Below are positions 1 to 64,000 of a stretch of 64,000 bases of DNA, in pieces. Under the pieces are notes generated by a model, which was given only the letters and a program-made list of their open reading frames with translations, was not told the origin of the DNA and made no database searches. The stretch spans positions 11,303,273 to 11,367,272 of the forward strand of contig NC_049989.1 of assembly GCF_000003815.2 (NCBI RefSeq). Direction: 5' to 3'. The position numbers and the translations under genes were made by a program. This DNA comes from Branchiostoma floridae. Taxonomy: Eukaryota; Chordata; Leptocardii; Amphioxiformes; Branchiostomatidae. Every line of letters starts with the position of its first letter. Position 1 is the stretch's first letter.

Positions 1-302
1 TCCCATCTGTTCCTGGTATTTTACCGATTGTTTTTATATTCCCCCTTTTCGTCATCAGTCTTCATCAGTCGTCTTCGTCATGATCATCGATACCATTATC
101 ATACACCTTTTTTGTATTGTTATAATCACGACGAACACCCACTGATTTAGACTGACTTATAAAGAACAATGAAAATCGCAGCAACGGGACATCTCTTGCA
201 TCCTATATCGGGACGTAGTTGCAATCCATAAGGTAAGACTAGCTATTTCTGTTGAAGATACTATCATACTTCTGGTTGAAAACAAAATTCAAAAGACCTC
301 AC

Positions 303-371
303 CATCATGTTCACAATTCTCCTCGAAGATGTCTGGATGAACCCTCTTGAACATCCCATTGTCACACAGGG
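303..371 (-). CDS. Gene A exon 5: cysteine half-module (C-x-N/D type)
   Basis: 69 nt, phase 1-1, acceptor TTCGATAG and donor GTGAGG. Contains LCDNGMFKR and FEENC, a second copy of the exon 3 type, showing that the two half-modules alternate. The next exon was not found in the remaining 300 bp and is probably outside the window. Confidence 0.7.
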
Positions 372-3300
372 CTATCGAAATAAAACACAAAATATTTAGC
401 GAAATAGAGAAAGTAACAATCCCGTTTCCGGAGATCGAGAAATCTATGTTGATATAGTAGATGAAATAATTGCAACATCTGCTAACTGAAACATAATAGA
501 CATGTTGCCACAGAAAATTGTCCACCGTAGCCAGTACATAGCACACTTAGATGGTGATTTTACACAAACGTTTAGGCGTCTATTCTACCACTGTAAAGCC
601 TTGGTAAGCAACTGTTTCATCAAATGTAAAATCGAATATGATATAGATCTGTTGAAGTGTCATTAATACTTTTGAACATCATTGGTAAAGTCAGTACGGT
701 TCGCTTACCGCATGCTTTCACAAGCTGCTCCTCCTTGAAGCTGTACAGGAGGTTCTCCCATCCGGCAGGGTTGAAGCAAATGGACGGAAATCCTGTAAAT
801 ATTGAAAATTTGAATTTGAAGCTGAACCACAATGATGGCTGGGAGCTGCCCAGTCCTACTTACCCCTACTCCGCAAGGCAGAAGATCCACGCAATTCTCG
901 ACCTAGTTCTCGCAATAGTTAACTCTCGCGAGAACTGGGTCACTCCGTGATCAAGATGGAATAATAGCCATCGAAAATTTGGAGGTGTTTATCTTTAAAA
1001 ATTAGTCACTGATTGATGAAAATTCTATTAACTGTGTACATACGTGACTCTTCAATGAAAATCTTAAATATCAATTGTAACGTCAGTTGATACTTGCATC
1101 AGGTTGGTAAATCAAAAAAGAAAAACTCATTCCGTAAGAACATATGCAATGACTTGTATCAGTTACTATAAGGATGTCGAGTAGGGATTCTTCTAGTCTG
1201 ACATGACCTTGAACCACGATTGCTGATCTAATGATTCTGCTGTCGAAGTCTTTTCAAAAACATATGGTTCATGCAAGCGCAAATGAGTTCATAGCACCAC
1301 ACATTTTTCATAGCACCATACTTTTCTGCACTATGGGGATATAAACACAGTAATTGAAGGGCTCTAATTGGCTGAGGGGTAGTGGCCATGTTCTAACATA
1401 AAACAAGGGCACAACCCGCCGTACGTTCAAATACGTCTACGCGCCAAAACGTGGGCAATCTTTTGGGATCCGTAAGTCTTAACTACCGCCTCCGTACGAA
1501 CTCGTAGGAAATCCAACGGATTTTTGGAACACGCAGACACGCCGTGGAATTTTGCGCAAGGGCAAAACTTTGTGTGTCATCGACATCGGGCTACGTATTG
1601 GCCCCCCGTACGAGCCAGAACGGGCGACGCGCCTGCCCTGTACAGCCTGAACGTTTTCAGAAATACGTGGCGGACATGGCCTTCCAAAAAAAAAAACGAA
1701 CAAATTGCATGTACGGCGGGTTGGGCTCTTAGCTTAACATACAAGACTTACCGCCCTTGCCATATCCACAGTGCCTCTCAAACAGCGGCATGTGCATCTT
1801 CAGGAACTCATCGTGGGAGCAGAGGCCTACAATGATTCTAATTGCTTAGTGACAGGACGTCATACATTTTACAAGAAAAAGAAATGATTTAAGCAATTGT
1901 TACGGGGAAATGTAATAAAAGAACAGTGTACTACATCATAAATTCATTTCGATAATATGGTACATTGTTAAACAATACATACAATACATACAATACATAC
2001 CACAAGCCAAATGACTTGGGCACTAATGGCAGTTAAGACTTCCTTTTCGGGGCAATTGTGAGTAAATTCTAAACGTCTTAATTACTCTCTAAGTGTCTTG
2101 TTAGTGATTGAAATATTCTATTCTCTATTTTTCTAATAGCCAACAGTTCTGAGGACCAGCCTGATGTGTTTTGTTATTCTATCAAAACCTCCTCTATTCT
2201 ATCCAAGAAAAGCTTATTTTAAGAAAATACAAAGTCACTGACCACATGTCGTGATGGTTTTCTCTTGGTTCCCTTCTTCCTGTAGCAGTGCGTCCCACAC
2301 CAAGATATTGTCGCAATCAACTGTTCACACAAAAGAACATGAAATTGTACTTTTGTGACATAGCCTCATATCCTGTAATCTATGTAAACTGAACTTTTTA
2401 AAGTTCTCCATTCGTCCATACGTGCACTGGATAGCAATATACATCATTACTTAATACAGGATATGGCAGTACAGTGTGTTTTACATTTTTATCACATGAT
2501 TTCTCTTTTGCATAGCATTATATATATATATATATTGGCCTAAGTGGACAGATATGGGGTCGGAACATGATAGAAGTACATCGAATATTTCTCTACTTGT
2601 TTTTGGTAGTGTTGTTCTATTGTTACGTATGGTCAATAACCTTTTCCTTTCATTATAATAAGGACATAACATCAGGAAATGATATTCATCTTCAATACAG
2701 TCTTTGCAGATGGGACACATTTTTTCTCATATATACAATCACAGTTGACGCTTTGGTGTCCGTATGTGATCTTCTTGACTACAATATTGATTGGCAATAA
2801 AACTGCCCAGCAGCAAAAAACAAGAGGTGTCAGTTACTTTTGCATAATGGAGATACGTGTACATGTTCTTATCGTAAATTACGGGGTTAAACTAAAACTT
2901 TTCTACAATGTGCTGTGTGAGACCTAAAAGAAAACGGAGCTTGCTTACTGTGTCCAGAGTCTTTACTCTTCACGAGTTGCCGCGCCAGATCCTTCAAGCC
3001 TTGGTCATCTCTTACATCTGCCGCGGCTTCCTCGCTATTGCGAACTGTATTGAAGTTAGGGGGTGGGGAGGGGGGTGATGGGAAATATGTCACAAAGAGA
3101 ACTGCAGTCATTGAACTCAAGATACATTACAGCAGACGACTTATTTAGTTTGCTGAGGTAGAAACTAGCTAGAGTCTGCCAGAACCAGACTACGCTGGCT
3201 GTTATTGTGAGAAAAATTTACCAGCGGAGTATTGCTACCAGAGGGTTTGACCGGCCGCACAACATGAGTACCTATCTTCATAGGGGTGTTACAAGAAGGA

Positions 3301-4419
3301 GATTGACAACTCTAGATATGTGTGATTAACTGTATGGACTACTAACTCCTCTGCGAAATCCTTTATTCCACTTGGCCAAATTCTGCTATTTTTTAAGCAG
3401 TTATTTTGGTGGAGACTATGCATTACAGGAACATTAGCAACCAAAGCAATGTCTAGATCCAACACCCACAACGTACTCACCATGCATTAACTATTTCTTT
3501 GTGTTGATGTTATCTTTTGGTCGCCAGCTATGGGCGCAGTCACAATTTTACATGACAAAGACGCAGGCAAACAAGTGGAAAACTTCTTGCGTGACAGTTC
3601 TTAATCAAATGATTTAACGCTTCGCTCTATACGAAAATGGAAATTGAACAAGGTGACAATATCACATGTATTCATACAGGTTGTGTTACGTTATCAACGT
3701 TGCACAAGTAGTAGTATGATTTCACAAAGGTCGGAAATCTAAATTCAGTAGATGAATTTGTACTGAAATTGGAATCTTTACATTAGCTCCTTAAAGATCA
3801 TATGAGATATGAAGTCAAGATAAGCTTGGATATGCCTAGAGCTTAGCACATGATTCTAAAATATTGAAGGTCTTTCTACTACTAGTATAAGTAGAATTAT
3901 AAGCTAAGTGCTGATTGGACTGTGAACGCGTGACCTTGCTTAAGACCAGTTCGACTAATGTCGTCATTCAACCTACTTTCCCACGATCGTTTAGAGTTTT
4001 CTCCAAGTCCATGCAGAACCTTTTTCTTATAAACGATTCTTAAGTCAAATAGAAGTGCTCCCCTTGGTGTCAAAGCTTTATAAGATGCTATAACACATGT
4101 ATACATTTGCATAACTTAGACACATCCAATTAGCAACTAACCAGGTACTAGCTATTGCAGCTAAAAGTCAGTTGCTGTTTTAGTTTTAAGGATAAAACAT
4201 TATAAAAACTCGTTATAAACATTCAATAATATAGAAATATATATGACTCAAACATCTGGATTTTTAAGATCTGTTCGGAAAAATCAAATTTGTTCATGAG
4301 CCCCCCTCCCCATAATTAGCATATGCAACCAAGTGTATCGGATACTTACGTGATTTCGATGTTACAGTGTATACCTCTAGCAGCAGCAAAGCAAGGATCA
4401 ATTTGACGTTCTTTTTCAT
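303..4419 (-). CDS. Gene A: secreted cysteine-pair repeat protein (5 exons seen, 3' end outside window)
   Basis: Not recognised as a named gene. Exons, in transcript order, are 4350-4419, 2949-3044, 1752-1826, 709-792 and 303-371. All junctions are phase 1 and the joined frame has no stop. The first exon encodes a classic signal peptide, so the product should enter the secretory pathway. After a charged spacer, exons alternate between a half-module C-x-D/N-x-x-F...F-x3-C (exons 3 and 5) and a half-module C...W...F...C (exon 4). The same half-modules occur four times as pairs in gene C, which suggests common descent. Transcription runs off the left edge with no stop codon found, so the length is unknown. 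Small exons between those listed could have been missed. The function is unknown; an extracellular structural or binding role is inference. Confidence 0.72.
709..792 (-). CDS. Gene A exon 4: cysteine half-module (C...W type)
   Basis: 84 nt, phase 1-1, acceptor ATTTACAG and donor GTAAGC. Contains ICFNPAGWENLL and LVKAC, i.e. C...W...F...C, comparable to DCxxWxxW...MxxC in gene C but more diverged. Confidence 0.75.
898..1050 (+). mobile_element. Inverted-repeat element, family M2 (partial copy)
   Basis: Shares the core TCTCGCGAGAACTGGGTCAC and the tail TTAGTCACTGATTGATGAAAA with copies at 37936-37976, 44761-44892 and the palindromic copy at 56590-56866. It lies in a gene A intron and has no coding capacity. 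Confidence 0.7.
1402..1735. mobile_element. MITE-like element, family M5, copy 1
   Basis: About 330 bp bounded by inverted termini AAGGGCACAACCCGCC and GGCGGGTTGGGCTCTT. A second copy lies in opposite orientation at 21098-21415. It encodes no transposase; the short open frames on both strands are shadows of the palindromic ends. Its right end lies about 10 bp from the gene A exon 3 donor signal. Confidence 0.75.
1752..1826 (-). CDS. Gene A exon 3: cysteine half-module (C-x-D type)
   Basis: 75 nt, phase 1-1, acceptor ATTGTAG and donor GTAAGTC. Begins LCSHDEF and has its second cysteine in FERHC. Spacing matches the C-K-D-x-A-F...F...C half-module of gene C. An inverted-repeat element ends about 15 bp beyond the donor. 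Confidence 0.75.
2481..2720 (-). pseudogene. Non-LTR retrotransposon C-terminal fragment
   Basis: An open remnant reading CPICKDCIEDEYHFLMLCP followed by Y-x3-R-x3-L is the C-terminal cysteine/His pattern (CxxC...E-x-HFL-x-CP) downstream of the reverse transcriptase in Jockey/CR1-type LINEs. Only this tail is present, 5'-truncated as usual. It ends near a TA microsatellite (2520-2536) and lies in the gene A intron between exons 2 and 3. Confidence 0.7.
2949..3044 (-). CDS. Gene A exon 2: charged spacer
   Basis: 96 nt, phase 1-1, between acceptor ...AATACAG and donor GTAAGC. Encodes a hydrophilic Glu/Asp/Lys/Arg-rich stretch (contains SEEAAADVRDDQ and LVKSKD) without cysteine. It joins exon 1 in frame (split codon CTT, Leu). 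It may be a propeptide or helical spacer. Confidence 0.7.
4350..4419 (-). CDS. Gene A exon 1: start codon and signal peptide
   Basis: Encodes 23 residues starting MKKNVK, followed by a hydrophobic core rich in Leu (ILALLLL) and a small/polar region (TVTSKS), the usual n-h-c layout of a signal peptide. The ATG complement is at 4417-4419. The exon ends after one base of a codon at a strong donor (GTAAGTATC, 4341-4349). No upstream in-frame coding is needed, so this is the likely initiator. Confidence 0.75.
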
Positions 4420-7400
4420 ACTGACAGATCCCCTGGGCGTTCAGTCAAGAAAAGTACACCTTTTTTCAGCGCTAGAATTCGGCGAGAACTATATGTCTTC
4501 TAATCGGGGACAGTTCTGTACTGAGACGTAATGCCCCCAAATGAGTACGAAGTTGTCCGTCCGGTTTTCTTGAGGTAATTATGCTACACCAAGATTTGTG
4601 GGAAGCTTGCATTAGGCCACAGCAAGTAAATTTTATGGATGACATCCTCTGCAGACTGCAAAAATAGTGCGATAGGGCGAAAAAAAAACGAGATGGGCGA
4701 AAAAAAACAAGATGGCTACATTTTCAAAAATAGGTACCATGAAGTTGTGATGAATGTTGTAACAAGAATTAAAGTGACAAAACATGGTATCAGAGCCAAC
4801 AAGGCATTCATTTCTGTATTCAAGGCATGAACTGGTGTGGTAAAAGTGACACTAGTGTGTTAGACTGGCATCACCAACAAAGTTGGTAACCAGACTCATG
4901 GCTTCCATATTGGTGTCACGTTTACAACTATCCGATAAGTTTTATTTATACAACTACAGTCCTGGGTACCTCGCCAGTGTCACTTCTACAAGTACAACAA
5001 TTAGGCTACAACACAGCATATTTGCCCATTTTGGTACGGTATCCCTGCAGAAGAGAAAAAAATCTTGTTTTTTTCTGAAATCAGGCGAAAATTAATGCGC
5101 GCGCTGATGTCATCCATAAATTTACTTGCTGTGGCCTTAGCGGCTTTTCCGAATCAGTCGGTCGGAAAGAAGGTATGACTTGTAACTTTAGACTTGCCTT
5201 CTTTTTTGGGTTTTCATAAAATTTGACAGACAATGAAGATGCTACAATGGTGTTTCTGCAACAAACGGCTGAAATTTCATCAAGATTTACTTTAAAGTCA
5301 GATTTACACCTTCCTCAACAGCACATTACTCATGACAAAGCTATAGGTATATAGATGAAATATAATGACAGTAATTTTTAAAAGCCTACCTCAGTAATGA
5401 AGTGATTTCTATCAGTTCAATTGATTACTGGTAGCCGAACAAGACCAAAGTAGCTTGGTAACGAGAGGTAATAGACTGTCTAGATTTGTAAATTTATTCA
5501 CAATAGCGTTAGTAATAGCTTAGAGACTTTTAATGTGTTTTGGTTTGCTTCATGAAGATGTGGTCTTTCAGGGCTGTTTTCTTGCCCTGCAAGTCTGACA
5601 AACTTCGCTAGTGGTCACAATTGTACAGAAAAGTCACAAGCAGAAATGGGAGTCAAGTAGCATAGTAACAATCACACGTTCTTCATTTTCGAATTCGTTG
5701 ATGTAAGTGTGTCTCTTTCAGTATTCAAACAGCGTTATTGAAGGCAAGCACCGATGGCAAGCGGACGAATCTTGCCGTACTAGTATACTTAAACATGTTA
5801 CACCCTCTTTTCACTAGTCTACTAGAGGCTGTGATCACTGATCATATGAGCAACCTAAGATTTGACACCTCGCTCAACGAATTCAATAGGTAGAGAATGA
5901 AATTTTATGTTAATTCTCTTCGCCAAGAAGAGTAATGTTTTCGGTTATTCCATGGAGTGTTGGGTCTATATGTAGGTCAACAGCATATAACTCGAGAAAT
6001 TGTGGAAGGAACTTTGTGATTTTTGATAGGTGTGTAGCGGTTGTCGAAAGGAATGCCAAGTTCGAAAGCGGTTTACCTGGCGTTTTCCTACGCCACTGCT
6101 GTGAGCTTTGTATTTTTGTGCGCTTGTTTGTGTATACTTTAATTCATGTTGAACCTGATAGCTACTGCAACGTCAATACTAGCCTAGATCCTTAAATATT
6201 ATGTTTAATCACGTGTGTTTGATCGTTATTCCTTTATTATGAATTTTGATTTAATTAAGGCTTGTAAGGTAGATATTCATGCACAACAAGACAATTCAGC
6301 CTCTGACTGGCAGACCCTTGTTTTTTTACCAATGAACTATTTGATGATGAAATGCACATTATTTTTGATAATGAAATCAAGGGTGGCACGAATCCAATTT
6401 TGGTTGCTGTACGGTCGCTTAGTGGTCACCTTAGAGATGCCATGGGGTCTTAGGAGATCACCTAGAATTGCTTTAACAGCGAATGTGATGGAAAGACAAA
6501 CTTCTAGATAATAATATCAGAGTTCGAGTCTTTAGTCCGAGGTACAGCGAGCTATTGTGCTCTTGTGTGTTTGGCTGGTTCCTCAATGTACATGGCTTTG
6601 AGCCCTTGGGCCCAACACCTGGTCTTCATATTTTATTAATATTCCCTTAAAAGGACAAAACTCTTTGAAGAAACAGAACATCACAGAAGGGTTATCTTGT
6701 ACAAACAGTGACTTTAATCACAGTTCACCGAACATACACTGATGCGTTTCACATTACGTTGCGTGAAAGCGCCGAATGGCCTTGGCGTGAATAATCTGCT
6801 AGTATATAACATTAGATGCACCAATAGTCGACATCTGCAATTGGAACTGTATGGATGATACAAAATTCAATCATAAGCACACACAAAAAAAACATACGAA
6901 TATCCCAGAAGCTATTTCTTTGAAACTAGCTAGTTTTTGTTAAGATAAAGTATCTTGCTTTGAGGAGAATCATCACTATGTTACCAACGAGGAACCTGCT
7001 TACGCTAGATACAATCATAGCCATGGACAAATGTTTACTGCAAACTCTTCTTTTTGCACACGGCTATTGTTCTGGTAAAGTGATGAGGTTGTCACACATG
7101 GATTTATTTTGCCAAACACTTATCTTATGACTTGTACATGGCTCTGTGACGTAATGTCAACCATATGCAACAAACTGCCTTTTGCATGCCCCTAGTTTCA
7201 ATTCCTTCTATTTAACTTTAAAGCAAAGAAACGTAATGTGGTTTTCAACCCAGGTTTACTTTTACATTTGTATACAACAATGCAGAATCAATGGCCAATA
7301 TGACTACCAAACTTACAAATGTTGTGAAGACATAATTCTTGAAGGCAGATGTAACTTAATCGTACAAAATAGTGGCCTTTAAGAGCAAAAGCCAGGCTTA

Positions 7401-8086
7401 TTGTATAAACATAGTAAGTCATGAGTTTGCAAGCGATTGGGCGATATATAATGAAGACCACATTGACATGGTGACAGCTCCTAGCTATAAAGGAAGCAAA
7501 TTGAATTAAAGATACGTCTTCGTTGTCAACAAAACAAACAAAATGGTACGTGGAAGAAAATACAGATACACCGAAGCGTCACTTTCTACAAAAGCTCCAT
7601 TGCCAAGTTCAGCCAGGCTATACAATACGTACTTGCCTTGCAACAGTGAAGCCAGCACCATTAAGAAGTACCCTAACCACCTTTAACTTGCCGTTAACTA
7701 GTCTATCTTCGAGATAACACAAATGTTAGCTGTTGAACAAGTGGTAAGTATTTACGCATTATAAACAAAATACATCAAACTAGTGGATACCTAAACAAGG
7801 TAGAGATAGCGTCAAACGAAGGATGATGTTACTTGTTAACCTACAACCTGACACAACGATAAAAATCAAGATAAAACATACTACATTTTTACTGAGAGAT
7901 CTGAATGTCTAATCTATAGTGATATCTAAAAGCTACAGGGAAAGCATATGCTCTCCATAAAAAAATGAAAACAACGCACAAACAAAAGGATTTATCAATT
8001 TCTGACTGCATTAGAAAAATAAGTTGCGTGGTGGCTTTCTAACTATTCCCTTCTTCCCCCTGGTATTCTGCCATTCCCAAGATGCT
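4420..8086. other. Intergenic region between gene A start and gene B end
   Basis: AT-rich DNA with no exon I can support. It holds the inverted-repeat element at 4614-5138 and a short match near 5870-5925 to the repeat motif CTCAACGAATTC seen at 18600 and 24186. The gene A promoter must lie at its left end, but no TATA box or clear initiator is obvious. Confidence 0.6.
4614..5138. mobile_element. Non-autonomous DNA transposon with ~32 bp terminal inverted repeats, family M6
   Basis: The left end AGGCCACAGCAAGTAAATTT continues to GGATGACATC; the right end is its inverted match (GATGTCATCC ... TTGCTGTGGCCT). The 525 bp interior has no transposase. Partial relatives share the inner terminal motif near 21628-21660 and 31735-31775. 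Confidence 0.8.
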
Positions 8087-8508
8087 TTATTTCTTCTTAC
8101 TAAATAGTGACTTAAAAAATCCCCCGATGCCGCCTTTACCCCCGCCTCCCATTGCTCCCGCCAAGTCCGGACCGCCTAGTTGCGTGGCGAGGCCTGCTAG
8201 TAGAGCGGGGTTGAAGCCGCCGCCACCGCCGCCGCTGTCTCCACCACCTCCGCCGCCCAGCATCCCGCTCATCCCGCCCAGGTTCTTCAGCATGCCCGTG
8301 TTCAGCCCGGGGATTCCCGCTCCTCCTCCTCCTGAGCCTCCCTTCGAGTTGTTCTTCACCAGCATCTTCAGAAGGCCTCCGAGTGGACCGAGCTTCTTCA
8401 AGATCCCCATCTTCTCCAGGGTTGCCAGGTTCTTGGGCGTGGCGAGTGCCATGAGCTTATCCATGATTCCATGGGGATCCTCATCCTCCTCGTCATCGTC
8501 GTCTTTCG
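8087..8508 (-). CDS. Gene B exon 5: acidic run, amphipathic helix, Gly-rich tail, stop
   Basis: 422 nt including stop TAA (complement at 8087-8089). Acceptor is a T-run followed by TAG. Encodes KDDDDEEDED, then a Leu/Met/Lys stretch, then Gly-rich sequence (GGGGGGDSGGGGGG), ending FFKSLFSKKK. GC content is much higher than in the flanks. The opposite strand is open as a Pro-rich shadow. An AATAAA overlaps the stop codon. Confidence 0.85.
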
Positions 8509-11500
8509 CTAAAAAAATCAGATGAACACGAGGATAAGTGTTAAATCATTCTAGTCTTATCTACAAACATATAAAAACAATGGAATTTGTAGACTATCAC
8601 GTTTTATTTATTTCTTTTTAAATTTCAGGATATAATGTGCAGCAACAGTTTTACTACTCTATAGCAGATAAAATACTTACTAGATATTTTTCGTGATAAA
8701 CGAATTGTGAAACAGCATGAAATACACAATGAAGAGTCTAGCAAAACAGTTTCTATAGGACACAAGGAAGACATTTTACCAAATGCACAGCGATGACAAT
8801 ATCCATCATTGATAAAAACATAAGTTTGCAAAATTGCTTGATAGTAAAGAGACACTCACGTGGTTGTCCTGACTCTTCTCTCTTCTTTTGTCTCTCCTGT
8901 TTCCTTTTCTCGTAGTCTTCGTCTTTCACTGTAAGAAGGATAAAATTTGATGAGAATTGTATCAAATTTCTTATTCTTGCTGAGTTTATATCAGTGTGCA
9001 CTATTTATAAAGATGATGCCAATAAGTATGACTTGAAAACCATTCGAGGGTCTTTTTTACGATAGTTGCTCTAGATATGCAATGTGCATGCTTGTAACTT
9101 ACAAGTCTTTATTTATGTGGTCCAAATTGACAAAGAAATTGTAATAAAAAGATAAAGATCGCATGACAAAATGGCGGACAGTCTTCGCAGGCGTATATGA
9201 ATAGCACCTGTCATGTAACAACATGTCCCGTCCTAATTATCATATCTGGCTACATAAAGATCAGACTGAGGTGTTGGAAAGATTTCGACTCGAGGCGAGA
9301 AAATTGGACACGCCTAATTAAACAGGAAAATTGTTGTCTGACTGATGTGACCTAGGGTCAAATGTCACAGGTTGAAACAGAGAATCATGTTCTTTTTCCA
9401 TCATTCTACATTCAAAGGTAAAATGTGTTACTACTGCAACTGCGATTATATATCAACCTCCTCATATTATTTCACGACCCTCTAAATTACACAAGATCTA
9501 TTTGTTTCAACGTCTCTTGATCACGAGCTTGGTAATCAAAAGGACAATGACGAAATTTCTACGCCATATCCGTCCACTACAGGTTTAAAATTTAAAGAAC
9601 ATTTCGAATCCACTTCCTGATAGGAATCATGCACCTAGAGGGAGAGTCTTTTTATACTGATGAAAGTCGTTCGACCGTAAAAACTGTACTGCTGACAACT
9701 CAGTCTTCCGTGTAAAATCTAGCTCCGAATCCCTGACTTGTTCCTTTTACAGCGCACGGAGGCACCAAAGCGGATGAATAATTTAAGCTCCGTGTATTTC
9801 AGTGTCAAACGTGACGCACCAGTCACGTACAAGTGATTTTACGACACGCCATCTTGTGCAGCAACAACTGCAATCACAATATCAGTGTTATAAACTACTG
9901 TCACTATTTCTGATTGCAAAAATAGGTACATTCACATAGAATATTGCTTTGTTATCTACAACGATATTGAAACCAACAAACACTATTAGTTCAGCCCGAT
10001 TATAGCAATATATTTCAAATTTACTTGTGTGTTATCTTTACTGTTTATCCAACTTGAATTTTAAGATTCACATAGTATCTTAATTTCTACTTTGTACTTT
10101 GTATCTTGCAGTCGACCATAGGGATGTTGCTATACTTTTTTCGGGGTAATTTTAGATTAACAGAAATGCATCGATCTCTTTGTGACATACAGAGGCCCAC
10201 CTAAGCTGTGTTAATGACCCTTTGACTTGAAACAATTTTGAAGGGGGTTCTGCCATTATGTAAGGCTTCTTTATCATGCATTGCCAAAAACCACAAAGAC
10301 TTTTTGAAATTATAGTATAAACAGTAAGATATGACAGACGAGTTTATAGTAAAGGTACATGTATATTTTACGTTCAGGATCTCTTTGCGCTAATTTTGCT
10401 TAGTATGTAGTTTGCTAACTTAAAGTTAAATGTTGCGTCAGCTTACAATTATTGGTTTTCCTGGTTCTCTTTATTTCATTTCTGCTTCTCTCTATAAGTA
10501 CATCTTCTTCCTTATAATAGTGAGTCATGATCTCCGTGAAACAAACAGGTTTGGGCTGGCCCCTGGCCAGAAGACTGCAGAGGCCACGCGCACCCCCCGG
10601 CGATGGAAACTGCACCATGTTCCAAACAAATTGGTCGGTATGTCATAGTAGCTTCAAGTATTGGACGGTTGTATCTGACTGGCGTTAGACCCCCTTTCAA
10701 CAATCAACGTCTCCACTAGACAGAGGCCGTTGAGCGACAAATATGGATGAGATAGAGCTTTATGCTTTTGCGATGACGTTTATGGTCAACTTTTGACCAC
10801 TGTTTTTGTCAATGACGCTTCGGTTTATTTGTGTTGTCCTCTGGTTGTCTTCTACTCTTATTTACTGAATGTAACATGATTTGTTTTGTTATTCATGTGA
10901 GTGGGCCCCCTTGGAAATCAACTCCCAATAAGTTGAAGGGGGTACCCACTTGTCTGGAGATTAACTAGATAAATAAGTTAATGCTTGAATCGTGATTCGT
11001 AATGTAGAGGTACGATTTGAGAACAGTAAAACGTACAAAATACAATTCTTCATCAATGAAATTTGTTGGAAATATAAATCAAAGTTTTGGTCACTCAATA
11101 GTCGCTCAGCTGTTATTGCCTCATTTAGAACGGTGTATTTGATTTAGCATATTTAGCAGGTGTGGTCACATTCGTCGTACGATCCTCACAGTCGTCGTAC
11201 GATTTTCACGTCGTGGAATTTTCAAGAAGGCTGTGACAGAACCAACCACTGACAAGGATCTAAGACAGCCTTTTCCTTGACAAGACAGCTCAATCTTGAA
11301 CGACTTTCGAGAATGGGCTCGCTCAGACTTCGATCGTACGACAATCGTGGGACGTACGTGACCGGGTCGTTACTGAAAGATGTTTAAGTAGGACTTACCT
11401 GGTTCCTCTGTTGTAAGAAGGTAACCCCACAGCAGTAGAGAGGACGGCAAACGGTGGAAGGCGGGAGAAGGGGGAAAGAAAACAAAGAAACATTAAGCAC

Positions 11501-14500
11501 ATCTGCTTAATTGATCGCAAAAACTACACAATTCAAATTTTAAAGAAAACTCTTGATATGTCTCAAAGATCCATACTCTTTACACCCTGAGCTCTCACTT
11601 TGGATAACGTAGATTTGTTGTCTATACCTTATTAATCTTTCATGTGTAGAATTATTCCAGGTATAAGTATTAGTTTAATATTCTTTGTTCCCAAATCTTC
11701 TTTTCGCTCCAACGTTGTGTGCGCAGCGGCAGCCACATTACAGCTAAATGTGTACGTGACACAAATCGAGTTTTCCGGGAAACCCCATGTTCAGCCCCAG
11801 TAAAAATGGCGATCCTCACGCAATTATGCAAATCAAACCAATGCCGTGAAGTCGCCCCACCGGGAGTGATATCTACCCCAGGCACGCTTTTACAGCACGC
11901 CTCACATAGAACGTTAGATATTCTCAAAAGCCTCATGACCTACACAACATCTTTGTAACGCTACCACGATCGAGTCCATATAGAACTCGAATCAAAATCT
12001 CAACTCTCCTGATATTTGAACTACAACATGTTCAACAATCACTAAAGGTGTTTTGCAGTTGTTACAGGCTATTGTATGCACTTACGATGCAAACATACGA
12101 ACAATAGACGTACGTGTTTTTGTAGTAAAATGCCATGTTAAATTGACCATGACACCTAAATCAGGTCACCCAATCTTTCTTTCGGAAGTTAAGACTGGGG
12201 TTGGGTTACTGATTGTTTAAGCCTCGGTTCAAGGGCATTATATAATGTTCTTACTCGGATAGAATACCTTTGATTCATCTATACATATCCATGGCCTTTA
12301 GTAGCGATTTGGTATGATCATATGGTCTTTAATCGATCCATTTTGATGCATGTCAGTAACAAGCTGGCGTAAAATCCTTTAGATGCACCATTATATCAAG
12401 TTCACAAATACAACGTTGTTTTTTTTCTTTGTACAGTCACATACTGTAAATGCGCGGGGATTTAGTTTCGCGGTAGTGGGAAAAAGGGACTTTTCGAGGT
12501 GGTTTTAAGTTCGCGGTAGCATCATAGTCTCTTACTGCCGTGGAAAATTTTCGCGGTGGTTTTAAATTCGCCGTGAAGTGGCCACCGCGAAAATCGCGAA
12601 CATTAAACCACCGCGAAAGTTTCTGCATTTACAGTATCTTGTAACGGTGCATTCTGATCATGCAAGCCTGTATATAGGTTTTGTGGCTAGCCCAAAAGAA
12701 ATACCATTGCGAATTTTTACTTCCAGTGACCAATCAAAACAAAGTTTAACCGTCTGCCCCAGGTCGCAGTTTTACGTCTTGTTTGATTTAGCAAGGAGGG
12801 GGCCGTCATGCGACATTTGTTATCCGTTCTTTTCCTACGTGACCATCATAATGCCAAAGTAATGCGCCATGAACACTCTGTTATGTAGACCTATATATCT
12901 GAATGTACCGTTAACACTAGCTTCTCAGTACGGACGACTACCTAACAGTGCGTACCATGTTTCTGTAAATATTGATGTCAATGTTATATCGTCCGTTCAT
13001 ATTTCTAGCCTGATTAATGTGTAAAAACTTTTAACTATGTTATGTAAGCAGAGTTTTGACAATTGTTCTTTAACCACACAACATTCTAAGTTTTGAAGTA
13101 ATTCTCCAGTAATGTGTGTGTACTTATGTAAATGCCATCATAATTCAGACTTTGTTGTTTCAAGTCTGCGAAGTGGTATACTAAATAAAGATTTCAAAGA
13201 TGAATCCTTCTCTGCTCACCATTAATGTATGCCTACTCTTTTGCTTGTCGAAAAAAACTGTAAAATTTGGCTTAGGGCGAATGATTTGCAAGAGGAGTTA
13301 GCCGGCCTTAGAGTAACACAAAATGATATATATAGTTTATAAAAGCTGCAATTAGTATGCTGTTACATAGCTGTAAGTATTGTTATAAGTGTATTGCAAT
13401 CGTGTGCGTGCATGCTGTTTATTGATATGATACAAGGAGACTTATTCTAATACAATGGATGCCTAGCCTGATAAAACGTCAAATAAGACATAAGTAAAAA
13501 GATTGAGTGACTGTAGATCTATGGTCTGATATACACAGACAGATTATTTAGAACGTTTGCCAAATTTTTACCGTTAAGCAGCTACAAAATGACTCTGGTA
13601 GTGGTAGAGACTACTATTCACCAATTTTACTAATCTCCAAGCATTTCCTACGATGGCATAAGATAGTACCAAACTGGCCAAAGAATGTAGTGAGCCAAAA
13701 GGTGTTCATTTGCCCCGGTAGTGAAACACACTCCTAAGCCGGCTTCACTCCTCTACCAGCTTTTGATTCTATCTTGTGCTACCGTAGGATCTGCTTGGAG
13801 ATTACAATCTTACGTGACAGACATAACAGGCTGGTACGTATGCAGTACTAGTTCGCCCTGTGTACCCCAAGGACTGTTCCAGACAGGCGAGTCAATACTA
13901 CTGGGAAATCTAACGTGCAGGGCGATGGGCAGAACATGCTGTCAGTCATGATTTATCCTCCAACTCGACTGGATACAGCACACGGCAAGGTTTAATCACG
14001 CTGGGATCGATCTAGTGCCGCCACATCTTGTAATACAGACAATTCAGTACCGATACCACACTATAGATCACTGAAACTTTGTTTCATTGTTTCAGATTAG
14101 AAATTACTGCGATACATTCACGACAAGACAATTCAGTACTGATATCACACTAGATCACTCTAAACGTTACTTCATTGATTCAGATTAGAAATTACTGCAA
14201 TACCTTTTAGTACAGACTGCGGTTCTTCTTGGGTTCTTGTTTTTATGATGGTGATTTTCCGACGTGTTCAAAATACATTTTATTTCCTTGTTATTCCTGA
14301 CCACGAGAAAATAATGTTACTATTGAAATCAAGGAACCTAGATTTATAGATGAATAAATAAAAATATATATTATATGCAGATTCGTCTTCTGTATGCCTC
14401 ATGAATTCAAATCTGGTCGCTGTATATTCTAGCATGTAGTATACATGCAGTAATTAGTTCTTGATATAATCACGATATTCAACATTATCATTTATATAGA

Positions 14501-17500
14501 ATGTACTTGCATGCCATATTTGGGCATGTATTTGCTATGAACATATCATTTTGTTCCAAATTGCGATGGTATTTTCATAAAGGCCTATAGCTGTACAATT
14601 GGTGGCGGCCTTCATATGTCGCTTTATCTTGGATATGAATATCACTGCCGTGTAATGATATTTCATGGGTATGTTGCTAGTTGGTAGCATCATCATGGGC
14701 ATTATTCAATACTACAGCAAATAGAATGTCATTAGAATGCAATAGACTCGGCCGTTTGGAGCCAAAATGTTCACCATTTTCCCCTTATTTCCAGATATTC
14801 TGTTTGTGCAAAGAAGTAAATTCTTCGACCTCGTTGTGTGAACACTTTTTTATTCCTCTTCCATGACCTGTATACGTACATTTACTCTCCAAGCAGACGT
14901 AATTTGGCCAAAAGGGACAAAATAAGTTGCCATGGGATCTCAGTCAGTACACTTCCAGGTCTCCCCCTATTAAATTTTTATTCCTAACATGGCCATATTA
15001 CTAATCAACTAGGCCGGAGTCTGTTATTCCTGCAGACTCTTTGAGGGCCTTTCTGTTTTGCATTCAACCGTTTTTTGACGTATCAATCATCACCCCGACA
15101 CGTCGGTGAACTGCCTTAACCAAACACTCTCCCGGGGTATATCCATGTTTTTCTCACAAATTTTGAACACTTGCCAAGCACGTGTGAGGCCCAGCCGCCA
15201 CGCCACGTCGAGAGTTCGGGGCTTTTTTATTTTCCTTCCGCGAGAGAAAGTAGTCCGTTCTATGACTACGGGCGTCAACACCCCCTACAGGAAAGCTTAT
15301 CGCAGGAGTACATAACCTTTTATCTTACTAATTTCAAGTTATTTACAATATTTTAGACTCATTTGGTATGTCTACGGATTTTTGAATCGATAGTGTATCG
15401 TTTTCCCGTCAAAAATACGGCCCGAAATCTCGTGATTTTCGTGTAATTTCCCCTCATATTTTTTACCTATTGTAGATTTCAAACCAACAGGAATTTGGGA
15501 CCACAAGAAAGAGCAAACATTGTAGTTTCTGTCGTTATTAGACTCATCATAGATTTTGAGGGCGTAATGCAAATGCCGCCAATCCGCACGAAGCCATGTC
15601 ATAATTTTGACTCCAGAATAGAACGCCCCCGATTTGACTTTTCCAGTAATTATCGACTCTGGACAGGTCTTCGTCCCATAGATATCAAATCTTTGACCGG
15701 AACTAAGCTAACAGTGGTCCCCCGTATATAAATTCCAACTTTCATGTTGATATGCCAATCCGAGATGATATAAATCTAACTTCAAAAGTTATAACTGACT
15801 GCCGTAGCGAACCGCGCGCCGTTTTGGGACAGTTCTACGTTCCATGACCCCCGGGTGTTGGGACCACTTGCAAGAAAGCTTGCTGCTTGAGTTTACAACT
15901 ATCTATATTCATCATTTCATCGCATATACAACTTTAAAGCTTCTTACTTCACTCCTCTGTATTTTTAACAGATTTGTCTAGCTGTATCCATTTGATTTTA
16001 TAACCTGAAATCAGTTGATTTTAGTGCAATTTCCAACGCTTTTTTACCTCGTGACAGATTTGAAAACAAACGGAAAATTTAGTGCACAGAATAGTCCGAA
16101 TTCTCTTCTTTCAGTAGGTATATGGCATGCTATCCATTTCGCGGTAGTAATGGGCTTTTTTCCCAATCGCGCGAGGGCACCTCATCAAAGGCATTCAAAA
16201 AAGAACGCTTCCTCCCTTGCGTCAACGCCCGTTCTACGGAGCCCTCGCCAGACACGCACCGCCGTATTTGCGTCCTAATTGTCGTAAGACCAATGTAGCA
16301 TTTGCTAATTCAGTCCGTCTCAACACTGTTTTATTCTATGTGCGTCCTCTGACAATACCGGAAATGTCCATCGGTACCGCAACTTGTGTTAAAAAGCCAG
16401 CTGTACTCGAATTAGCTACACCAACAACTTGCAGTATTTGCGCGTAAAACAGTCGATAAGGTGACCCCGATATACATGGACTTTCGAACCTTTCCAAATT
16501 TCAAACCAACAGGATCTTCACATGACTTGTAGTCGAAGATTCGACAAATCTAATTCACTAGTCATTAAAGATAGAATCGAGGGCGTAATGCAAATGCCCT
16601 CAATGTGAAATTCGTCGAAATTTTTGCCCCGTACGGCACCGCCATTTTGCTAATTTTACTATGTAACAAATATGACCATGAAACTAACTTTAATTGCCGT
16701 AAAATCCCACAATAACGGTTTATGCAGGGAGCACATGGTGTTCCCTTCTTGTACATATAACGCAATCTTTGTAAAATGGCCGCCAAGTAGGTTTAAAAGA
16801 GCTGTTAAAGTCGGGTGAAATTTCATCCAACTGTCACGCGACAAGCCTTTCCTTAGCAACGACGTTGCTAAGAACCGCGGAACACTTCGAACTGCAAATA
16901 AAAACGGTTCGATTCGTGTTCGATTCACTACGTGGCTTGGCGGCTGAGGCCTATGTAGGTTCGATACGGCCAATGACCGGAGTGCCTAAGTATTCATACG
17001 ATCCTTACGAGAAACAAACGATCCTTACGGAATTTATACGAGCAACTACATGTACTAAGAAACATGCGATCCTTACGGAATTTATACGATCCACTACTAA
17101 GAAACATACAATCTTTACGGAATTTATGCGATTCTTACGGAAATCATGAGATCCTTATGGAACTCAAACGATCCTTACTAATTCAACATGGCGGCTTCGG
17201 AACTTGCATTTCTTCCGACGATATTGAAATTATCCCTATCTGCTAAGCCCTAAAACCTCCACTAGCACTGGGGCTTACATATTGAGTGACATATGTATCT
17301 TATACCACTAGGCTTGCTGAACAAAGGATATCTATTTTCAACAGAGCACGGCCCGGTGTGGTGGCGACAAATTAGTAAGGATCGTATGAATTTCGTGAGG
17401 ATCATATGGTTTCCGCAAGGACCGTATGGATTCCGTAAAGATTGTATGTTTCTTAGTAGTGGACCGTATGAATTCCGAAAGGATCGTATGTTTTTCGTAA

Positions 17501-20500
17501 GGATCGTATGAATACTTAGGCACCCCCGAATGACGAGTCAGAAACCTAGCCTGGTATCCAGCCGTATTACAGCTTCAGCTTCAAAGTCTCTTCTGTCTTG
17601 TCCGCAGAAGAGACTCGGAAGCTACAGTATACGGCTGAATACTAGGCTACAGAAAACCTCCACAGTCAAGAAATATCAAAAACTGAAAATCGTAACTTTT
17701 CGGTTATCCAAATACTATTTGGTTCAGCAAATGAGAACCCTTGTGGTCATGACCTCCTTACGTTTTAACGAACGAGGTCAACAGTCAGGTCAACTTGACC
17801 TGTGACCTTAGCCGGCCTTGGAAGTACGTCTGTCACCGGGGAGTCGCTATGTTTACTGTCTGCTACCATGGCAACGGGTAATAGCGCACGGTGCGTTACG
17901 GAAGAGAAGAGGACAGTAGGAGGTTGATTCTTTCTAAAGCTGTGTAAAAAGATAACTTTGAAGTGTCTAAACATCGCTATCTGCTAAACGCATTACCATT
18001 TGACCTATCTTTGATTAGGCCATACTAGTCTGATTTTCGGATTCAACATTTGAAAAACACGTTATGTCATCCTACCAAGGAACCCATGTAACATGTAGGG
18101 TGTCAGTTCTACTTCTGACATAATATCTAAGAAAGTGTGTCCTTGTAGTTTCAGCTTAAGTCTTTATGTTCTAAAATGTTTTGAAAACAAGACATAGAAA
18201 ATCTCTTTCTCTCTCTCTCTCTCTCTTTCTCTTTCACACACGCGCGAGCGCACACACACGCACATACACAAACATACACATACCCACACACACACAAACA
18301 CACACACACTCACACTCAGAGGTAATAAGCCACAGTCGACTAGTCCTTGACCTCCTGACCAGAATGACCTGTGGTGACCCACCTCCTTTCTCGGCACGTT
18401 CCAGTGAGTCCTGCAGGATCTTGAGCTTCGACAGAGCTTCCGCCTCGTCTGGTTTGGGCTTGGCGTCCTTCTTACCAGTCGCGCTGGTCATAACTGTGGA
18501 GGGAAAACACGGAAATTAGATTTGCTACCGTTTATTGGATAGCTATCTTCGTGTTCGAGCGTACTGTTATACCCCATTTCGGCGCTCTCTGTGCGCTCTC
18601 TCTGCGACCTAAATTTTGACGGATCTCTCAACGAATTCTATAGAAAAGAAACAAATCTTTTTACACTTTTTGTGTTTTGTTTGTTGTCTTCTTGGTCACA
18701 CTTTTACGTTTTGTATGATATACCCAGAAATTCGTGAAAGCGAAGGCTACACATATCTTATGTAGGTCGCAGTGACAGCGCAGCGCGATCGCCGTCCAGT
18801 GGAAACGGGGCCAAACAAACAGCAGGAAGTGTTTGAAGGGCCGACTGCCCTTATAAGGAAGGCCAAGGTTATTGTAGGGGTTGCGGAAGTGGGTCGCCTT
18901 TCCGTGCGGTGTTCCGATGAATTATTTACAGACAGACGCGGCATCCTGTCAGGTGGCATCACGCCAATATTACGTCTCCTTGTGAAGGTATGGGAATACT
19001 GTAAATGCATTTAAGTTCGCGGGATGTAATTTCGCGGTAGCGGGAAAAGAACTTTTCGCGGTGGTTTTAAGTTTGCGATAGCACCATGCACTGTAGTCTC
19101 TTACAGCCATGGAAAAATGTTCGCGGTGGTTTTAAATTCGCGGTGAAGCGCGGCCACCGCGAAAATCGCGAAAATTAAACCACCACGAAAGTTTCTGCAT
19201 TTACAGTATCTAGCAAATAAAAGTGGTATCTCACTGCACTTGGGGCACCGGTGTGGCATTGTGGGGTTCGAAACATTACTCGACAGCTTTTAGAGATAGA
19301 GAGCGACTTTTCTAGCGTTTTTGTGTATTTGTTGTCTTCTAAGTCATACTTTCACGTATTACGTCATATCTAAATAATAAAAATTCGGCGAAAATAACAC
19401 AACAGTGCCACAGTGAACGAACCCCGCAGTGCCGCACCGGTACGGTGCCCAAAGTGCAGTGAGATACGGTAGTACCAAGACATGGTAATATCTAATCCTC
19501 ACAGTGAGACTTCTTACATCTACGTCCAAGGCAAGGGACTTTGAGTGGATATCTGCCGAATACAGCAAATAACTTGCCAAGAGCGTTCACGGACATGCTG
19601 AAGAAAGAAGCAAACTTATCTGTGCGTTTATCTAACCTCCTCTGGCCGTATAAACTCCTTTGGCAAATCATTTGCCCTATTTGGGAACATTTCGAAGTAC
19701 TTTTCATTCCCCCAAAGGAGTCGGATCTAAATGAGCATCCCAGACGGGCGCCATCTTGTCTTATATCGAGGACAATCAACGCACAGTTTAGCGGAATGTC
19801 GTTTTGACCTTTTGAGATAAGTAAGGCAACTCTGTCGTCCCAATACCCCCACCGGACCCCCCGTCCTGATACATTAAGGGCAAAGAAACGCAAAATACAA
19901 AGCCTATTTAAACCTCCTTGAAAAGATGAAACCATTGAAATAAGAAAGAGTATTTATTTCTTGGTTTAGATAAAGGGATATTCTAGTATCATCAACAAAA
20001 TAGTTCTCACCACTTTTGATTCGAAGTTCATGTTTTTGTCGATTCAAAATTATACAAATTAGAGGCTGTTGTTCTTTTTAACACTGAGGAACGACCGTTA
20101 TCTTATAGATTTGTTTCTAAGCCCGTAAAGTTATACTGAGGGCCCGTAAACATAGCGACTTCTCATTCAATTATTTATCAGGTGGTCTGTGATAAGTGTC
20201 ATTTGTGTTGGTCATATTGCTTTTTCTTTTTTATTTCATAAAAATTGTAATACTGTGAAAATATGGATGAAGTGCCCAAACCAGGTGAACATGTCGTAGC
20301 TTTAATCTTATTTATTTTTTTAGATATTACATAAACACTTAGGTGCAAATTATTATGCAAATTTATCTGTTACAATCCCTACCCACTTTTCTGATCAACG
20401 CCTTAGAAATTACCTGCTCCGATGGTTTCTGAAACCCCTTGGGAACCCTCTAAGTGATGAAACAGTTGTTACTGATATAAGTGCACATCTATATGAATAT

Positions 20501-23500
20501 GAAAGAAGTGAATAGATTGTTGAAAAATGTTTCTCAATTTACTTTATCACCACTATGCTTTATCACTAGCTCCTTAAACGTGGGGAGACAAAATTTGATT
20601 TTTATCAAAGATAGATATGATTTTAAACATTATAAGATATAATACAGTATCAACGTCAATATACAGGTTTTATCTACTATAAGTTGTTTAATTCATGTTT
20701 TCTGATTATTTGAAGGCCATCATTATTGCATTCCTGTTTTTAGTTGTACTTGAAATTTTCGTTTTGACTACGTTCAACATGTCCTTGATTAATCTATGAT
20801 AATATCCACAAATTGTTATTAATTATCGTTGAGGAAATATCTAGAGATTCCATGCATATGTTTTTATTTTGTATGCAACTTCATTTCTGCCTTAGGTTTC
20901 TCTTTTGCAGTTGATTTGGGGCATGTGTTTTTGGTATTAGTTTATTCTTATCATATTTTTTCATCTGATATATTTTATTCTGATAATTGCGGCTGTGCTC
21001 CTCGTCTGTAAAGTTGTATGAAAAGTTCTAAAAAAGAGAGATTGACAATCAAAACGAACACTAGTGTGAACAAAGTGCTATCTAAGGGACAAGTATAGCT
21101 AAGGGCACAACCCGCAGTACGTGCCATTTGTCCGTACGTTTTTTGGGAGACCACGTCCGCCACGTATTTTTGAAAACATTCAGGCTGTACAGGGCAGGCG
21201 CCTTGCCCATACTGGCACGTACGGGGGGGCCAATCCGCAGCTCAATGGCACACAAAGTTTTGCCTGCACGAAAGTTCTACGGTGTGTCTGCGTGTTCCAA
21301 ACCTGCCGGATTCCCTACGAGTTCGTACGGAGGCGGTACTTATCACTTACGGATCCCAAAAGATTGCCCACGTTTTGGCACGTAGACAGTACGTACGGCG
21401 GGTTGTGCCCTTAGCTTTACACATGTATAGCTTGTGCACGCAGGGTCACACACACTAGGTCAACTATTTACTAATTGGAAGTTTGGGTCAGTGTCAAAGT
21501 CATTCTCGTTGCTGACTTCATCCCAGGATTTCTACCCAATGCCCCATGAGAGATTGTGTAGCTATTGCACTGCAACAGAGGTGGAAATACTATCCTTTAC
21601 GTTTTGGGCTACATCTACTTGGTTATTTGGATGACATCCGCGCGCGCATCAATTTTTGTCCGTTTAAGAAAATTGCATACTGTAAATCATAAGCTAAAAA
21701 ATATAGGATACTACATGTAACTACTTTCCAAGCAGAGGTTCGGCTCCGGCTGTTTTATCTTAAGTGTTTTATGCGTTTTATCGGGCATTCTATTTGTATC
21801 GTTTTTTTTTTTTTTAATGTCTCGAAGCCAAAACATAGATAAAGTCTGCTTATCGTGTTAAGTTTAATCAAGACGGGCATCAAGTTTCATGTGTAATCTT
21901 GAAGAATTGATGCTTTTCTGGGCCACGAGAATACTGACATTACTTATCAAAAGTTATCATTCTATGACGGCAGAATCGCCAAACAGACTTCCATAACATA
22001 AGTGCATTTGGACAGCGGCCGTAAACATAGCTAACGTTACAGCTACTAACGTTAGCAAAACATGCCAACGTACGTACGTGATCGAAATTCACAACCTAAG
22101 TCCTATTAAGTCCTCATGTCTCTCAACTCCTGTAAAAACTGTGGAAAAAAACCCTCTCCTTCTGTTTGTAAATCTATCATTTTGATTGACAGATACGATT
22201 GATGGACGGATAGAAAGAATGACAGAAAGAGAAAGACACGTAGATAGATAGGTGGATAGTTTCACAGATATAGGTAGATAGATGCAAATAGATTAATAGG
22301 TGATACACACGGACATACACATAAACGTTTCTGGGTAGACAAGGTACATAATGGCGAATCGTACGCTTTAAGCCTCAGGTTTCATCTCAATCAAATTCTA
22401 TTCCCAAAGTCACTTTACAAAATGGAACGTGCGACGAGTCCATTATAAGCGTTACGTGCAAATTTACGCGTGGACGTTCGTCGATCGATGGCAAATTGTA
22501 AATCGATTGGCGAGAAATGCAAATCACGACGCACGGGGCGTGTGTGGCAGACAGCATAACTAGCTTACTGAAAAACACCCCAACGTGACATGAATATTGA
22601 TTTAGCAGAACGCGCAGAATTATGTGCAAAGATTATAGAACCTAAACTTGCTTACATCATGAAAATAAAACATGTCAAACAGAAAGGCGAAAAGAAAACG
22701 GGGGCTCTTCCTTGTATATTAGATGGTAATTGACATTTGTATATTTTGCATCGTAAACTGAAACGTGGAGAAAAGATTACATAAGTATATATAAACATTT
22801 CTAAGTTCAAGAATTTGGAGACTGTAAAAATAAGAAGATTGTGAATAAAGGATTGGAGAGTCAATGTGGATCAGCTCAGCTCTGTGTCGAATACGTGATC
22901 CTTTGGTGTTACCAACAACAATCTAAATGTTGATATGTAGATACTTAAGATAAAAATCAACAAATCCTAGTGATACACAGCCTCTATAAATACGAGTACA
23001 TGTATTTTTCTGACGGGTGGACTTGTGCTTATGCTGTGCTGATTTGCCCCCATCCCCACCATAACTCCTGAACCGTCCCTTACCGTTGAACGTGATGTCA
23101 TCTATGTTGCGAGGTCACGCCTAGGGGTGAATCGTTATGAACCCGACGGAAAGGGAGTGTGGGTTATCGTGTTTTGAAAAAAAATTCTTTGTTGATTCAC
23201 ATTTATAAAATCTACTCTGTCAATATCGTTGTTATCATTTATTGAAAAATTCCTCCGGTAAATGGTGCATGTTTTAAGCGCCATTGATATGTTTTGTTGT
23301 GAAGACAACTCGAAACATCATGAATAACATTCCACGAATTCCTTTATAGTGGCATATGTCCTCACTGTATGTATTACTTCTTGGTCAATTGTATGTTTTA
23401 AACGTTTCCATCGTTTATTAATAAAATCATTTGATAAATTACGAAAAAATAAACACACAAAAACGATCATTGATCATACAAGTGATTATATGTTTTGTTG

Positions 23501-25790
23501 AAACTTTACGAAGGGATTCAACACAACATTAATAAGGTAAAAGTTGTCTGAACACAGTCGAAAGCTTGAGAAATGTTTGGAATGCTGGATTTGGTAAGAT
23601 TTTATTGTTAGGATGTCGAATTAATGAAGGATTTACATGTATGTGTTGCAAAAAAACTCTTCTTTTTTTTGTAGCTTTTTTACGACAATTCTTCAACAGG
23701 TAAACATTGTTGTCTTGCCTTGGGGCCCAGGGGAATACGAGATTTAAAAAAATGCTTGGAATGCCATCAGACACCTGTCTTTGTATGGCCTAATTGATTA
23801 AGACATATGTGCGATCAAAAAGTTGTTTTGATTTCTCTCAGCATAATATACGGAATTTTTTTCCATATATGAAACCATTCAAAGCCGTTTCCATGATATA
23901 TTCGTCACAGCTGTGCACTGTAAAAACTGTAAAAACGTCAACTTGCATGGCGGATCATAACTTTCACGTCGAATTTAAGACCAGTAACATACGGCTGTTG
24001 TTACAATGGCGCACTACAACAACATTGGTATGATGCTTGATGTATTGACATTCATGCTTGATGTATTGATTTTGTTAAAAGTTTTTTTTTCAGACAAAAA
24101 ACAGGAAACGCACTGTTCCTTGCAGTTTTAAGGTAAAACTATAAACCTGTAACACATGTCCCTTTGTCCACAGACTGACACAGAGCGCTCAACGAATTTC
24201 ATAGATTAAGATCTTTTTTGGGGAGATTTTATGCCTTTTTTAATCATACTTTTACACTTATATTGCATGATATTCACATTTTGAGTTAAGTGTTACACAC
24301 AACCGATTTGGGTCGCAGCGAAGTATCAGTGCGATCGCCGTCTTGTGGAATGAGGGCTAGATAAACCAGGACAGACAACCGATAATTGGTTGGGCGTTCA
24401 TCTAAAGAACATAAGATAAGCGTATACAGAAGCCCAAGCCATCCTGATATTGACAACTGGAAGATAACCGACACAAATAATGGCAATGGGAAAACGCTCC
24501 TCTCCCTTATGAAGTGACCACTATCAGTGATAGTATCACTCGATACAGCGCCGGACATAAATACGGACGCTAAAATTGTCATTCAAAACGGAAGCCATCA
24601 AAATACTTCAGTAAGCAGAAAATCTCCATTTAATCAGTGAACAGAAATGAAGAAGTTTGGAGGGTCGGTCTATGATTCTGTAGTGCCTGAAAATATTGCT
24701 ACGGTGCCCAAAATTACCATGTATTATCTGAACCTCAATAGCAACCAATATGCCAAAATTCAAGCAAATCCAACCAAAGGTTCTTGGGTTATAGGTGCGA
24801 ACACACAAACACAGACAGAAACCGTACCCCTTTCCGGAGGTAAAAACCTCAAACGCAGTACCTACAGCCTGAAAACGCCGTGCACGGAGCCTCCATAAAG
24901 AGACAGGGAAATCCATATCCAGTACTGTAGGGAACGCCAAAGCACCTGGTGATTCAACATTAATGTCCGGATAACGCCCATAGCCTGGCGATCAGGATCA
25001 GATTTGTGACCCCCAGACTCACCCTACAATCTACAATATGGGACAGGGTGAAAACTGTACCTACTTTAAGATTCAAAACCAGGCATAATAACAGAACAGA
25101 TTTCTAGAACACAACTTAGGTTCTGAATCGGGAGTTTAAGAGACTATTAAACGCGTGCTTTGTGTTGTTTTCAAACACTGATACGGATCTAGAACGCAGT
25201 GAATACGATGTAGATCGTCAAGAATTTTCCCTCCACGCCAGACTGCGCCGGTAACCTTCAACCCACCACGTAACAAACCCAAGGTGTTGTTCTTCAGCCA
25301 CGATTCCGCCGGGCGTTACTAAGTGTTTCACAAAGACGGTGGAAGGGTCATGGCGAGACATTGGCCCAAAACAGAAGCGTCTATGCCTCATCTGGTTTAT
25401 AAAAGCCGGAGAATTTGCAATTTTTCCCTTAGGTAGAGTTGTCTGTAACATCATCATCAGAATCCTAATTTCTAAGAAAGTACGGGCGATGCTATTTGCA
25501 CAAGGAGGCTTTTTCACATCATTTATTTGACACTGCGAACTGAAAAATTTCGATACATTCTATAAACGGCGATCTGAAGAAGGAGCGATGATTTTTTGCC
25601 GATCCCCGTACAGGGGTTTACTGACATACCAGCCGAGCATTCCTACCGCCCAAATTGGCGTCCCTCCCCGCAAATTGTAGCCGCTAGCAGCCCGAGACCA
25701 CTGACAGCTAGCTCGCGAAAGCGGCACGGCGCAGAAAAAAAACAGGTACTTACACTGCGCTATATCGTCGTAATTCAGTTCCTTCGCCAT
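8087..25790 (-). CDS. Gene B: 215-residue charged protein with Gly-rich tail (unrecognised)
   Basis: Five exons: 25754-25790, 18383-18493, 11399-11407, 8860-8928 and 8087-8508. All junctions are phase 1 and in frame. Layout: residues 1-12 MAKELNYDDIAQ; about 13-75 a Lys/Glu-rich, probably helical or coiled-coil region; about 78-87 a run of Asp/Glu; about 90-125 an amphipathic Leu/Met-rich stretch (IMDKLMALAT, LGGLLKMLVK); about 128-205 glycine-rich, with blocks of up to six consecutive Gly; basic end KSLFSKKK. There is no signal peptide or clear membrane segment, so a cytosolic or nuclear location is inferred. I recognise no family; complexin was considered for the charged helix and rejected. 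The first intron is 7.3 kb. The start codon sits inside a YY1-like site. Confidence 0.75.
8860..8928 (-). CDS. Gene B exon 4: charged helix
   Basis: 69 nt, phase 1-1, acceptor TTCTTACAG and donor GTGAGT. Encodes KDEDYEKRKQERQKKREE followed by SGQP, a strongly charged probable single helix. Confidence 0.8.
8939..11398. other. Gene B intron 3
   Basis: Non-coding. At 11165-11350 there are direct and inverted copies of GTCGTACGAT, possibly the ends of a small unnamed element. I see nothing else of note. Confidence 0.5.
11399..11407 (-). CDS. Gene B exon 3: 9-nt microexon
   Basis: The nine bases AGGAACCAG are flanked by a pyrimidine-rich acceptor (TTCTTACAACAG) and a perfect donor GTAAGT. It is phase 1-1 and would add Glu-Glu-Pro between the Gly of exon 2 and the Val of exon 4. 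Exon 2 can also join exon 4 directly in frame, so this may be an alternative microexon. Confidence 0.5.
12442..12636. mobile_element. MITE, family M1, copy 1
   Basis: Terminal inverted repeats ACTGTAAATGC / GCATTTACAGT with flanking TA. The interior is a long palindrome built from TTCGCGGTGG and CCACCGCGAA blocks. It matches copies at 18997-19208, 30213-30384 (truncated) and 58292-58504. Confidence 0.85.
12860..13205 (+). other. Possible 3'-UTR-like or retroelement tail
   Basis: Ends in CTAAATAAAGATTTCAAAG, a polyadenylation-signal-like end on the plus strand. No coding sequence precedes it. It could be the tail of a retroposed copy or an unrelated transcript. Confidence 0.2.
14028..14216. 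repeat. Imperfect tandem duplication (~2 copies)
   Basis: Two adjacent blocks share GACAATTCAGTAC, ATCACACTA..AGATCACT and CAGATTAGAAATTACTGC. Non-coding, inside gene B intron 2. Confidence 0.6.
15480..16620. repeat. Diverged direct repeat pair
   Basis: ATTTCAAACCAACAGGA and GAGGGCGTAATGCAAATGCC recur about 1 kb apart (near 15475/15560 and 16498/16580). Non-coding and of unknown class. Confidence 0.4.
16984..17521. mobile_element. Foldback element with minisatellite arms
   Basis: The outer ends GCCTAAGTATTCATACGATC and their inverted match at 17500-17521 flank arms of 150-200 bp. The arms are made of short imperfect repeats of GATCCTTACGGAATTTATAC (left) and the complement (right). Open frames here are repeat artefacts. 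Confidence 0.8.
17547..17649. mobile_element. Small palindromic MITE (CCTGG-terminus family)
   Basis: About 103 bp, almost perfectly self-complementary from TAGCCTGGTATCCAGCCGTA to its inverse. It is flanked by CAGAAACC and CAGAAAACC, a probable target duplication. Related termini occur at 30168-30417 and 35482-35730. Confidence 0.75.
18206..18318. repeat. (TC)n and (CA)n microsatellite
   Basis: A CT-rich run followed by imperfect CACA tracts, 65 bp downstream of the gene B exon 2 donor side. Confidence 0.9.
18383..18493 (-). CDS. Gene B exon 2
   Basis: 111 nt, phase 1-1, acceptor TCCACAG. Encodes MTSATGKKDAKPKPDEAEAL and then KILQDSLERAEKG. I chose donor GTGGGT (18377-18382) because it keeps phase 1. 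A weaker downstream GTCATT would add Gly-Gly-Ser-Pro-Gln but would end in phase 0 and break the frame. Confidence 0.75.
18600..18990. repeat. Dispersed repeat, family M11, copy 1
   Basis: Shares CTCAACGAATT(C) ... CATAG and GCGATCGCCGTC with 24180-24600. No coding capacity recognised. An M1 element follows directly. Confidence 0.5.
18997..19208. mobile_element. MITE, family M1, copy 2
   Basis: TACTGTAAATGC ... GCATTTACAGTA with the same CGCGG-rich palindromic interior as the other M1 copies. Confidence 0.85.
19223..19471. mobile_element. Inverted-repeat element with ~50 bp ends
   Basis: The left end GTATCTCACTGCACTTGGGG continues to GGGGTTCG, and the right end is its inverse (CGAACCCC ... 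GTGCAGTGAGATAC). The interior is AT-rich without coding. Confidence 0.7.
19480..21097. other. Gene B intron 1 sequence, no feature seen
   Basis: AT-rich non-coding DNA. The open frames at 19492-19935 show no domain or splice-site support. Confidence 0.5.
21098..21415. mobile_element. MITE-like element, family M5, copy 2
   Basis: GCTAAGGGCACAACCCGC ... GCGGGTTGTGCCCTTAGC, a near-perfect terminal inverted repeat. It lies in inverted orientation relative to the copy at 1402-1735. Confidence 0.8.
22195..22300. repeat. GATA/GACA-rich simple sequence
   Basis: Imperfect GATA and GACAGA repeats in gene B intron 1. Confidence 0.6.
24180..24600. repeat. Dispersed repeat, family M11, copy 2
   Basis: CTCAACGAATTTCATAG and GTGCGATCGCCGTC shared with the copy at 18600-18990. 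Unknown class. Confidence 0.5.
25754..25790 (-). CDS. Gene B exon 1: start codon
   Basis: Encodes MAKELNYDDIAQ plus one base. The ATG complement is at 25788-25790 in a good context (GCCAAGATGG), followed by donor GTAAGT. It joins exon 2 in frame (TTT, Phe). Confidence 0.75.
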
Positions 25791-25800
25791 CTTGGCTCCT
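25780..25800 (-). promoter_or_regulatory. YY1-like site over the gene B start codon
   Basis: GCCAAGATGGCGAAG matches the known YY1 consensus AAnATGGCG and contains the ATG itself. This arrangement is common in TATA-less metazoan promoters, where it also marks the initiation region. A second CCAAGATGG lies at 26022-26030 on the plus strand. The surrounding 25.6-26.0 kb is locally GC-richer, consistent with a promoter. Confidence 0.45.
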
Positions 25801-27575
25801 TAGGTAAGGATCACGTTGTTGTCTCCAGTTCCGATGGTTTCGAAGAAAGAGTCAAGAGCGCACGACCTTTTGTTGTGAGGTAAGCAATGGCGTCTTCGAT
25901 AGACGCGAAAGGGTGACGCGTTGACAGGCTCCAAAACTGGTTGTTCTTCTGCCAGACAAAGTAGGCGGTGCCCGCTCAGACGGAAGCGCCATGGGCCGTC
26001 ACCATGTGACGTCACTAGGGGCCAAGATGGGGGTTACAGGAATACCGTGTTCGATGTTTTTTTTTTTCCTGTTTAAGGGCTGCGTTCCGATTCAGTCCCT
26101 CACTTACCAGGGTATAACATGGTATTTGTCTTGAAAAGCAGGTACATTTGATCTATCAATAAGTTGGGCCCTTTTACCATAATCTATTTGGCCCTATATT
26201 AAAGGGGCATCAACAGCTTTGAGTACAAATTCTTGCATGAAATGCTAATTAAAAATTGTAGAATAGGCACTATCAGCAAAAACAAAAAAAGGAAATATAT
26301 CATATGGCTACTCTTATTGTTTCAACGCTGACATCTGAAACAACGCTGAAAATACTGGCTTTGACATCTTTCCGTAAGCAATGAATGACGACGTCTAGGA
26401 AAGATAACGTTACAACCGTTGCAATTTTTTAGGAAGCTGGTCTAATCATTGTAAAAGTCAGCCAGCATAACTGTCTGTGTCCTATATATTATGAGTTCAG
26501 GTTTCCCGTCCCCCCTCTCCCTCATATGGGACGGTCTGGAACCCTGTTTAACCTTGCATAGCTCGGATGACTTGGAGCGTGATCTGATTTCTCTCTCAAG
26601 GCTCGTCACAGAGAATCATGGGGGTAAAGCAGGCGACCTCCGACCTCTCGCGACCTGACATCGCTCCGGCGCGGGAAACCTGCCAAGAACTGAGGAAGAT
26701 GTCACGCGATTGGGCGATGATGAATCAGTCGTCAGGGTGATCGCAGTGGGTGACGGGTATGGTTCGAATATTCGGAACGCGGCACCTTGCATGGTAAACC
26801 ACCTGTCACTATCATACGGGTTCTGTTTCGGGTACTGTATGTTCGGGGGGTGTGATGAAATGAATGGATAAACGAACGAATAAATGAACGGTGAATGAGA
26901 ACGTTCAGTATGCAGATTTGTATGTATCTTGTGCTTTAAGCCACCTGTTAAAATAAGTAAGAAAGGCACACTTCACACACTTCCTCTAAAAGCCTAAATA
27001 TATTTTGATCATGTTGTGTGTAGTCAACTAGTGTTTGTCTAACATAATGTAAACAGAAGTTTTGCAACTATCAGAAGAACGTGCAAAAGTCTGTGGCTAT
27101 AAGAGGGCTTTCCACTTTTGACAGGATGTGACTTTGGGAGAAATTCATTCCCCGACTATTGGCAGGATAAAAATTATGATGTTCCTGTCAATAAGACTTT
27201 TTTCTTGTACTGTTGAATACATTACATTCAGTATTGTACTAATTCATCCGGATCCGTTGATTAGTTTGTGGAATACTTGACTTGATCATATTAATACTCA
27301 CAAGAAAATACTAACATCTTCTTTTCTGATATCTTTGAATAATGAAGACAGAAATGCAGGTTTTCCCGACCCCCTGATTTATTATGTACCACAGTCTTTA
27401 TCAAGGTTTTATCGACTATTTCTGTTTACAACTCTCTCCTCAGATCTTAGTACGGTCTTGCTCTGTGTATTCCATGTCTTATCAATTTTCCGAATGATAA
27501 CAAAATCGTCGTTACTCAAGCTGTTTTCTCTTCTGTGACACATTGTTTTCACCGAACTATAAAACTTATTTTAGA

Positions 27576-27742
27576 CTAATAGACCTCTCAATTTCCAGAT
27601 ATAGCAGCCATGTTGGCTTTCCTGGGGCATACTCATGTCTGCAATACATGCTACATAGGACATTGTCCAAGTGCAGCCTCATTTTGGTGCATGACCCAAG
27701 GAAATCCAACATGGCCTCCGTAACTGGAAATAGGTCTATTAG
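27576..27742. mobile_element. Palindromic MITE-like element
   Basis: Ends CTAATAGACCTC..AATTTCCAG / CTGGAAATAGGTCTATTAG, with inner inverted blocks CCATGTTGGCTTTCC and GGAAATCCAACATGG. 167 bp, non-coding. Confidence 0.75.
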
Positions 27743-27835
27743 CGAAGATAACGGTAACTGCTAGTTCTGATAAAGTACGTTTAACTGAGCGATTTTTTAT
27801 ATACGCATTTCACTGTATGGCAAAAAGGCACCTCT

Positions 27836-27841
27836 TTATTG
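27836..27841 (-). terminator. Candidate polyadenylation signal of gene C
   Basis: AATAAA on the minus strand about 265 nt after the gene C stop codon. It is the first such hexamer I see downstream, giving a short 3' UTR. Confidence 0.5.
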
Positions 27842-28105
27842 AATACAAGTCTAGAAAGTACTGTCTTTAACCACGAGTACGAGATAGCACCTTGGAGAAA
27901 TCATCAAAGAATGGCAAGAAATTTTGTAGTATGACAGTCCCTCACATTGTAAATGATATTCCGAACGATTGATGGCTTAAACTCTAGCTATTCACCGATA
28001 AGATAAGCAAATCATGCAAAAAAGAAGTTTTGTGCTTTTTACGTGGAATAATAACAATCCACCATTAAGCAATTGTACGTTTCATTATCAACTCGCCAGA
28101 TGGCG

Positions 28106-28269
28106 CTACATGTCAGCTATCCCCTGAACTCGCTTCATGAGGTTTTGCAGGGTGCTCGTCAGGCTGCGCAGACGCTGTAGGTTGTCTTCCTCTTCTTCAT
28201 CTACGTCGTCCACAGTGACGGCCAGACCCTCAGTATCTAACTCTCGCTCAACTTCCTCACCGCGTTTGG
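28106..28269 (-). CDS. Gene C terminal exon: acidic/basic tail and stop
   Basis: 164 nt, phase 1 start, stop TAG (complement 28106-28108). Encodes 53 residues: [10 protein letters not shown], an acidic patch DDVDEEEED, then a Leu/Arg-rich helix ([17 protein letters not shown]). There is no membrane anchor. KRGE near the start could be a basic processing site. Confidence 0.85.
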
Positions 28270-28904
28270 CTGAAGGAAAAAATACAAAAAAAGGAGTCAG
28301 TCAAGTGAGTATCTGTCAATTTTGCAGTTCAGGTAAAGTAAAAGATGAAGTACATTTTGCTGTAGATTATCTTTTGTATGGTAGCGATAGAAGCATTCTA
28401 TTTGACTATGTGTTAGGTTTTTCCCGTGCACTCCAGATACCTGAATCGTTTCAAAAGTTCAGATACTTTTTTCATTATACTGCTTCTATTCTTTAATGTA
28501 TGTTGACTTTTTAAATATCATCGTTTTATATTGATGATTACGTTTTGAAGAGAGCGCTTTCATAAGCACTGTGCTTTTTAGTCGATGTTCAATGTGAATA
28601 GTAAAAGATGTGTTGCTTTACTCACTCTTGCAGTAGTCTGCAGCCAAGGGCTTGGCTTTGAAGGCAGGGTCCTTACAGATTTGCGCTGGGAATAAAAAGA
28701 ACAAACAGGATGAATCGGTCCTGAATAATTGCCGATTCCTGCTCATAGAATAAATCATGCAACTGCGTTAGGAAAATAAGTCCTTTACCCTACATGTGTA
28801 TCAGCTGTGTCCCAGACTATCATGCCAGGATTGGACCAACGCCACCAACGGCCACGATAATCTCCATAGCACTATTCTAGTCTCACAAGACTAAGTGATA
28901 CCTA

Positions 28905-28968
<64 letters not shown>

Positions 28969-31900
28969 GGTACTTCAGGATTCTAAACGAGACTGGTCTA
29001 TTGTTTACTGTCTCTGGCGCTACTGAATTTGAGCATGTTGATGATGTCAAAATCACATTTCTTCGGAAAAGGTTTGTGAATTTGTTAAGGGTGAACTTGG
29101 ACTGCCAAGACGAACAACGACGTTTTAAAGAAGCCAATACCTAAAATACACTAAATGAAGGGATGTCTTTTCTATTACCTACTGGTGGACGTTATGTTAG
29201 TGATTGTGATATAGTAAAAACCAAAACGATTTACTTACGTGCACAGGCTTGCATGATCTTTCCGAACTGAGGGTGGGCCTTCATAGCGCCTAGCCAGGAA
29301 GCCCATTGACCACAGTCAAGCTCTATAACACAAGACGCAGAAACGATCAGTCATAAAATACAGAATTAGACGCTTTCAAAGCACCAAAACTAAAAAGATT
29401 TGAGACATGCATTTCAAGCTTAATTGAAATTACAAGGAAAAGTTTTTTAAAATGCCAAGCAAGACGTACGTTTGGAGGAGGTCTTAGTCTTCGTCACAGT
29501 CTTCTGGGTCTTAGTGATTTTGAAGGTTGGTCTGTAGCTTTTAGCCGCACCTGTGGAGACAGACATGGAGGCACTTTAATCATCAATCGGTGAATAAAAA
29601 CACATGGCAAATCCTGCATGGGTAATGACGATTACTTTTTGCTCAATTATCTTCTAGCTTGTAGAATAGACCAGTCGTGAACAGTTGTTATTATGAATAT
29701 TTCAGAAGACTGAAATTCTTTTGACAGACTTATTTAACGTCTTTATGACACAAATCCCCGGGTTGGGACAAACAGAAGGTTACGACTGATTCTAGATTCA
29801 CTTTGCTTGTTCTGCATGGCCGGCAAACCACCAGTTTTGTACAGCAGGAACAGGCTGATTTAACCCACTTTAATGTTTGATCTCTTCTATTCGATAAGTT
29901 TGACGGGCTCTTTAACATGGCCAAGGTGTGGCTATCCTCAAACACGGAACCCCCAGCTTAACGTCTCACCCGAAAGTACATTGTAAAGTCCCTAACCAAA
30001 GATAGGTACCGATTCTCACGTGCATCCAGTAAGGAAATAGGAGTGTCAGATGTCTTCCCTAAGGAGATTCCTGGGGATTCAAAGCCAGAGACTTTGGATT
30101 CAAGAATCTTAACAACGACGTCACCTTTCAGGAGGAGCTTTAATTAGTGTTGAGTGCAGTAGAACATTATCCTGGGTACCATCCGGAAAGTAGTTCGCTC
30201 CGGCGCGTTCATTACTGTAAATGCAGAAACTTTCGCGGTGGTTCAATGTTCGCAGTTTTCGCAGTGGCCGCTTCACCGCGAACTTAAAACCACCGCGAAC
30301 ATTTTTCCATGACAGTAATTGGATACAAAGCATGGTACTACCGCGAACTTAAAACTACCGCGAAATTAAATCCCCGCGAACTTGGGAGCGAACTACTACC
30401 CGGATGGTACCCAGGCTAGTAGAACATACCAGCGGTGATGAAAACCTCCGCCCTCAGACCGATGCCTCCTTCGCCCCAGGTGACGGGGATGATGCGGAGA
30501 TACTGCGTCTTAAAGGACTTTGGGGCTTTAAGGGTCACCATGGACGTGGCGTCTTTGTTTCCTTTCAAAACCTGTAACACGGCATTATTCAAAGCGTTAG
30601 CTACAAAGATGACAATAACAAAGTAACAGTACGTATGCACACAAAATGCATCCCGACCAATCCAGTGGGGACATCCCCCGCAAATGTGCACACTCCCCTC
30701 TAGAAAAGGGGACACTCATCGACTTTCCATGGGACACTCCTCTTGGAAAGGGGACGTGTCTCCCTTTATTAGGGGACACTCCTCTGGAAATGGTATGGTT
30801 ATCGGGGAAAGGGGATGTCCCTAGCCCTCGGACACCCCTGCCGACCCGTGGAATCCGCCGTTAACCCGACAAATCGCTTCCTAGTTCATCTATATCACAA
30901 CATCCAAAACTTTTCATTCCGCAACTGCTCTCCACAAACATCTCAGCTCGGAAGGTAGGGAGAGATTTTGATTAAAAATTGAGGCATGTTGGAAATGAAG
31001 CCGACCGCGCGGCAGAACATGTTCTGTTCAGTGTTTTAATGGCGGCGTACCGCACGTCCGGCAAGCACAACATCGAGTTTTAGCCTAAATATCCGCATGC
31101 GTGGTCGGGGTGAAAAGAGTAACTCACCACCGCAGCACCCGTCCCCGCCTTGTAGTCGCTCCAGGTCTCTCCGTCCGCACTGAACTGGATCCTAAACGAC
31201 GCCACCCAGCGGCCTTCTCCACCCTGCAGGCCAAGAGCGGCGATCTCTGTCTTCTGGCCGAGGTTGATCTAAGAAAAGAAAAGAAAAGAGATATTCTGAA
31301 AATAAACTCTGTCTTAATAGAAAATCTTAAAGCTCTTAAAACTATGAACAACCATTTTTCTTTTCTAATTACACTCTGTATGTAGTTATACTTATTTTCT
31401 AATTACATTCTGTATGTAGTTTAATTGCATGTATTTGCATCTAAGGTATGTTGATCTGGATATAGATGACATCCACTGGGTACTTGAAACCTAATGCGAG
31501 AGTGTGAATTAAAAAAATGACCAAACAAAGTTGCCTGCATCATGAAATAATATACCGAACAATATGTTCATCATTTTGCTCTTTCATATCTTCGAGGACC
31601 TTGGAATATTCTGTGACATTAATATACTTTTTCCGATATTTGGTTTTGCAATCCACGGCAAATAGTTGGTTATTTTGAAGCTGCTTTGTACGTTTTACAG
31701 CATGGTTGAAAACTTTTTTCTTCCTTTTAAACAGCCGAAAATTAATGCGCTCGCGGATGTCATCCATGCAATCAAGTCAATTGACCCAATCGTGGCAAAT
31801 TGAAATAGATAGGTATAGAAATGAACTGTACCTGCAAGTACTGCTTTTTATCATTTGTAGCTGGTGCCCAGAAGGACTCGCTGCTGAGGCGGCCCGAAGT

Positions 31901-34900
31901 GGCACCATGGGCGGCGTCCAGCTCTGACGAGGCCGTCAGCACGATAGACAGGGCCTGGGCCGGTATGGCAGCCAGAACCGGAGCTAGTTCTGTCAAACAG
32001 AAACACGATCAAGTTCAAAATAAGACAAATAAAACACACCACAACATTAGGGCTGTTGTATCCTGTGTGACTATCCTTCAAATGAAATATATTTCTCTTT
32101 GTATTCCACAATTTCAAATAGTAAATTATGTTTAATATCACATGTACCTTAGTCTGGTTGAGTGAGGGAAGACGAAAGATAATCGAAGTTAAGTTTATTG
32201 GCACAACACGGAGTACAGTGACGTCGGTAAAACTGCAAACTATAGAATTGAAATATGAAATAAATCTTCAAATTCTACTAGCTAAGCAATAATATACACC
32301 CATAATATCACATTACATCATGGCAAAGTCGTAAGTTTCAGTATACTAAAGGATTTTGGGTTTACTTTTTTTGCATTGTGCGAGTTTTCAGATCTAAAAT
32401 ATAAAGGAATCTTAATACTTAATGCATCAAGTGCCTTGAAATCTCTTGCACTTAAGCATATAACGTTATATATTAACAGTAATAACGTTATGTATAGTTG
32501 CAAAGAAAAAGTACCATGAGAACGCTACAGAAGACAGCAACAGAACTGAGGAAATATATGCTATAAAACAGTTTTATGGCCATCAAACCATCTAATCTAT
32601 TCATGTGCACTTTAAACAATGTAATGGAACTTACGTGTGGTTTTTCCTCCTAGGCCTGTAGGGACAAAGAAGAAGAATTGTGTGAAAAGGATAACAACAC
32701 ATTTCTGAGGTAATAAAGCCAAGTTGAACTTTATACTTCTGATTTTTTCCTTGTTTCTTAATTATGTCATGCTTCGTTATTACTTTGATAATCATATCGA
32801 ATTTAAGTATTATATCTTGTACTTAAGTGATACTTTCGCCTGACTTGTTTGATACCTTGCTTTGATTTTCTGTATTCCCTTTGATATTTGCTAAAAGTAT
32901 ATTTATATAATTCTGACTTATTTCTTTATGATCTGTAGATCATGTTTAGTTTCGATTATTTGCAGCGTTATGATTTTCCTGTGTAGTTTAAGTTGATTTA
33001 ATTTGATTCTGGTGTAGTTTCCATTGATTTCAATTGTTGTTATCAATTAGCTTTGATTTATGTATACTAAGATTCATTTTTTTAGATTATAACCTAGTTT
33101 GTAAAAGGGGAGCCATGAAAGCCTCACAGGCTTCTGTTCCTCCTGCATGTTTTCTTTTCATTCTATTTATCATTTGTTTTTATTCGTTGCATATGTGCTA
33201 AATAAATCAAATCAAACCAATCAAGATATCACTCATATTGACTCAGCTTAGACAACACATGAGTGTTCAGCTTAGATAACGTATGAATATCTTATTGTTT
33301 CCAAATCAATACACCGTACTGAAAGCTAGTTTTACTTAAGAAAAACACCCATAGGTTATTGATCTTCAAGATTATATTTTTTCTTTACTTTTATATCTAC
33401 TTACTCAGCAGGAACTTCTCGCAGTTTAGAGCAGCAAACAAGTCTGCTTTGGTCTTTTTGAAGCTGGGGTCCTGGCAGACATTTGCTGAGGATAAATTAA
33501 AGTAAAGTTGTAAGAATTGTGACAGAAATGTGGGTCAACGCACAATCCATCAAAATGATGATTCCATATGTTGATAACGTCAGATATAATTACTGAATGG
33601 AAAGAAAATAGATCGTAGTATGTCCACATGCATGTATGATGATAATATTTAGACACTACATAATGTTCAAGGGACAAGTCTATCGTAATGTCACAATACC
33701 AAATTGCTTGTGCTGTCCTTAGTTGAAACCTAAGAAAAATGTACTCACGGCGACAGGTCTTCATAACCTTCTCAAAGGTTTTGGCACCGAGTTGTTCCTT
33801 GACTTTGTCGAGCCAAGTGCTCCATTTGGTGCAGTCCAGTTGCATACCTGTAATGTTAAGAGTTATCCAGGCATTTCTTATAAGAATATGACATTCAAGG
33901 TAAGATGTGCTGTTTGATATCATGGACACAGTGACATACCAGTACGAGGTCTGGAGAAATTGCATGCAACATCAACATCTTTCAGTAGCAGAGATGAAAT
34001 TTTACATATTCAGCATTTTGTCAAATTTGCTATAATGTGTTAAAAACACTATAGCACTAGTTCACCTTTGTTTGAGGAGTAACCTATATCCATTGTTTTC
34101 AAAAGCGGTATTTAACGATGTCAAATTGACAGACGTTGGTTTCAAATGGCATCATTTCAAATTAAAGATACTGGAATTTGAAACCAACATCCGCCGACTT
34201 TATATAGATATTCCGAAACACCGTGTTTTTAAAACAATGAATATAGGATACCACGCGGAAAAAGGTGAACTAACGTTAATTCGTTAAGGGGAGTTGTGTA
34301 CAGTGGGAGATGTAATGTTTAATGTAGGATGTTAACGTTATAATGAATACCATTCCAGTGCACTTACTCGAACTCTTTGACGACGTCTGGGTTATTTTGA
34401 AAGTCGGTCTGTAGCTTTTAGCAGCAGCTAGAAAAAGAAAACAGAATATGGTGTAATGTTGCGAACGCATGCAGTCATGATAACACAGTAGAAGCAGCTT
34501 AATTGCACGACCTACTTGCCAGTACATTTCGTGCAATTATCAGGCTGGTGCAAGTATGCGAAGTTATTCAGCTGGACCACACCGGTTTGGGATTTTGGGA
34601 TTCCGTGCAGTTAACAGAAGTGTGCGTTAATCCGTTGTGCAATTAACTGGCTTCTACTGTAGATATATTTTTGTGATCGACCGCTTGTTCTTATTGTATA
34701 GGCATTCTGCTAGGTATAACAGTCAGCATTCTGTGTTTTTTCCAAGAGAAGGAGGGGTCCATTCTACAGTTTAATTGGTCTCACGTTGTTTTGCGGTTAC
34801 ACATGTGATGCCAGGCTAAAAAAATTAAGGCTTTGATTAAATCGATACGGCCTGATTTTGTTTTGGAACATGTCATCTACCGTAATGTTCAGCTAACATG

Positions 34901-37900
34901 TTGACAATGCTGAGATTGAAAACATGGTCTAATCAACTCTCATATTTCCACCGGGTGTTATAATAGCACAACATCGAAACAGGTGGAATTATATAATTGA
35001 TATAATTAAGGGTTAATGACCCTCTCCGAGGTGTATATGTTGTGATAACGCCTGATCCTTTGCTATAACCACCGAATGAAACCACCGAGTGAGCGAAGCG
35101 ACACATTTGCATCGACAAATGCAAATCGACAACATATGGTGTCGATTCAAATTCTGACCAATCAGAACGAGCCATACACACCGGGCTGGCCGGCATCATA
35201 ACCAACATGGAACGGGACCTTCTGATTGGTCCGCGGCGCCTGGCTACTATATGATAATTCGATTTTACTAACTGCCAGAGATGTAGACCTCCGTCTTGAG
35301 CCCGATGCCTCCCGCCCCCCATGTTACGGCAAAGATCCGGATATACTGTGCGGTGATGGCCGTGGGGAGCTGGATAGTGGCGACCGCGGTACCATCCTTA
35401 CTGCCGTCAATTACCTGTAAGATACAGGATCGTCAGACATCAAGGTTCAATCTACTCTAGATCTATCCTCCAAGACGCACCTACCCTGGATGCCAGACAG
35501 GATCGGGTAAGTAGCGAGTTTTGTTCGGGGACGCAAGGCAGTCAGCCCGCCAATCTCACATTAGCGCTCGGGGGAGTTTAAGCCCGAATGAGTTATCGCT
35601 ACGGAAAAGGGCAGGTGGACCTCATCGGGCTTAAACTCTCCGGGGCGCTAATATGAGATCATCGGGCCTGACTGTCTTGGGCCACCGAATAAACTGTCCT
35701 AGCTGCCCGATCCCGGCTGGCCCCCAGGGTAAGACGCACCAACCACACAACTATCTGGGAGCAGACGCCCAGATTCAATAGCGGCAAATGGTGGGAAGGA
35801 GCTGCACAGAGCTGACAGTGTAATCAGAGCTGCTAATGCACTTGAAAGGTAAGAGAGACATACTATTAGCTGGGACGGGTGGTACTGATGTCTACTAGGA
35901 CGGGGTAAGGACCAAACAGATATCTACATGTGCTCTATTGTATGGTTAGACACTGGGGTTCAACGCAGACAGACTATAGCTACCATCCGTTCTACTGGAT
36001 GTAATCATCAGAATACCTATTGTCGGAGAGCCAATATTGCAAAGATAAACGATATACATACCAGAACTTTGCCATCTTTCCCAGTGTAGTCCTTCCACTC
36101 TTCCCCGTCCACACTGTACTGCAGCTTGAATTTGGTGACATAGCGGTCTCCGGACCCCTGCAGGGCTAGGGCGGCAATCTGAGTGGACTGGCCGAGGTTG
36201 ATCTGAAAAATCGTGCACCGCGGTTTTCTTATTGTTTCAAAGGCTTTTCACTTATTCTAGCGGAATAATTTGCACTTCAAGGCTTGGCATATAGACATGT
36301 AGTGTTAGCTTAGGTATGATGAAGTCAACGGTTAGCTGGTCGTTGTTCATTGCAATGTAACACTGTTTCACGTAGTGTAACGTTTCATTGAGTTTGGTGT
36401 TTGCAAACAAAATGAATGCGCCCCATAGTTCACCAAGATTGTAACCAGCAAGCAACATCTCAAGTAGATTTCTATGACAATACGTTTTCTTCCAAGGTAT
36501 GAAATACTAATGTAACATGTAACCCTTGTTGTCTGTACATTGCCACACGTTGTCACTGTTACGCAATAAACCATCATCATTATCATTCTGCCAAGATTGC
36601 TTGAGGCTTTCAAAGATCTTTCTGTCGAGATGCTGATAACCGATTACAATTCAAACCTATACCTGTAGGTACTGGCTTGCATCATTTGTCTCAGGTGCCC
36701 AGAAGGACTTGCTGCCCAGGCGGGCCATGGTGGCGCCATGTTCCTTCATCTGTGAAGAGGCCGTCAGCACGATGGTAAGAGCCTTTGCTGGTATCGCCGC
36801 GAGAATGGCAGCGTATTCTGCAAAGAAGAAAAAGAGCAGCAATGATGCATCATGGAAATCAAAATTAGTACGTTTGTCGTAGTGGTAACAATATTAATGA
36901 TCTTTGTACATAATCAAATCTTTTATTCAGGACCCACGTTATCTGTCACCTTCATAAGAGCATGTTTGTTTCTGTTACAGACTACAACGCTAGACGTCTC
37001 TGCCAACATATGAGATGCTAAATCTCAGTATTTAAACATGTACATAGGTAGGTAGTTCAAGCGGTGTTTACAATACGTATGGTATACACAAAGATACGTA
37101 GTTCATCATGTGGTGTTTAAAAAGCGGGTTCCAAACGTAAAATGTACTATATATAATAGTCTCGGAGGTTTTGGTATAGTTAGACTTACGCTTGGTGGTT
37201 GTTGTTGTCTGCGTTATCTGTGTCATCATCTTTTGCACGTTAAAGCTGAAGCTGGAAGCAGCAGCTGAAACATAAAAAAACATGCATGTTTGTTTCCGTA
37301 TACGTACGTAAAAGAGCTATTTTGGTATGTCTACAACACGAGTATGTGTAAAAAGATAAGTCACAAAATCTTTCAATAGAAGTTTAAAGTTGTATGTTTA
37401 TACCACAGGAAGAAGTACAACATGCAACATGCACATGAAAGTATAGTATGGAAAAGGATTTTGGAAGGATCTCCTAATATCTAGAAAACTGGTGTCATAT
37501 TAATGTCGTTTAATGCATGCATATGATATAGATCAACACAGATACTAGTATCTAGTGGAAAGGATATACATGTATATATAGAGGCATGTCTTATGATTAT
37601 TTTGGGCCAATTTTGTACAAGGATCTTCACAAAAAGGGAAACTAGTGCCATGAAAATAGTGTTTTATGTCGATCGGGTAAGTAAGAAAAGTGGGAAGTAA
37701 AGGGAAATAATTGTATAAAATATTTGCACTGCGCACCAGCTGTGATATAGACCTCCGTCTTCAGACCGATGCCACCAGGCCCCCAGGTCAGCGGAACGAT
37801 CCGGATGTACCGGGCAGTGATGGGGGTAGTGAGCTGCACTGTGGTCACCGCGGTGCCATCTTTGCTCCCCGTTAGAATCTGAAAGACGAGGAACATTTTT

Positions 37901-40900
37901 TAATCATCTTAGGAGAATATCTTAAGCTTTAAGACCTTTAAAAAGTAGTCACTGATTGATGAAGATTCTTTTAACTTTCAGCTTCTCTGAATTTTGAATG
38001 TTATCTTCTGACCTATCACAAGAAGATCGGAAGATGACAATCCAATACTTTCACAGTAGATGTATTGCTTGAGAATAGATATTCAGAAGCAATCAGTGAA
38101 GTCAAACAAGCAATCAAATGAACATAAAGTGAGAACAACTTTGTCCTTACCTCCTTGTATTCAGTCCATGTTTCACCATCCACGCTGTACATAAGCTTGA
38201 AAGTCTTGACGAAACTGTCCCCGGACCCTTGGAGAGCAATGGCGGCAAGTGTGGTGGTCTGCATCAGGTTGATCTGTGGGAAAACGTCACAATGTTCTTT
38301 TCAATATAGAAATGAGCAACACAGTCACGGTTGGGACCTCAATTTTTGGCGTGGTTGTTTGTTTACTCATAACTGGAATACCCTCCTTTGGCGTAACATA
38401 CAAGAAGCTACAAGCATCTTGTGGCGTCGGCCGTGGCGTAAACTGGTAGAGCGTTTGGCTCGGAATTTATAGGTCCTGATGAGTTCGATCCCCGCCGTGC
38501 CCTTGACGTTGTGTCCTTTACACGACCTTCCTCACTTCACCCAGGTGTAAAAATGAGCACCTGACTTCGGTCGGGGAGGTAAAAGACTACCTTTACCTTC
38601 TGTCTGTACCGTGTATGTGGCACTGTTAATATATATAAGTAACAAAAACTTGAGTGCAGTGCCACATTGTCCTCGTCTGTCGAAAAGCAAATAGAAAAAA
38701 AGTAGCTACAAGCACCGTAAGATCTAAATGCTAGACCTGATGCACTGGCTAACACTGGCGAGATGGACCCTTAGTTTTCATACTATAATTGTGGTGGGTT
38801 CTTCAACATTTCCGAGATGTGGCTCTCCTCAAACACAGGACCTTCATCTTAACGTCCCACCCTAGAATACGTCCATAACCGAAGCTAGGTACTAATTTGC
38901 ACCTGAGGAGAGTTTTCGGACAAACGAGGACAATGTGGCACTGCACTCAAGATTTATAACTTATATTAACAGTGCCACATGCATGGTACAGACAGAAGGT
39001 AAAGGTAGTCTCTTACCTCCCCGACCGAAGTCAGATCCTAATTTCAAATTTGCCAAGCTGGTGGAACAAATCTGGTATCACCACAGTTAGAGTTTACTTC
39101 AGACTAGCTTGGCCGTACCTGCATGTACTGGTTGACGTCGTTGGTTGCCGGAGCCCAGAACGATTTGCTTCCCAGACGCCCCATGATCACGGAATGGGCC
39201 TCATCTAGCTGCGACGAACCCTTGAAAATCAGCTTCAGGACTTGCACGGGCAGCGCACCCAAAACGGATACCAGCTCTGAAACAAACGAATGAACGTTTA
39301 GTTACTTAAGTTGACCTTTGATTTCATTTTGATCAGTTGTTTTAATGTTGTGTTATTTTATGTTGGGGTCTCCCCGGCCACACAGGATGCATTGAAAACG
39401 CCAGTAGGTGATGTGTATTTGCCTGGTTAAACAAATAAACTGAACTGAAAACGCATGTGGGAATGCAATAGAGACTTGGCATAGGTGTACCGATATAGTG
39501 TTGGGATACAATTCAATTTCAATACTTACTTGTGGTCTTGGTCGTGGTCTTGCTTGATAGTGCTACGAGGAATACAAATAAAACAAAAAAATATTACATA
39601 GTATAGTTTTGAGAGTTTTAGAATGTCGATTTAAGAGCAAACAAAAAATATGTCATCATAAATACATAGATAAATTTTCCATTAATTCTATTTGGGAAAC
39701 AAATGTTTAACTCATTTCCTTTAACAGGAAGTCATATCAATAAGCACGTCTAATGACTTACTTAGCAAGAAGGAGGCACAATCGATGGTGCTGAATACGT
39801 CTGCATACTTTTCCTTGAATGCTGGGTCTTTGCACACAACGGCTAAAGAAACATAACAGACGTCACAATCAATGACGTTGTGATCATAACAACGGGACAT
39901 TGCTGAAAGCTACAGGTTAAACGTACAGCTCATAGCTGAAGGGGTGATACTGCATCTACATGTGCATCAATCATTGGTAACTGTTGCTTTTACAGAAGGA
40001 GAATATGGATAGACATCATCAGGGTTGACTTTGCTGCCCTTTCCCCGCAAATTCTAATACACAAAGCCAAGTAATGTGAAACTACATCAACTACGCTGCA
40101 GCTGACACATATCTATTAGAAGACTAAATCAATCCTGTTTACAGGGTATGCAAAACAAACAAACAAACAAACAAACAAACAAAAGAAGAGGCCAACAAGA
40201 AGAGAGGGTATGGAGTTGCAGGACTGACTCAGAGAAAACAAATTGATAATAAACATACGTTGACAGGTCTTCATGACGTTTTGGAAAGTCGCTGCGTCCA
40301 GCTGTGCCTTGACCTTGTCGTACCACGTCTGCCAATCAGCACAGTCCAGCTTGAGTTCTGTGGATTGGGAATGTAAATATGTTGGTTATGTAAGTTTCAC
40401 TTTTTTTTCATACGGATAAAAGTTTGATACAAAGCCGACTTTTCGGTTGTCGTCTGTTATTTGCCTCAGAGCAACACTGTCACCGCAATCTTCACATTGC
40501 AGCAGCGACACCTAGCTGCAGTGTGAAGTACTGTTTAGTATTGCCCTGAGCTGAGGAAGGTGAGAAACGGTCACCTACGAGTCTGATAGTTAATAACCCA
40601 CTGGTTGTGCAAAATGTACTCTTCCCGGATGCATAATTTTCGTAAACTGAAATCTACCATGTAACGTCTGTATTAGTGCAGGATTTGGGCCTAAAGTGTA
40701 GAGCAATTCTACGTACAAATTGAAGAGTATTCCAGACGTAGATGTTACATACCTTGTGACTCTGTCTTGGAGATAGCTGTGAAAATATATATTCAGAACA
40801 AACTTAATTATCTGTCGTCTGTAATACTTTAAAGGCATATAAATAACAACTCTGTTTACAAAAAAGAACCATGAAGGGAAATCACGTCGTCCGGAGACAA

Positions 40901-43900
40901 ATTGTTTAAATAGTGTCAACGCCATTCAGAAAACAAATATTTTTGAAAGAATTTTAGAAGGCTTACTGAGTAGATATGATGCACAGTCGATGGTTTTGAA
41001 CATGTCTGCATAGGTCTCTTTGAAGGCTGCATCTTTGCAAACAACCGCTGGAACAAAGAAAAGTTACAATTGGTTTACACATTACGTTAAGCCTTGAGTA
41101 ATTCGCTCAATGGTGACTGTCTAGGAACTTCTATTCAAAGCATAAAATGAAATGTATTGCTGAGGGAGTTCATCACAGATAAATATATATATATGATGGT
41201 GAATTGAAGTATAATGCATTGAACGTATCCTAATGCAGCACTAAGCTTGTGCCAAAACAGGTTGTGTCACAACGTGGACAAACGTATGAAATTTAGGACC
41301 AGAGTGAACTGAAAGATAGCCAAGCAGGGAAGGGTTTGAGTCTACGCCAGAAGTCTGGATGGCAATTGGCCAACATCCTTAAGGTAGACTATGTTACGTG
41401 CTATGATATAAAAGATAAAAGAGCTTCGTGTAAATCATAGGTGATTCTTCTGTGATGCAAAAAGTGACTTGGACCCAGACCAATGACACACAACATTACG
41501 GACCAACTCACGTTTACATTGACCCATGATCTTCGGGAACACCTCATCACCGACCTTGGCCTTGATATCGCTGTACCAGGTTTTCCATTGGCTACAGTCG
41601 ATCTGTAGTTCTGTCAGCAGAAAAGAAACATTTTTCAATATTTCAAATAAATAGCTACATATATTTATGCTAGAAATATATACTAAAACTGACATAAAAC
41701 GCACGTTTCAACTCGCAAACTTCCATCCCTTTAGATCAGCAGTCTTGTATTGTCCTTTTTCGTTATTCGTCATTCGGTTTGTAACTGCATGGTGGTGATA
41801 AGAATATAGAATAGTTCATGTAAACTTCCGAATAGACCCTGAAAGGTGTTCAAATATTAATAGAGACACTCACGTTCAGTTTTAGTTGACGTTTGTGTCG
41901 AGCTTGAAACCTCTGCAAAACAATATGTATGTATAAATCTCTCACCATCCGTAACATAACCTGATTTCTGGAATTGTCTCTCTTTTGCATTTGTGCTTCA
42001 TTTTTTTCCACGAAACAGTTATTCTTAATCAGACTCAATGTCCTAAGAAATAACAACTCGACAAAATAAATGACAGTAATAAAACCATAGATTCACTTTG
42101 CCACTACCCTTACTCTTCCAGCCACTGGACTAACAGGAAGACAGTTGCTACACTCACGTTGGGACACCTGCTGAGTCTCCTCGGACTGCACCTGTGTCTG
42201 CTCGGATTGCACCTGCTGCTGAGTCTCAGTCTGCTCGGATTGCACCTGCTGAGTCTGCTCGGATTGCACCTGCTGAGTCTGCTCGGATTGCACCTGCTGA
42301 GTCTCAGTCTGCTCGGATTGCACCTGCTGAGTCTGCTCGGATTGCACCTGCTGAGTCTGCTCGGATTGCACCTGCTGAGTCTGCTCGGATTGCACCTGCT
42401 GAGTCTGCTCGGATTGCACCTGCTGAGTCTGCTCGGATTGCACCTGCTGAGTCTGCTCGGATTGCACCTGCTGCTGAGTCTCGGTCTGCTCGGATTGCAC
42501 CTGCTGCTGAGTCTGAGTCTGCTCGGATTGCACCTGCTGCTGAGTCTGCTCGGATTGCACCTGCTGCTGAGTCTCAGTCTGCTCGGATTGCACCTGTTGA
42601 GTCTGCTCGGACTGGGTCTGACTAGAGCTGTCAACAGCTGTGCAAAACGTAACATGCATAGCAATGGTTTATTGCTCCCATATCTTCAATACAACATTTT
42701 ACAGCCATTATAGCACTCAAGCTGTAACGTCACACAATGCTCTATACTCATTGGCAAAGAACAACTGAAGTCATCTTCAGAGAATAACATAACAATCACA
42801 AACGAAAAATACAGACACACGCGGCTCTACAATCCTGCCTTCTTTCAAACTTCAATCGCAAGAGTGATACTTCTGTCTAATGAAACAGCTGAACTTGAGG
42901 ATCAACTTTAGGTGTTATACTCACGTTTAGGCTGCTCCAACGGAGCGGCAACAGCTATTGAAACAATTGAAACGTGTATATCAGTGAATAGTGGCTCTCG
43001 AACAAACAATGCAATATATGAAAGCAGTAATTGCAGTAGTATGATGATCCTAGCTGCAAAATATGACAATGCCATCTATTCCCAATACAAAACTAAGCAC
43101 ATGACAAGGCTTTTACGACAAAGAGCTACAGATAACACGCATATCGAAAGTTAAGTGCATGTTCACTTTTTTTATTACTGGTACTACGACAAGTACAACT
43201 TTAACCACTCTAAAACTTAGGACAGCTCTGTCCCACCCAAGCGTTTTATCTGACATACCTAACAGGAAAACACTAGTACTACTTTTAGAACTATCAAATG
43301 ATGTATGTAACAGTGGCAATGGCTCCATGGACTCTAGTGTATGGAGATCAAGTTGCAGGTATACTAGTACTTACGTTCAGCAGGCTGCTTTTCAGCGACA
43401 GGTGGAAACACCACGGAGCTAGTGACCGCTATAAGGAAATAAACAAGCAATACTTGCCACTAATACAGTATCTGAAGCAATCACAGTAACATTATGGTCT
43501 AAACTGCGAATACTTTTGTCAATAATAATGTTTTAGAGGAGCCAATGGCCCATAAAAGTATTGTCTCTGTTCCAATTCGAATAAAGTCAAAGTCATAGAA
43601 CCATATGATTTCAGATTCCAACCAAATGTTGAACATAACATTTTGATGACCATGTATCTTCTTATTTTGTTCATTATCCTTCATAAGTTATAATATATCT
43701 GCTAAACCGTTTCTGATTTTAAGCCGGTACAAACTGATGATATCCTTACATTGTTGGAGTTATAAAGATCATAAAGATTACAAAGACCTGATCTATACAT
43801 TTTTTGTTGTTGTAATTCAGCAAAATGTCAAAACGAAAAGTTTTCCAGATAAACTTACTCCTTTCACACAGGTCTCCCGTGATACCCTTCGGACAGGTAC

Positions 43901-46900
43901 ATTTAAAGCCGTTGACCAGATCCTCACAAGTGCCTTCGTTCTGACATGGTTTGTCCGCACAGTCGTCCACATCTGGTGAGTAGGTGAACATAATAGCGAT
44001 AATTACATACAAGTACTTGCCCGTCTTTCCTCTGTCATCGATATATTAGCGAAATTGTATGAGACACCTCGAACACCTAGCTTGAGTATCATCCTGGTTA
44101 GTTTACCGGGCTCCCATAGACTATTCTATGTAAGCATAGATGATCATTTCTCTCTCTGTTTCTCCACACACATAAATATATATAGAGAGAGACAGTGATA
44201 TAGATAGATAGGTAGATACCATTATCAGGTAGATAGAGAGAGAGAGATAAATAGATATAGATACATAGATAGTCAGACATAGATAGAGACCAGTGAATTG
44301 TGTGTTATATACATATAAAGAGGGTGTATATATTTACGTATATATATAGAGAGAGACAGACAGACAGAGAGAGTGAGTGAGAAAGGGAGATGTACCTAAA
44401 TAGTGATACTAATATTATTAGATAGATAGATAGATAGATAGATTGATTGATTGATTGATTGATTGATTTATATAATTTGAATACAATAATATGGTTTTTA
44501 AGTTCCTCAGTAGATTTTCATCGTAATATAGCAATAGAGCCGGCATAAATCATGGATAACACAAATCTTCTCCATTGACAAGGAAAATTTCTACTTACTG
44601 AGTTCACACAGGTTCCCAGACCATCCCTCCAGGCACACACATTTGAAGCCGTTCACTTGGTCCTCACAAGTAGCACCGTTTTGGCAGGGGTCCTTCTCGC
44701 AGTCATTCACGTCTGTACGGTTAACAAGACAGTGTTCGTCCTTTAGTTTGGAATACTTAGATTCTCGCGAGAACTGGGTCACTCCGTGATCAAGATGGAC
44801 TGATAGCCATCGCAAATTTGGTACGTGTGTTAACCTTTAAAAAGTAGTCACTGATTGATGAAATTTCTATTAACGCTGTACATACGTGACTGATGAATCT
44901 CTTCAACGTTAGAAAGACTCATATTGCATATGATGAAAGTACAAATTATTGAACAAGGAATCTCTTATCAAAGCATAACAAGGCGACCTCGTCATGTTCG
45001 ACAATTCTCAGAATAAATTGTATTTTTAAGTATACTAAGTTCAACTGTTCGTAGCGATATCAGGCATATCAAATGGGACTCTACAGTAGTTTATACTGTA
45101 CATTAATGATAAGTACCAGACTAGTGCCAGTATCCATTTTGATTATTGTCCTCCCATTACCGCACATTTACGAAAAAAAATGTTCCAAAAATAACTAATG
45201 TTTTACATACTTTGGGTTGCTTGCGTATGGCATTTCGACAATCACATGTCACCTTAGCTCTCCCATTAAATTGGCGAAGCAAATTGCATAGGGGTTAGCA
45301 AGAATGGTAGTAACTGTAAGGATAATTACTTGTTTCGCAGAGCTTTCCGGCGAAACCCTTGGGACAGACGCACTCGAAACCGTCCACCAGGTCCGTGCAG
45401 GCAGCGCCATTGTGACACGGCTGTCCGGCACAGTCATCGATATCTGAGTCAGATAGAAAGAAATATCTGTTCCTTAGTAAACGGTTGCAACTTGGAAAAG
45501 AACAATTACCAGTAAGGGAGGAATCGCGTCAGACATTTGAGTCGGAGTAATCATAGGCCACATATTGTACTTGATAGATGTCATATAGATAAATTCGGAC
45601 AGTTTGCACGAGGAGTGAAGGTGGCTGTGTGCCCACTGGCCCACCCTCAACAGAGACGGGGGGCGACACAGACTTTCTAGCACTTTTGACCCCCTCCTGC
45701 AGAAGTGGTGTGTTCCTGACGTCAATGCTTGAGATAGAAGGGTCATTCATTCTGTGAACTATGTCAACGGAGTTCGTCCGAAAATATAAAGGAGTAAGTC
45801 CCTATAGTGTTGATTCCAGTGTTGGAAGTAAAGTGTTCGCATTTTGCTAAAACAGACAATGATGAGTCTTTTGTCGTTTGAAACAACATTTGCAGATAGT
45901 CTATTGTAACAACTCCACTTTGTTGCGTCAGCTGTGTTGATGATCATAATATACAACAACTCTGTACTTACTGAGTTCACAGAGGTTTCCCGAGTATCCC
46001 TTAGCACAGACACACTCGAAGCCGTTCACTTTGTCCTGACACTCTCCACCATTTTGGCAGGGATTGTCCTTGCAGTCGTTGATATCTGTGCAGAGAGACA
46101 AGTTAATTTTCTTAAGTGTATAAGGATTCTAAGTTTCCAGTAAAGTGGGCCAACACATGAGTACAAGAACTTGAACGCGGATACTGCCCATTCTATATAG
46201 TTTTGCTTGCTTTTTAGTCGATGTTAATGTCTGCTTAGCAATACAGATCGCGGGTTGATATGCAATGACTTATTAAAGTCTTTGGGTACGTATTGTGGTA
46301 TGGCATTGTTACCTTTGCCAGAATGGCTAAGGTTATGTTTTCGGTTTGGTGGTGTGGTTCTCCCCGTTTGTGAGCAGCATAACTCGAGAGGACTTCGATG
46401 GATGCAGCTGATATTTGGTGGGTGGGTAGGGGTGTGGAAGACGAAGGTCGAGTTCGATAATGGGCCTCCTAGCGGCTTGCTAAGGTACTGCAGCAGGACC
46501 TGCATGCTTGATATGTCGCGTTCCGGACATGCTGCGGTCGTGATTTTTGAGCGTTAGGGAGCCCTTAAAGCAGGGAGTGATTGCTGCGAGTTTGGGCCCC
46601 CTAGCGGCTTTCATGGAAGTGCAGGCACCGGTTTAATTGCAAACTTTTGTCTGCGGACAGCATAACTCGAGAAGACTTCGACGGATGCAGCTGGTATTTG
46701 GTGGGTGGGTAGGGGTCTGGGAAACGAAGGGGGAGTTCGATAATGGGCCCCCTAGCGGCTTCCCTTGGTACTGCAGCGCAACTTCCGGGTGTGTTTTTCC
46801 ATCTTCTGAACATGGTATGGCCACGAGTTTTGGGTGTTAGATAGCTCTTATGCTCAGGAGTTAGTAACATAAGTTTGGGCCCCCTAGTTGCCCTTATTCT

Positions 46901-47167
46901 TGGTCTACAGATTATTAAATCTTATGTGTACATAGCATGTATACACCCCATCATGTATAATGTACTGTCCCTATAAACAATTTTCTTGTAATCCTATCGT
47001 CTGGTTTATAGTGGTGTTGACCTCTTTTGCAGCAACTATGACCTTTGGGGTCACTTCTTGTCAATCTTACACTAGGCTTGGGCATGACGTATCCATTACA
47101 CCCAAATATAGCCACAGTGCCAGAATGGCTATGGTTATGTTTTGTGCTTGTGAGTCTGTGTGTGTGT

Positions 47168-47209
<42 letters not shown>

Positions 47210-48724
47210 ATAACTCAAGAAGCCTCGGATGGATCCAGATAATATTTGGTAGGTGGGTAGGGGTTGGGAAAACGAAGGTCAAGTTCGATAATGGGCTCCC
47301 TAGCGGCTTGCTAAGGTACTGCAGCAGAACTCAATTTTTTATATCTCATGTTCTGGACATGTTGTGGTCGCGATGTTTAAATGGTAAATAGCCCTTGGGG
47401 CAGAGAGTAAGTGCTGTAAGTTTTGACCCCCTAACGGCTTGTTTGGAACTGCAGCCGCCGATTTCCTTTCAAACTTTGGAGGAGAATAACTCGGGAACGT
47501 GTAGAAGGATCGTCATGATTTTTGGTATGTAGATAGCCCAAGTAACAATGTACATAATGGAATACTAATTATTCAAATCAACAGCTAATTTGCATAATTA
47601 ATGAGGAAAGTTTATAAATCCACTGCATTTCATGATAGGACTTTCAAACTTGTCACATATTTAGATGAGAAAGAGAAAAATATCAACGCATATTAATTAT
47701 GCAATTGACCTCATTTGCATAATTCATGAGAAAATATGAATGTGTTGACGGATCGTCATGATTTTTGGTATGTAGATAGCCAAAGGGAAGACTTACATGA
47801 TGGAATTCTAATTATGCAAATCGACAGCTAATTTGCATAATTAATGAGGAAAGTTTGTAAATCTACTGCATTCCATTATAGGACTTTCAAACTTGTCACA
47901 TTTGTAGCTGAGAAAAAGAAATGTCAATACATATTAATTATGCAAATGTTGATCTCATTTGCATAATTAATGGAAAATATGAACGTGTTGACGGATCGTC
48001 ATGATTTTTGGTATGTAGATAGCCTAAGTAAAAACTTACATAATGAGATACCAATTAATAGCTAATTTGCATAATTGATGAGGAAAGTCGATAGATCCAC
48101 TGCATGTAGTTGAGAAAGATGGCAGAGAGTAAGTGGTGTATGTTTGGGTCCCCTATAATGTCTTTTTTTGAACTGCAGATGCCGGTTTTGTTTCAGACTT
48201 TGAAAGAGAATAAGTCAAGAATGAAAGGATCATCATGATTTTTGGTATGCTGATAGCTTAAGTGATGCTTGATACAATTTGATATTAATAGTGTAAATAG
48301 GGATCTAATTTGTATAATCAATGGCAAAATTTTATGAACCAACTCCAGGCATATAAAATAAAATGTAATGAGTGACAAATTTATGTCTACAGACATCATT
48401 CTACATAACAAACCTGGTTTATTTGGCAAAGGTATGTGTTCGTGGAACTCTAGTTTTAGTTTTGGAGGAGGAACCATCAATTTGATACCTACTTGTTTCA
48501 CAGTTATTGCCGCCATATCCAAGCTTGCAGGTGCAACGGTACCCATCCACCAAGTCTTCGCACGTGCCTTCGTTTTGACATGGGCTTTCTGCGCAGTCAT
48601 CTACATCTGTAGGCAAAAAAGGAAACGAATATATCAGAGTTGACAGATGTTACCGTACCCATACTGCTTTGTGACTCTTCCAAATCCCACAGACAAACGT
48701 AGCATGTATAGCAATGCCACACAT

Positions 48725-48790
<66 letters not shown>

Positions 48791-51700
48791 ACATACATAC
48801 ACACACACACTCACACACATACACACACACACACACACATACACACACTTTCAAAGAATCAAATTGTCGCGCTTGCAATTATGTGAGACTTTACATTAGA
48901 TATGTATGTGACATCAAAGATGGCAAGAATACTTATAATACAAAGAAAGTTAGACTCACTCGTTTCGCAGAGGTCTCCACCGTAACCCTTCGGACAGATA
49001 CAGTCGAAGCCGTCCACCTTGTCTCTACATTCGGCGCCATTTTGGCAGGGTTTTCCGGCACAGTCGTCTATGTCTATGTCAAAATCAAAGTTAGCGATCT
49101 CGTAAGTTAACGTTTCATGTGTGTTTGTTTTTTCATTCTTTTGCGCAACTACTTATCCAGCATTTCCAGATCTCCCTAACAATGCAAAAACACGTTGTTT
49201 TTTTTACATGGGCGCGTTCATAACTAAACTACAGGATACCTCCCCATATTATTCAATCGTTGTTGAGCACATTTTCCCTAGATTATGAGCAAAAAAATGC
49301 CCAATGAACATACTATTAGGTTTTTTGTTTGTTCCAATTACAAACTACACTTTATCATTTCCCGCAAGAGTCACATTTTTGCTGTTCGTTTCCAACCGAA
49401 CCACTCAGAGCCTACGACTGTGTACCTCCAACATAGCGCGCAATTGCCAAACATTAACTGCTAATTTCTTCAGTTACAAATAAACTTTTACCAATCTAAC
49501 GTTTAAGATCAGTTGGGCTGACTAAAAGGAAATTTATCACTGCTAAAATTACTCGTCCGTACTGCCGTTTATATTATTTTGTCGGATCTATTTTACCCAC
49601 TCGGAATGATACATGAATGAGACCTTAACACATAATTTCTTCGTCATATCCGCTTGGCCCTTCCCTGTCTGCCATTTTCCCCAAAACATGATAGGTGGCG
49701 CTTTCACAGCAAGCAGCCATGGTTTTTCAGTGAGTACATGTCAACACTCTTCAGAATTGATTTACAGTCTTTTTTACTTGCCATCGGGAGAGAATCGCAG
49801 TGAATTACTACAGAGTAACTATTCATACGTCTTTGGAGAACCGATGACTGATGGAAATAACTTTTTTTTGCTGAAAAGTTGAGCTCAAGAGTTGACGACA
49901 GCACTGCAAGTCGGGTTTTAGCGGAGACGGGGAGGGCACGTTAATATAAAACAAAGACTCCATGGAGCAACTTCAAAGTAACCAAACAAGCAACCCTGAT
50001 GGCCCAGCAAAGATCTCCTAAGGCTTGGTAAGTGTTGAAAACCTCTGTTTTACCGTTTGAACTGCACAGAATGGCAAATTTTAACTTAGCGTATATTTCG
50101 CTCGGGTTACTACAGATCAACACAGCTAAAACATTCTGTTGATATAATAAGCAATAATCTGACTTCAAAACTATCTTTGGGGAATAAAATTGCACTTACT
50201 GACTTCACAAGCGTTACCGGAGTACCCCTTTGGACAGATACACTCGTAGCCGTTCACTTTGTCTTTACACTCGCCGCCATTTTGACAGGGCTTGTCTTCG
50301 CAGTCATTTACATCTGTGAAAACGACACACGTAGGGTAAAACATTTTAGAGAACATCGAAGAAGTTTAGGCATTCAAATGATAATAGTTGCTGAAATAAC
50401 TGGATGGATATTGTTAACAGTCGGACGTTTCAGGCAGCGTCCACCACATTTCATCTTTGACCTACAAAACTTTCGTCAAAACCCCAAAAGTATGAATTGA
50501 TATGCAAATTGAATAATTAAAGAGGACCAAAATCTTTTAGGGTAGAATGACTGTCAGCCACGTGTGCTTGCAGAAGTCATATGCGCGTTGTTATACTAAT
50601 AATGATAATAATAATGGTTTATTCAGAAGTCACAGTTGCCACATTGCAGCCAATGGCTGAATTGCGTTGGAAACTTTCCAATCCATAAAACATTACACAA
50701 GTTAAAAATGTCGAAACAGGAGCTCTAAATGTACAGGTTAAAATCATTGATCAGCGAAGTTTAACATGAAACAAGACCATTACGGGCCATACAATTACAG
50801 GACATTTATATAAAAACTGTTCATAGAATATCGTAGGATAGTACATATATAAAACTTTGAGGCAAATAGTTCAAAACACAAAGAGTATGTGTCAAGCGAG
50901 GGCAATTAGGCGTTCAGTAATCTAGTCATGTGAGGAATAGCGCTGGACCTATATCTATCAGTCTTACAGTGTATAATGTCTAATTTCTGTGATGATCGAG
51001 TAGACCTTCCACTTATTTCCCCCCGAGAAGAAGGGAGAAGGTGTCTGAATTGCTCAGATGACTGCAGTGATCTGGCGAACTTCATGGTTAAGGCTTCGCG
51101 ACGGTCTTCGAGTGTGGGTAGGTCAAGTAAGTCACATGCCTTGGTGTAGGACGTAAAGTCAGGTCCCTTAAAATGATTCTGCAGGCACGTCTTTGAACAG
51201 ATTCGATCTTCTTACTGAGCACGCTGGGTAGTCCGGGGTGCCACACGGGGGCACAGTACTCAGTTATGGGTCGGATGTAGGTGATGTAGACTGTCACAAG
51301 ATCTTCGGTTGGGAGGCGGAAGTGTTTGAGTTTACATAGGAGAAAGAGCCGTTGACTGGCTTTCTTATATATAGTGTTGACATGAGTGTTCCACTACAGG
51401 TTTGATTGAAGATGTATTCCAAGGATTTTCATAGATGTTACTTCTTGTTGTTCACATCTCGTATTGATGATAAATACTCAATATAACGTTAGTCTTGAAT
51501 GGAGTAAAGAAAATGTTACATCTTGATATCGTCCGTTTCATGAACTTGAAAGCAAAAAGCATGCGCACAAATATCTGACTGGAGTTACTTGATCGTAACC
51601 ATTGGCCCTTACGTTGATGATTTGTAAAATGAGTGCTTTGCATGTCAATATCTCTACTCAAATAAGATCCGTTGAATTTTCATAAATCTATTTCACAGAT

Positions 51701-54700
51701 GATCCAAGGTTGCTTAACCTAGCTATAGCTTTTTTTCTGGCTTTTAGCCTAGCCGCATCAAATGAGTACTAACCTATTTCGCAGTTGTTTCCGGCGTATC
51801 CCAGCTTACAGACGCACTGGTACCCGTCAACCATGTCCTTACATGTGCCTTCGTTTACACATGGGTTTGCGGCGCAGTCGTCAACATCTGTTGTACAAAC
51901 AAATAGTCAAACAAACAAGTGAACAAAAACTAGATAAAGTCAATACATAGTTGCTATTTTTTCACGTAGAAATGTGCTCGACTCTATTGATTATTAATTA
52001 CTCTTGGCCAGTACCAAGTTCGTATAATGTAGAAAACAGACCACTTCGACGAGTACTAGTTACCAATGATAAAGGAAGTATAGACTCAGAGAAAAAGGGA
52101 CGAGGAAGAATTAAGAAAATGAGATACTGTAATAAGACTCACTCGTCTCGCAAAGGTCTCCAGCGTAGCCCTTTGGACAGATACAGGTGAAACCGTTCAC
52201 CTTGTCTTTGCATTCGCCGTCATTTTGGCACGGTTTTCCGGCGCAGTCGTCTATGTCTAGGTCAAAACCAAAGTTTGTGATTTGTTTAGTATAACTGTTA
52301 CGTTACAACTGTAGTATGGCGCGAACGGCAAAACTGTAGAGCATAGTTAATTAGTTGCCAAAGTCATCGGTTCTCGTACTTTTGTTGTTGTCATTCCCCA
52401 AATTTTGCTGACTGTATAGCATAATCTATTCACTATTGCCAACAGTAATTCAGACATTTTAAGAGAGCAACCGTTGAGCTACCAATACCCAAAGTCCTTT
52501 TGCACGTTATGTATTTTGGATCCACTTTGACTTGATACTTCTTCATGTTCACATATAGATTTGTTCGATCAGCCTTAAGTTGTTTGCTATTAAATATTGA
52601 CGCGTATACATGTGCTAAGAAAATGCCATGATACCTATACTATAATACATCACTGCATTTTTTAGTTCGTCAAGAGCAATGCGTTTCCAGTACGAAGCAA
52701 TCCTGTAATAGAAATAGATCTAGAACTTTGCACTCACTGAGTTCACAAAGGTTTCCCGAGTACCCCTTTGGACAGACACACTCGAAGCCGTTCACTTTGT
52801 CTTTACACTCGCCACCATTTTGACAGGGATTGTCTTTGCAGTCGTTAACATCTGTGTAAAGAGAGTAGCATATCACATAGTGGACCTGGCTTGAACAGTA
52901 TAGATATCATCAATATAGATGTAGACATTGATACATCGATGAGGCTTAGACATCCAGGTAATAGGATACGCCAAATAGCAGTTACTCAATAAACTAAATA
53001 TGATTTTTAAAAAGTATATCTAGTTTTGAATTAAATTATATCCAATTGTATCCAGGTTCAATTTTGGAACATTATATCCAGTTGATTGAGTTACTGCAAT
53101 TCGTAGCTATTGGTAATTTTTGCTTGACATATAGTCGGCTATGTGATCTACATAATAGCTTGCTGTATAAGACTGCATACTTATGCAAATCTATTATCAC
53201 CATGATATATACATACATACTTTGTAGAAGGTTTGCTTTGTATATGGAAACTTACTTGATTTGTATCATTGATTGTTGTTCCCTTGCATGAAACCTACAG
53301 GCCTAGCCTTAATGTGCAACGAACTAGGTATATACAATGTACAATAGAAGCCAGTTAATTGCACAACGGATTAGCACGCACTACTGTTAACTGCATGGAA
53401 TCCCCAAAACCAGTGCGGTCCAGCTAGATAACTTTGCATTGTTGCACCAGCCGGATAATTGCACGAAATTCACTGGCAAATAGGCCGTGCAATTAAGCGG
53501 CTTCTATGGTATTGGTATTTGGTATTGCTTTTTGACCGAACTGTTCATTGATTCAGTACCACTATTTTCAAACAATTGCCAGCGAAAGCTATGTAAGCCA
53601 TGAAAGCTAGACATACAGCCTTGTGGTACGCTTTGAGTACAAGAGTTTCACAACTTTACACAATTTGTGAAATAGAAGTCAAAACGAACAATTCAGTACC
53701 AACCTATTTCGCAGTTGTTGCCGGCGAATCCGACCTTACAGACGCACTGGTACCCGTCCACCATGTCTTTACATGTGCCTTTGTTTTGACATGGGTTAGC
53801 GGCGCAGTCATCAACATCTGTTGTACAAACAAACAAACAAACAAATGAGAAGGACTCCCGTTTTACACTGTTGGGTAAACGATAATGGTGCTATATTGCT
53901 CTTGACCAACAATTTTACTAGGGGATCAATAATAAAGGAAGTAGTCTCAAAGAAAAGGTGATACTTGGGCATAGCGATAATAAAATTGTAACCAGACTCA
54001 CTCGTTTCGCAGAGGTCTCCGGCGTAGCCCTTTGGACAGACACATTCGAAGCCATCCACCTTGTCTCTACATTCGGCACCATTTTGACATGGTTTTCCGG
54101 CGCAGTCGTCTATGTCTAATCATAAGTGAAAATCAAAGTTTATGATTTGCGTAGTATGGTCTGTATGGTCTGTATGCACATTGGCTAAGGTCAACAGTTG
54201 TTGTCGTTTTGTTGTTGTTTTAAGGTTTTACTCGTTTGTCTCGTAACCCCTTCTATATGCCATAATTATTCACTATTACCCTTGGCAATTCAAACATTCT
54301 AAGAGTACAACCGGTAAGCTACCAATGCACAAAAGCATTCTAATCTATACGCAGTAAATCTTTTGTACATGATGTCTTTTTGGATCCCACTTTGACTTGC
54401 TTCCTTCTCCATGTTCACGAATACATTTGTTTAATCAACAAAGTGTTTGCTAAAGTTAAGGTTCTTTAGGGCAAAGACCATCATACCTATAAACATGTCA
54501 CTGCATTGTTTTAGTTTGTTGAGAGCAAGCATCTGGCCACTAACAAGCATCTTGACCACTAACAAGCAATCCTGTAATAAACATGGCAATCAAATGTGCA
54601 CTTACTGAGTTCACAGAGGTTTCCAGAGTACCCCTTTGGACAGATACACTCGAAGCCGTTCACTTTGTCTGTACACTCGCCACCATTTTGGCAGGGGTTG

Positions 54701-57700
54701 TCCTTGCAGTCGTCAACATCTGTAAATCAAGATAAGTATCAGTAATAAGTCCTGATTCGAACAGTGCATAGAGTCAATAAAGTAGAAGTCATTGATAGCT
54801 TTAAAGAAGATCATGTGCTTGAAATACAGTCGACTACGTGACCGAACCGTTGGTTCACTACAAATCTACTTTGCAACAATTTCCCGAATGAGCTATGTTC
54901 TAGACATACAAAGAATTTACACAGTACCAGTTGTAGAATAGAAGTCATAGCGATCAATTTAGTACCAACCTAATTCGCAGTTGTTGCCAGCAAATCCGAC
55001 CTTACAGACGCACTGGTACCCGTCCACCATGTCTTTACATGTGCCTTCGTTTTGACATGGGTTAGCGGCGCAGTCATCCACATCTGTAGTACAAACAAAC
55101 AAACAAACAAATGAAAAACACTCCCGGTTTAAATTGTCAGTTAGACGGTAAAGGTTCTTGACTCAATATATTTCTCTATAAGAAATTTTAAGAAAGTATC
55201 TCAAAGAAGAAAGTGATAATTAAACATAGCGATAATAAAATGATAATCGGACTCACTTGTTTCGCATAGGACTCCGGCGTAACCCTTTGGACAGACACAT
55301 TCGAAGTCGTCCACCTTGTCTCTACATTCGGCGCCATTTTGACACGGTTTTCCAGCGCAGTCGTCTATGTCTGTGTGATAACATCAACATTCGATAGGGA
55401 GTAGAAATATAGCGTTAGTTATGTATCTAGCTTTTCTAGCATCATAAAATAAAAATGTGTCTTCCATTTGACTTTTACTTATTGCCCTTCGTTGGAGAGA
55501 AGAAAACTAGTGGAAAGAATCATCTAAATTTATTTTCATCGTGATACAATATTTTGATGTCATCTGTTGTTTGCCATTTTACTGCTAGGTACCATTCTTC
55601 AATTAAACACCACCTCTTTCTCAATATATAAGACAAGAAAAAAAAATTTCATACTGTCGTCTATGTCTACATAAGAATCATGCATTTCTCGTTTAACATT
55701 TGGTACAGAGTAAGAATGAAGCAGAACACTTGTTTATTTAAAAGAGGGCATATACATAGTCCATGTTGCGAATCTTTGATTTATTGTACGCGAGTCAGAT
55801 TCTCAACGTACAAAACTACTCGAACGAAGCGACTACTCGAAGCAAAACTGTGTCAAATGTTACTTACTTAGCTCACACACGTTGCCAGAATACCCCTTCG
55901 CACAGATACATTTGAAGCCGTTGACTTGATCTTCGCATACCCCGCCATTTTCACAAGGATTCTGGCTACAGTCATCCACATCTGTGAATATTGATTGATG
56001 CTTGTGTTAACGCGCAATGTGCTAATGCTTGTTTGAAGTTTGTTCGGGTATCATACGGTGATATACGATGAAATATATGCTTGTAAAAGCCGCTTAATTG
56101 CACACATCATTTGCGAGCGTATTTCGTGCAATTATCCGGGCGGTGCAACAATGCAAAGTTATCCAGCTGGTTTTGTTACCCCGTGCAATTGACAAAAGTG
56201 TGCGATTATCCGATATGAAGGTTTGACATCCAGGTAATAAGATAGTCCAAAATATAGTTTACTCCAGCCACTGGATATGATTATGGAAACGGCCAGACAG
56301 CTGACAGCATTCACTGTCTTTCGTCAGTTACATTGTACTTTGTACTGTTTTACACGAAATATAAAATGTACTATAATAATAATAGTAGTATAATAAGTAT
56401 AATAATCTATGATTATTCGCTGTATAAGGTTATAAGGTATCATAATATAGATAATTGAAACCTGCTATAGAAATATAGCGATCTGAGCGCAAGTTGTCTC
56501 ATATCCAGTTGACGTTGCTTTAGATACGATGACTTAAGATCATGGTCAATTCTGTATGAATACCACAACGATTGACCCAAATGAAAATATAACTGAATAG
56601 AATTTTCATCAAGCAGTGACTACGTTTTAAAGGTAAACACACGTACCTTCAAATTTTTAATGGCTATCAGTCCATCTTGCTCACGGAGTGACCTAGTTCT
56701 CGCGAGAGTCGCGACTGGAGGAGACCTAGTTCTCGCGAGAACTGGGTCATTACGTGAGCAAGATGGACTGATAGCCATCGAAAATTTGAATGTACGTGTG
56801 TTTACCTTTAAAAAATGTAGTCACTGCTTGATGAAAATTCTATTAACTGTGTATATACGTGACTAATGGATATCTTTAACAATATTAATGAAGTGCTTAA
56901 TGCTTTACTCACTTGTTTCACACCTGTCCCCGGTGAAGCCCAGTTTACAGATGCACTGGAACTTGTTCCCGATGTCCTTGCACTCGGCACCGTTTTGACA
57001 AGGATTCGGAGAACAGTCGTCAATTTCTGGAATTCCAATAGATATAGGAGCCACTCAAAATAACCATACACCATGTATTGTGATCAACTTATCAATGAAA
57101 AAACACCAGTCGAAGCCGATTATGCACGTTATTTATATTATGAAATAGTGGAAGAAAAATACATCCTTATCGTGATTTGATATTTATCTTTCTGAAAGAA
57201 ACCACAATACGCTAGAATCATTATAATTGTGCTTTTGTCACGAAAATGAAGCATAGAAGAGTGTAGTAGTATACACACATTATGCACATAATATTTTCAC
57301 TGTTTTGTGCGTTTCCTTGCCTTTTGTATAAAAGTTTCCGTTCCCATAATCTGCCCGGCCGTGCACCAGGTGGGTTTGGAAATGCTAATCAAGCAGTGCG
57401 GAGCCGGCAAAAGATACGAGATAAATGTGCATTTACCTGAGTTAAAGAGGCAGTAAGTCAGTAACGAATGCAATGTTTACCTGGCTGAGCTTTTATCGGA
57501 GCAGAAGGAACCGGTACAGGAACTGGGACTGGGACAGGGCTTCCTTTGCAGCCTGGAGGACAGAGAGTTTACAGCACACAAGCTGTTTAGCTTTGGCTCA
57601 ACACATTTTTGAATTTAACCTTGAATTTACCATGGGGAACATACAGCTAGACACGAAAGCCTCTTATGGCTGGGGGTGACTTGCATCCACTGTACATCAC

Positions 57701-60700
57701 TTGAGTCTTTTTCCTTCTACGTAGTGCATTCAACTTTAAAGACATAGATATGAAGTTTCCAAATGGGTGGCTAGATTATGCTGACAATCGAATATGGTGA
57801 AAAAAGATGACGCATGGTCAATTTATTACAACAATCATGAAAGAAACGAAATACGCAGTGTCAAATCCGATAGAATTTACGCTATGCATGATATCAACGG
57901 AGCAAGTGTTAGATGTCATCTCTTCTAAAAAATGTCTTTTCGAAACAGACATGACTATAGATAATACAATACTTAAGTGATTTTTCATTCCTAATGATAA
58001 CTTTTTTATAATACACAAGTTGGTCGTGCAGGAGATATACATTGTAGCAGCGCTACGTTTCGGGGGGGGGGACGTATGATGTGTAACTTGGTTATGATGT
58101 AGAGCATGTTCTAACCGCATGGTGGCGCTGTGCAGCACTTGTGGCAGCACCCGTCGTCCCCGTGTCCTCCGTACACAGAGATCTGGTTGTTGATGACGTT
58201 GATGGCTCCTTGGCCGTCGGTTCCTGAGGCGTGTGTTCAAGATACAAGTGATGAGTTTTATAGACTGCAGCAAATAATATTTTCGCTACAGTAACTGTAA
58301 ATGCATTCAAGTTAGCGGGAATTTAATTTCGCGGTAACGAGAAAAAGGACTTTTCGCGGTGGTTTTAAGTTGGTGGTAGCGCCATGCATTTTAGTCTCTT
58401 ACTGCCATGAAAAAAATTTCGCGGTGGTTTTAAGTTCGCGGTAAAACAGCCACCGACAAAACCGTGAACATTAAACCACCGTGAAAGTTTCTGCATTTAC
58501 AGTTTTGCAACGATTACAATGTAGCTAGATGACTGTGTATGGTCTTGTTCGGAAGCAAGGTTGAGCTGACATATCCAACACAAAAACACGTACTCGTACA
58601 AGTTTTCGACTGCCTAATTTTAGTCTTTGTCAAAGAATGAACAACCCAAGGCTTCTGTGACGTTCCATTGGGTTGGTCATTCTTCGGTAAAGACTGGAGT
58701 TGGATAGTCATAAATTTGGGTAAGTCCACTTTTCATGTTCAAGGTTACAGTCAAACCTTGATCCAGATAGCCTATAGAAACACTGATCAAATTTCAAGCT
58801 AAAACTCTTGTATCTTGCAGTGTAGTGTGCATTGTCCATTGAATTGAAAGGGCATGGAACTCCATTTATACTGATATGCTCATGATGAAGAAAAATGAAA
58901 TGTTTTGCACCATTAAGATACATTTGCGAAACAAGGGACTGAAAGTATAAAAGGACTAAACTGGCTGCACTCACCAGTCTTTCCGCCAGGTGTCGCCCCA
59001 CCATCTGCACCGATCTGGATGTAAACGCCTCGTTTTGCAGAATCGTCGTCACCGGCTGTTAACGTATTAACGAATTAGAAACTTCATTGTCGCAAGAAAT
59101 AATACAGAGACTTTCGCACAGTCAAAAAAGAACTATAGAATAGAAATGCAAAATGTATCTAAACATCCTACTAGCTGACGACCCATAATAGTATGTTATC
59201 TTTAGCTTTATAGTATCTTTTCTGATAACAAAGCAATCTTTAAGGTGTTATCCTATTTTTGGATTGTGAGTGTTGTCACGTCTAAAATATAATATAATAA
59301 TAATAATAATCTTTATTGCAAATTCATGCCCGAGGGCTAATTGCATACAGGGTAAGGTAGTAGTCGTATACATAAACATACTTAACAAAGAAGGGAAATG
59401 ATAAGCATAGAGAAATAAAAAGGGAATAACGTCTAAACTAAATCAATTTCTACTTTATTTATAAGCTAATTGATGGGTTTGACTTCTTTTCCGTATGCAG
59501 TAGAAGATGAATTGTCCAACATTTTCATATATAAAGGGGTTGGACGACTTAAGCAAGAAGATGGATTTTTGTTCGTCGGTAAGATTATAAAAGCTTGGGA
59601 AATTTTTGTAGAATATAACCTGCTCAAGACATTGGATGGCTTTATAAATCTAGATCTCTTGTACTAAGAAACACAGACATTGGTAACGAGAAATCCTGAT
59701 TGATAGAAGCTTTTAATAGTGTCAACTGTAACCTATATCCGTTCTTTTTAAGACCAAGGTATTTAGGGATATCAAGTCGACGGATTGTGGTTTCAAACTG
59801 CAATATTTTCAAAATAGTATGATTTTGAAACCATCGTCCGTCGACTTGATATCTCGAGATACCCCTTTAATTAACACAACGGATATTGGTTACCCCGCGA
59901 ATAAAGGTGTACTAACGTTATATCCAACATGAACCTCCCCCAGTACATGGTATTTAATTGACACTTACCACGTGGAGCCAAGCCAGTGCAGGTACCAAGA
60001 AGCAAACAGCCTAGCCATGAGATAATAGAAAACAAAGTAGTCAACACACCACACTTCACGCTGTACGATTTATGACGGCAAATGATGGTTGTCTATACAA
60101 AACCTTTACTGAAAATTCACATCCACAATGCAGCAGAAGAAAAGTATATTCAATCAAGATACGGAATGTATAGCAATGTGTAATTTGATTTTGCAGATCC
60201 TTGCCAGTGGGCTAATTGCAGGTAACATAAGAGATTCAAACAGACTAAAAACTATATCACAAATGTCTACTCTGGTCTAAAGCTAGTAAAAGCTAACTCT
60301 AGAACCTGTGTTATTGGGTTCGGCTTCTTTTTCAAAGACAGTGGAAGACGAAAGATCCCACTTTTTCTATTATGTGTGGGTTATGTGATGTTAGAAGGAG
60401 AACTGTTTTCTTTTTGTCAGTGAATGTGAGGAGGTTTGGGTGGATTTGGTGGCCTCTCTCTTCAAACAGCTCTTGGGTAGTATGTAACAAATAGTAGGTA
60501 ACGTTATAATAGCCAGTAAACGTATTGTCTTACCTTTTTTGACTTGTTCATGAGGTTCTCCAGAAGACTCTGGTATAGACACGATTGGTAGATATTCTGG
60601 CAGGGAGATGGATTGGTCATCTGTATGTGGCAGAAATGTGAAAATAAACAGGTGCTTTGAAAACAGATGTCTTAAATTTGAATGAAATCATTATGGTAAA

Positions 60701-63000
60701 AAATGATGAGGGCACCCACTGCAGTGTGAACTGATTACATGTAGACAGTAGCGATAGAGGAGTTCGGTGTAAGTATCGGTCTATTTTTGCTAAGCCGATA
60801 TGGGAAAATACAACTCATCCTTGGGACCTACTTTCAGGTTACCTTGTCTGTTTCTTATGATAAACTAAAGGAAGGTCACACAGAAACTAGAACAAAATAG
60901 TTGACTCATTAGCAGCAACCGCGTCTTGACTTTGTCTCTCTTTCTCCATACTCAGTTCATGTCAATTCTTAGTTTATGTTTGAACAGTGCTATAGGTTCT
61001 TCATTGACTGACAAAAAGGTAGTTCCTACCCGAAATGTCTTTCCGGTTACATATCTAGTTTTCAGTAGCTTGAGTAATCATATATTGCGTTACAACTGAA
61101 AATGTTAGGGTGCCTAGGTCTAAAACGAAGTCGGTTATCATCTTTTTTGTATTTCAAAAAGTCTTCTTAAATGTGTCTAAACTGACCAGAAAGTTCCCTG
61201 AGACTCTGATCCTCCCCCTCCTCAGGGTCCTCTAGGTTGGTCAGATGTACGGTCACTTTGTCTCCGGACACCTCCTGGTCAATCGCGTACTTACTGTCTG
61301 TTTGAGAAGAAAAGAAGAAACAAAACTTTCAATACGGTACTTTTCCATCAGCATTGCCTACAGATTAACTGACCACTTTGTCTCCGGACACTTCCTGGTC
61401 AATCACGTATTTACTGTCTGTTTTAGAACAAAAGAAAAAAAACTGTCAATACGGTACGTTTCCATCAGTATTTGCCTTCATATCAACTAACCACGTATAC
61501 ATACATACTGATTTAAAATGGGGTTCTGAGTGAAGTATATAATCGGTTGTATTAGAGATACTTGTGTTTCACAGACCTTTGTCATCATCAACTGAGAGAA
61601 AGACAATAGTCCTTCAGGACAAATATTAACAACAGTTGAGGTAGCATATATTTTACATTCTGATTTTGAGTAACATTCATGGATCGTCAACCTTTTCTGT
61701 ATAGATGTTGTACATCCTGTTCCTTGCGATCTACGGCTTGTTTTATGTAAACAGCACAGTAACAATACAGTTGAAGCCAGTTAATTGCACACCGCATAAT
61801 CGCACAATTCTGTTAATTGCACGAAATCCCCAAAGCTCATGGTGATGCAGTCCAGCTTAATAACTTCGCTTTGTTGCACCATTCGGATAATTGGACGAAA
61901 TATGCTCTGACAAATGGAGTGTGCAATTATGGCGGCTTCCACTGTACTACGTTGTACGTAAAATAGTGTCCTGATGGATCCAAGCTTCACTTACCAGAAT
62001 CACTTTCTTCTTCATCAATGGCTTCAAGCATTCCTGCTACATCGATCATCTGGTCATCGTTGACATCTGGTAAAGAAGAAACAAAACGGATTGAATACAA
62101 ATTTTCCAATATAGACAGAGAACAATACATATAATAGAACTTGGTTTTAAGTCATCTTTTGTTTGCAGTCATCAACGTTTCGTCCTAGCAAATTCACCAA
62201 TTGTACTTACCAGAATCACTTTCTTCTTCATCCATGGTTTCAAGCACTCCCCGTACATCGAACATCTGGTCATCGTTGATATCTTGTAAAGAAGATGCAA
62301 AACGGATTGAATACAATTTTCCAACGTGGACAGAGAATAATAGAACTTGGTTTTAACTTAACATTCTTCCTTTATTTGTAGTCAGCGTGTTGCGATCGCA
62401 AATTCACCAATTGTACTTACCAGAATCACTTTGTTCTTCATCAATGGCTTCAGGTATTCCTGCTACATCGAACATCTGGTCATCATTGACATCTTGCAAA
62501 AGAAGAAACAAAACGGATTGAATACAATTTTCTGCATAGACAAAAGAAACTATAACATCTTTAACATGATACCTTCTCTTATTTGTAGTCAAAAACGTTT
62601 TCGCTCGCAAATTCACAAATTGTGTACTTTACATCCATTTCAGAAATAAGACTGCTGGGAATGTACTACAGTCGTGGAGGGAAAGAATAGATAGTATACT
62701 TGCAACTTTCAGTAGAATTCGAAGCACTTATGGGGCCAGTAATTAAGATACATAGAATAAGTCTCTAAACTAAGAATGTTTCGGTGAATATATTTAACAA
62801 TCAATTGTCATATTTTTACCATTTACAGGTTAATAAGGTCTATAAAATTACATTAGCAATAGTCTTACCAAAAGTGTCTTCTTCGTTTCCCCTGAGGTCC
62901 TGGATATGTCCCTCATCTTTAGCCACCTGGTCCTGGACGCCATTGAGAAGATCCTCGATCTGTTCAATGTAGATATCCTGACCCTGCAGGTCTCTTCGCA
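28106..63000 (-). CDS. Gene C: giant secreted EGF / Q-repeat / F5/8C / four-cysteine module protein (55 exons, 5' end outside window)
   Basis: About 5.83 kb of CDS in 55 exons, all frame-checked, ending in TAG. Order: acidic N-terminal exons, Cys/Gly-rich exons, a Pro-Val linker, 17 EGF domains (114 nt each), short Thr/Pro linkers, a Gln-rich repeat exon, two CP modules, two F5/8C domains, a CP, a third F5/8C, a final CP and an acidic/basic tail. The EGF repeats carry the D/N-x-D/N-x-C start and the C-x-[DN]-x4-[FY]-x-C hydroxylation consensus of calcium-binding EGFs. F5/8C domains bind lipids, glycans or collagen in other proteins. The architecture implies a multivalent extracellular matrix or adhesive protein (inference). 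EGF plus F5/8C recalls MFGE8/EDIL3, but the size, order and extra modules differ. No signal peptide or first exon is seen; these should lie beyond 64,000. Confidence 0.85.
28306..28495 (+). pseudogene. LINE C-terminal fragment in gene C last intron
   Basis: Reads ICQFC, VKDEVHF and then Y-x4-R-x3-F, the diverged C-terminal Cys/His pattern of Jockey/CR1-type LINE ORF2. Antisense to gene C. Confidence 0.55.
28626..28685 (-). CDS. Gene C CP4 second half
   Basis: 60 nt, phase 1-1. Contains [10 protein letters not shown] and ends DYCK. Shorter than the other CP second halves (81 nt); the F...x-C part is compressed. Confidence 0.85.
28905..28967. repeat. (TA)n microsatellite
   Basis: About 30 uninterrupted AT units in an intron. 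Confidence 0.95.
29239..29322 (-). CDS. Gene C CP4 first half
   Basis: 84 nt, phase 1-1, donor GTAAGT. Contains [14 protein letters not shown], then [10 protein letters not shown]. The WAxxxG...PxF...M...C spacing resembles part of an ShKT domain. Confidence 0.85.
29470..29550 (-). CDS. Gene C linker exon (SYRPTFKIT type)
   Basis: 81 nt, phase 1-1. Starts [12 protein letters not shown], then a Thr/Lys-rich run. Its first 14 codons are nearly identical to those of the exon at 34368-34427, showing recent linker duplication. Confidence 0.85.
29740..30020. repeat. Dispersed repeat fragment
   Basis: ATGGCCAAGGTGTGGCTATCCTCAAACACGG-like sequence (29914-29945) resembles 38800-38860, including the following TTAACGTC.CACCC. 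Unknown class. Confidence 0.45.
30168..30417. mobile_element. CCTGG-terminus inverted-repeat element with 10-bp target duplication, carrying a nested M1 MITE
   Basis: The ends CCTGGGTACCATCCGG and CCGGATGGTACCCAGG are flanked by identical AGTAGAACAT (30158-30167 and 30418-30427). The right duplication includes part of the splice donor of the adjoining F5/8C exon. A truncated M1 copy sits inside. Confidence 0.8.
30213..30384. mobile_element. MITE, family M1, copy 3 (truncated, nested)
   Basis: Starts TACTGTAAATGCAG with the CGCGG/CCGCG palindromic interior but lacks the opposite GCATTTACAG terminus. Confidence 0.75.
30430..30571 (-). CDS. Gene C F5/8C domain 3, exon c
   Basis: 142 nt, phase 0-1. 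Contains [19 protein letters not shown] and [12 protein letters not shown], the C-terminal F5/8C strands (RxIxP..W...I.LR.E). Donor GTATGT. Confidence 0.88.
30650..30840. repeat. Degenerate GGGGACACTCC minisatellite
   Basis: Several variants of GGGGACACTCC/T and the complement in an intron. Confidence 0.5.
31128..31268 (-). CDS. Gene C F5/8C domain 3, exon b
   Basis: 141 nt, phase 0-0. Contains [33 protein letters not shown], the F5/8C core (L...I..QG....YS.DG..W). Confidence 0.88.
31832..31989 (-). CDS. Gene C F5/8C domain 3, exon a
   Basis: 158 nt, phase 1-0. Contains [20 protein letters not shown], then [15 protein letters not shown]. The SFWAP..ND...YLQ motif starts the discoidin fold. 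The usual flanking cysteine is absent. Confidence 0.88.
32635..32655 (-). CDS. Gene C 21-nt linker exon
   Basis: Encodes LGGKTT between acceptor CCTACAG and donor GTAAGT, phase 1-1. Small, but the frame and Thr/Lys content fit the other linkers. Confidence 0.7.
33105..33225 (+). mobile_element. LINE-like 3' tail
   Basis: GGGGAGCCATGAAAGCCTCA ... GTGCTAAATAAATCAAATCAAA, a typical CR1/L2-like 3' end, antisense in an intron. Confidence 0.45.
33405..33485 (-). CDS. Gene C CP3 second half
   Basis: 81 nt, phase 1-1. [16 protein letters not shown] ... LNCEKFLL. Same length and spacing as in CP1 and CP2. Confidence 0.88.
33749..33847 (-). CDS. Gene C CP3 first half
   Basis: 99 nt, phase 1-1. [19 protein letters not shown] ... 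FEKVMKTCR. Confidence 0.88.
34079..34279. mobile_element. Palindromic element, family M4, copy 1
   Basis: AACCTATATCC ... GGATA; inner GTTTCAAATGGCATC / TTTGAAACCAACATC arms. A second copy is at 59729-59923. Confidence 0.65.
34368..34427 (-). CDS. Gene C linker exon (SYRPTFKIT type)
   Basis: 60 nt, phase 1-1, [19 protein letters not shown]. Paralogous to 29470-29550. Confidence 0.85.
34486..34659. mobile_element. Pogo/mariner-like MITE, family M3, copy 1
   Basis: CAGTAGAAGC...TTAATTGCAC / GTGCAATTAACTGGCTTCTACTG ends. Copies lie at 53342-53509, 56094-56217 and 61766-61946; the last shows a clean TA duplication. Confidence 0.75.
35273..35414 (-). CDS. Gene C F5/8C domain 2, exon c
   Basis: 142 nt, phase 0-1. 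[35 protein letters not shown]. Donor GTTAGT rather than GTAAGT. Confidence 0.86.
35482..35730. mobile_element. CCTGG-terminus inverted-repeat element with 10-bp target duplication
   Basis: TACCCTGGATGCCAGACAGG ... CCGGCTGGCCCCCAGGGT flanked by identical AAGACGCACC (35472-35481 and 35731-35740). 249 bp, largely self-complementary. Confidence 0.85.
36062..36202 (-). CDS. Gene C F5/8C domain 2, exon b
   Basis: 141 nt, phase 0-0. [31 protein letters not shown]. Confidence 0.88.
36663..36817 (-). CDS. Gene C F5/8C domain 2, exon a
   Basis: 155 nt, phase 1-0. [39 protein letters not shown]. One codon shorter than exon a of domains 1 and 3. Confidence 0.88.
37190..37264 (-). CDS. Gene C Thr-rich linker exon
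   Basis: 75 nt, phase 1-1. [14 protein letters not shown] then QTTTTTK. Likely O-glycosylated spacer between F5/8C 1 and 2 (inference). Confidence 0.82.
37737..37878 (-). CDS. Gene C F5/8C domain 1, exon c
   Basis: 142 nt, phase 0-1. [38 protein letters not shown]. Confidence 0.88.
37936..37976 (+). mobile_element. Family M2 remnant
   Basis: CCTTTAAAAAGTAGTCACTG ATTGATGA-like end of the M2 family only. Confidence 0.5.
38151..38273 (-). CDS. Gene C F5/8C domain 1, exon b
   Basis: 123 nt, phase 0-0. [34 protein letters not shown]. Six codons shorter than exon b of domains 2 and 3. Confidence 0.88.
38424..38600 (+). mobile_element. tRNA-derived SINE
   Basis: The head has an A-box-like TGGTAGAGCG and a B-box-like GAGTTCGATCC about 35 bp later, followed by a tRNA-unrelated body (CACCTGACTTCGGTCGGGGAGG). 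It cannot fold as a full functional tRNA. It is antisense in the intron between F5/8C 1 exons a and b. Confidence 0.7.
38556..39045. repeat. Long inverted repeat around SINE tail
   Basis: CTTCGGTCGGGGAGGTAA...GTGGCACTG (left) and its inverse ending at 39045 (right), arms about 110 bp, with unrelated sequence between. It ends about 70 bp from the F5/8C 1 exon a donor. Confidence 0.7.
39119..39276 (-). CDS. Gene C F5/8C domain 1, exon a
   Basis: 158 nt, phase 1-0. [20 protein letters not shown], then [18 protein letters not shown]. Confidence 0.88.
39360..39448 (+). mobile_element. LINE-like 3' tail
   Basis: GGTCTCCCCGGCCACACAGG ... TTTGCCTGGTTAAACAAATAAACTG resembles CR1/L2 3' ends. Confidence 0.45.
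39530..39562 (-). CDS. Gene C short Thr/Lys linker exon
   Basis: 33 nt, phase 1-1, [10 protein letters not shown], donor GTAAGT. Confidence 0.78.
39762..39842 (-). CDS. Gene C CP2 second half
   Basis: 81 nt, phase 1-1. [16 protein letters not shown] ... IDCASFLL, nearly identical to the CP1 second half. Confidence 0.9.
   Translation of the reverse strand, partial: PLCAKTQHSRKSMQTYSAPSIVPPSC
40259..40357 (-). CDS. Gene C CP2 first half
   Basis: 99 nt, phase 1-1. [19 protein letters not shown] ... FQNVMKTCQ. Confidence 0.9.
40753..40776 (-). CDS. Gene C 24-nt linker exon
   Basis: ISKTESQ, phase 1-1, acceptor TTTCACAG and donor GTATGT. Joins CP1 and CP2 in frame. Confidence 0.7.
40967..41047 (-). 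CDS. Gene C CP1 second half
   Basis: 81 nt, phase 1-1. [16 protein letters not shown] ... IDCASYLL. Confidence 0.9.
41512..41610 (-). CDS. Gene C CP1 first half
   Basis: 99 nt, phase 1-1. [18 protein letters not shown] ... FPKIMGQCK. First of four CP modules after the Gln-rich exon. Confidence 0.9.
41874..41912 (-). CDS. Gene C Ser/Thr linker exon
   Basis: 39 nt, phase 1-1, [12 protein letters not shown]. Confidence 0.8.
42158..42637 (-). CDS. Gene C Gln/Ser/Glu repeat exon (17 units)
   Basis: 480 nt, phase 1-1, 159 residues, starting [12 protein letters not shown] and ending TQQVSQ. It consists of 17 units based on QSEQTQQV (24 nt), some extended by ETQ or TQ insertions and one QSEETQQV. 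It has no cysteine and would be extended or intrinsically disordered, possibly a transglutaminase substrate (inference). Because the unit length is a multiple of three, several other frames on both strands also stay open; those are artefacts. It is a likely length-polymorphic minisatellite. Confidence 0.9.
42925..42954 (-). CDS. Gene C 30-nt linker exon
   Basis: VAAPLEQPK, phase 1-1, donor GTGAGT. Confidence 0.75.
43375..43428 (-). CDS. Gene C linker exon after EGF block
   Basis: 54 nt, phase 1-1, [17 protein letters not shown]. Joins the last EGF to the Q-repeat part. Similar to the preceding 30-nt exon (VA.P.EQP). Confidence 0.78.
43859..43972 (-). CDS. Gene C EGF 17 (last)
   Basis: 114 nt, phase 1-1. 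[19 protein letters not shown] ... GITGDLCER. Six Cys; hydroxylation motif [10 protein letters not shown]. Confidence 0.93.
44124..44470. repeat. GATA/GAGA/GATT simple-sequence cluster
   Basis: Tracts of GATA, GAGA and GATT in the intron between EGF 16 and 17. Confidence 0.85.
44599..44712 (-). CDS. Gene C EGF 16
   Basis: 114 nt, phase 1-1. [19 protein letters not shown] ... GWSGNLCEL. Type C-like start and end. Confidence 0.93.
44761..44892 (+). mobile_element. Inverted-repeat element, family M2 (half copy)
   Basis: TCTCGCGAGAACTGGGTCAC through TAGTCACTGATTGATGAAA; one arm only. Starts 48 bp upstream of the EGF 16 acceptor. Confidence 0.7.
45330..45443 (-). CDS. Gene C EGF 15 (type A)
   Basis: 114 nt, phase 1-1. 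[19 protein letters not shown] ... GFAGKLCET. Donor GTAATT. Confidence 0.93.
45972..46085 (-). CDS. Gene C EGF 14 (type C)
   Basis: 114 nt, phase 1-1. [19 protein letters not shown] ... GYSGNLCEL. Confidence 0.93.
46317..48260. repeat. Two-part tandem repeat array in the EGF 13/14 intron
   Basis: Part 1 (46317-47450): three copies of a unit with CATAACTCGAGA, GATATTTGGTGGGTGGGTAG, AGTTCGATAATGGGC and CCCCCTAGCGGCTT. Part 2 (47460-48260): three or four copies of a ~240-bp unit with GGATCGTCATGATTTTTGGT, TATGTAGATAGCC and TAATTTGCATAATTAATGAG. The parts share their entry motif, suggesting one repeat family. No coding. A (GT)n tract at 47158-47208 interrupts part 1. Confidence 0.75.
48493..48606 (-). 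CDS. Gene C EGF 13 (type B)
   Basis: 114 nt, phase 1-1. [19 protein letters not shown] ... GYGGNNCET. Donor GTAGGT. Confidence 0.93.
48718..48848. repeat. (CA)n microsatellite
   Basis: About 130 bp of CA repeats with TA interruptions. Confidence 0.95.
48960..49073 (-). CDS. Gene C EGF 12 (type A)
   Basis: 114 nt, phase 1-1. [19 protein letters not shown] ... GYGGDLCET. Donor GTGAGT. Confidence 0.93.
49074..50199. other. Intron between EGF 11 and EGF 12
   Basis: About 1.1 kb, non-coding; no element recognised. Longer than the other C-to-A introns. Confidence 0.5.
50200..50313 (-). CDS. Gene C EGF 11 (type C)
   Basis: 114 nt, phase 1-1. [19 protein letters not shown] ... GYSGNACEV. Confidence 0.93.
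50595..51480 (-). mobile_element. LINE fragment (reverse transcriptase C-terminus plus 3' UTR)
   Basis: Reads [17 protein letters not shown] and [12 protein letters not shown], the motif downstream of the RT domain in Jockey/CR1-type LINEs. A 3' region follows, ending in (ATT)n at 50595. 5'-truncated, same strand as gene C, in the intron between EGF 10 and EGF 11. Confidence 0.8.
51774..51887 (-). CDS. Gene C EGF 10 (type B)
   Basis: 114 nt, phase 1-1. [19 protein letters not shown] ... GYAGNNCEI. Donor GTTAGT. Confidence 0.93.
52143..52256 (-). CDS. Gene C EGF 9 (type A)
   Basis: 114 nt, phase 1-1. [19 protein letters not shown] ... GYAGDLCET. Confidence 0.93.
52738..52851 (-). CDS. Gene C EGF 8 (type C)
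   Basis: 114 nt, phase 1-1. [19 protein letters not shown] ... GYSGNLCEL. Confidence 0.93.
53342..53509. mobile_element. Pogo/mariner-like MITE, family M3, copy 2
   Basis: TA-CAATAGAAGCCAGTTAATT ... GTGCAATTAAGCGGCTTCTATGG-TA; target TA on both sides. Confidence 0.75.
53704..53817 (-). CDS. Gene C EGF 7 (type B)
   Basis: 114 nt, phase 1-1. [19 protein letters not shown] ... GFAGNNCEI. Donor GTTGGT. Confidence 0.93.
54002..54115 (-). CDS. Gene C EGF 6 (type A)
   Basis: 114 nt, phase 1-1. [19 protein letters not shown] ... GYAGDLCET. Confidence 0.93.
54606..54719 (-). CDS. Gene C EGF 5 (type C)
   Basis: 114 nt, phase 1-1. [19 protein letters not shown] ... GYSGNLCEL. Confidence 0.93.
54970..55083 (-). 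CDS. Gene C EGF 4 (type B)
   Basis: 114 nt, phase 1-1. [19 protein letters not shown] ... GFAGNNCEL. Donor GTTGGT, as in EGF 7. Confidence 0.93.
55257..55370 (-). CDS. Gene C EGF 3 (type A)
   Basis: 114 nt, phase 1-1. [19 protein letters not shown] ... GYAGVLCET. Hydroxylation motif [10 protein letters not shown]. Confidence 0.93.
55654..55672 (-). pseudogene. Remnant of a type A EGF exon start
   Basis: TGTAGACATAGACGACAG repeats the acceptor and first codons of the type A exons, with nothing following in frame. Probably debris of an earlier unit duplication. Confidence 0.4.
55868..55981 (-). CDS. Gene C EGF 2
   Basis: 114 nt, phase 1-1. [19 protein letters not shown] ... GYSGNVCEL. Confidence 0.93.
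   Translation of the reverse strand: MWMTVARILVKMAGYAKIKSTASNVSVRRGILATCVS
56094..56217. mobile_element. Pogo/mariner-like MITE, family M3, copy 3 (partial)
   Basis: AAAAGCCGCTTAATTGCAC ... TGCAATTGACAAAAGTGTGCG; the far end has decayed. Confidence 0.6.
56590..56866. mobile_element. Palindromic element, family M2 (full copy)
   Basis: Two inverted arms (AGAATTTTCATCAAGCAGTG ... and inverse ... CACTGCTTGATGAAAATTCT) meet at a CTCGCGAGA-rich centre. The other M2 copies are single arms of this structure. Ends 46 bp before the EGF 1 donor side. Confidence 0.8.
56913..57026 (-). CDS. Gene C EGF 1 (first)
   Basis: 114 nt, phase 1-1. [19 protein letters not shown] ... GFTGDRCET. First of the EGF block, directly after the Pro-Val linker. 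Confidence 0.93.
57481..57552 (-). CDS. Gene C Pro-Val linker exon
   Basis: 72 nt, phase 1-1. CKGSP, five Val-Pro pairs, then SAPIKAQP. One cysteine. A stiff extended spacer before the EGF block. Confidence 0.85.
58116..58223 (-). CDS. Gene C Cys-cluster exon
   Basis: 108 nt, phase 1-1. [20 protein letters not shown], then CCHKCC...PPC: five cysteines in 12 residues. No family recognised. Donor GTTAG. Confidence 0.83.
58292..58504. mobile_element. MITE, family M1, copy 4
   Basis: ACTGTAAATGCATTCAAG ... TTCTGCATTTACAGT with the CGCGG palindromic interior. Confidence 0.85.
58975..59055 (-). CDS. Gene C Gly-rich exon
   Basis: 81 nt, phase 1-1. [30 protein letters not shown] could be a proprotein cleavage point (inference). 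Confidence 0.83.
59288..59660 (-). mobile_element. LINE-type 3' region
   Basis: On the minus strand it ends in (ATT)n after TTTGCAATAAAGATTATT, as in the LINE at 50595-51480. The open stretch at 59470-59667 on the plus strand is not a gene. Confidence 0.45.
59729..59923. mobile_element. Palindromic element, family M4, copy 2
   Basis: AACCTATATCCGTT ... AACGGATATTGGTTACC; inner ATATCAAGTCGACGGA / TCCGTCGACTTGATAT arms. Ends 46 bp before the 42-nt exon. Confidence 0.7.
59969..60010 (-). CDS. Gene C 42-nt exon
   Basis: [13 protein letters not shown], phase 1-1, donor GTAAGT. Hydrophobic with two cysteines; too short to be a membrane segment. Confidence 0.7.
60534..60620 (-). CDS. Gene C N-terminal region exon
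   Basis: 87 nt, phase 1-1. [28 protein letters not shown]. Pro/Ser/Glu-rich, likely disordered. Confidence 0.82.
61187..61297 (-). CDS. Gene C acidic exon
   Basis: 111 nt, phase 1-1. [20 protein letters not shown], then [13 protein letters not shown]. Donor GTCAGT. Confidence 0.82.
61374..61417 (-). pseudogene. Partial tandem copy of the acidic exon
   Basis: Repeats the acceptor and first 44 nt ([14 protein letters not shown]) of the exon at 61187-61297 together with the flanking intron, in a ~125-bp tandem duplication. If used with the next GTCAG donor it would end in phase 0 and break the frame, so it is probably a dead exon. Confidence 0.6.
61766..61946. mobile_element. Pogo/mariner-like MITE, family M3, copy 4
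   Basis: TA-CAGTTGAAGCCAGTTAATT ... GGCGGCTTCCACTG-TA, the best-preserved copy. TA target duplication and ~12-bp inverted ends point to the Tc1/mariner-pogo superfamily. Confidence 0.8.
61995..62066 (-). CDS. Gene C acidic 72-nt exon, copy 3
   Basis: Phase 1-1. [23 protein letters not shown]. Third of three tandem copies. Confidence 0.88.
62211..62282 (-). CDS. Gene C acidic 72-nt exon, copy 2
   Basis: Phase 1-1. [23 protein letters not shown]. Acceptor AAG instead of CAG. Confidence 0.86.
62421..62492 (-). CDS. Gene C acidic 72-nt exon, copy 1
   Basis: Phase 1-1. [23 protein letters not shown]. Acceptor AAG. Exon plus intron repeat every 210-216 bp. Confidence 0.86.
62869..63000 (-). CDS. 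Gene C most upstream exon seen
   Basis: 132 nt, phase 1-1, acceptor [26 protein letters not shown], then [15 protein letters not shown]. Probably helical and acidic. The phase-1 acceptor means at least one earlier coding exon must exist. Confidence 0.82.
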
Positions 63001-63470
63001 CTGTTGGCGACAGAAACAACATTTTGTAAGGAGTTGGTGCTTTGATCTCAGGCTGCAATGACATAACATGTGCGCCATGAGGCGCTTTTGACAAAATTGA
63101 TCCGCGATCTGTGCAATGTAGATATTCTGGTTTATCAGGGCTCTTTGCACTGTTAACGACAGAATCATCATTTCTTCAAACTACAATAGATTTTTTTGTC
63201 TTGGATTTGATGCTTTGATCTCAGGCTGCAATACCATATTTTTTGTCAAGAGGCGCTTTTGATATAGCCCCACGCCTCGAAGTGTCCTGAGTGATCTATC
63301 TAGTATAGATAACCTTTCGACGAGGTCTTCTTGCACTGTCGGTGACAAAACAACATTTCTTCAAACTACAATTATTATAGATTCTTTGTGAAGATTTAAT
63401 GCTTTGATCTCAGGCTGCAATACCATAGCATGTGCTATGGGGCGCTTTTGACATGGCCCTATGGCTTCCT
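63001..63470. repeat. Tandem duplication carrying two decayed copies of the upstream exon
   Basis: GCTTTGATCTCAGGCTGCAAT recurs near 63039, 63210 and 63402, each copy followed by an exon-like start after CAG (equivalents at 63149 and 63335: VQRALINQNIYIAQIADQ; VQEDLVERL). These copies lack usable donors. Confidence 0.65.
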
Positions 63471-64000
63471 GTGTGACATCTTGTCTGACAGTTGTCTTGG
63501 CAACTAATGAGCCAAATGAGCCAAGTCAACATTATTCGATTTTGTGATTATTTTAGTGAAAATGGTTAGAGGTTTCAGGTAAGATGGTAAGTTGATGGCC
63601 GACTGGATATGTTATTTTTGATTACAAGTTATGTCGATTCTATCTTGTGCAACTTTAACAGGTGCTCAAAGAATGTTGTCTGCATCGCTTGAGGCTTACA
63701 GTAGACTACTACAATCCCTACCCTTTGACCCATAAGTAAGGTTGGATGCAAATGCATTCACTTTACCGTTAGTATGTTAGTATATCTTCACGAGGTAGCA
63801 TCTTTGCGCTCTGGCACTCATTTTTTTCATACACAACCACGTGCACATCTAAATATGAATGAATATGTTTTGTATGTAAGTATTGTATAAGATTCTCCCC
63901 ACGCACGTGTTTCTTCCAATGATGGTTTCTGAAATGTGCCCTAAAGGAAGGACCACCCCCTTACATTATTCGATGTGTCGGACCGTGACAGTATGAGAAG
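63471..64000. other. Right edge, no exon supported
   Basis: I see no signal-peptide exon or promoter. The gene C start is expected further right. Confidence 0.5.

Follow-up and report, generated by a model that had tools for sequence, protein, structure and literature searches.

A predicted mosaic gene combining EGF, Gln-rich, CP and F5/8C modules in Branchiostoma floridae

The stretch of Branchiostoma floridae DNA analyzed here, called the window below, comprises 64,000 nucleotides (C11:11303273-11367272), and genome-wide searches covered the B. floridae assembly of 513,431,437 bases. The main feature of the window is a gene predicted on the minus strand, which encodes, in this order, an N-terminal module, 17 EGFs, a Gln-rich repeat, the series CP-CP-F5/8C-F5/8C-CP-F5/8C-CP and an acidic tail. 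The final model has 53 exons and 1,931 codons without a stop, every junction being in open frame. An initial annotation of the same DNA had counted 55 frame-consistent exons; the open-frame chain is retained here, with 52 exons in the window (53 in total). The protein had also been described as giant, but at about 1,930 aa (an approximate length, since the first acidic exon may begin earlier, at 63108), or 1,749 aa without the acidic exons, it is large rather than giant. From its putative start to its stop, the gene consists of the following features (window positions):

67924-67858 (window numbering continued, 3.9 kb past 64000), minus: putative signal-peptide exon MGLLTQLVVILAAAVVCVTSGPG, with ATG
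63000-62869, 62492-62421, 62282-62211, 62066-61995, 61297-61187 and 60620-60534, minus: six acidic exons, phase 1-1, probable members of the gene
58116-59055, minus: N-terminal GVYIQIG...CC module (exons 59055-58975 and 58223-58116), 67% identical to that of a paralogue
57481-57552, minus: Pro/Val exon, with the paralogue counterpart CQASRPAPVPVP
43859-57026, minus: 17 EGF exons of 114 nt each, phase 1-1, in an A-B-C superrepeat of three (HMM, Pfam)
43375-43428, minus: linker exon (model)
42925-42954, minus: small linker exon VAAPLEQPK, 30 nt, weak acceptor (0.12)
42158-42637, minus: Gln-rich exon, 16 QSEQT units (TRF arrays)
40967-41610, minus: CP1, two exons (own HMM)
39762-40357, minus: CP2, two exons (own HMM)
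39530-39562, minus: Thr/Lys linker exon (model)
37737-39276, minus: first F5/8C domain, three exons (Pfam, 8.8e-25)
37190-37264, minus: Thr-rich linker exon (model)
35273-36817, minus: second F5/8C domain, three exons (Pfam, 3.1e-24)
34368-34427, minus: Lys/Thr-containing linker exon, like 29470-29550 (model)
33405-33847, minus: CP3, two exons (own HMM)
32635-32655, minus: 21-nt linker exon LGGKTT (model)
30430-31989, minus: third F5/8C domain, three exons, phases 1-0-0-1 (Pfam, 7.8e-25)
29470-29550, minus: Lys/Thr-rich linker exon (26% K, 26% T, no D/E)
28626-29322, minus: CP4, short form (exons 29322-29239 and 28685-28626; HMM, E 3.4e-15 and 1.3e-7)
28106-28269, minus: terminal exon, acidic tail with dibasic KR, stop TAG (model)

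Modules and their order

HMMs made from the window's own modules were run against its 2,869 six-frame stop-to-stop pieces. At E < 1e-6 they recovered 17 EGFs, four CP first exons, four CP second exons and nine F5/8C exon-thirds (three domains), all on the minus strand and in the order given above; the next-best match on either strand had an E of at least 0.13. A domain search of the joined protein, which had been proposed as a check, was made with Pfam on a 1,747-aa model (an earlier version that left out the acidic exons and one linker and included a signal exon later dropped). This search gave 17 EGFs (E = 6.3e-128) and three F5_F8_type_C domains (E = 1.8e-66), in a list of 10 families at E <= 0.01 that also holds cEGF, a family named for complement proteins. 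The EGF/Gln/CP/F5/8C architecture that the initial annotation had described is confirmed, and lies on the minus strand, which had gone unstated.

A home-made gene finder gave the minus strand a score of 522; the plus strand reached 9.6, and five first-order Markov controls 0, 0, 0, 5.8 and 0. The comparison is partly circular because the finder's tables were trained on these same exons. Its path contains 49 exons, missing some of those added by hand and including a truncated copy at 61417. With the acidic exons left out of the count, the 45 internal exons comprise 36 of phase 1-1 and the nine that make up the three F5/8C triplets. In every comparison made between EGF, CP or F5/8C copies, pN was lower than pS (uncorrected proportions).

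The EGF superrepeat comprises three classes (EGF 3, 6, 9, 12 and 15; EGF 4, 7, 10 and 13; EGF 2, 5, 8, 11 and 14), with identities of 65-95% within classes and 51-73% between them. EGF3 and EGF6 are 95% identical, and flanking DNA was duplicated too: the 300-bp flanks downstream of these two exons, which include the next EGF exon, are 82.5% identical over 303 columns. Comparison within classes, which covered 13 of the 17 EGFs, gave pS of 0.14-0.71 and pN of 0.02-0.18. The 17 EGFs hold 102 cysteines, and all of them show a loose form of the calcium/hydroxylation-type pattern (six cysteines, acidic N-cap, [DN]x4[FY]), 16 of 17 also showing the stricter form, as expected of a calcium-type array. 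An exon reading CVCVCV at 48847-48731 is a microsatellite and was removed from the model. An intron fragment on the minus strand (51088-51393) matches the Pfam model ALKBH8_N at 1.1e-7; this model also matches the ends of LINE reverse transcriptases, and the fragment is likely a non-LTR retrotransposon remnant.

Each F5/8C domain scores 85.9-87.9 bits against PF00754, for which the curated cut-off is 28.2, and none of the three contains a cysteine. Their profile matches neuropilin, factor VIII/V, lactadherin and discoidin. Between copies (three of three for the last exon, two of three for the others), pS was 0.55-0.76 and pN 0.16-0.31. Among the 150 of 352 candidates scored, the best F5/8C matches elsewhere in the genome are 39-46% identical (C11:19.59-19.62 Mb) and 35-36% identical (C6:22.02-22.07 Mb). 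Some F5/8C matches, at C16:11.75 and 12.25-12.30 Mb and at C6:22.02-22.05 Mb, stand in very long open frames (1,235-1,350 codons), whereas copies elsewhere are split into exons.

The CP module has ten invariant positions across 12 aligned copies, three cysteines and two tryptophans among them, and full copies have four cysteines. For three of the four copies in the window gene, pS was 0.62-1.00 and pN 0.11-0.41; CP1-2 are not basic (pI 6.4). Helicity by hydrophobic moment gave no clear outcome. The database searches gave CP no credible relative. With 12 members against Pfam, the best values were 0.01 (DUF7007, four of 12) and 0.072 (VP16-like, one of 12), judged to be chance; PDB gave no credible match (best E 0.93), NCBIfam matched none of four members, and the best PHROGs value, 0.043, was not credible. 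Stretches fitting the CP pattern occurred 34 times in GTDB genomes and 52 times in viral contigs (IMG/VR), none of them confirmed. Two genome-wide searches with the full CP, at E up to 1, placed all their matches (20 of 20 and 21 of 21) on C11, in the window gene and in a same-strand cluster 15-22 kb past the window. The weakest of these are near chance by themselves, yet sit in those two places.

The Gln-rich arm consists of 42% Q and 1% K, and its repeat is open in several frames. A comparison of its units was not used as evidence of selection, as the units had been picked by peptide; a QSEET unit stands beside them. The five Lys/Thr linkers contain 8-26% K, 20-55% T and no D/E. The N-glycosylation sequon is absent from both the 1,747-aa and a 1,757-aa model, which is unusual for a large matrix protein. 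Shuffling of the whole model, which treats EGF repeats that are not independent, gave 10.5 expected sequons vs none observed, and none of 5,000 shuffles was free of them; outside the EGFs, 3.0 were expected vs none observed, and 3.5% of shuffles had none. RGD is likewise absent from the 1,747-aa model. The protein has one LDT and one LDV motif, both easily explained by chance; LDT has been proposed as an integrin site in Nectin, according to passages of PMC10057474.

Gene start, acidic exons and tail

The coding start probably lies outside the window. The ATG exon MGLLTQLVVILAAAVVCVTSGPG was chosen for its likeness, by eye, to MQLVVQLVIMTAAAVCVSSAPG of two small paralogues; its donor, scoring 1.4, is weak. 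Four further readings of this ATG signal-like kind, at 71727, 70855, 69402 and 69366, were found in the interval from the stop of the paralogue (71777) to 59060. The chosen exon replaced a candidate inside the window, 60060-59969, which is hydrophobic and in phase but has no in-frame ATG and a weak acceptor (-1.7). Outside the modelled exons, hydrophobic stretches precede three of 37 strong minus-strand donors (60060-59969 included) vs one of 33 plus-strand donors.

Between the signal exon and 59055, only acidic exons pass as phase 1-1 candidates (acceptor and donor >= 0, codon score > -2), the copy at 62282 falling below the acceptor threshold. For the first of them, the alternative start at 63108 has an acceptor of 3.0 vs -0.3. 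The 72-nt exons belong to a tandem DNA repeat of about 216 bp; they have good donors and are phase 1-1, so that the acidic repeats may be exons. In the three 72-nt copies, however, pS was 0.20, 0.08 and 0.08 vs pN of 0.15, 0.07 and 0.12, so that no constraint is evident. The acidic repeats of the initial annotation are in phase with the gene, but their copies carry no sign of constraint. A 120-bp tandem duplication at 61254-61494 left a truncated copy of the next exon, 61417-61370, which was excluded from the model.

The acidic tail is 29% identical to the tail of one small paralogue, with KR common to both (two sequences compared), and a genome search with it matched itself alone (1/1). Tail helix moments gave weak results, with 37, 143 and 62 of 1,000 shuffles reaching the observed value.

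Related genes in the genome

Sequence comparison places the window gene in a local family, a relationship beyond what the initial annotation had considered. Three predicted genes lie upstream on the same strand, and a more distant one on C3:

C11:11381949-11397042 (approximate), minus: main paralogue (gene finder, fetched flanking sequence)
C11:11375049-11381429, minus: two small genes, each with a signal-like exon and a short CP (gene finder)
C3:4146002-4174201 (approximate), minus: large predicted mosaic gene (gene prediction and HMM)

The gene finder joined the upstream run, from 93770 to 71777 (window numbering continued), as one gene; it is taken here as several, given the further ATG signal-like exons within it, at 78157 and 74098. 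The first two upstream genes yielded no terminal exon, and there are assembly gaps among these genes. The main paralogue would encode MWASGLLFLTAAALVVSAAP, one EGF, RGVYISIG...CC, a Pro/Val exon, a Thr/Pro/Val repeat exon, and seven full CPs and a short one, separated by short Gln/Lys linkers. It shares with the window gene the GVYI module, Pro/Val exon and CP modules, and a signal-like exon (putative in the window gene), but differs in its single EGF, its Thr/Pro/Val rather than Gln repeat and its seven full and one short CP; no F5/8C match was found in it at E 0.01. Each small gene has one short CP, and the last has an acidic tail ending at the stop 71777. The two are 99.9% identical over 1,263 bp with gaps nearby, so one may be an assembly duplicate, or the duplication may be recent.

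A 13-residue core of the GVYI module is identical in the window gene, the C11 paralogue and the C3 gene, with nucleotide differences at 5, 1 and 6 of 39 positions, all third codon positions; the C3 copy was found at E 0.0025 in the genome search and 4.5e-10 with the HMM. RR or KR directly precedes GVYI in both C11 genes, and the C3 gene has no dibasic pair there. The predicted C3 gene has nine cysteine-rich F5/8C-type domains before six EGFs, the GVYI module and an acidic tail. EGFs, GVYI module and acidic tail are thus common to it and the window gene, whereas the nine cysteine-rich domains, the number of EGFs and the absence of any CP match set it apart.

Nature and origin of the protein

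From sequence, it is moderately probable that a single mosaic gene begins with the probable signal exon, 3.9 kb beyond the window, ends at the stop at 28106, and encodes a secreted protein of about 190-210 kDa that is adhesive or part of the extracellular matrix. The 17 calcium-type EGFs would form a stiff rod. The F5/8C domains, which lack cysteines, and the four-cysteine CP modules that alternate with them would make up an adhesive head, mostly basic apart from CP1-2, that could bind cell-surface lipid or glycan. By their composition, the Gln-rich arm and the five Lys/Thr linkers would suit transglutaminase cross-linking. Acidic segments beside dibasic sites at both ends may be propeptides, cut off after secretion; the C3 gene, without a dibasic pair before the module, and the tail search, which found only itself, count against this. 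The predicted sequence of events would be secretion, proteolytic trimming, adhesion via the head and possibly transglutaminase cross-linking. The ATG signal-like exon, the 17 EGFs and the three F5/8C domains accord with the earlier proposal of a lineage-specific protein with a matrix or adhesive role, a function read from domains; lineage specificity draws on the lack of credible Pfam or PDB matches and of confirmed ones in GTDB and IMG/VR, and on the restriction of the full CP to one locus of the single animal genome searched, that of B. floridae.

It is rather unlikely that the locus holds two genes. In that case, one gene would carry the EGF array and end behind EGF17 or behind its linker, with the Gln/CP/F5/8C part as a gene of its own, or the break would fall after the second F5/8C domain. 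The gene finder does split after 35268, beyond that domain, at penalty 0, but keeps a single gene at penalties 1, 3, 6 and 10. In favour of two genes, four of 301 ATG readings in 28000-57030 are hydrophobic with a phase-1 donor > 1. Yet the one at 48794 consists of a CA/TG microsatellite, that at 39900 continues into the second exon of CP2, 43075 has a codon score of -12.6 and an end better read as the 30-nt linker exon, and 34470, with a codon score of -3.8, crosses the polypyrimidine tract that belongs to a linker acceptor. In addition, a single predicted run holds both the N-terminal module and the CPs of the paralogue.

A soluble humoral protein (agglutinin, opsonin or clotting factor), in which F5/8C binds microbes or cells and the Gln arm is a substrate for clot cross-linking, seems unlikely. 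F5/8C domains do occur in clotting factors and lectin-like proteins, and the one of the nine C3 domains that was scanned with Pfam matches the galactose-binding model F5_F8_type_C_2 at 2.5e-24. Nothing specific counts against this role, but no protease or fibrinogen family is among the 10 Pfam families, though cEGF is. A Notch-pathway ligand or decoy is highly improbable: the nearest solved structures to the EGFs queried, EGF1-8, are Delta-like 1 and Notch 1, Delta-like/Jagged EGF models match at 6.5e-17 and 1.1e-8, and there are six C2-x4-[ST]-C3 O-fucose-type sites, but O-glucose-type sites number zero and no DSL, LNR or ankyrin family is among the 10 found at E up to 0.01.

The EDIL3/MFGE8 plan consists of few EGFs and two F5/8C domains, the latter a C-terminal pair with terminal disulphides, and includes an RGD in an EGF. 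The window protein resembles it in placing EGFs before F5/8C and in a profile match to lactadherin (MFGE8), but differs in its 17 EGFs, Gln arm, CP interleaved between F5/8C domains, F5/8C domains free of cysteines, and lack of RGD in the 1,747-aa model. Sea urchin Nectin, as described in passages of PMC10057474, has 984 aa, a signal peptide and six F5/8C domains, and the same passages report that marine temporary-adhesion proteins reuse combinations of EGF, vWD, SUEL lectin and F5/8C (PMC10057474). Repeated F5/8C, a signal peptide (here putative) and the combination of EGF with F5/8C are points of likeness to the proteins so described, from which the window protein differs in having no vWD or SUEL among its Pfam families. 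The architecture had been thought to have no known named counterpart, and none was found in open-licence PMC text among the matches listed, a search that the slash spelling of F5/8 type C may escape. A term search of the main text of PMC4224354 found none of discoidin, amphioxus and lancelet. The architecture and the CP and GVYI-core modules are new; the general kind of protein is already known.

Returning to the single mosaic gene, it probably evolved from a paralogue-like CP gene to which phase-1 shuffling and tandem duplication added exons for EGF, the Gln repeat and F5/8C; this direction is putative. Phase-1 exon shuffling is documented in lancelets (PMC4284660), and the window gene fits the process as described there. 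The nearby related gene suggests how exon shuffling assembles such proteins; the general process being already published (PMC4284660), the locus illustrates it well without establishing a new principle. Tentatively, it might also be the type member of an extracellular system invented by cephalochordates. Such a system would consist of cross-linkable, propeptide-protected mosaic proteins defined by CP and the 13-residue GVYI core, with a local family keeping successive stages of the exon shuffling by which a CP gene acquired exons for EGF, the Gln repeat and F5/8C. The locus offers two compact undescribed modules, one of which (the full CP) was found at a single locus of this genome. In its local family, the way in which phase-1 shuffling added exons for EGF, the Gln repeat and F5/8C can be studied directly, and comparison among lancelet species could test how a new extracellular protein arose.

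Two further features of the window were observed. At 8101-18491, on the minus strand, predicted exons form a small gene that begins Lys/Glu-rich and ends Gly-rich (GGIGGFFKSLFSKKK); Pfam matched nothing in its hand-joined protein at 0.01. Two introns contain stretches of the ACTACCGCGAACTTAAA type (30337-30383 and about 58300-58480) that resemble each other and might be a short mobile element.
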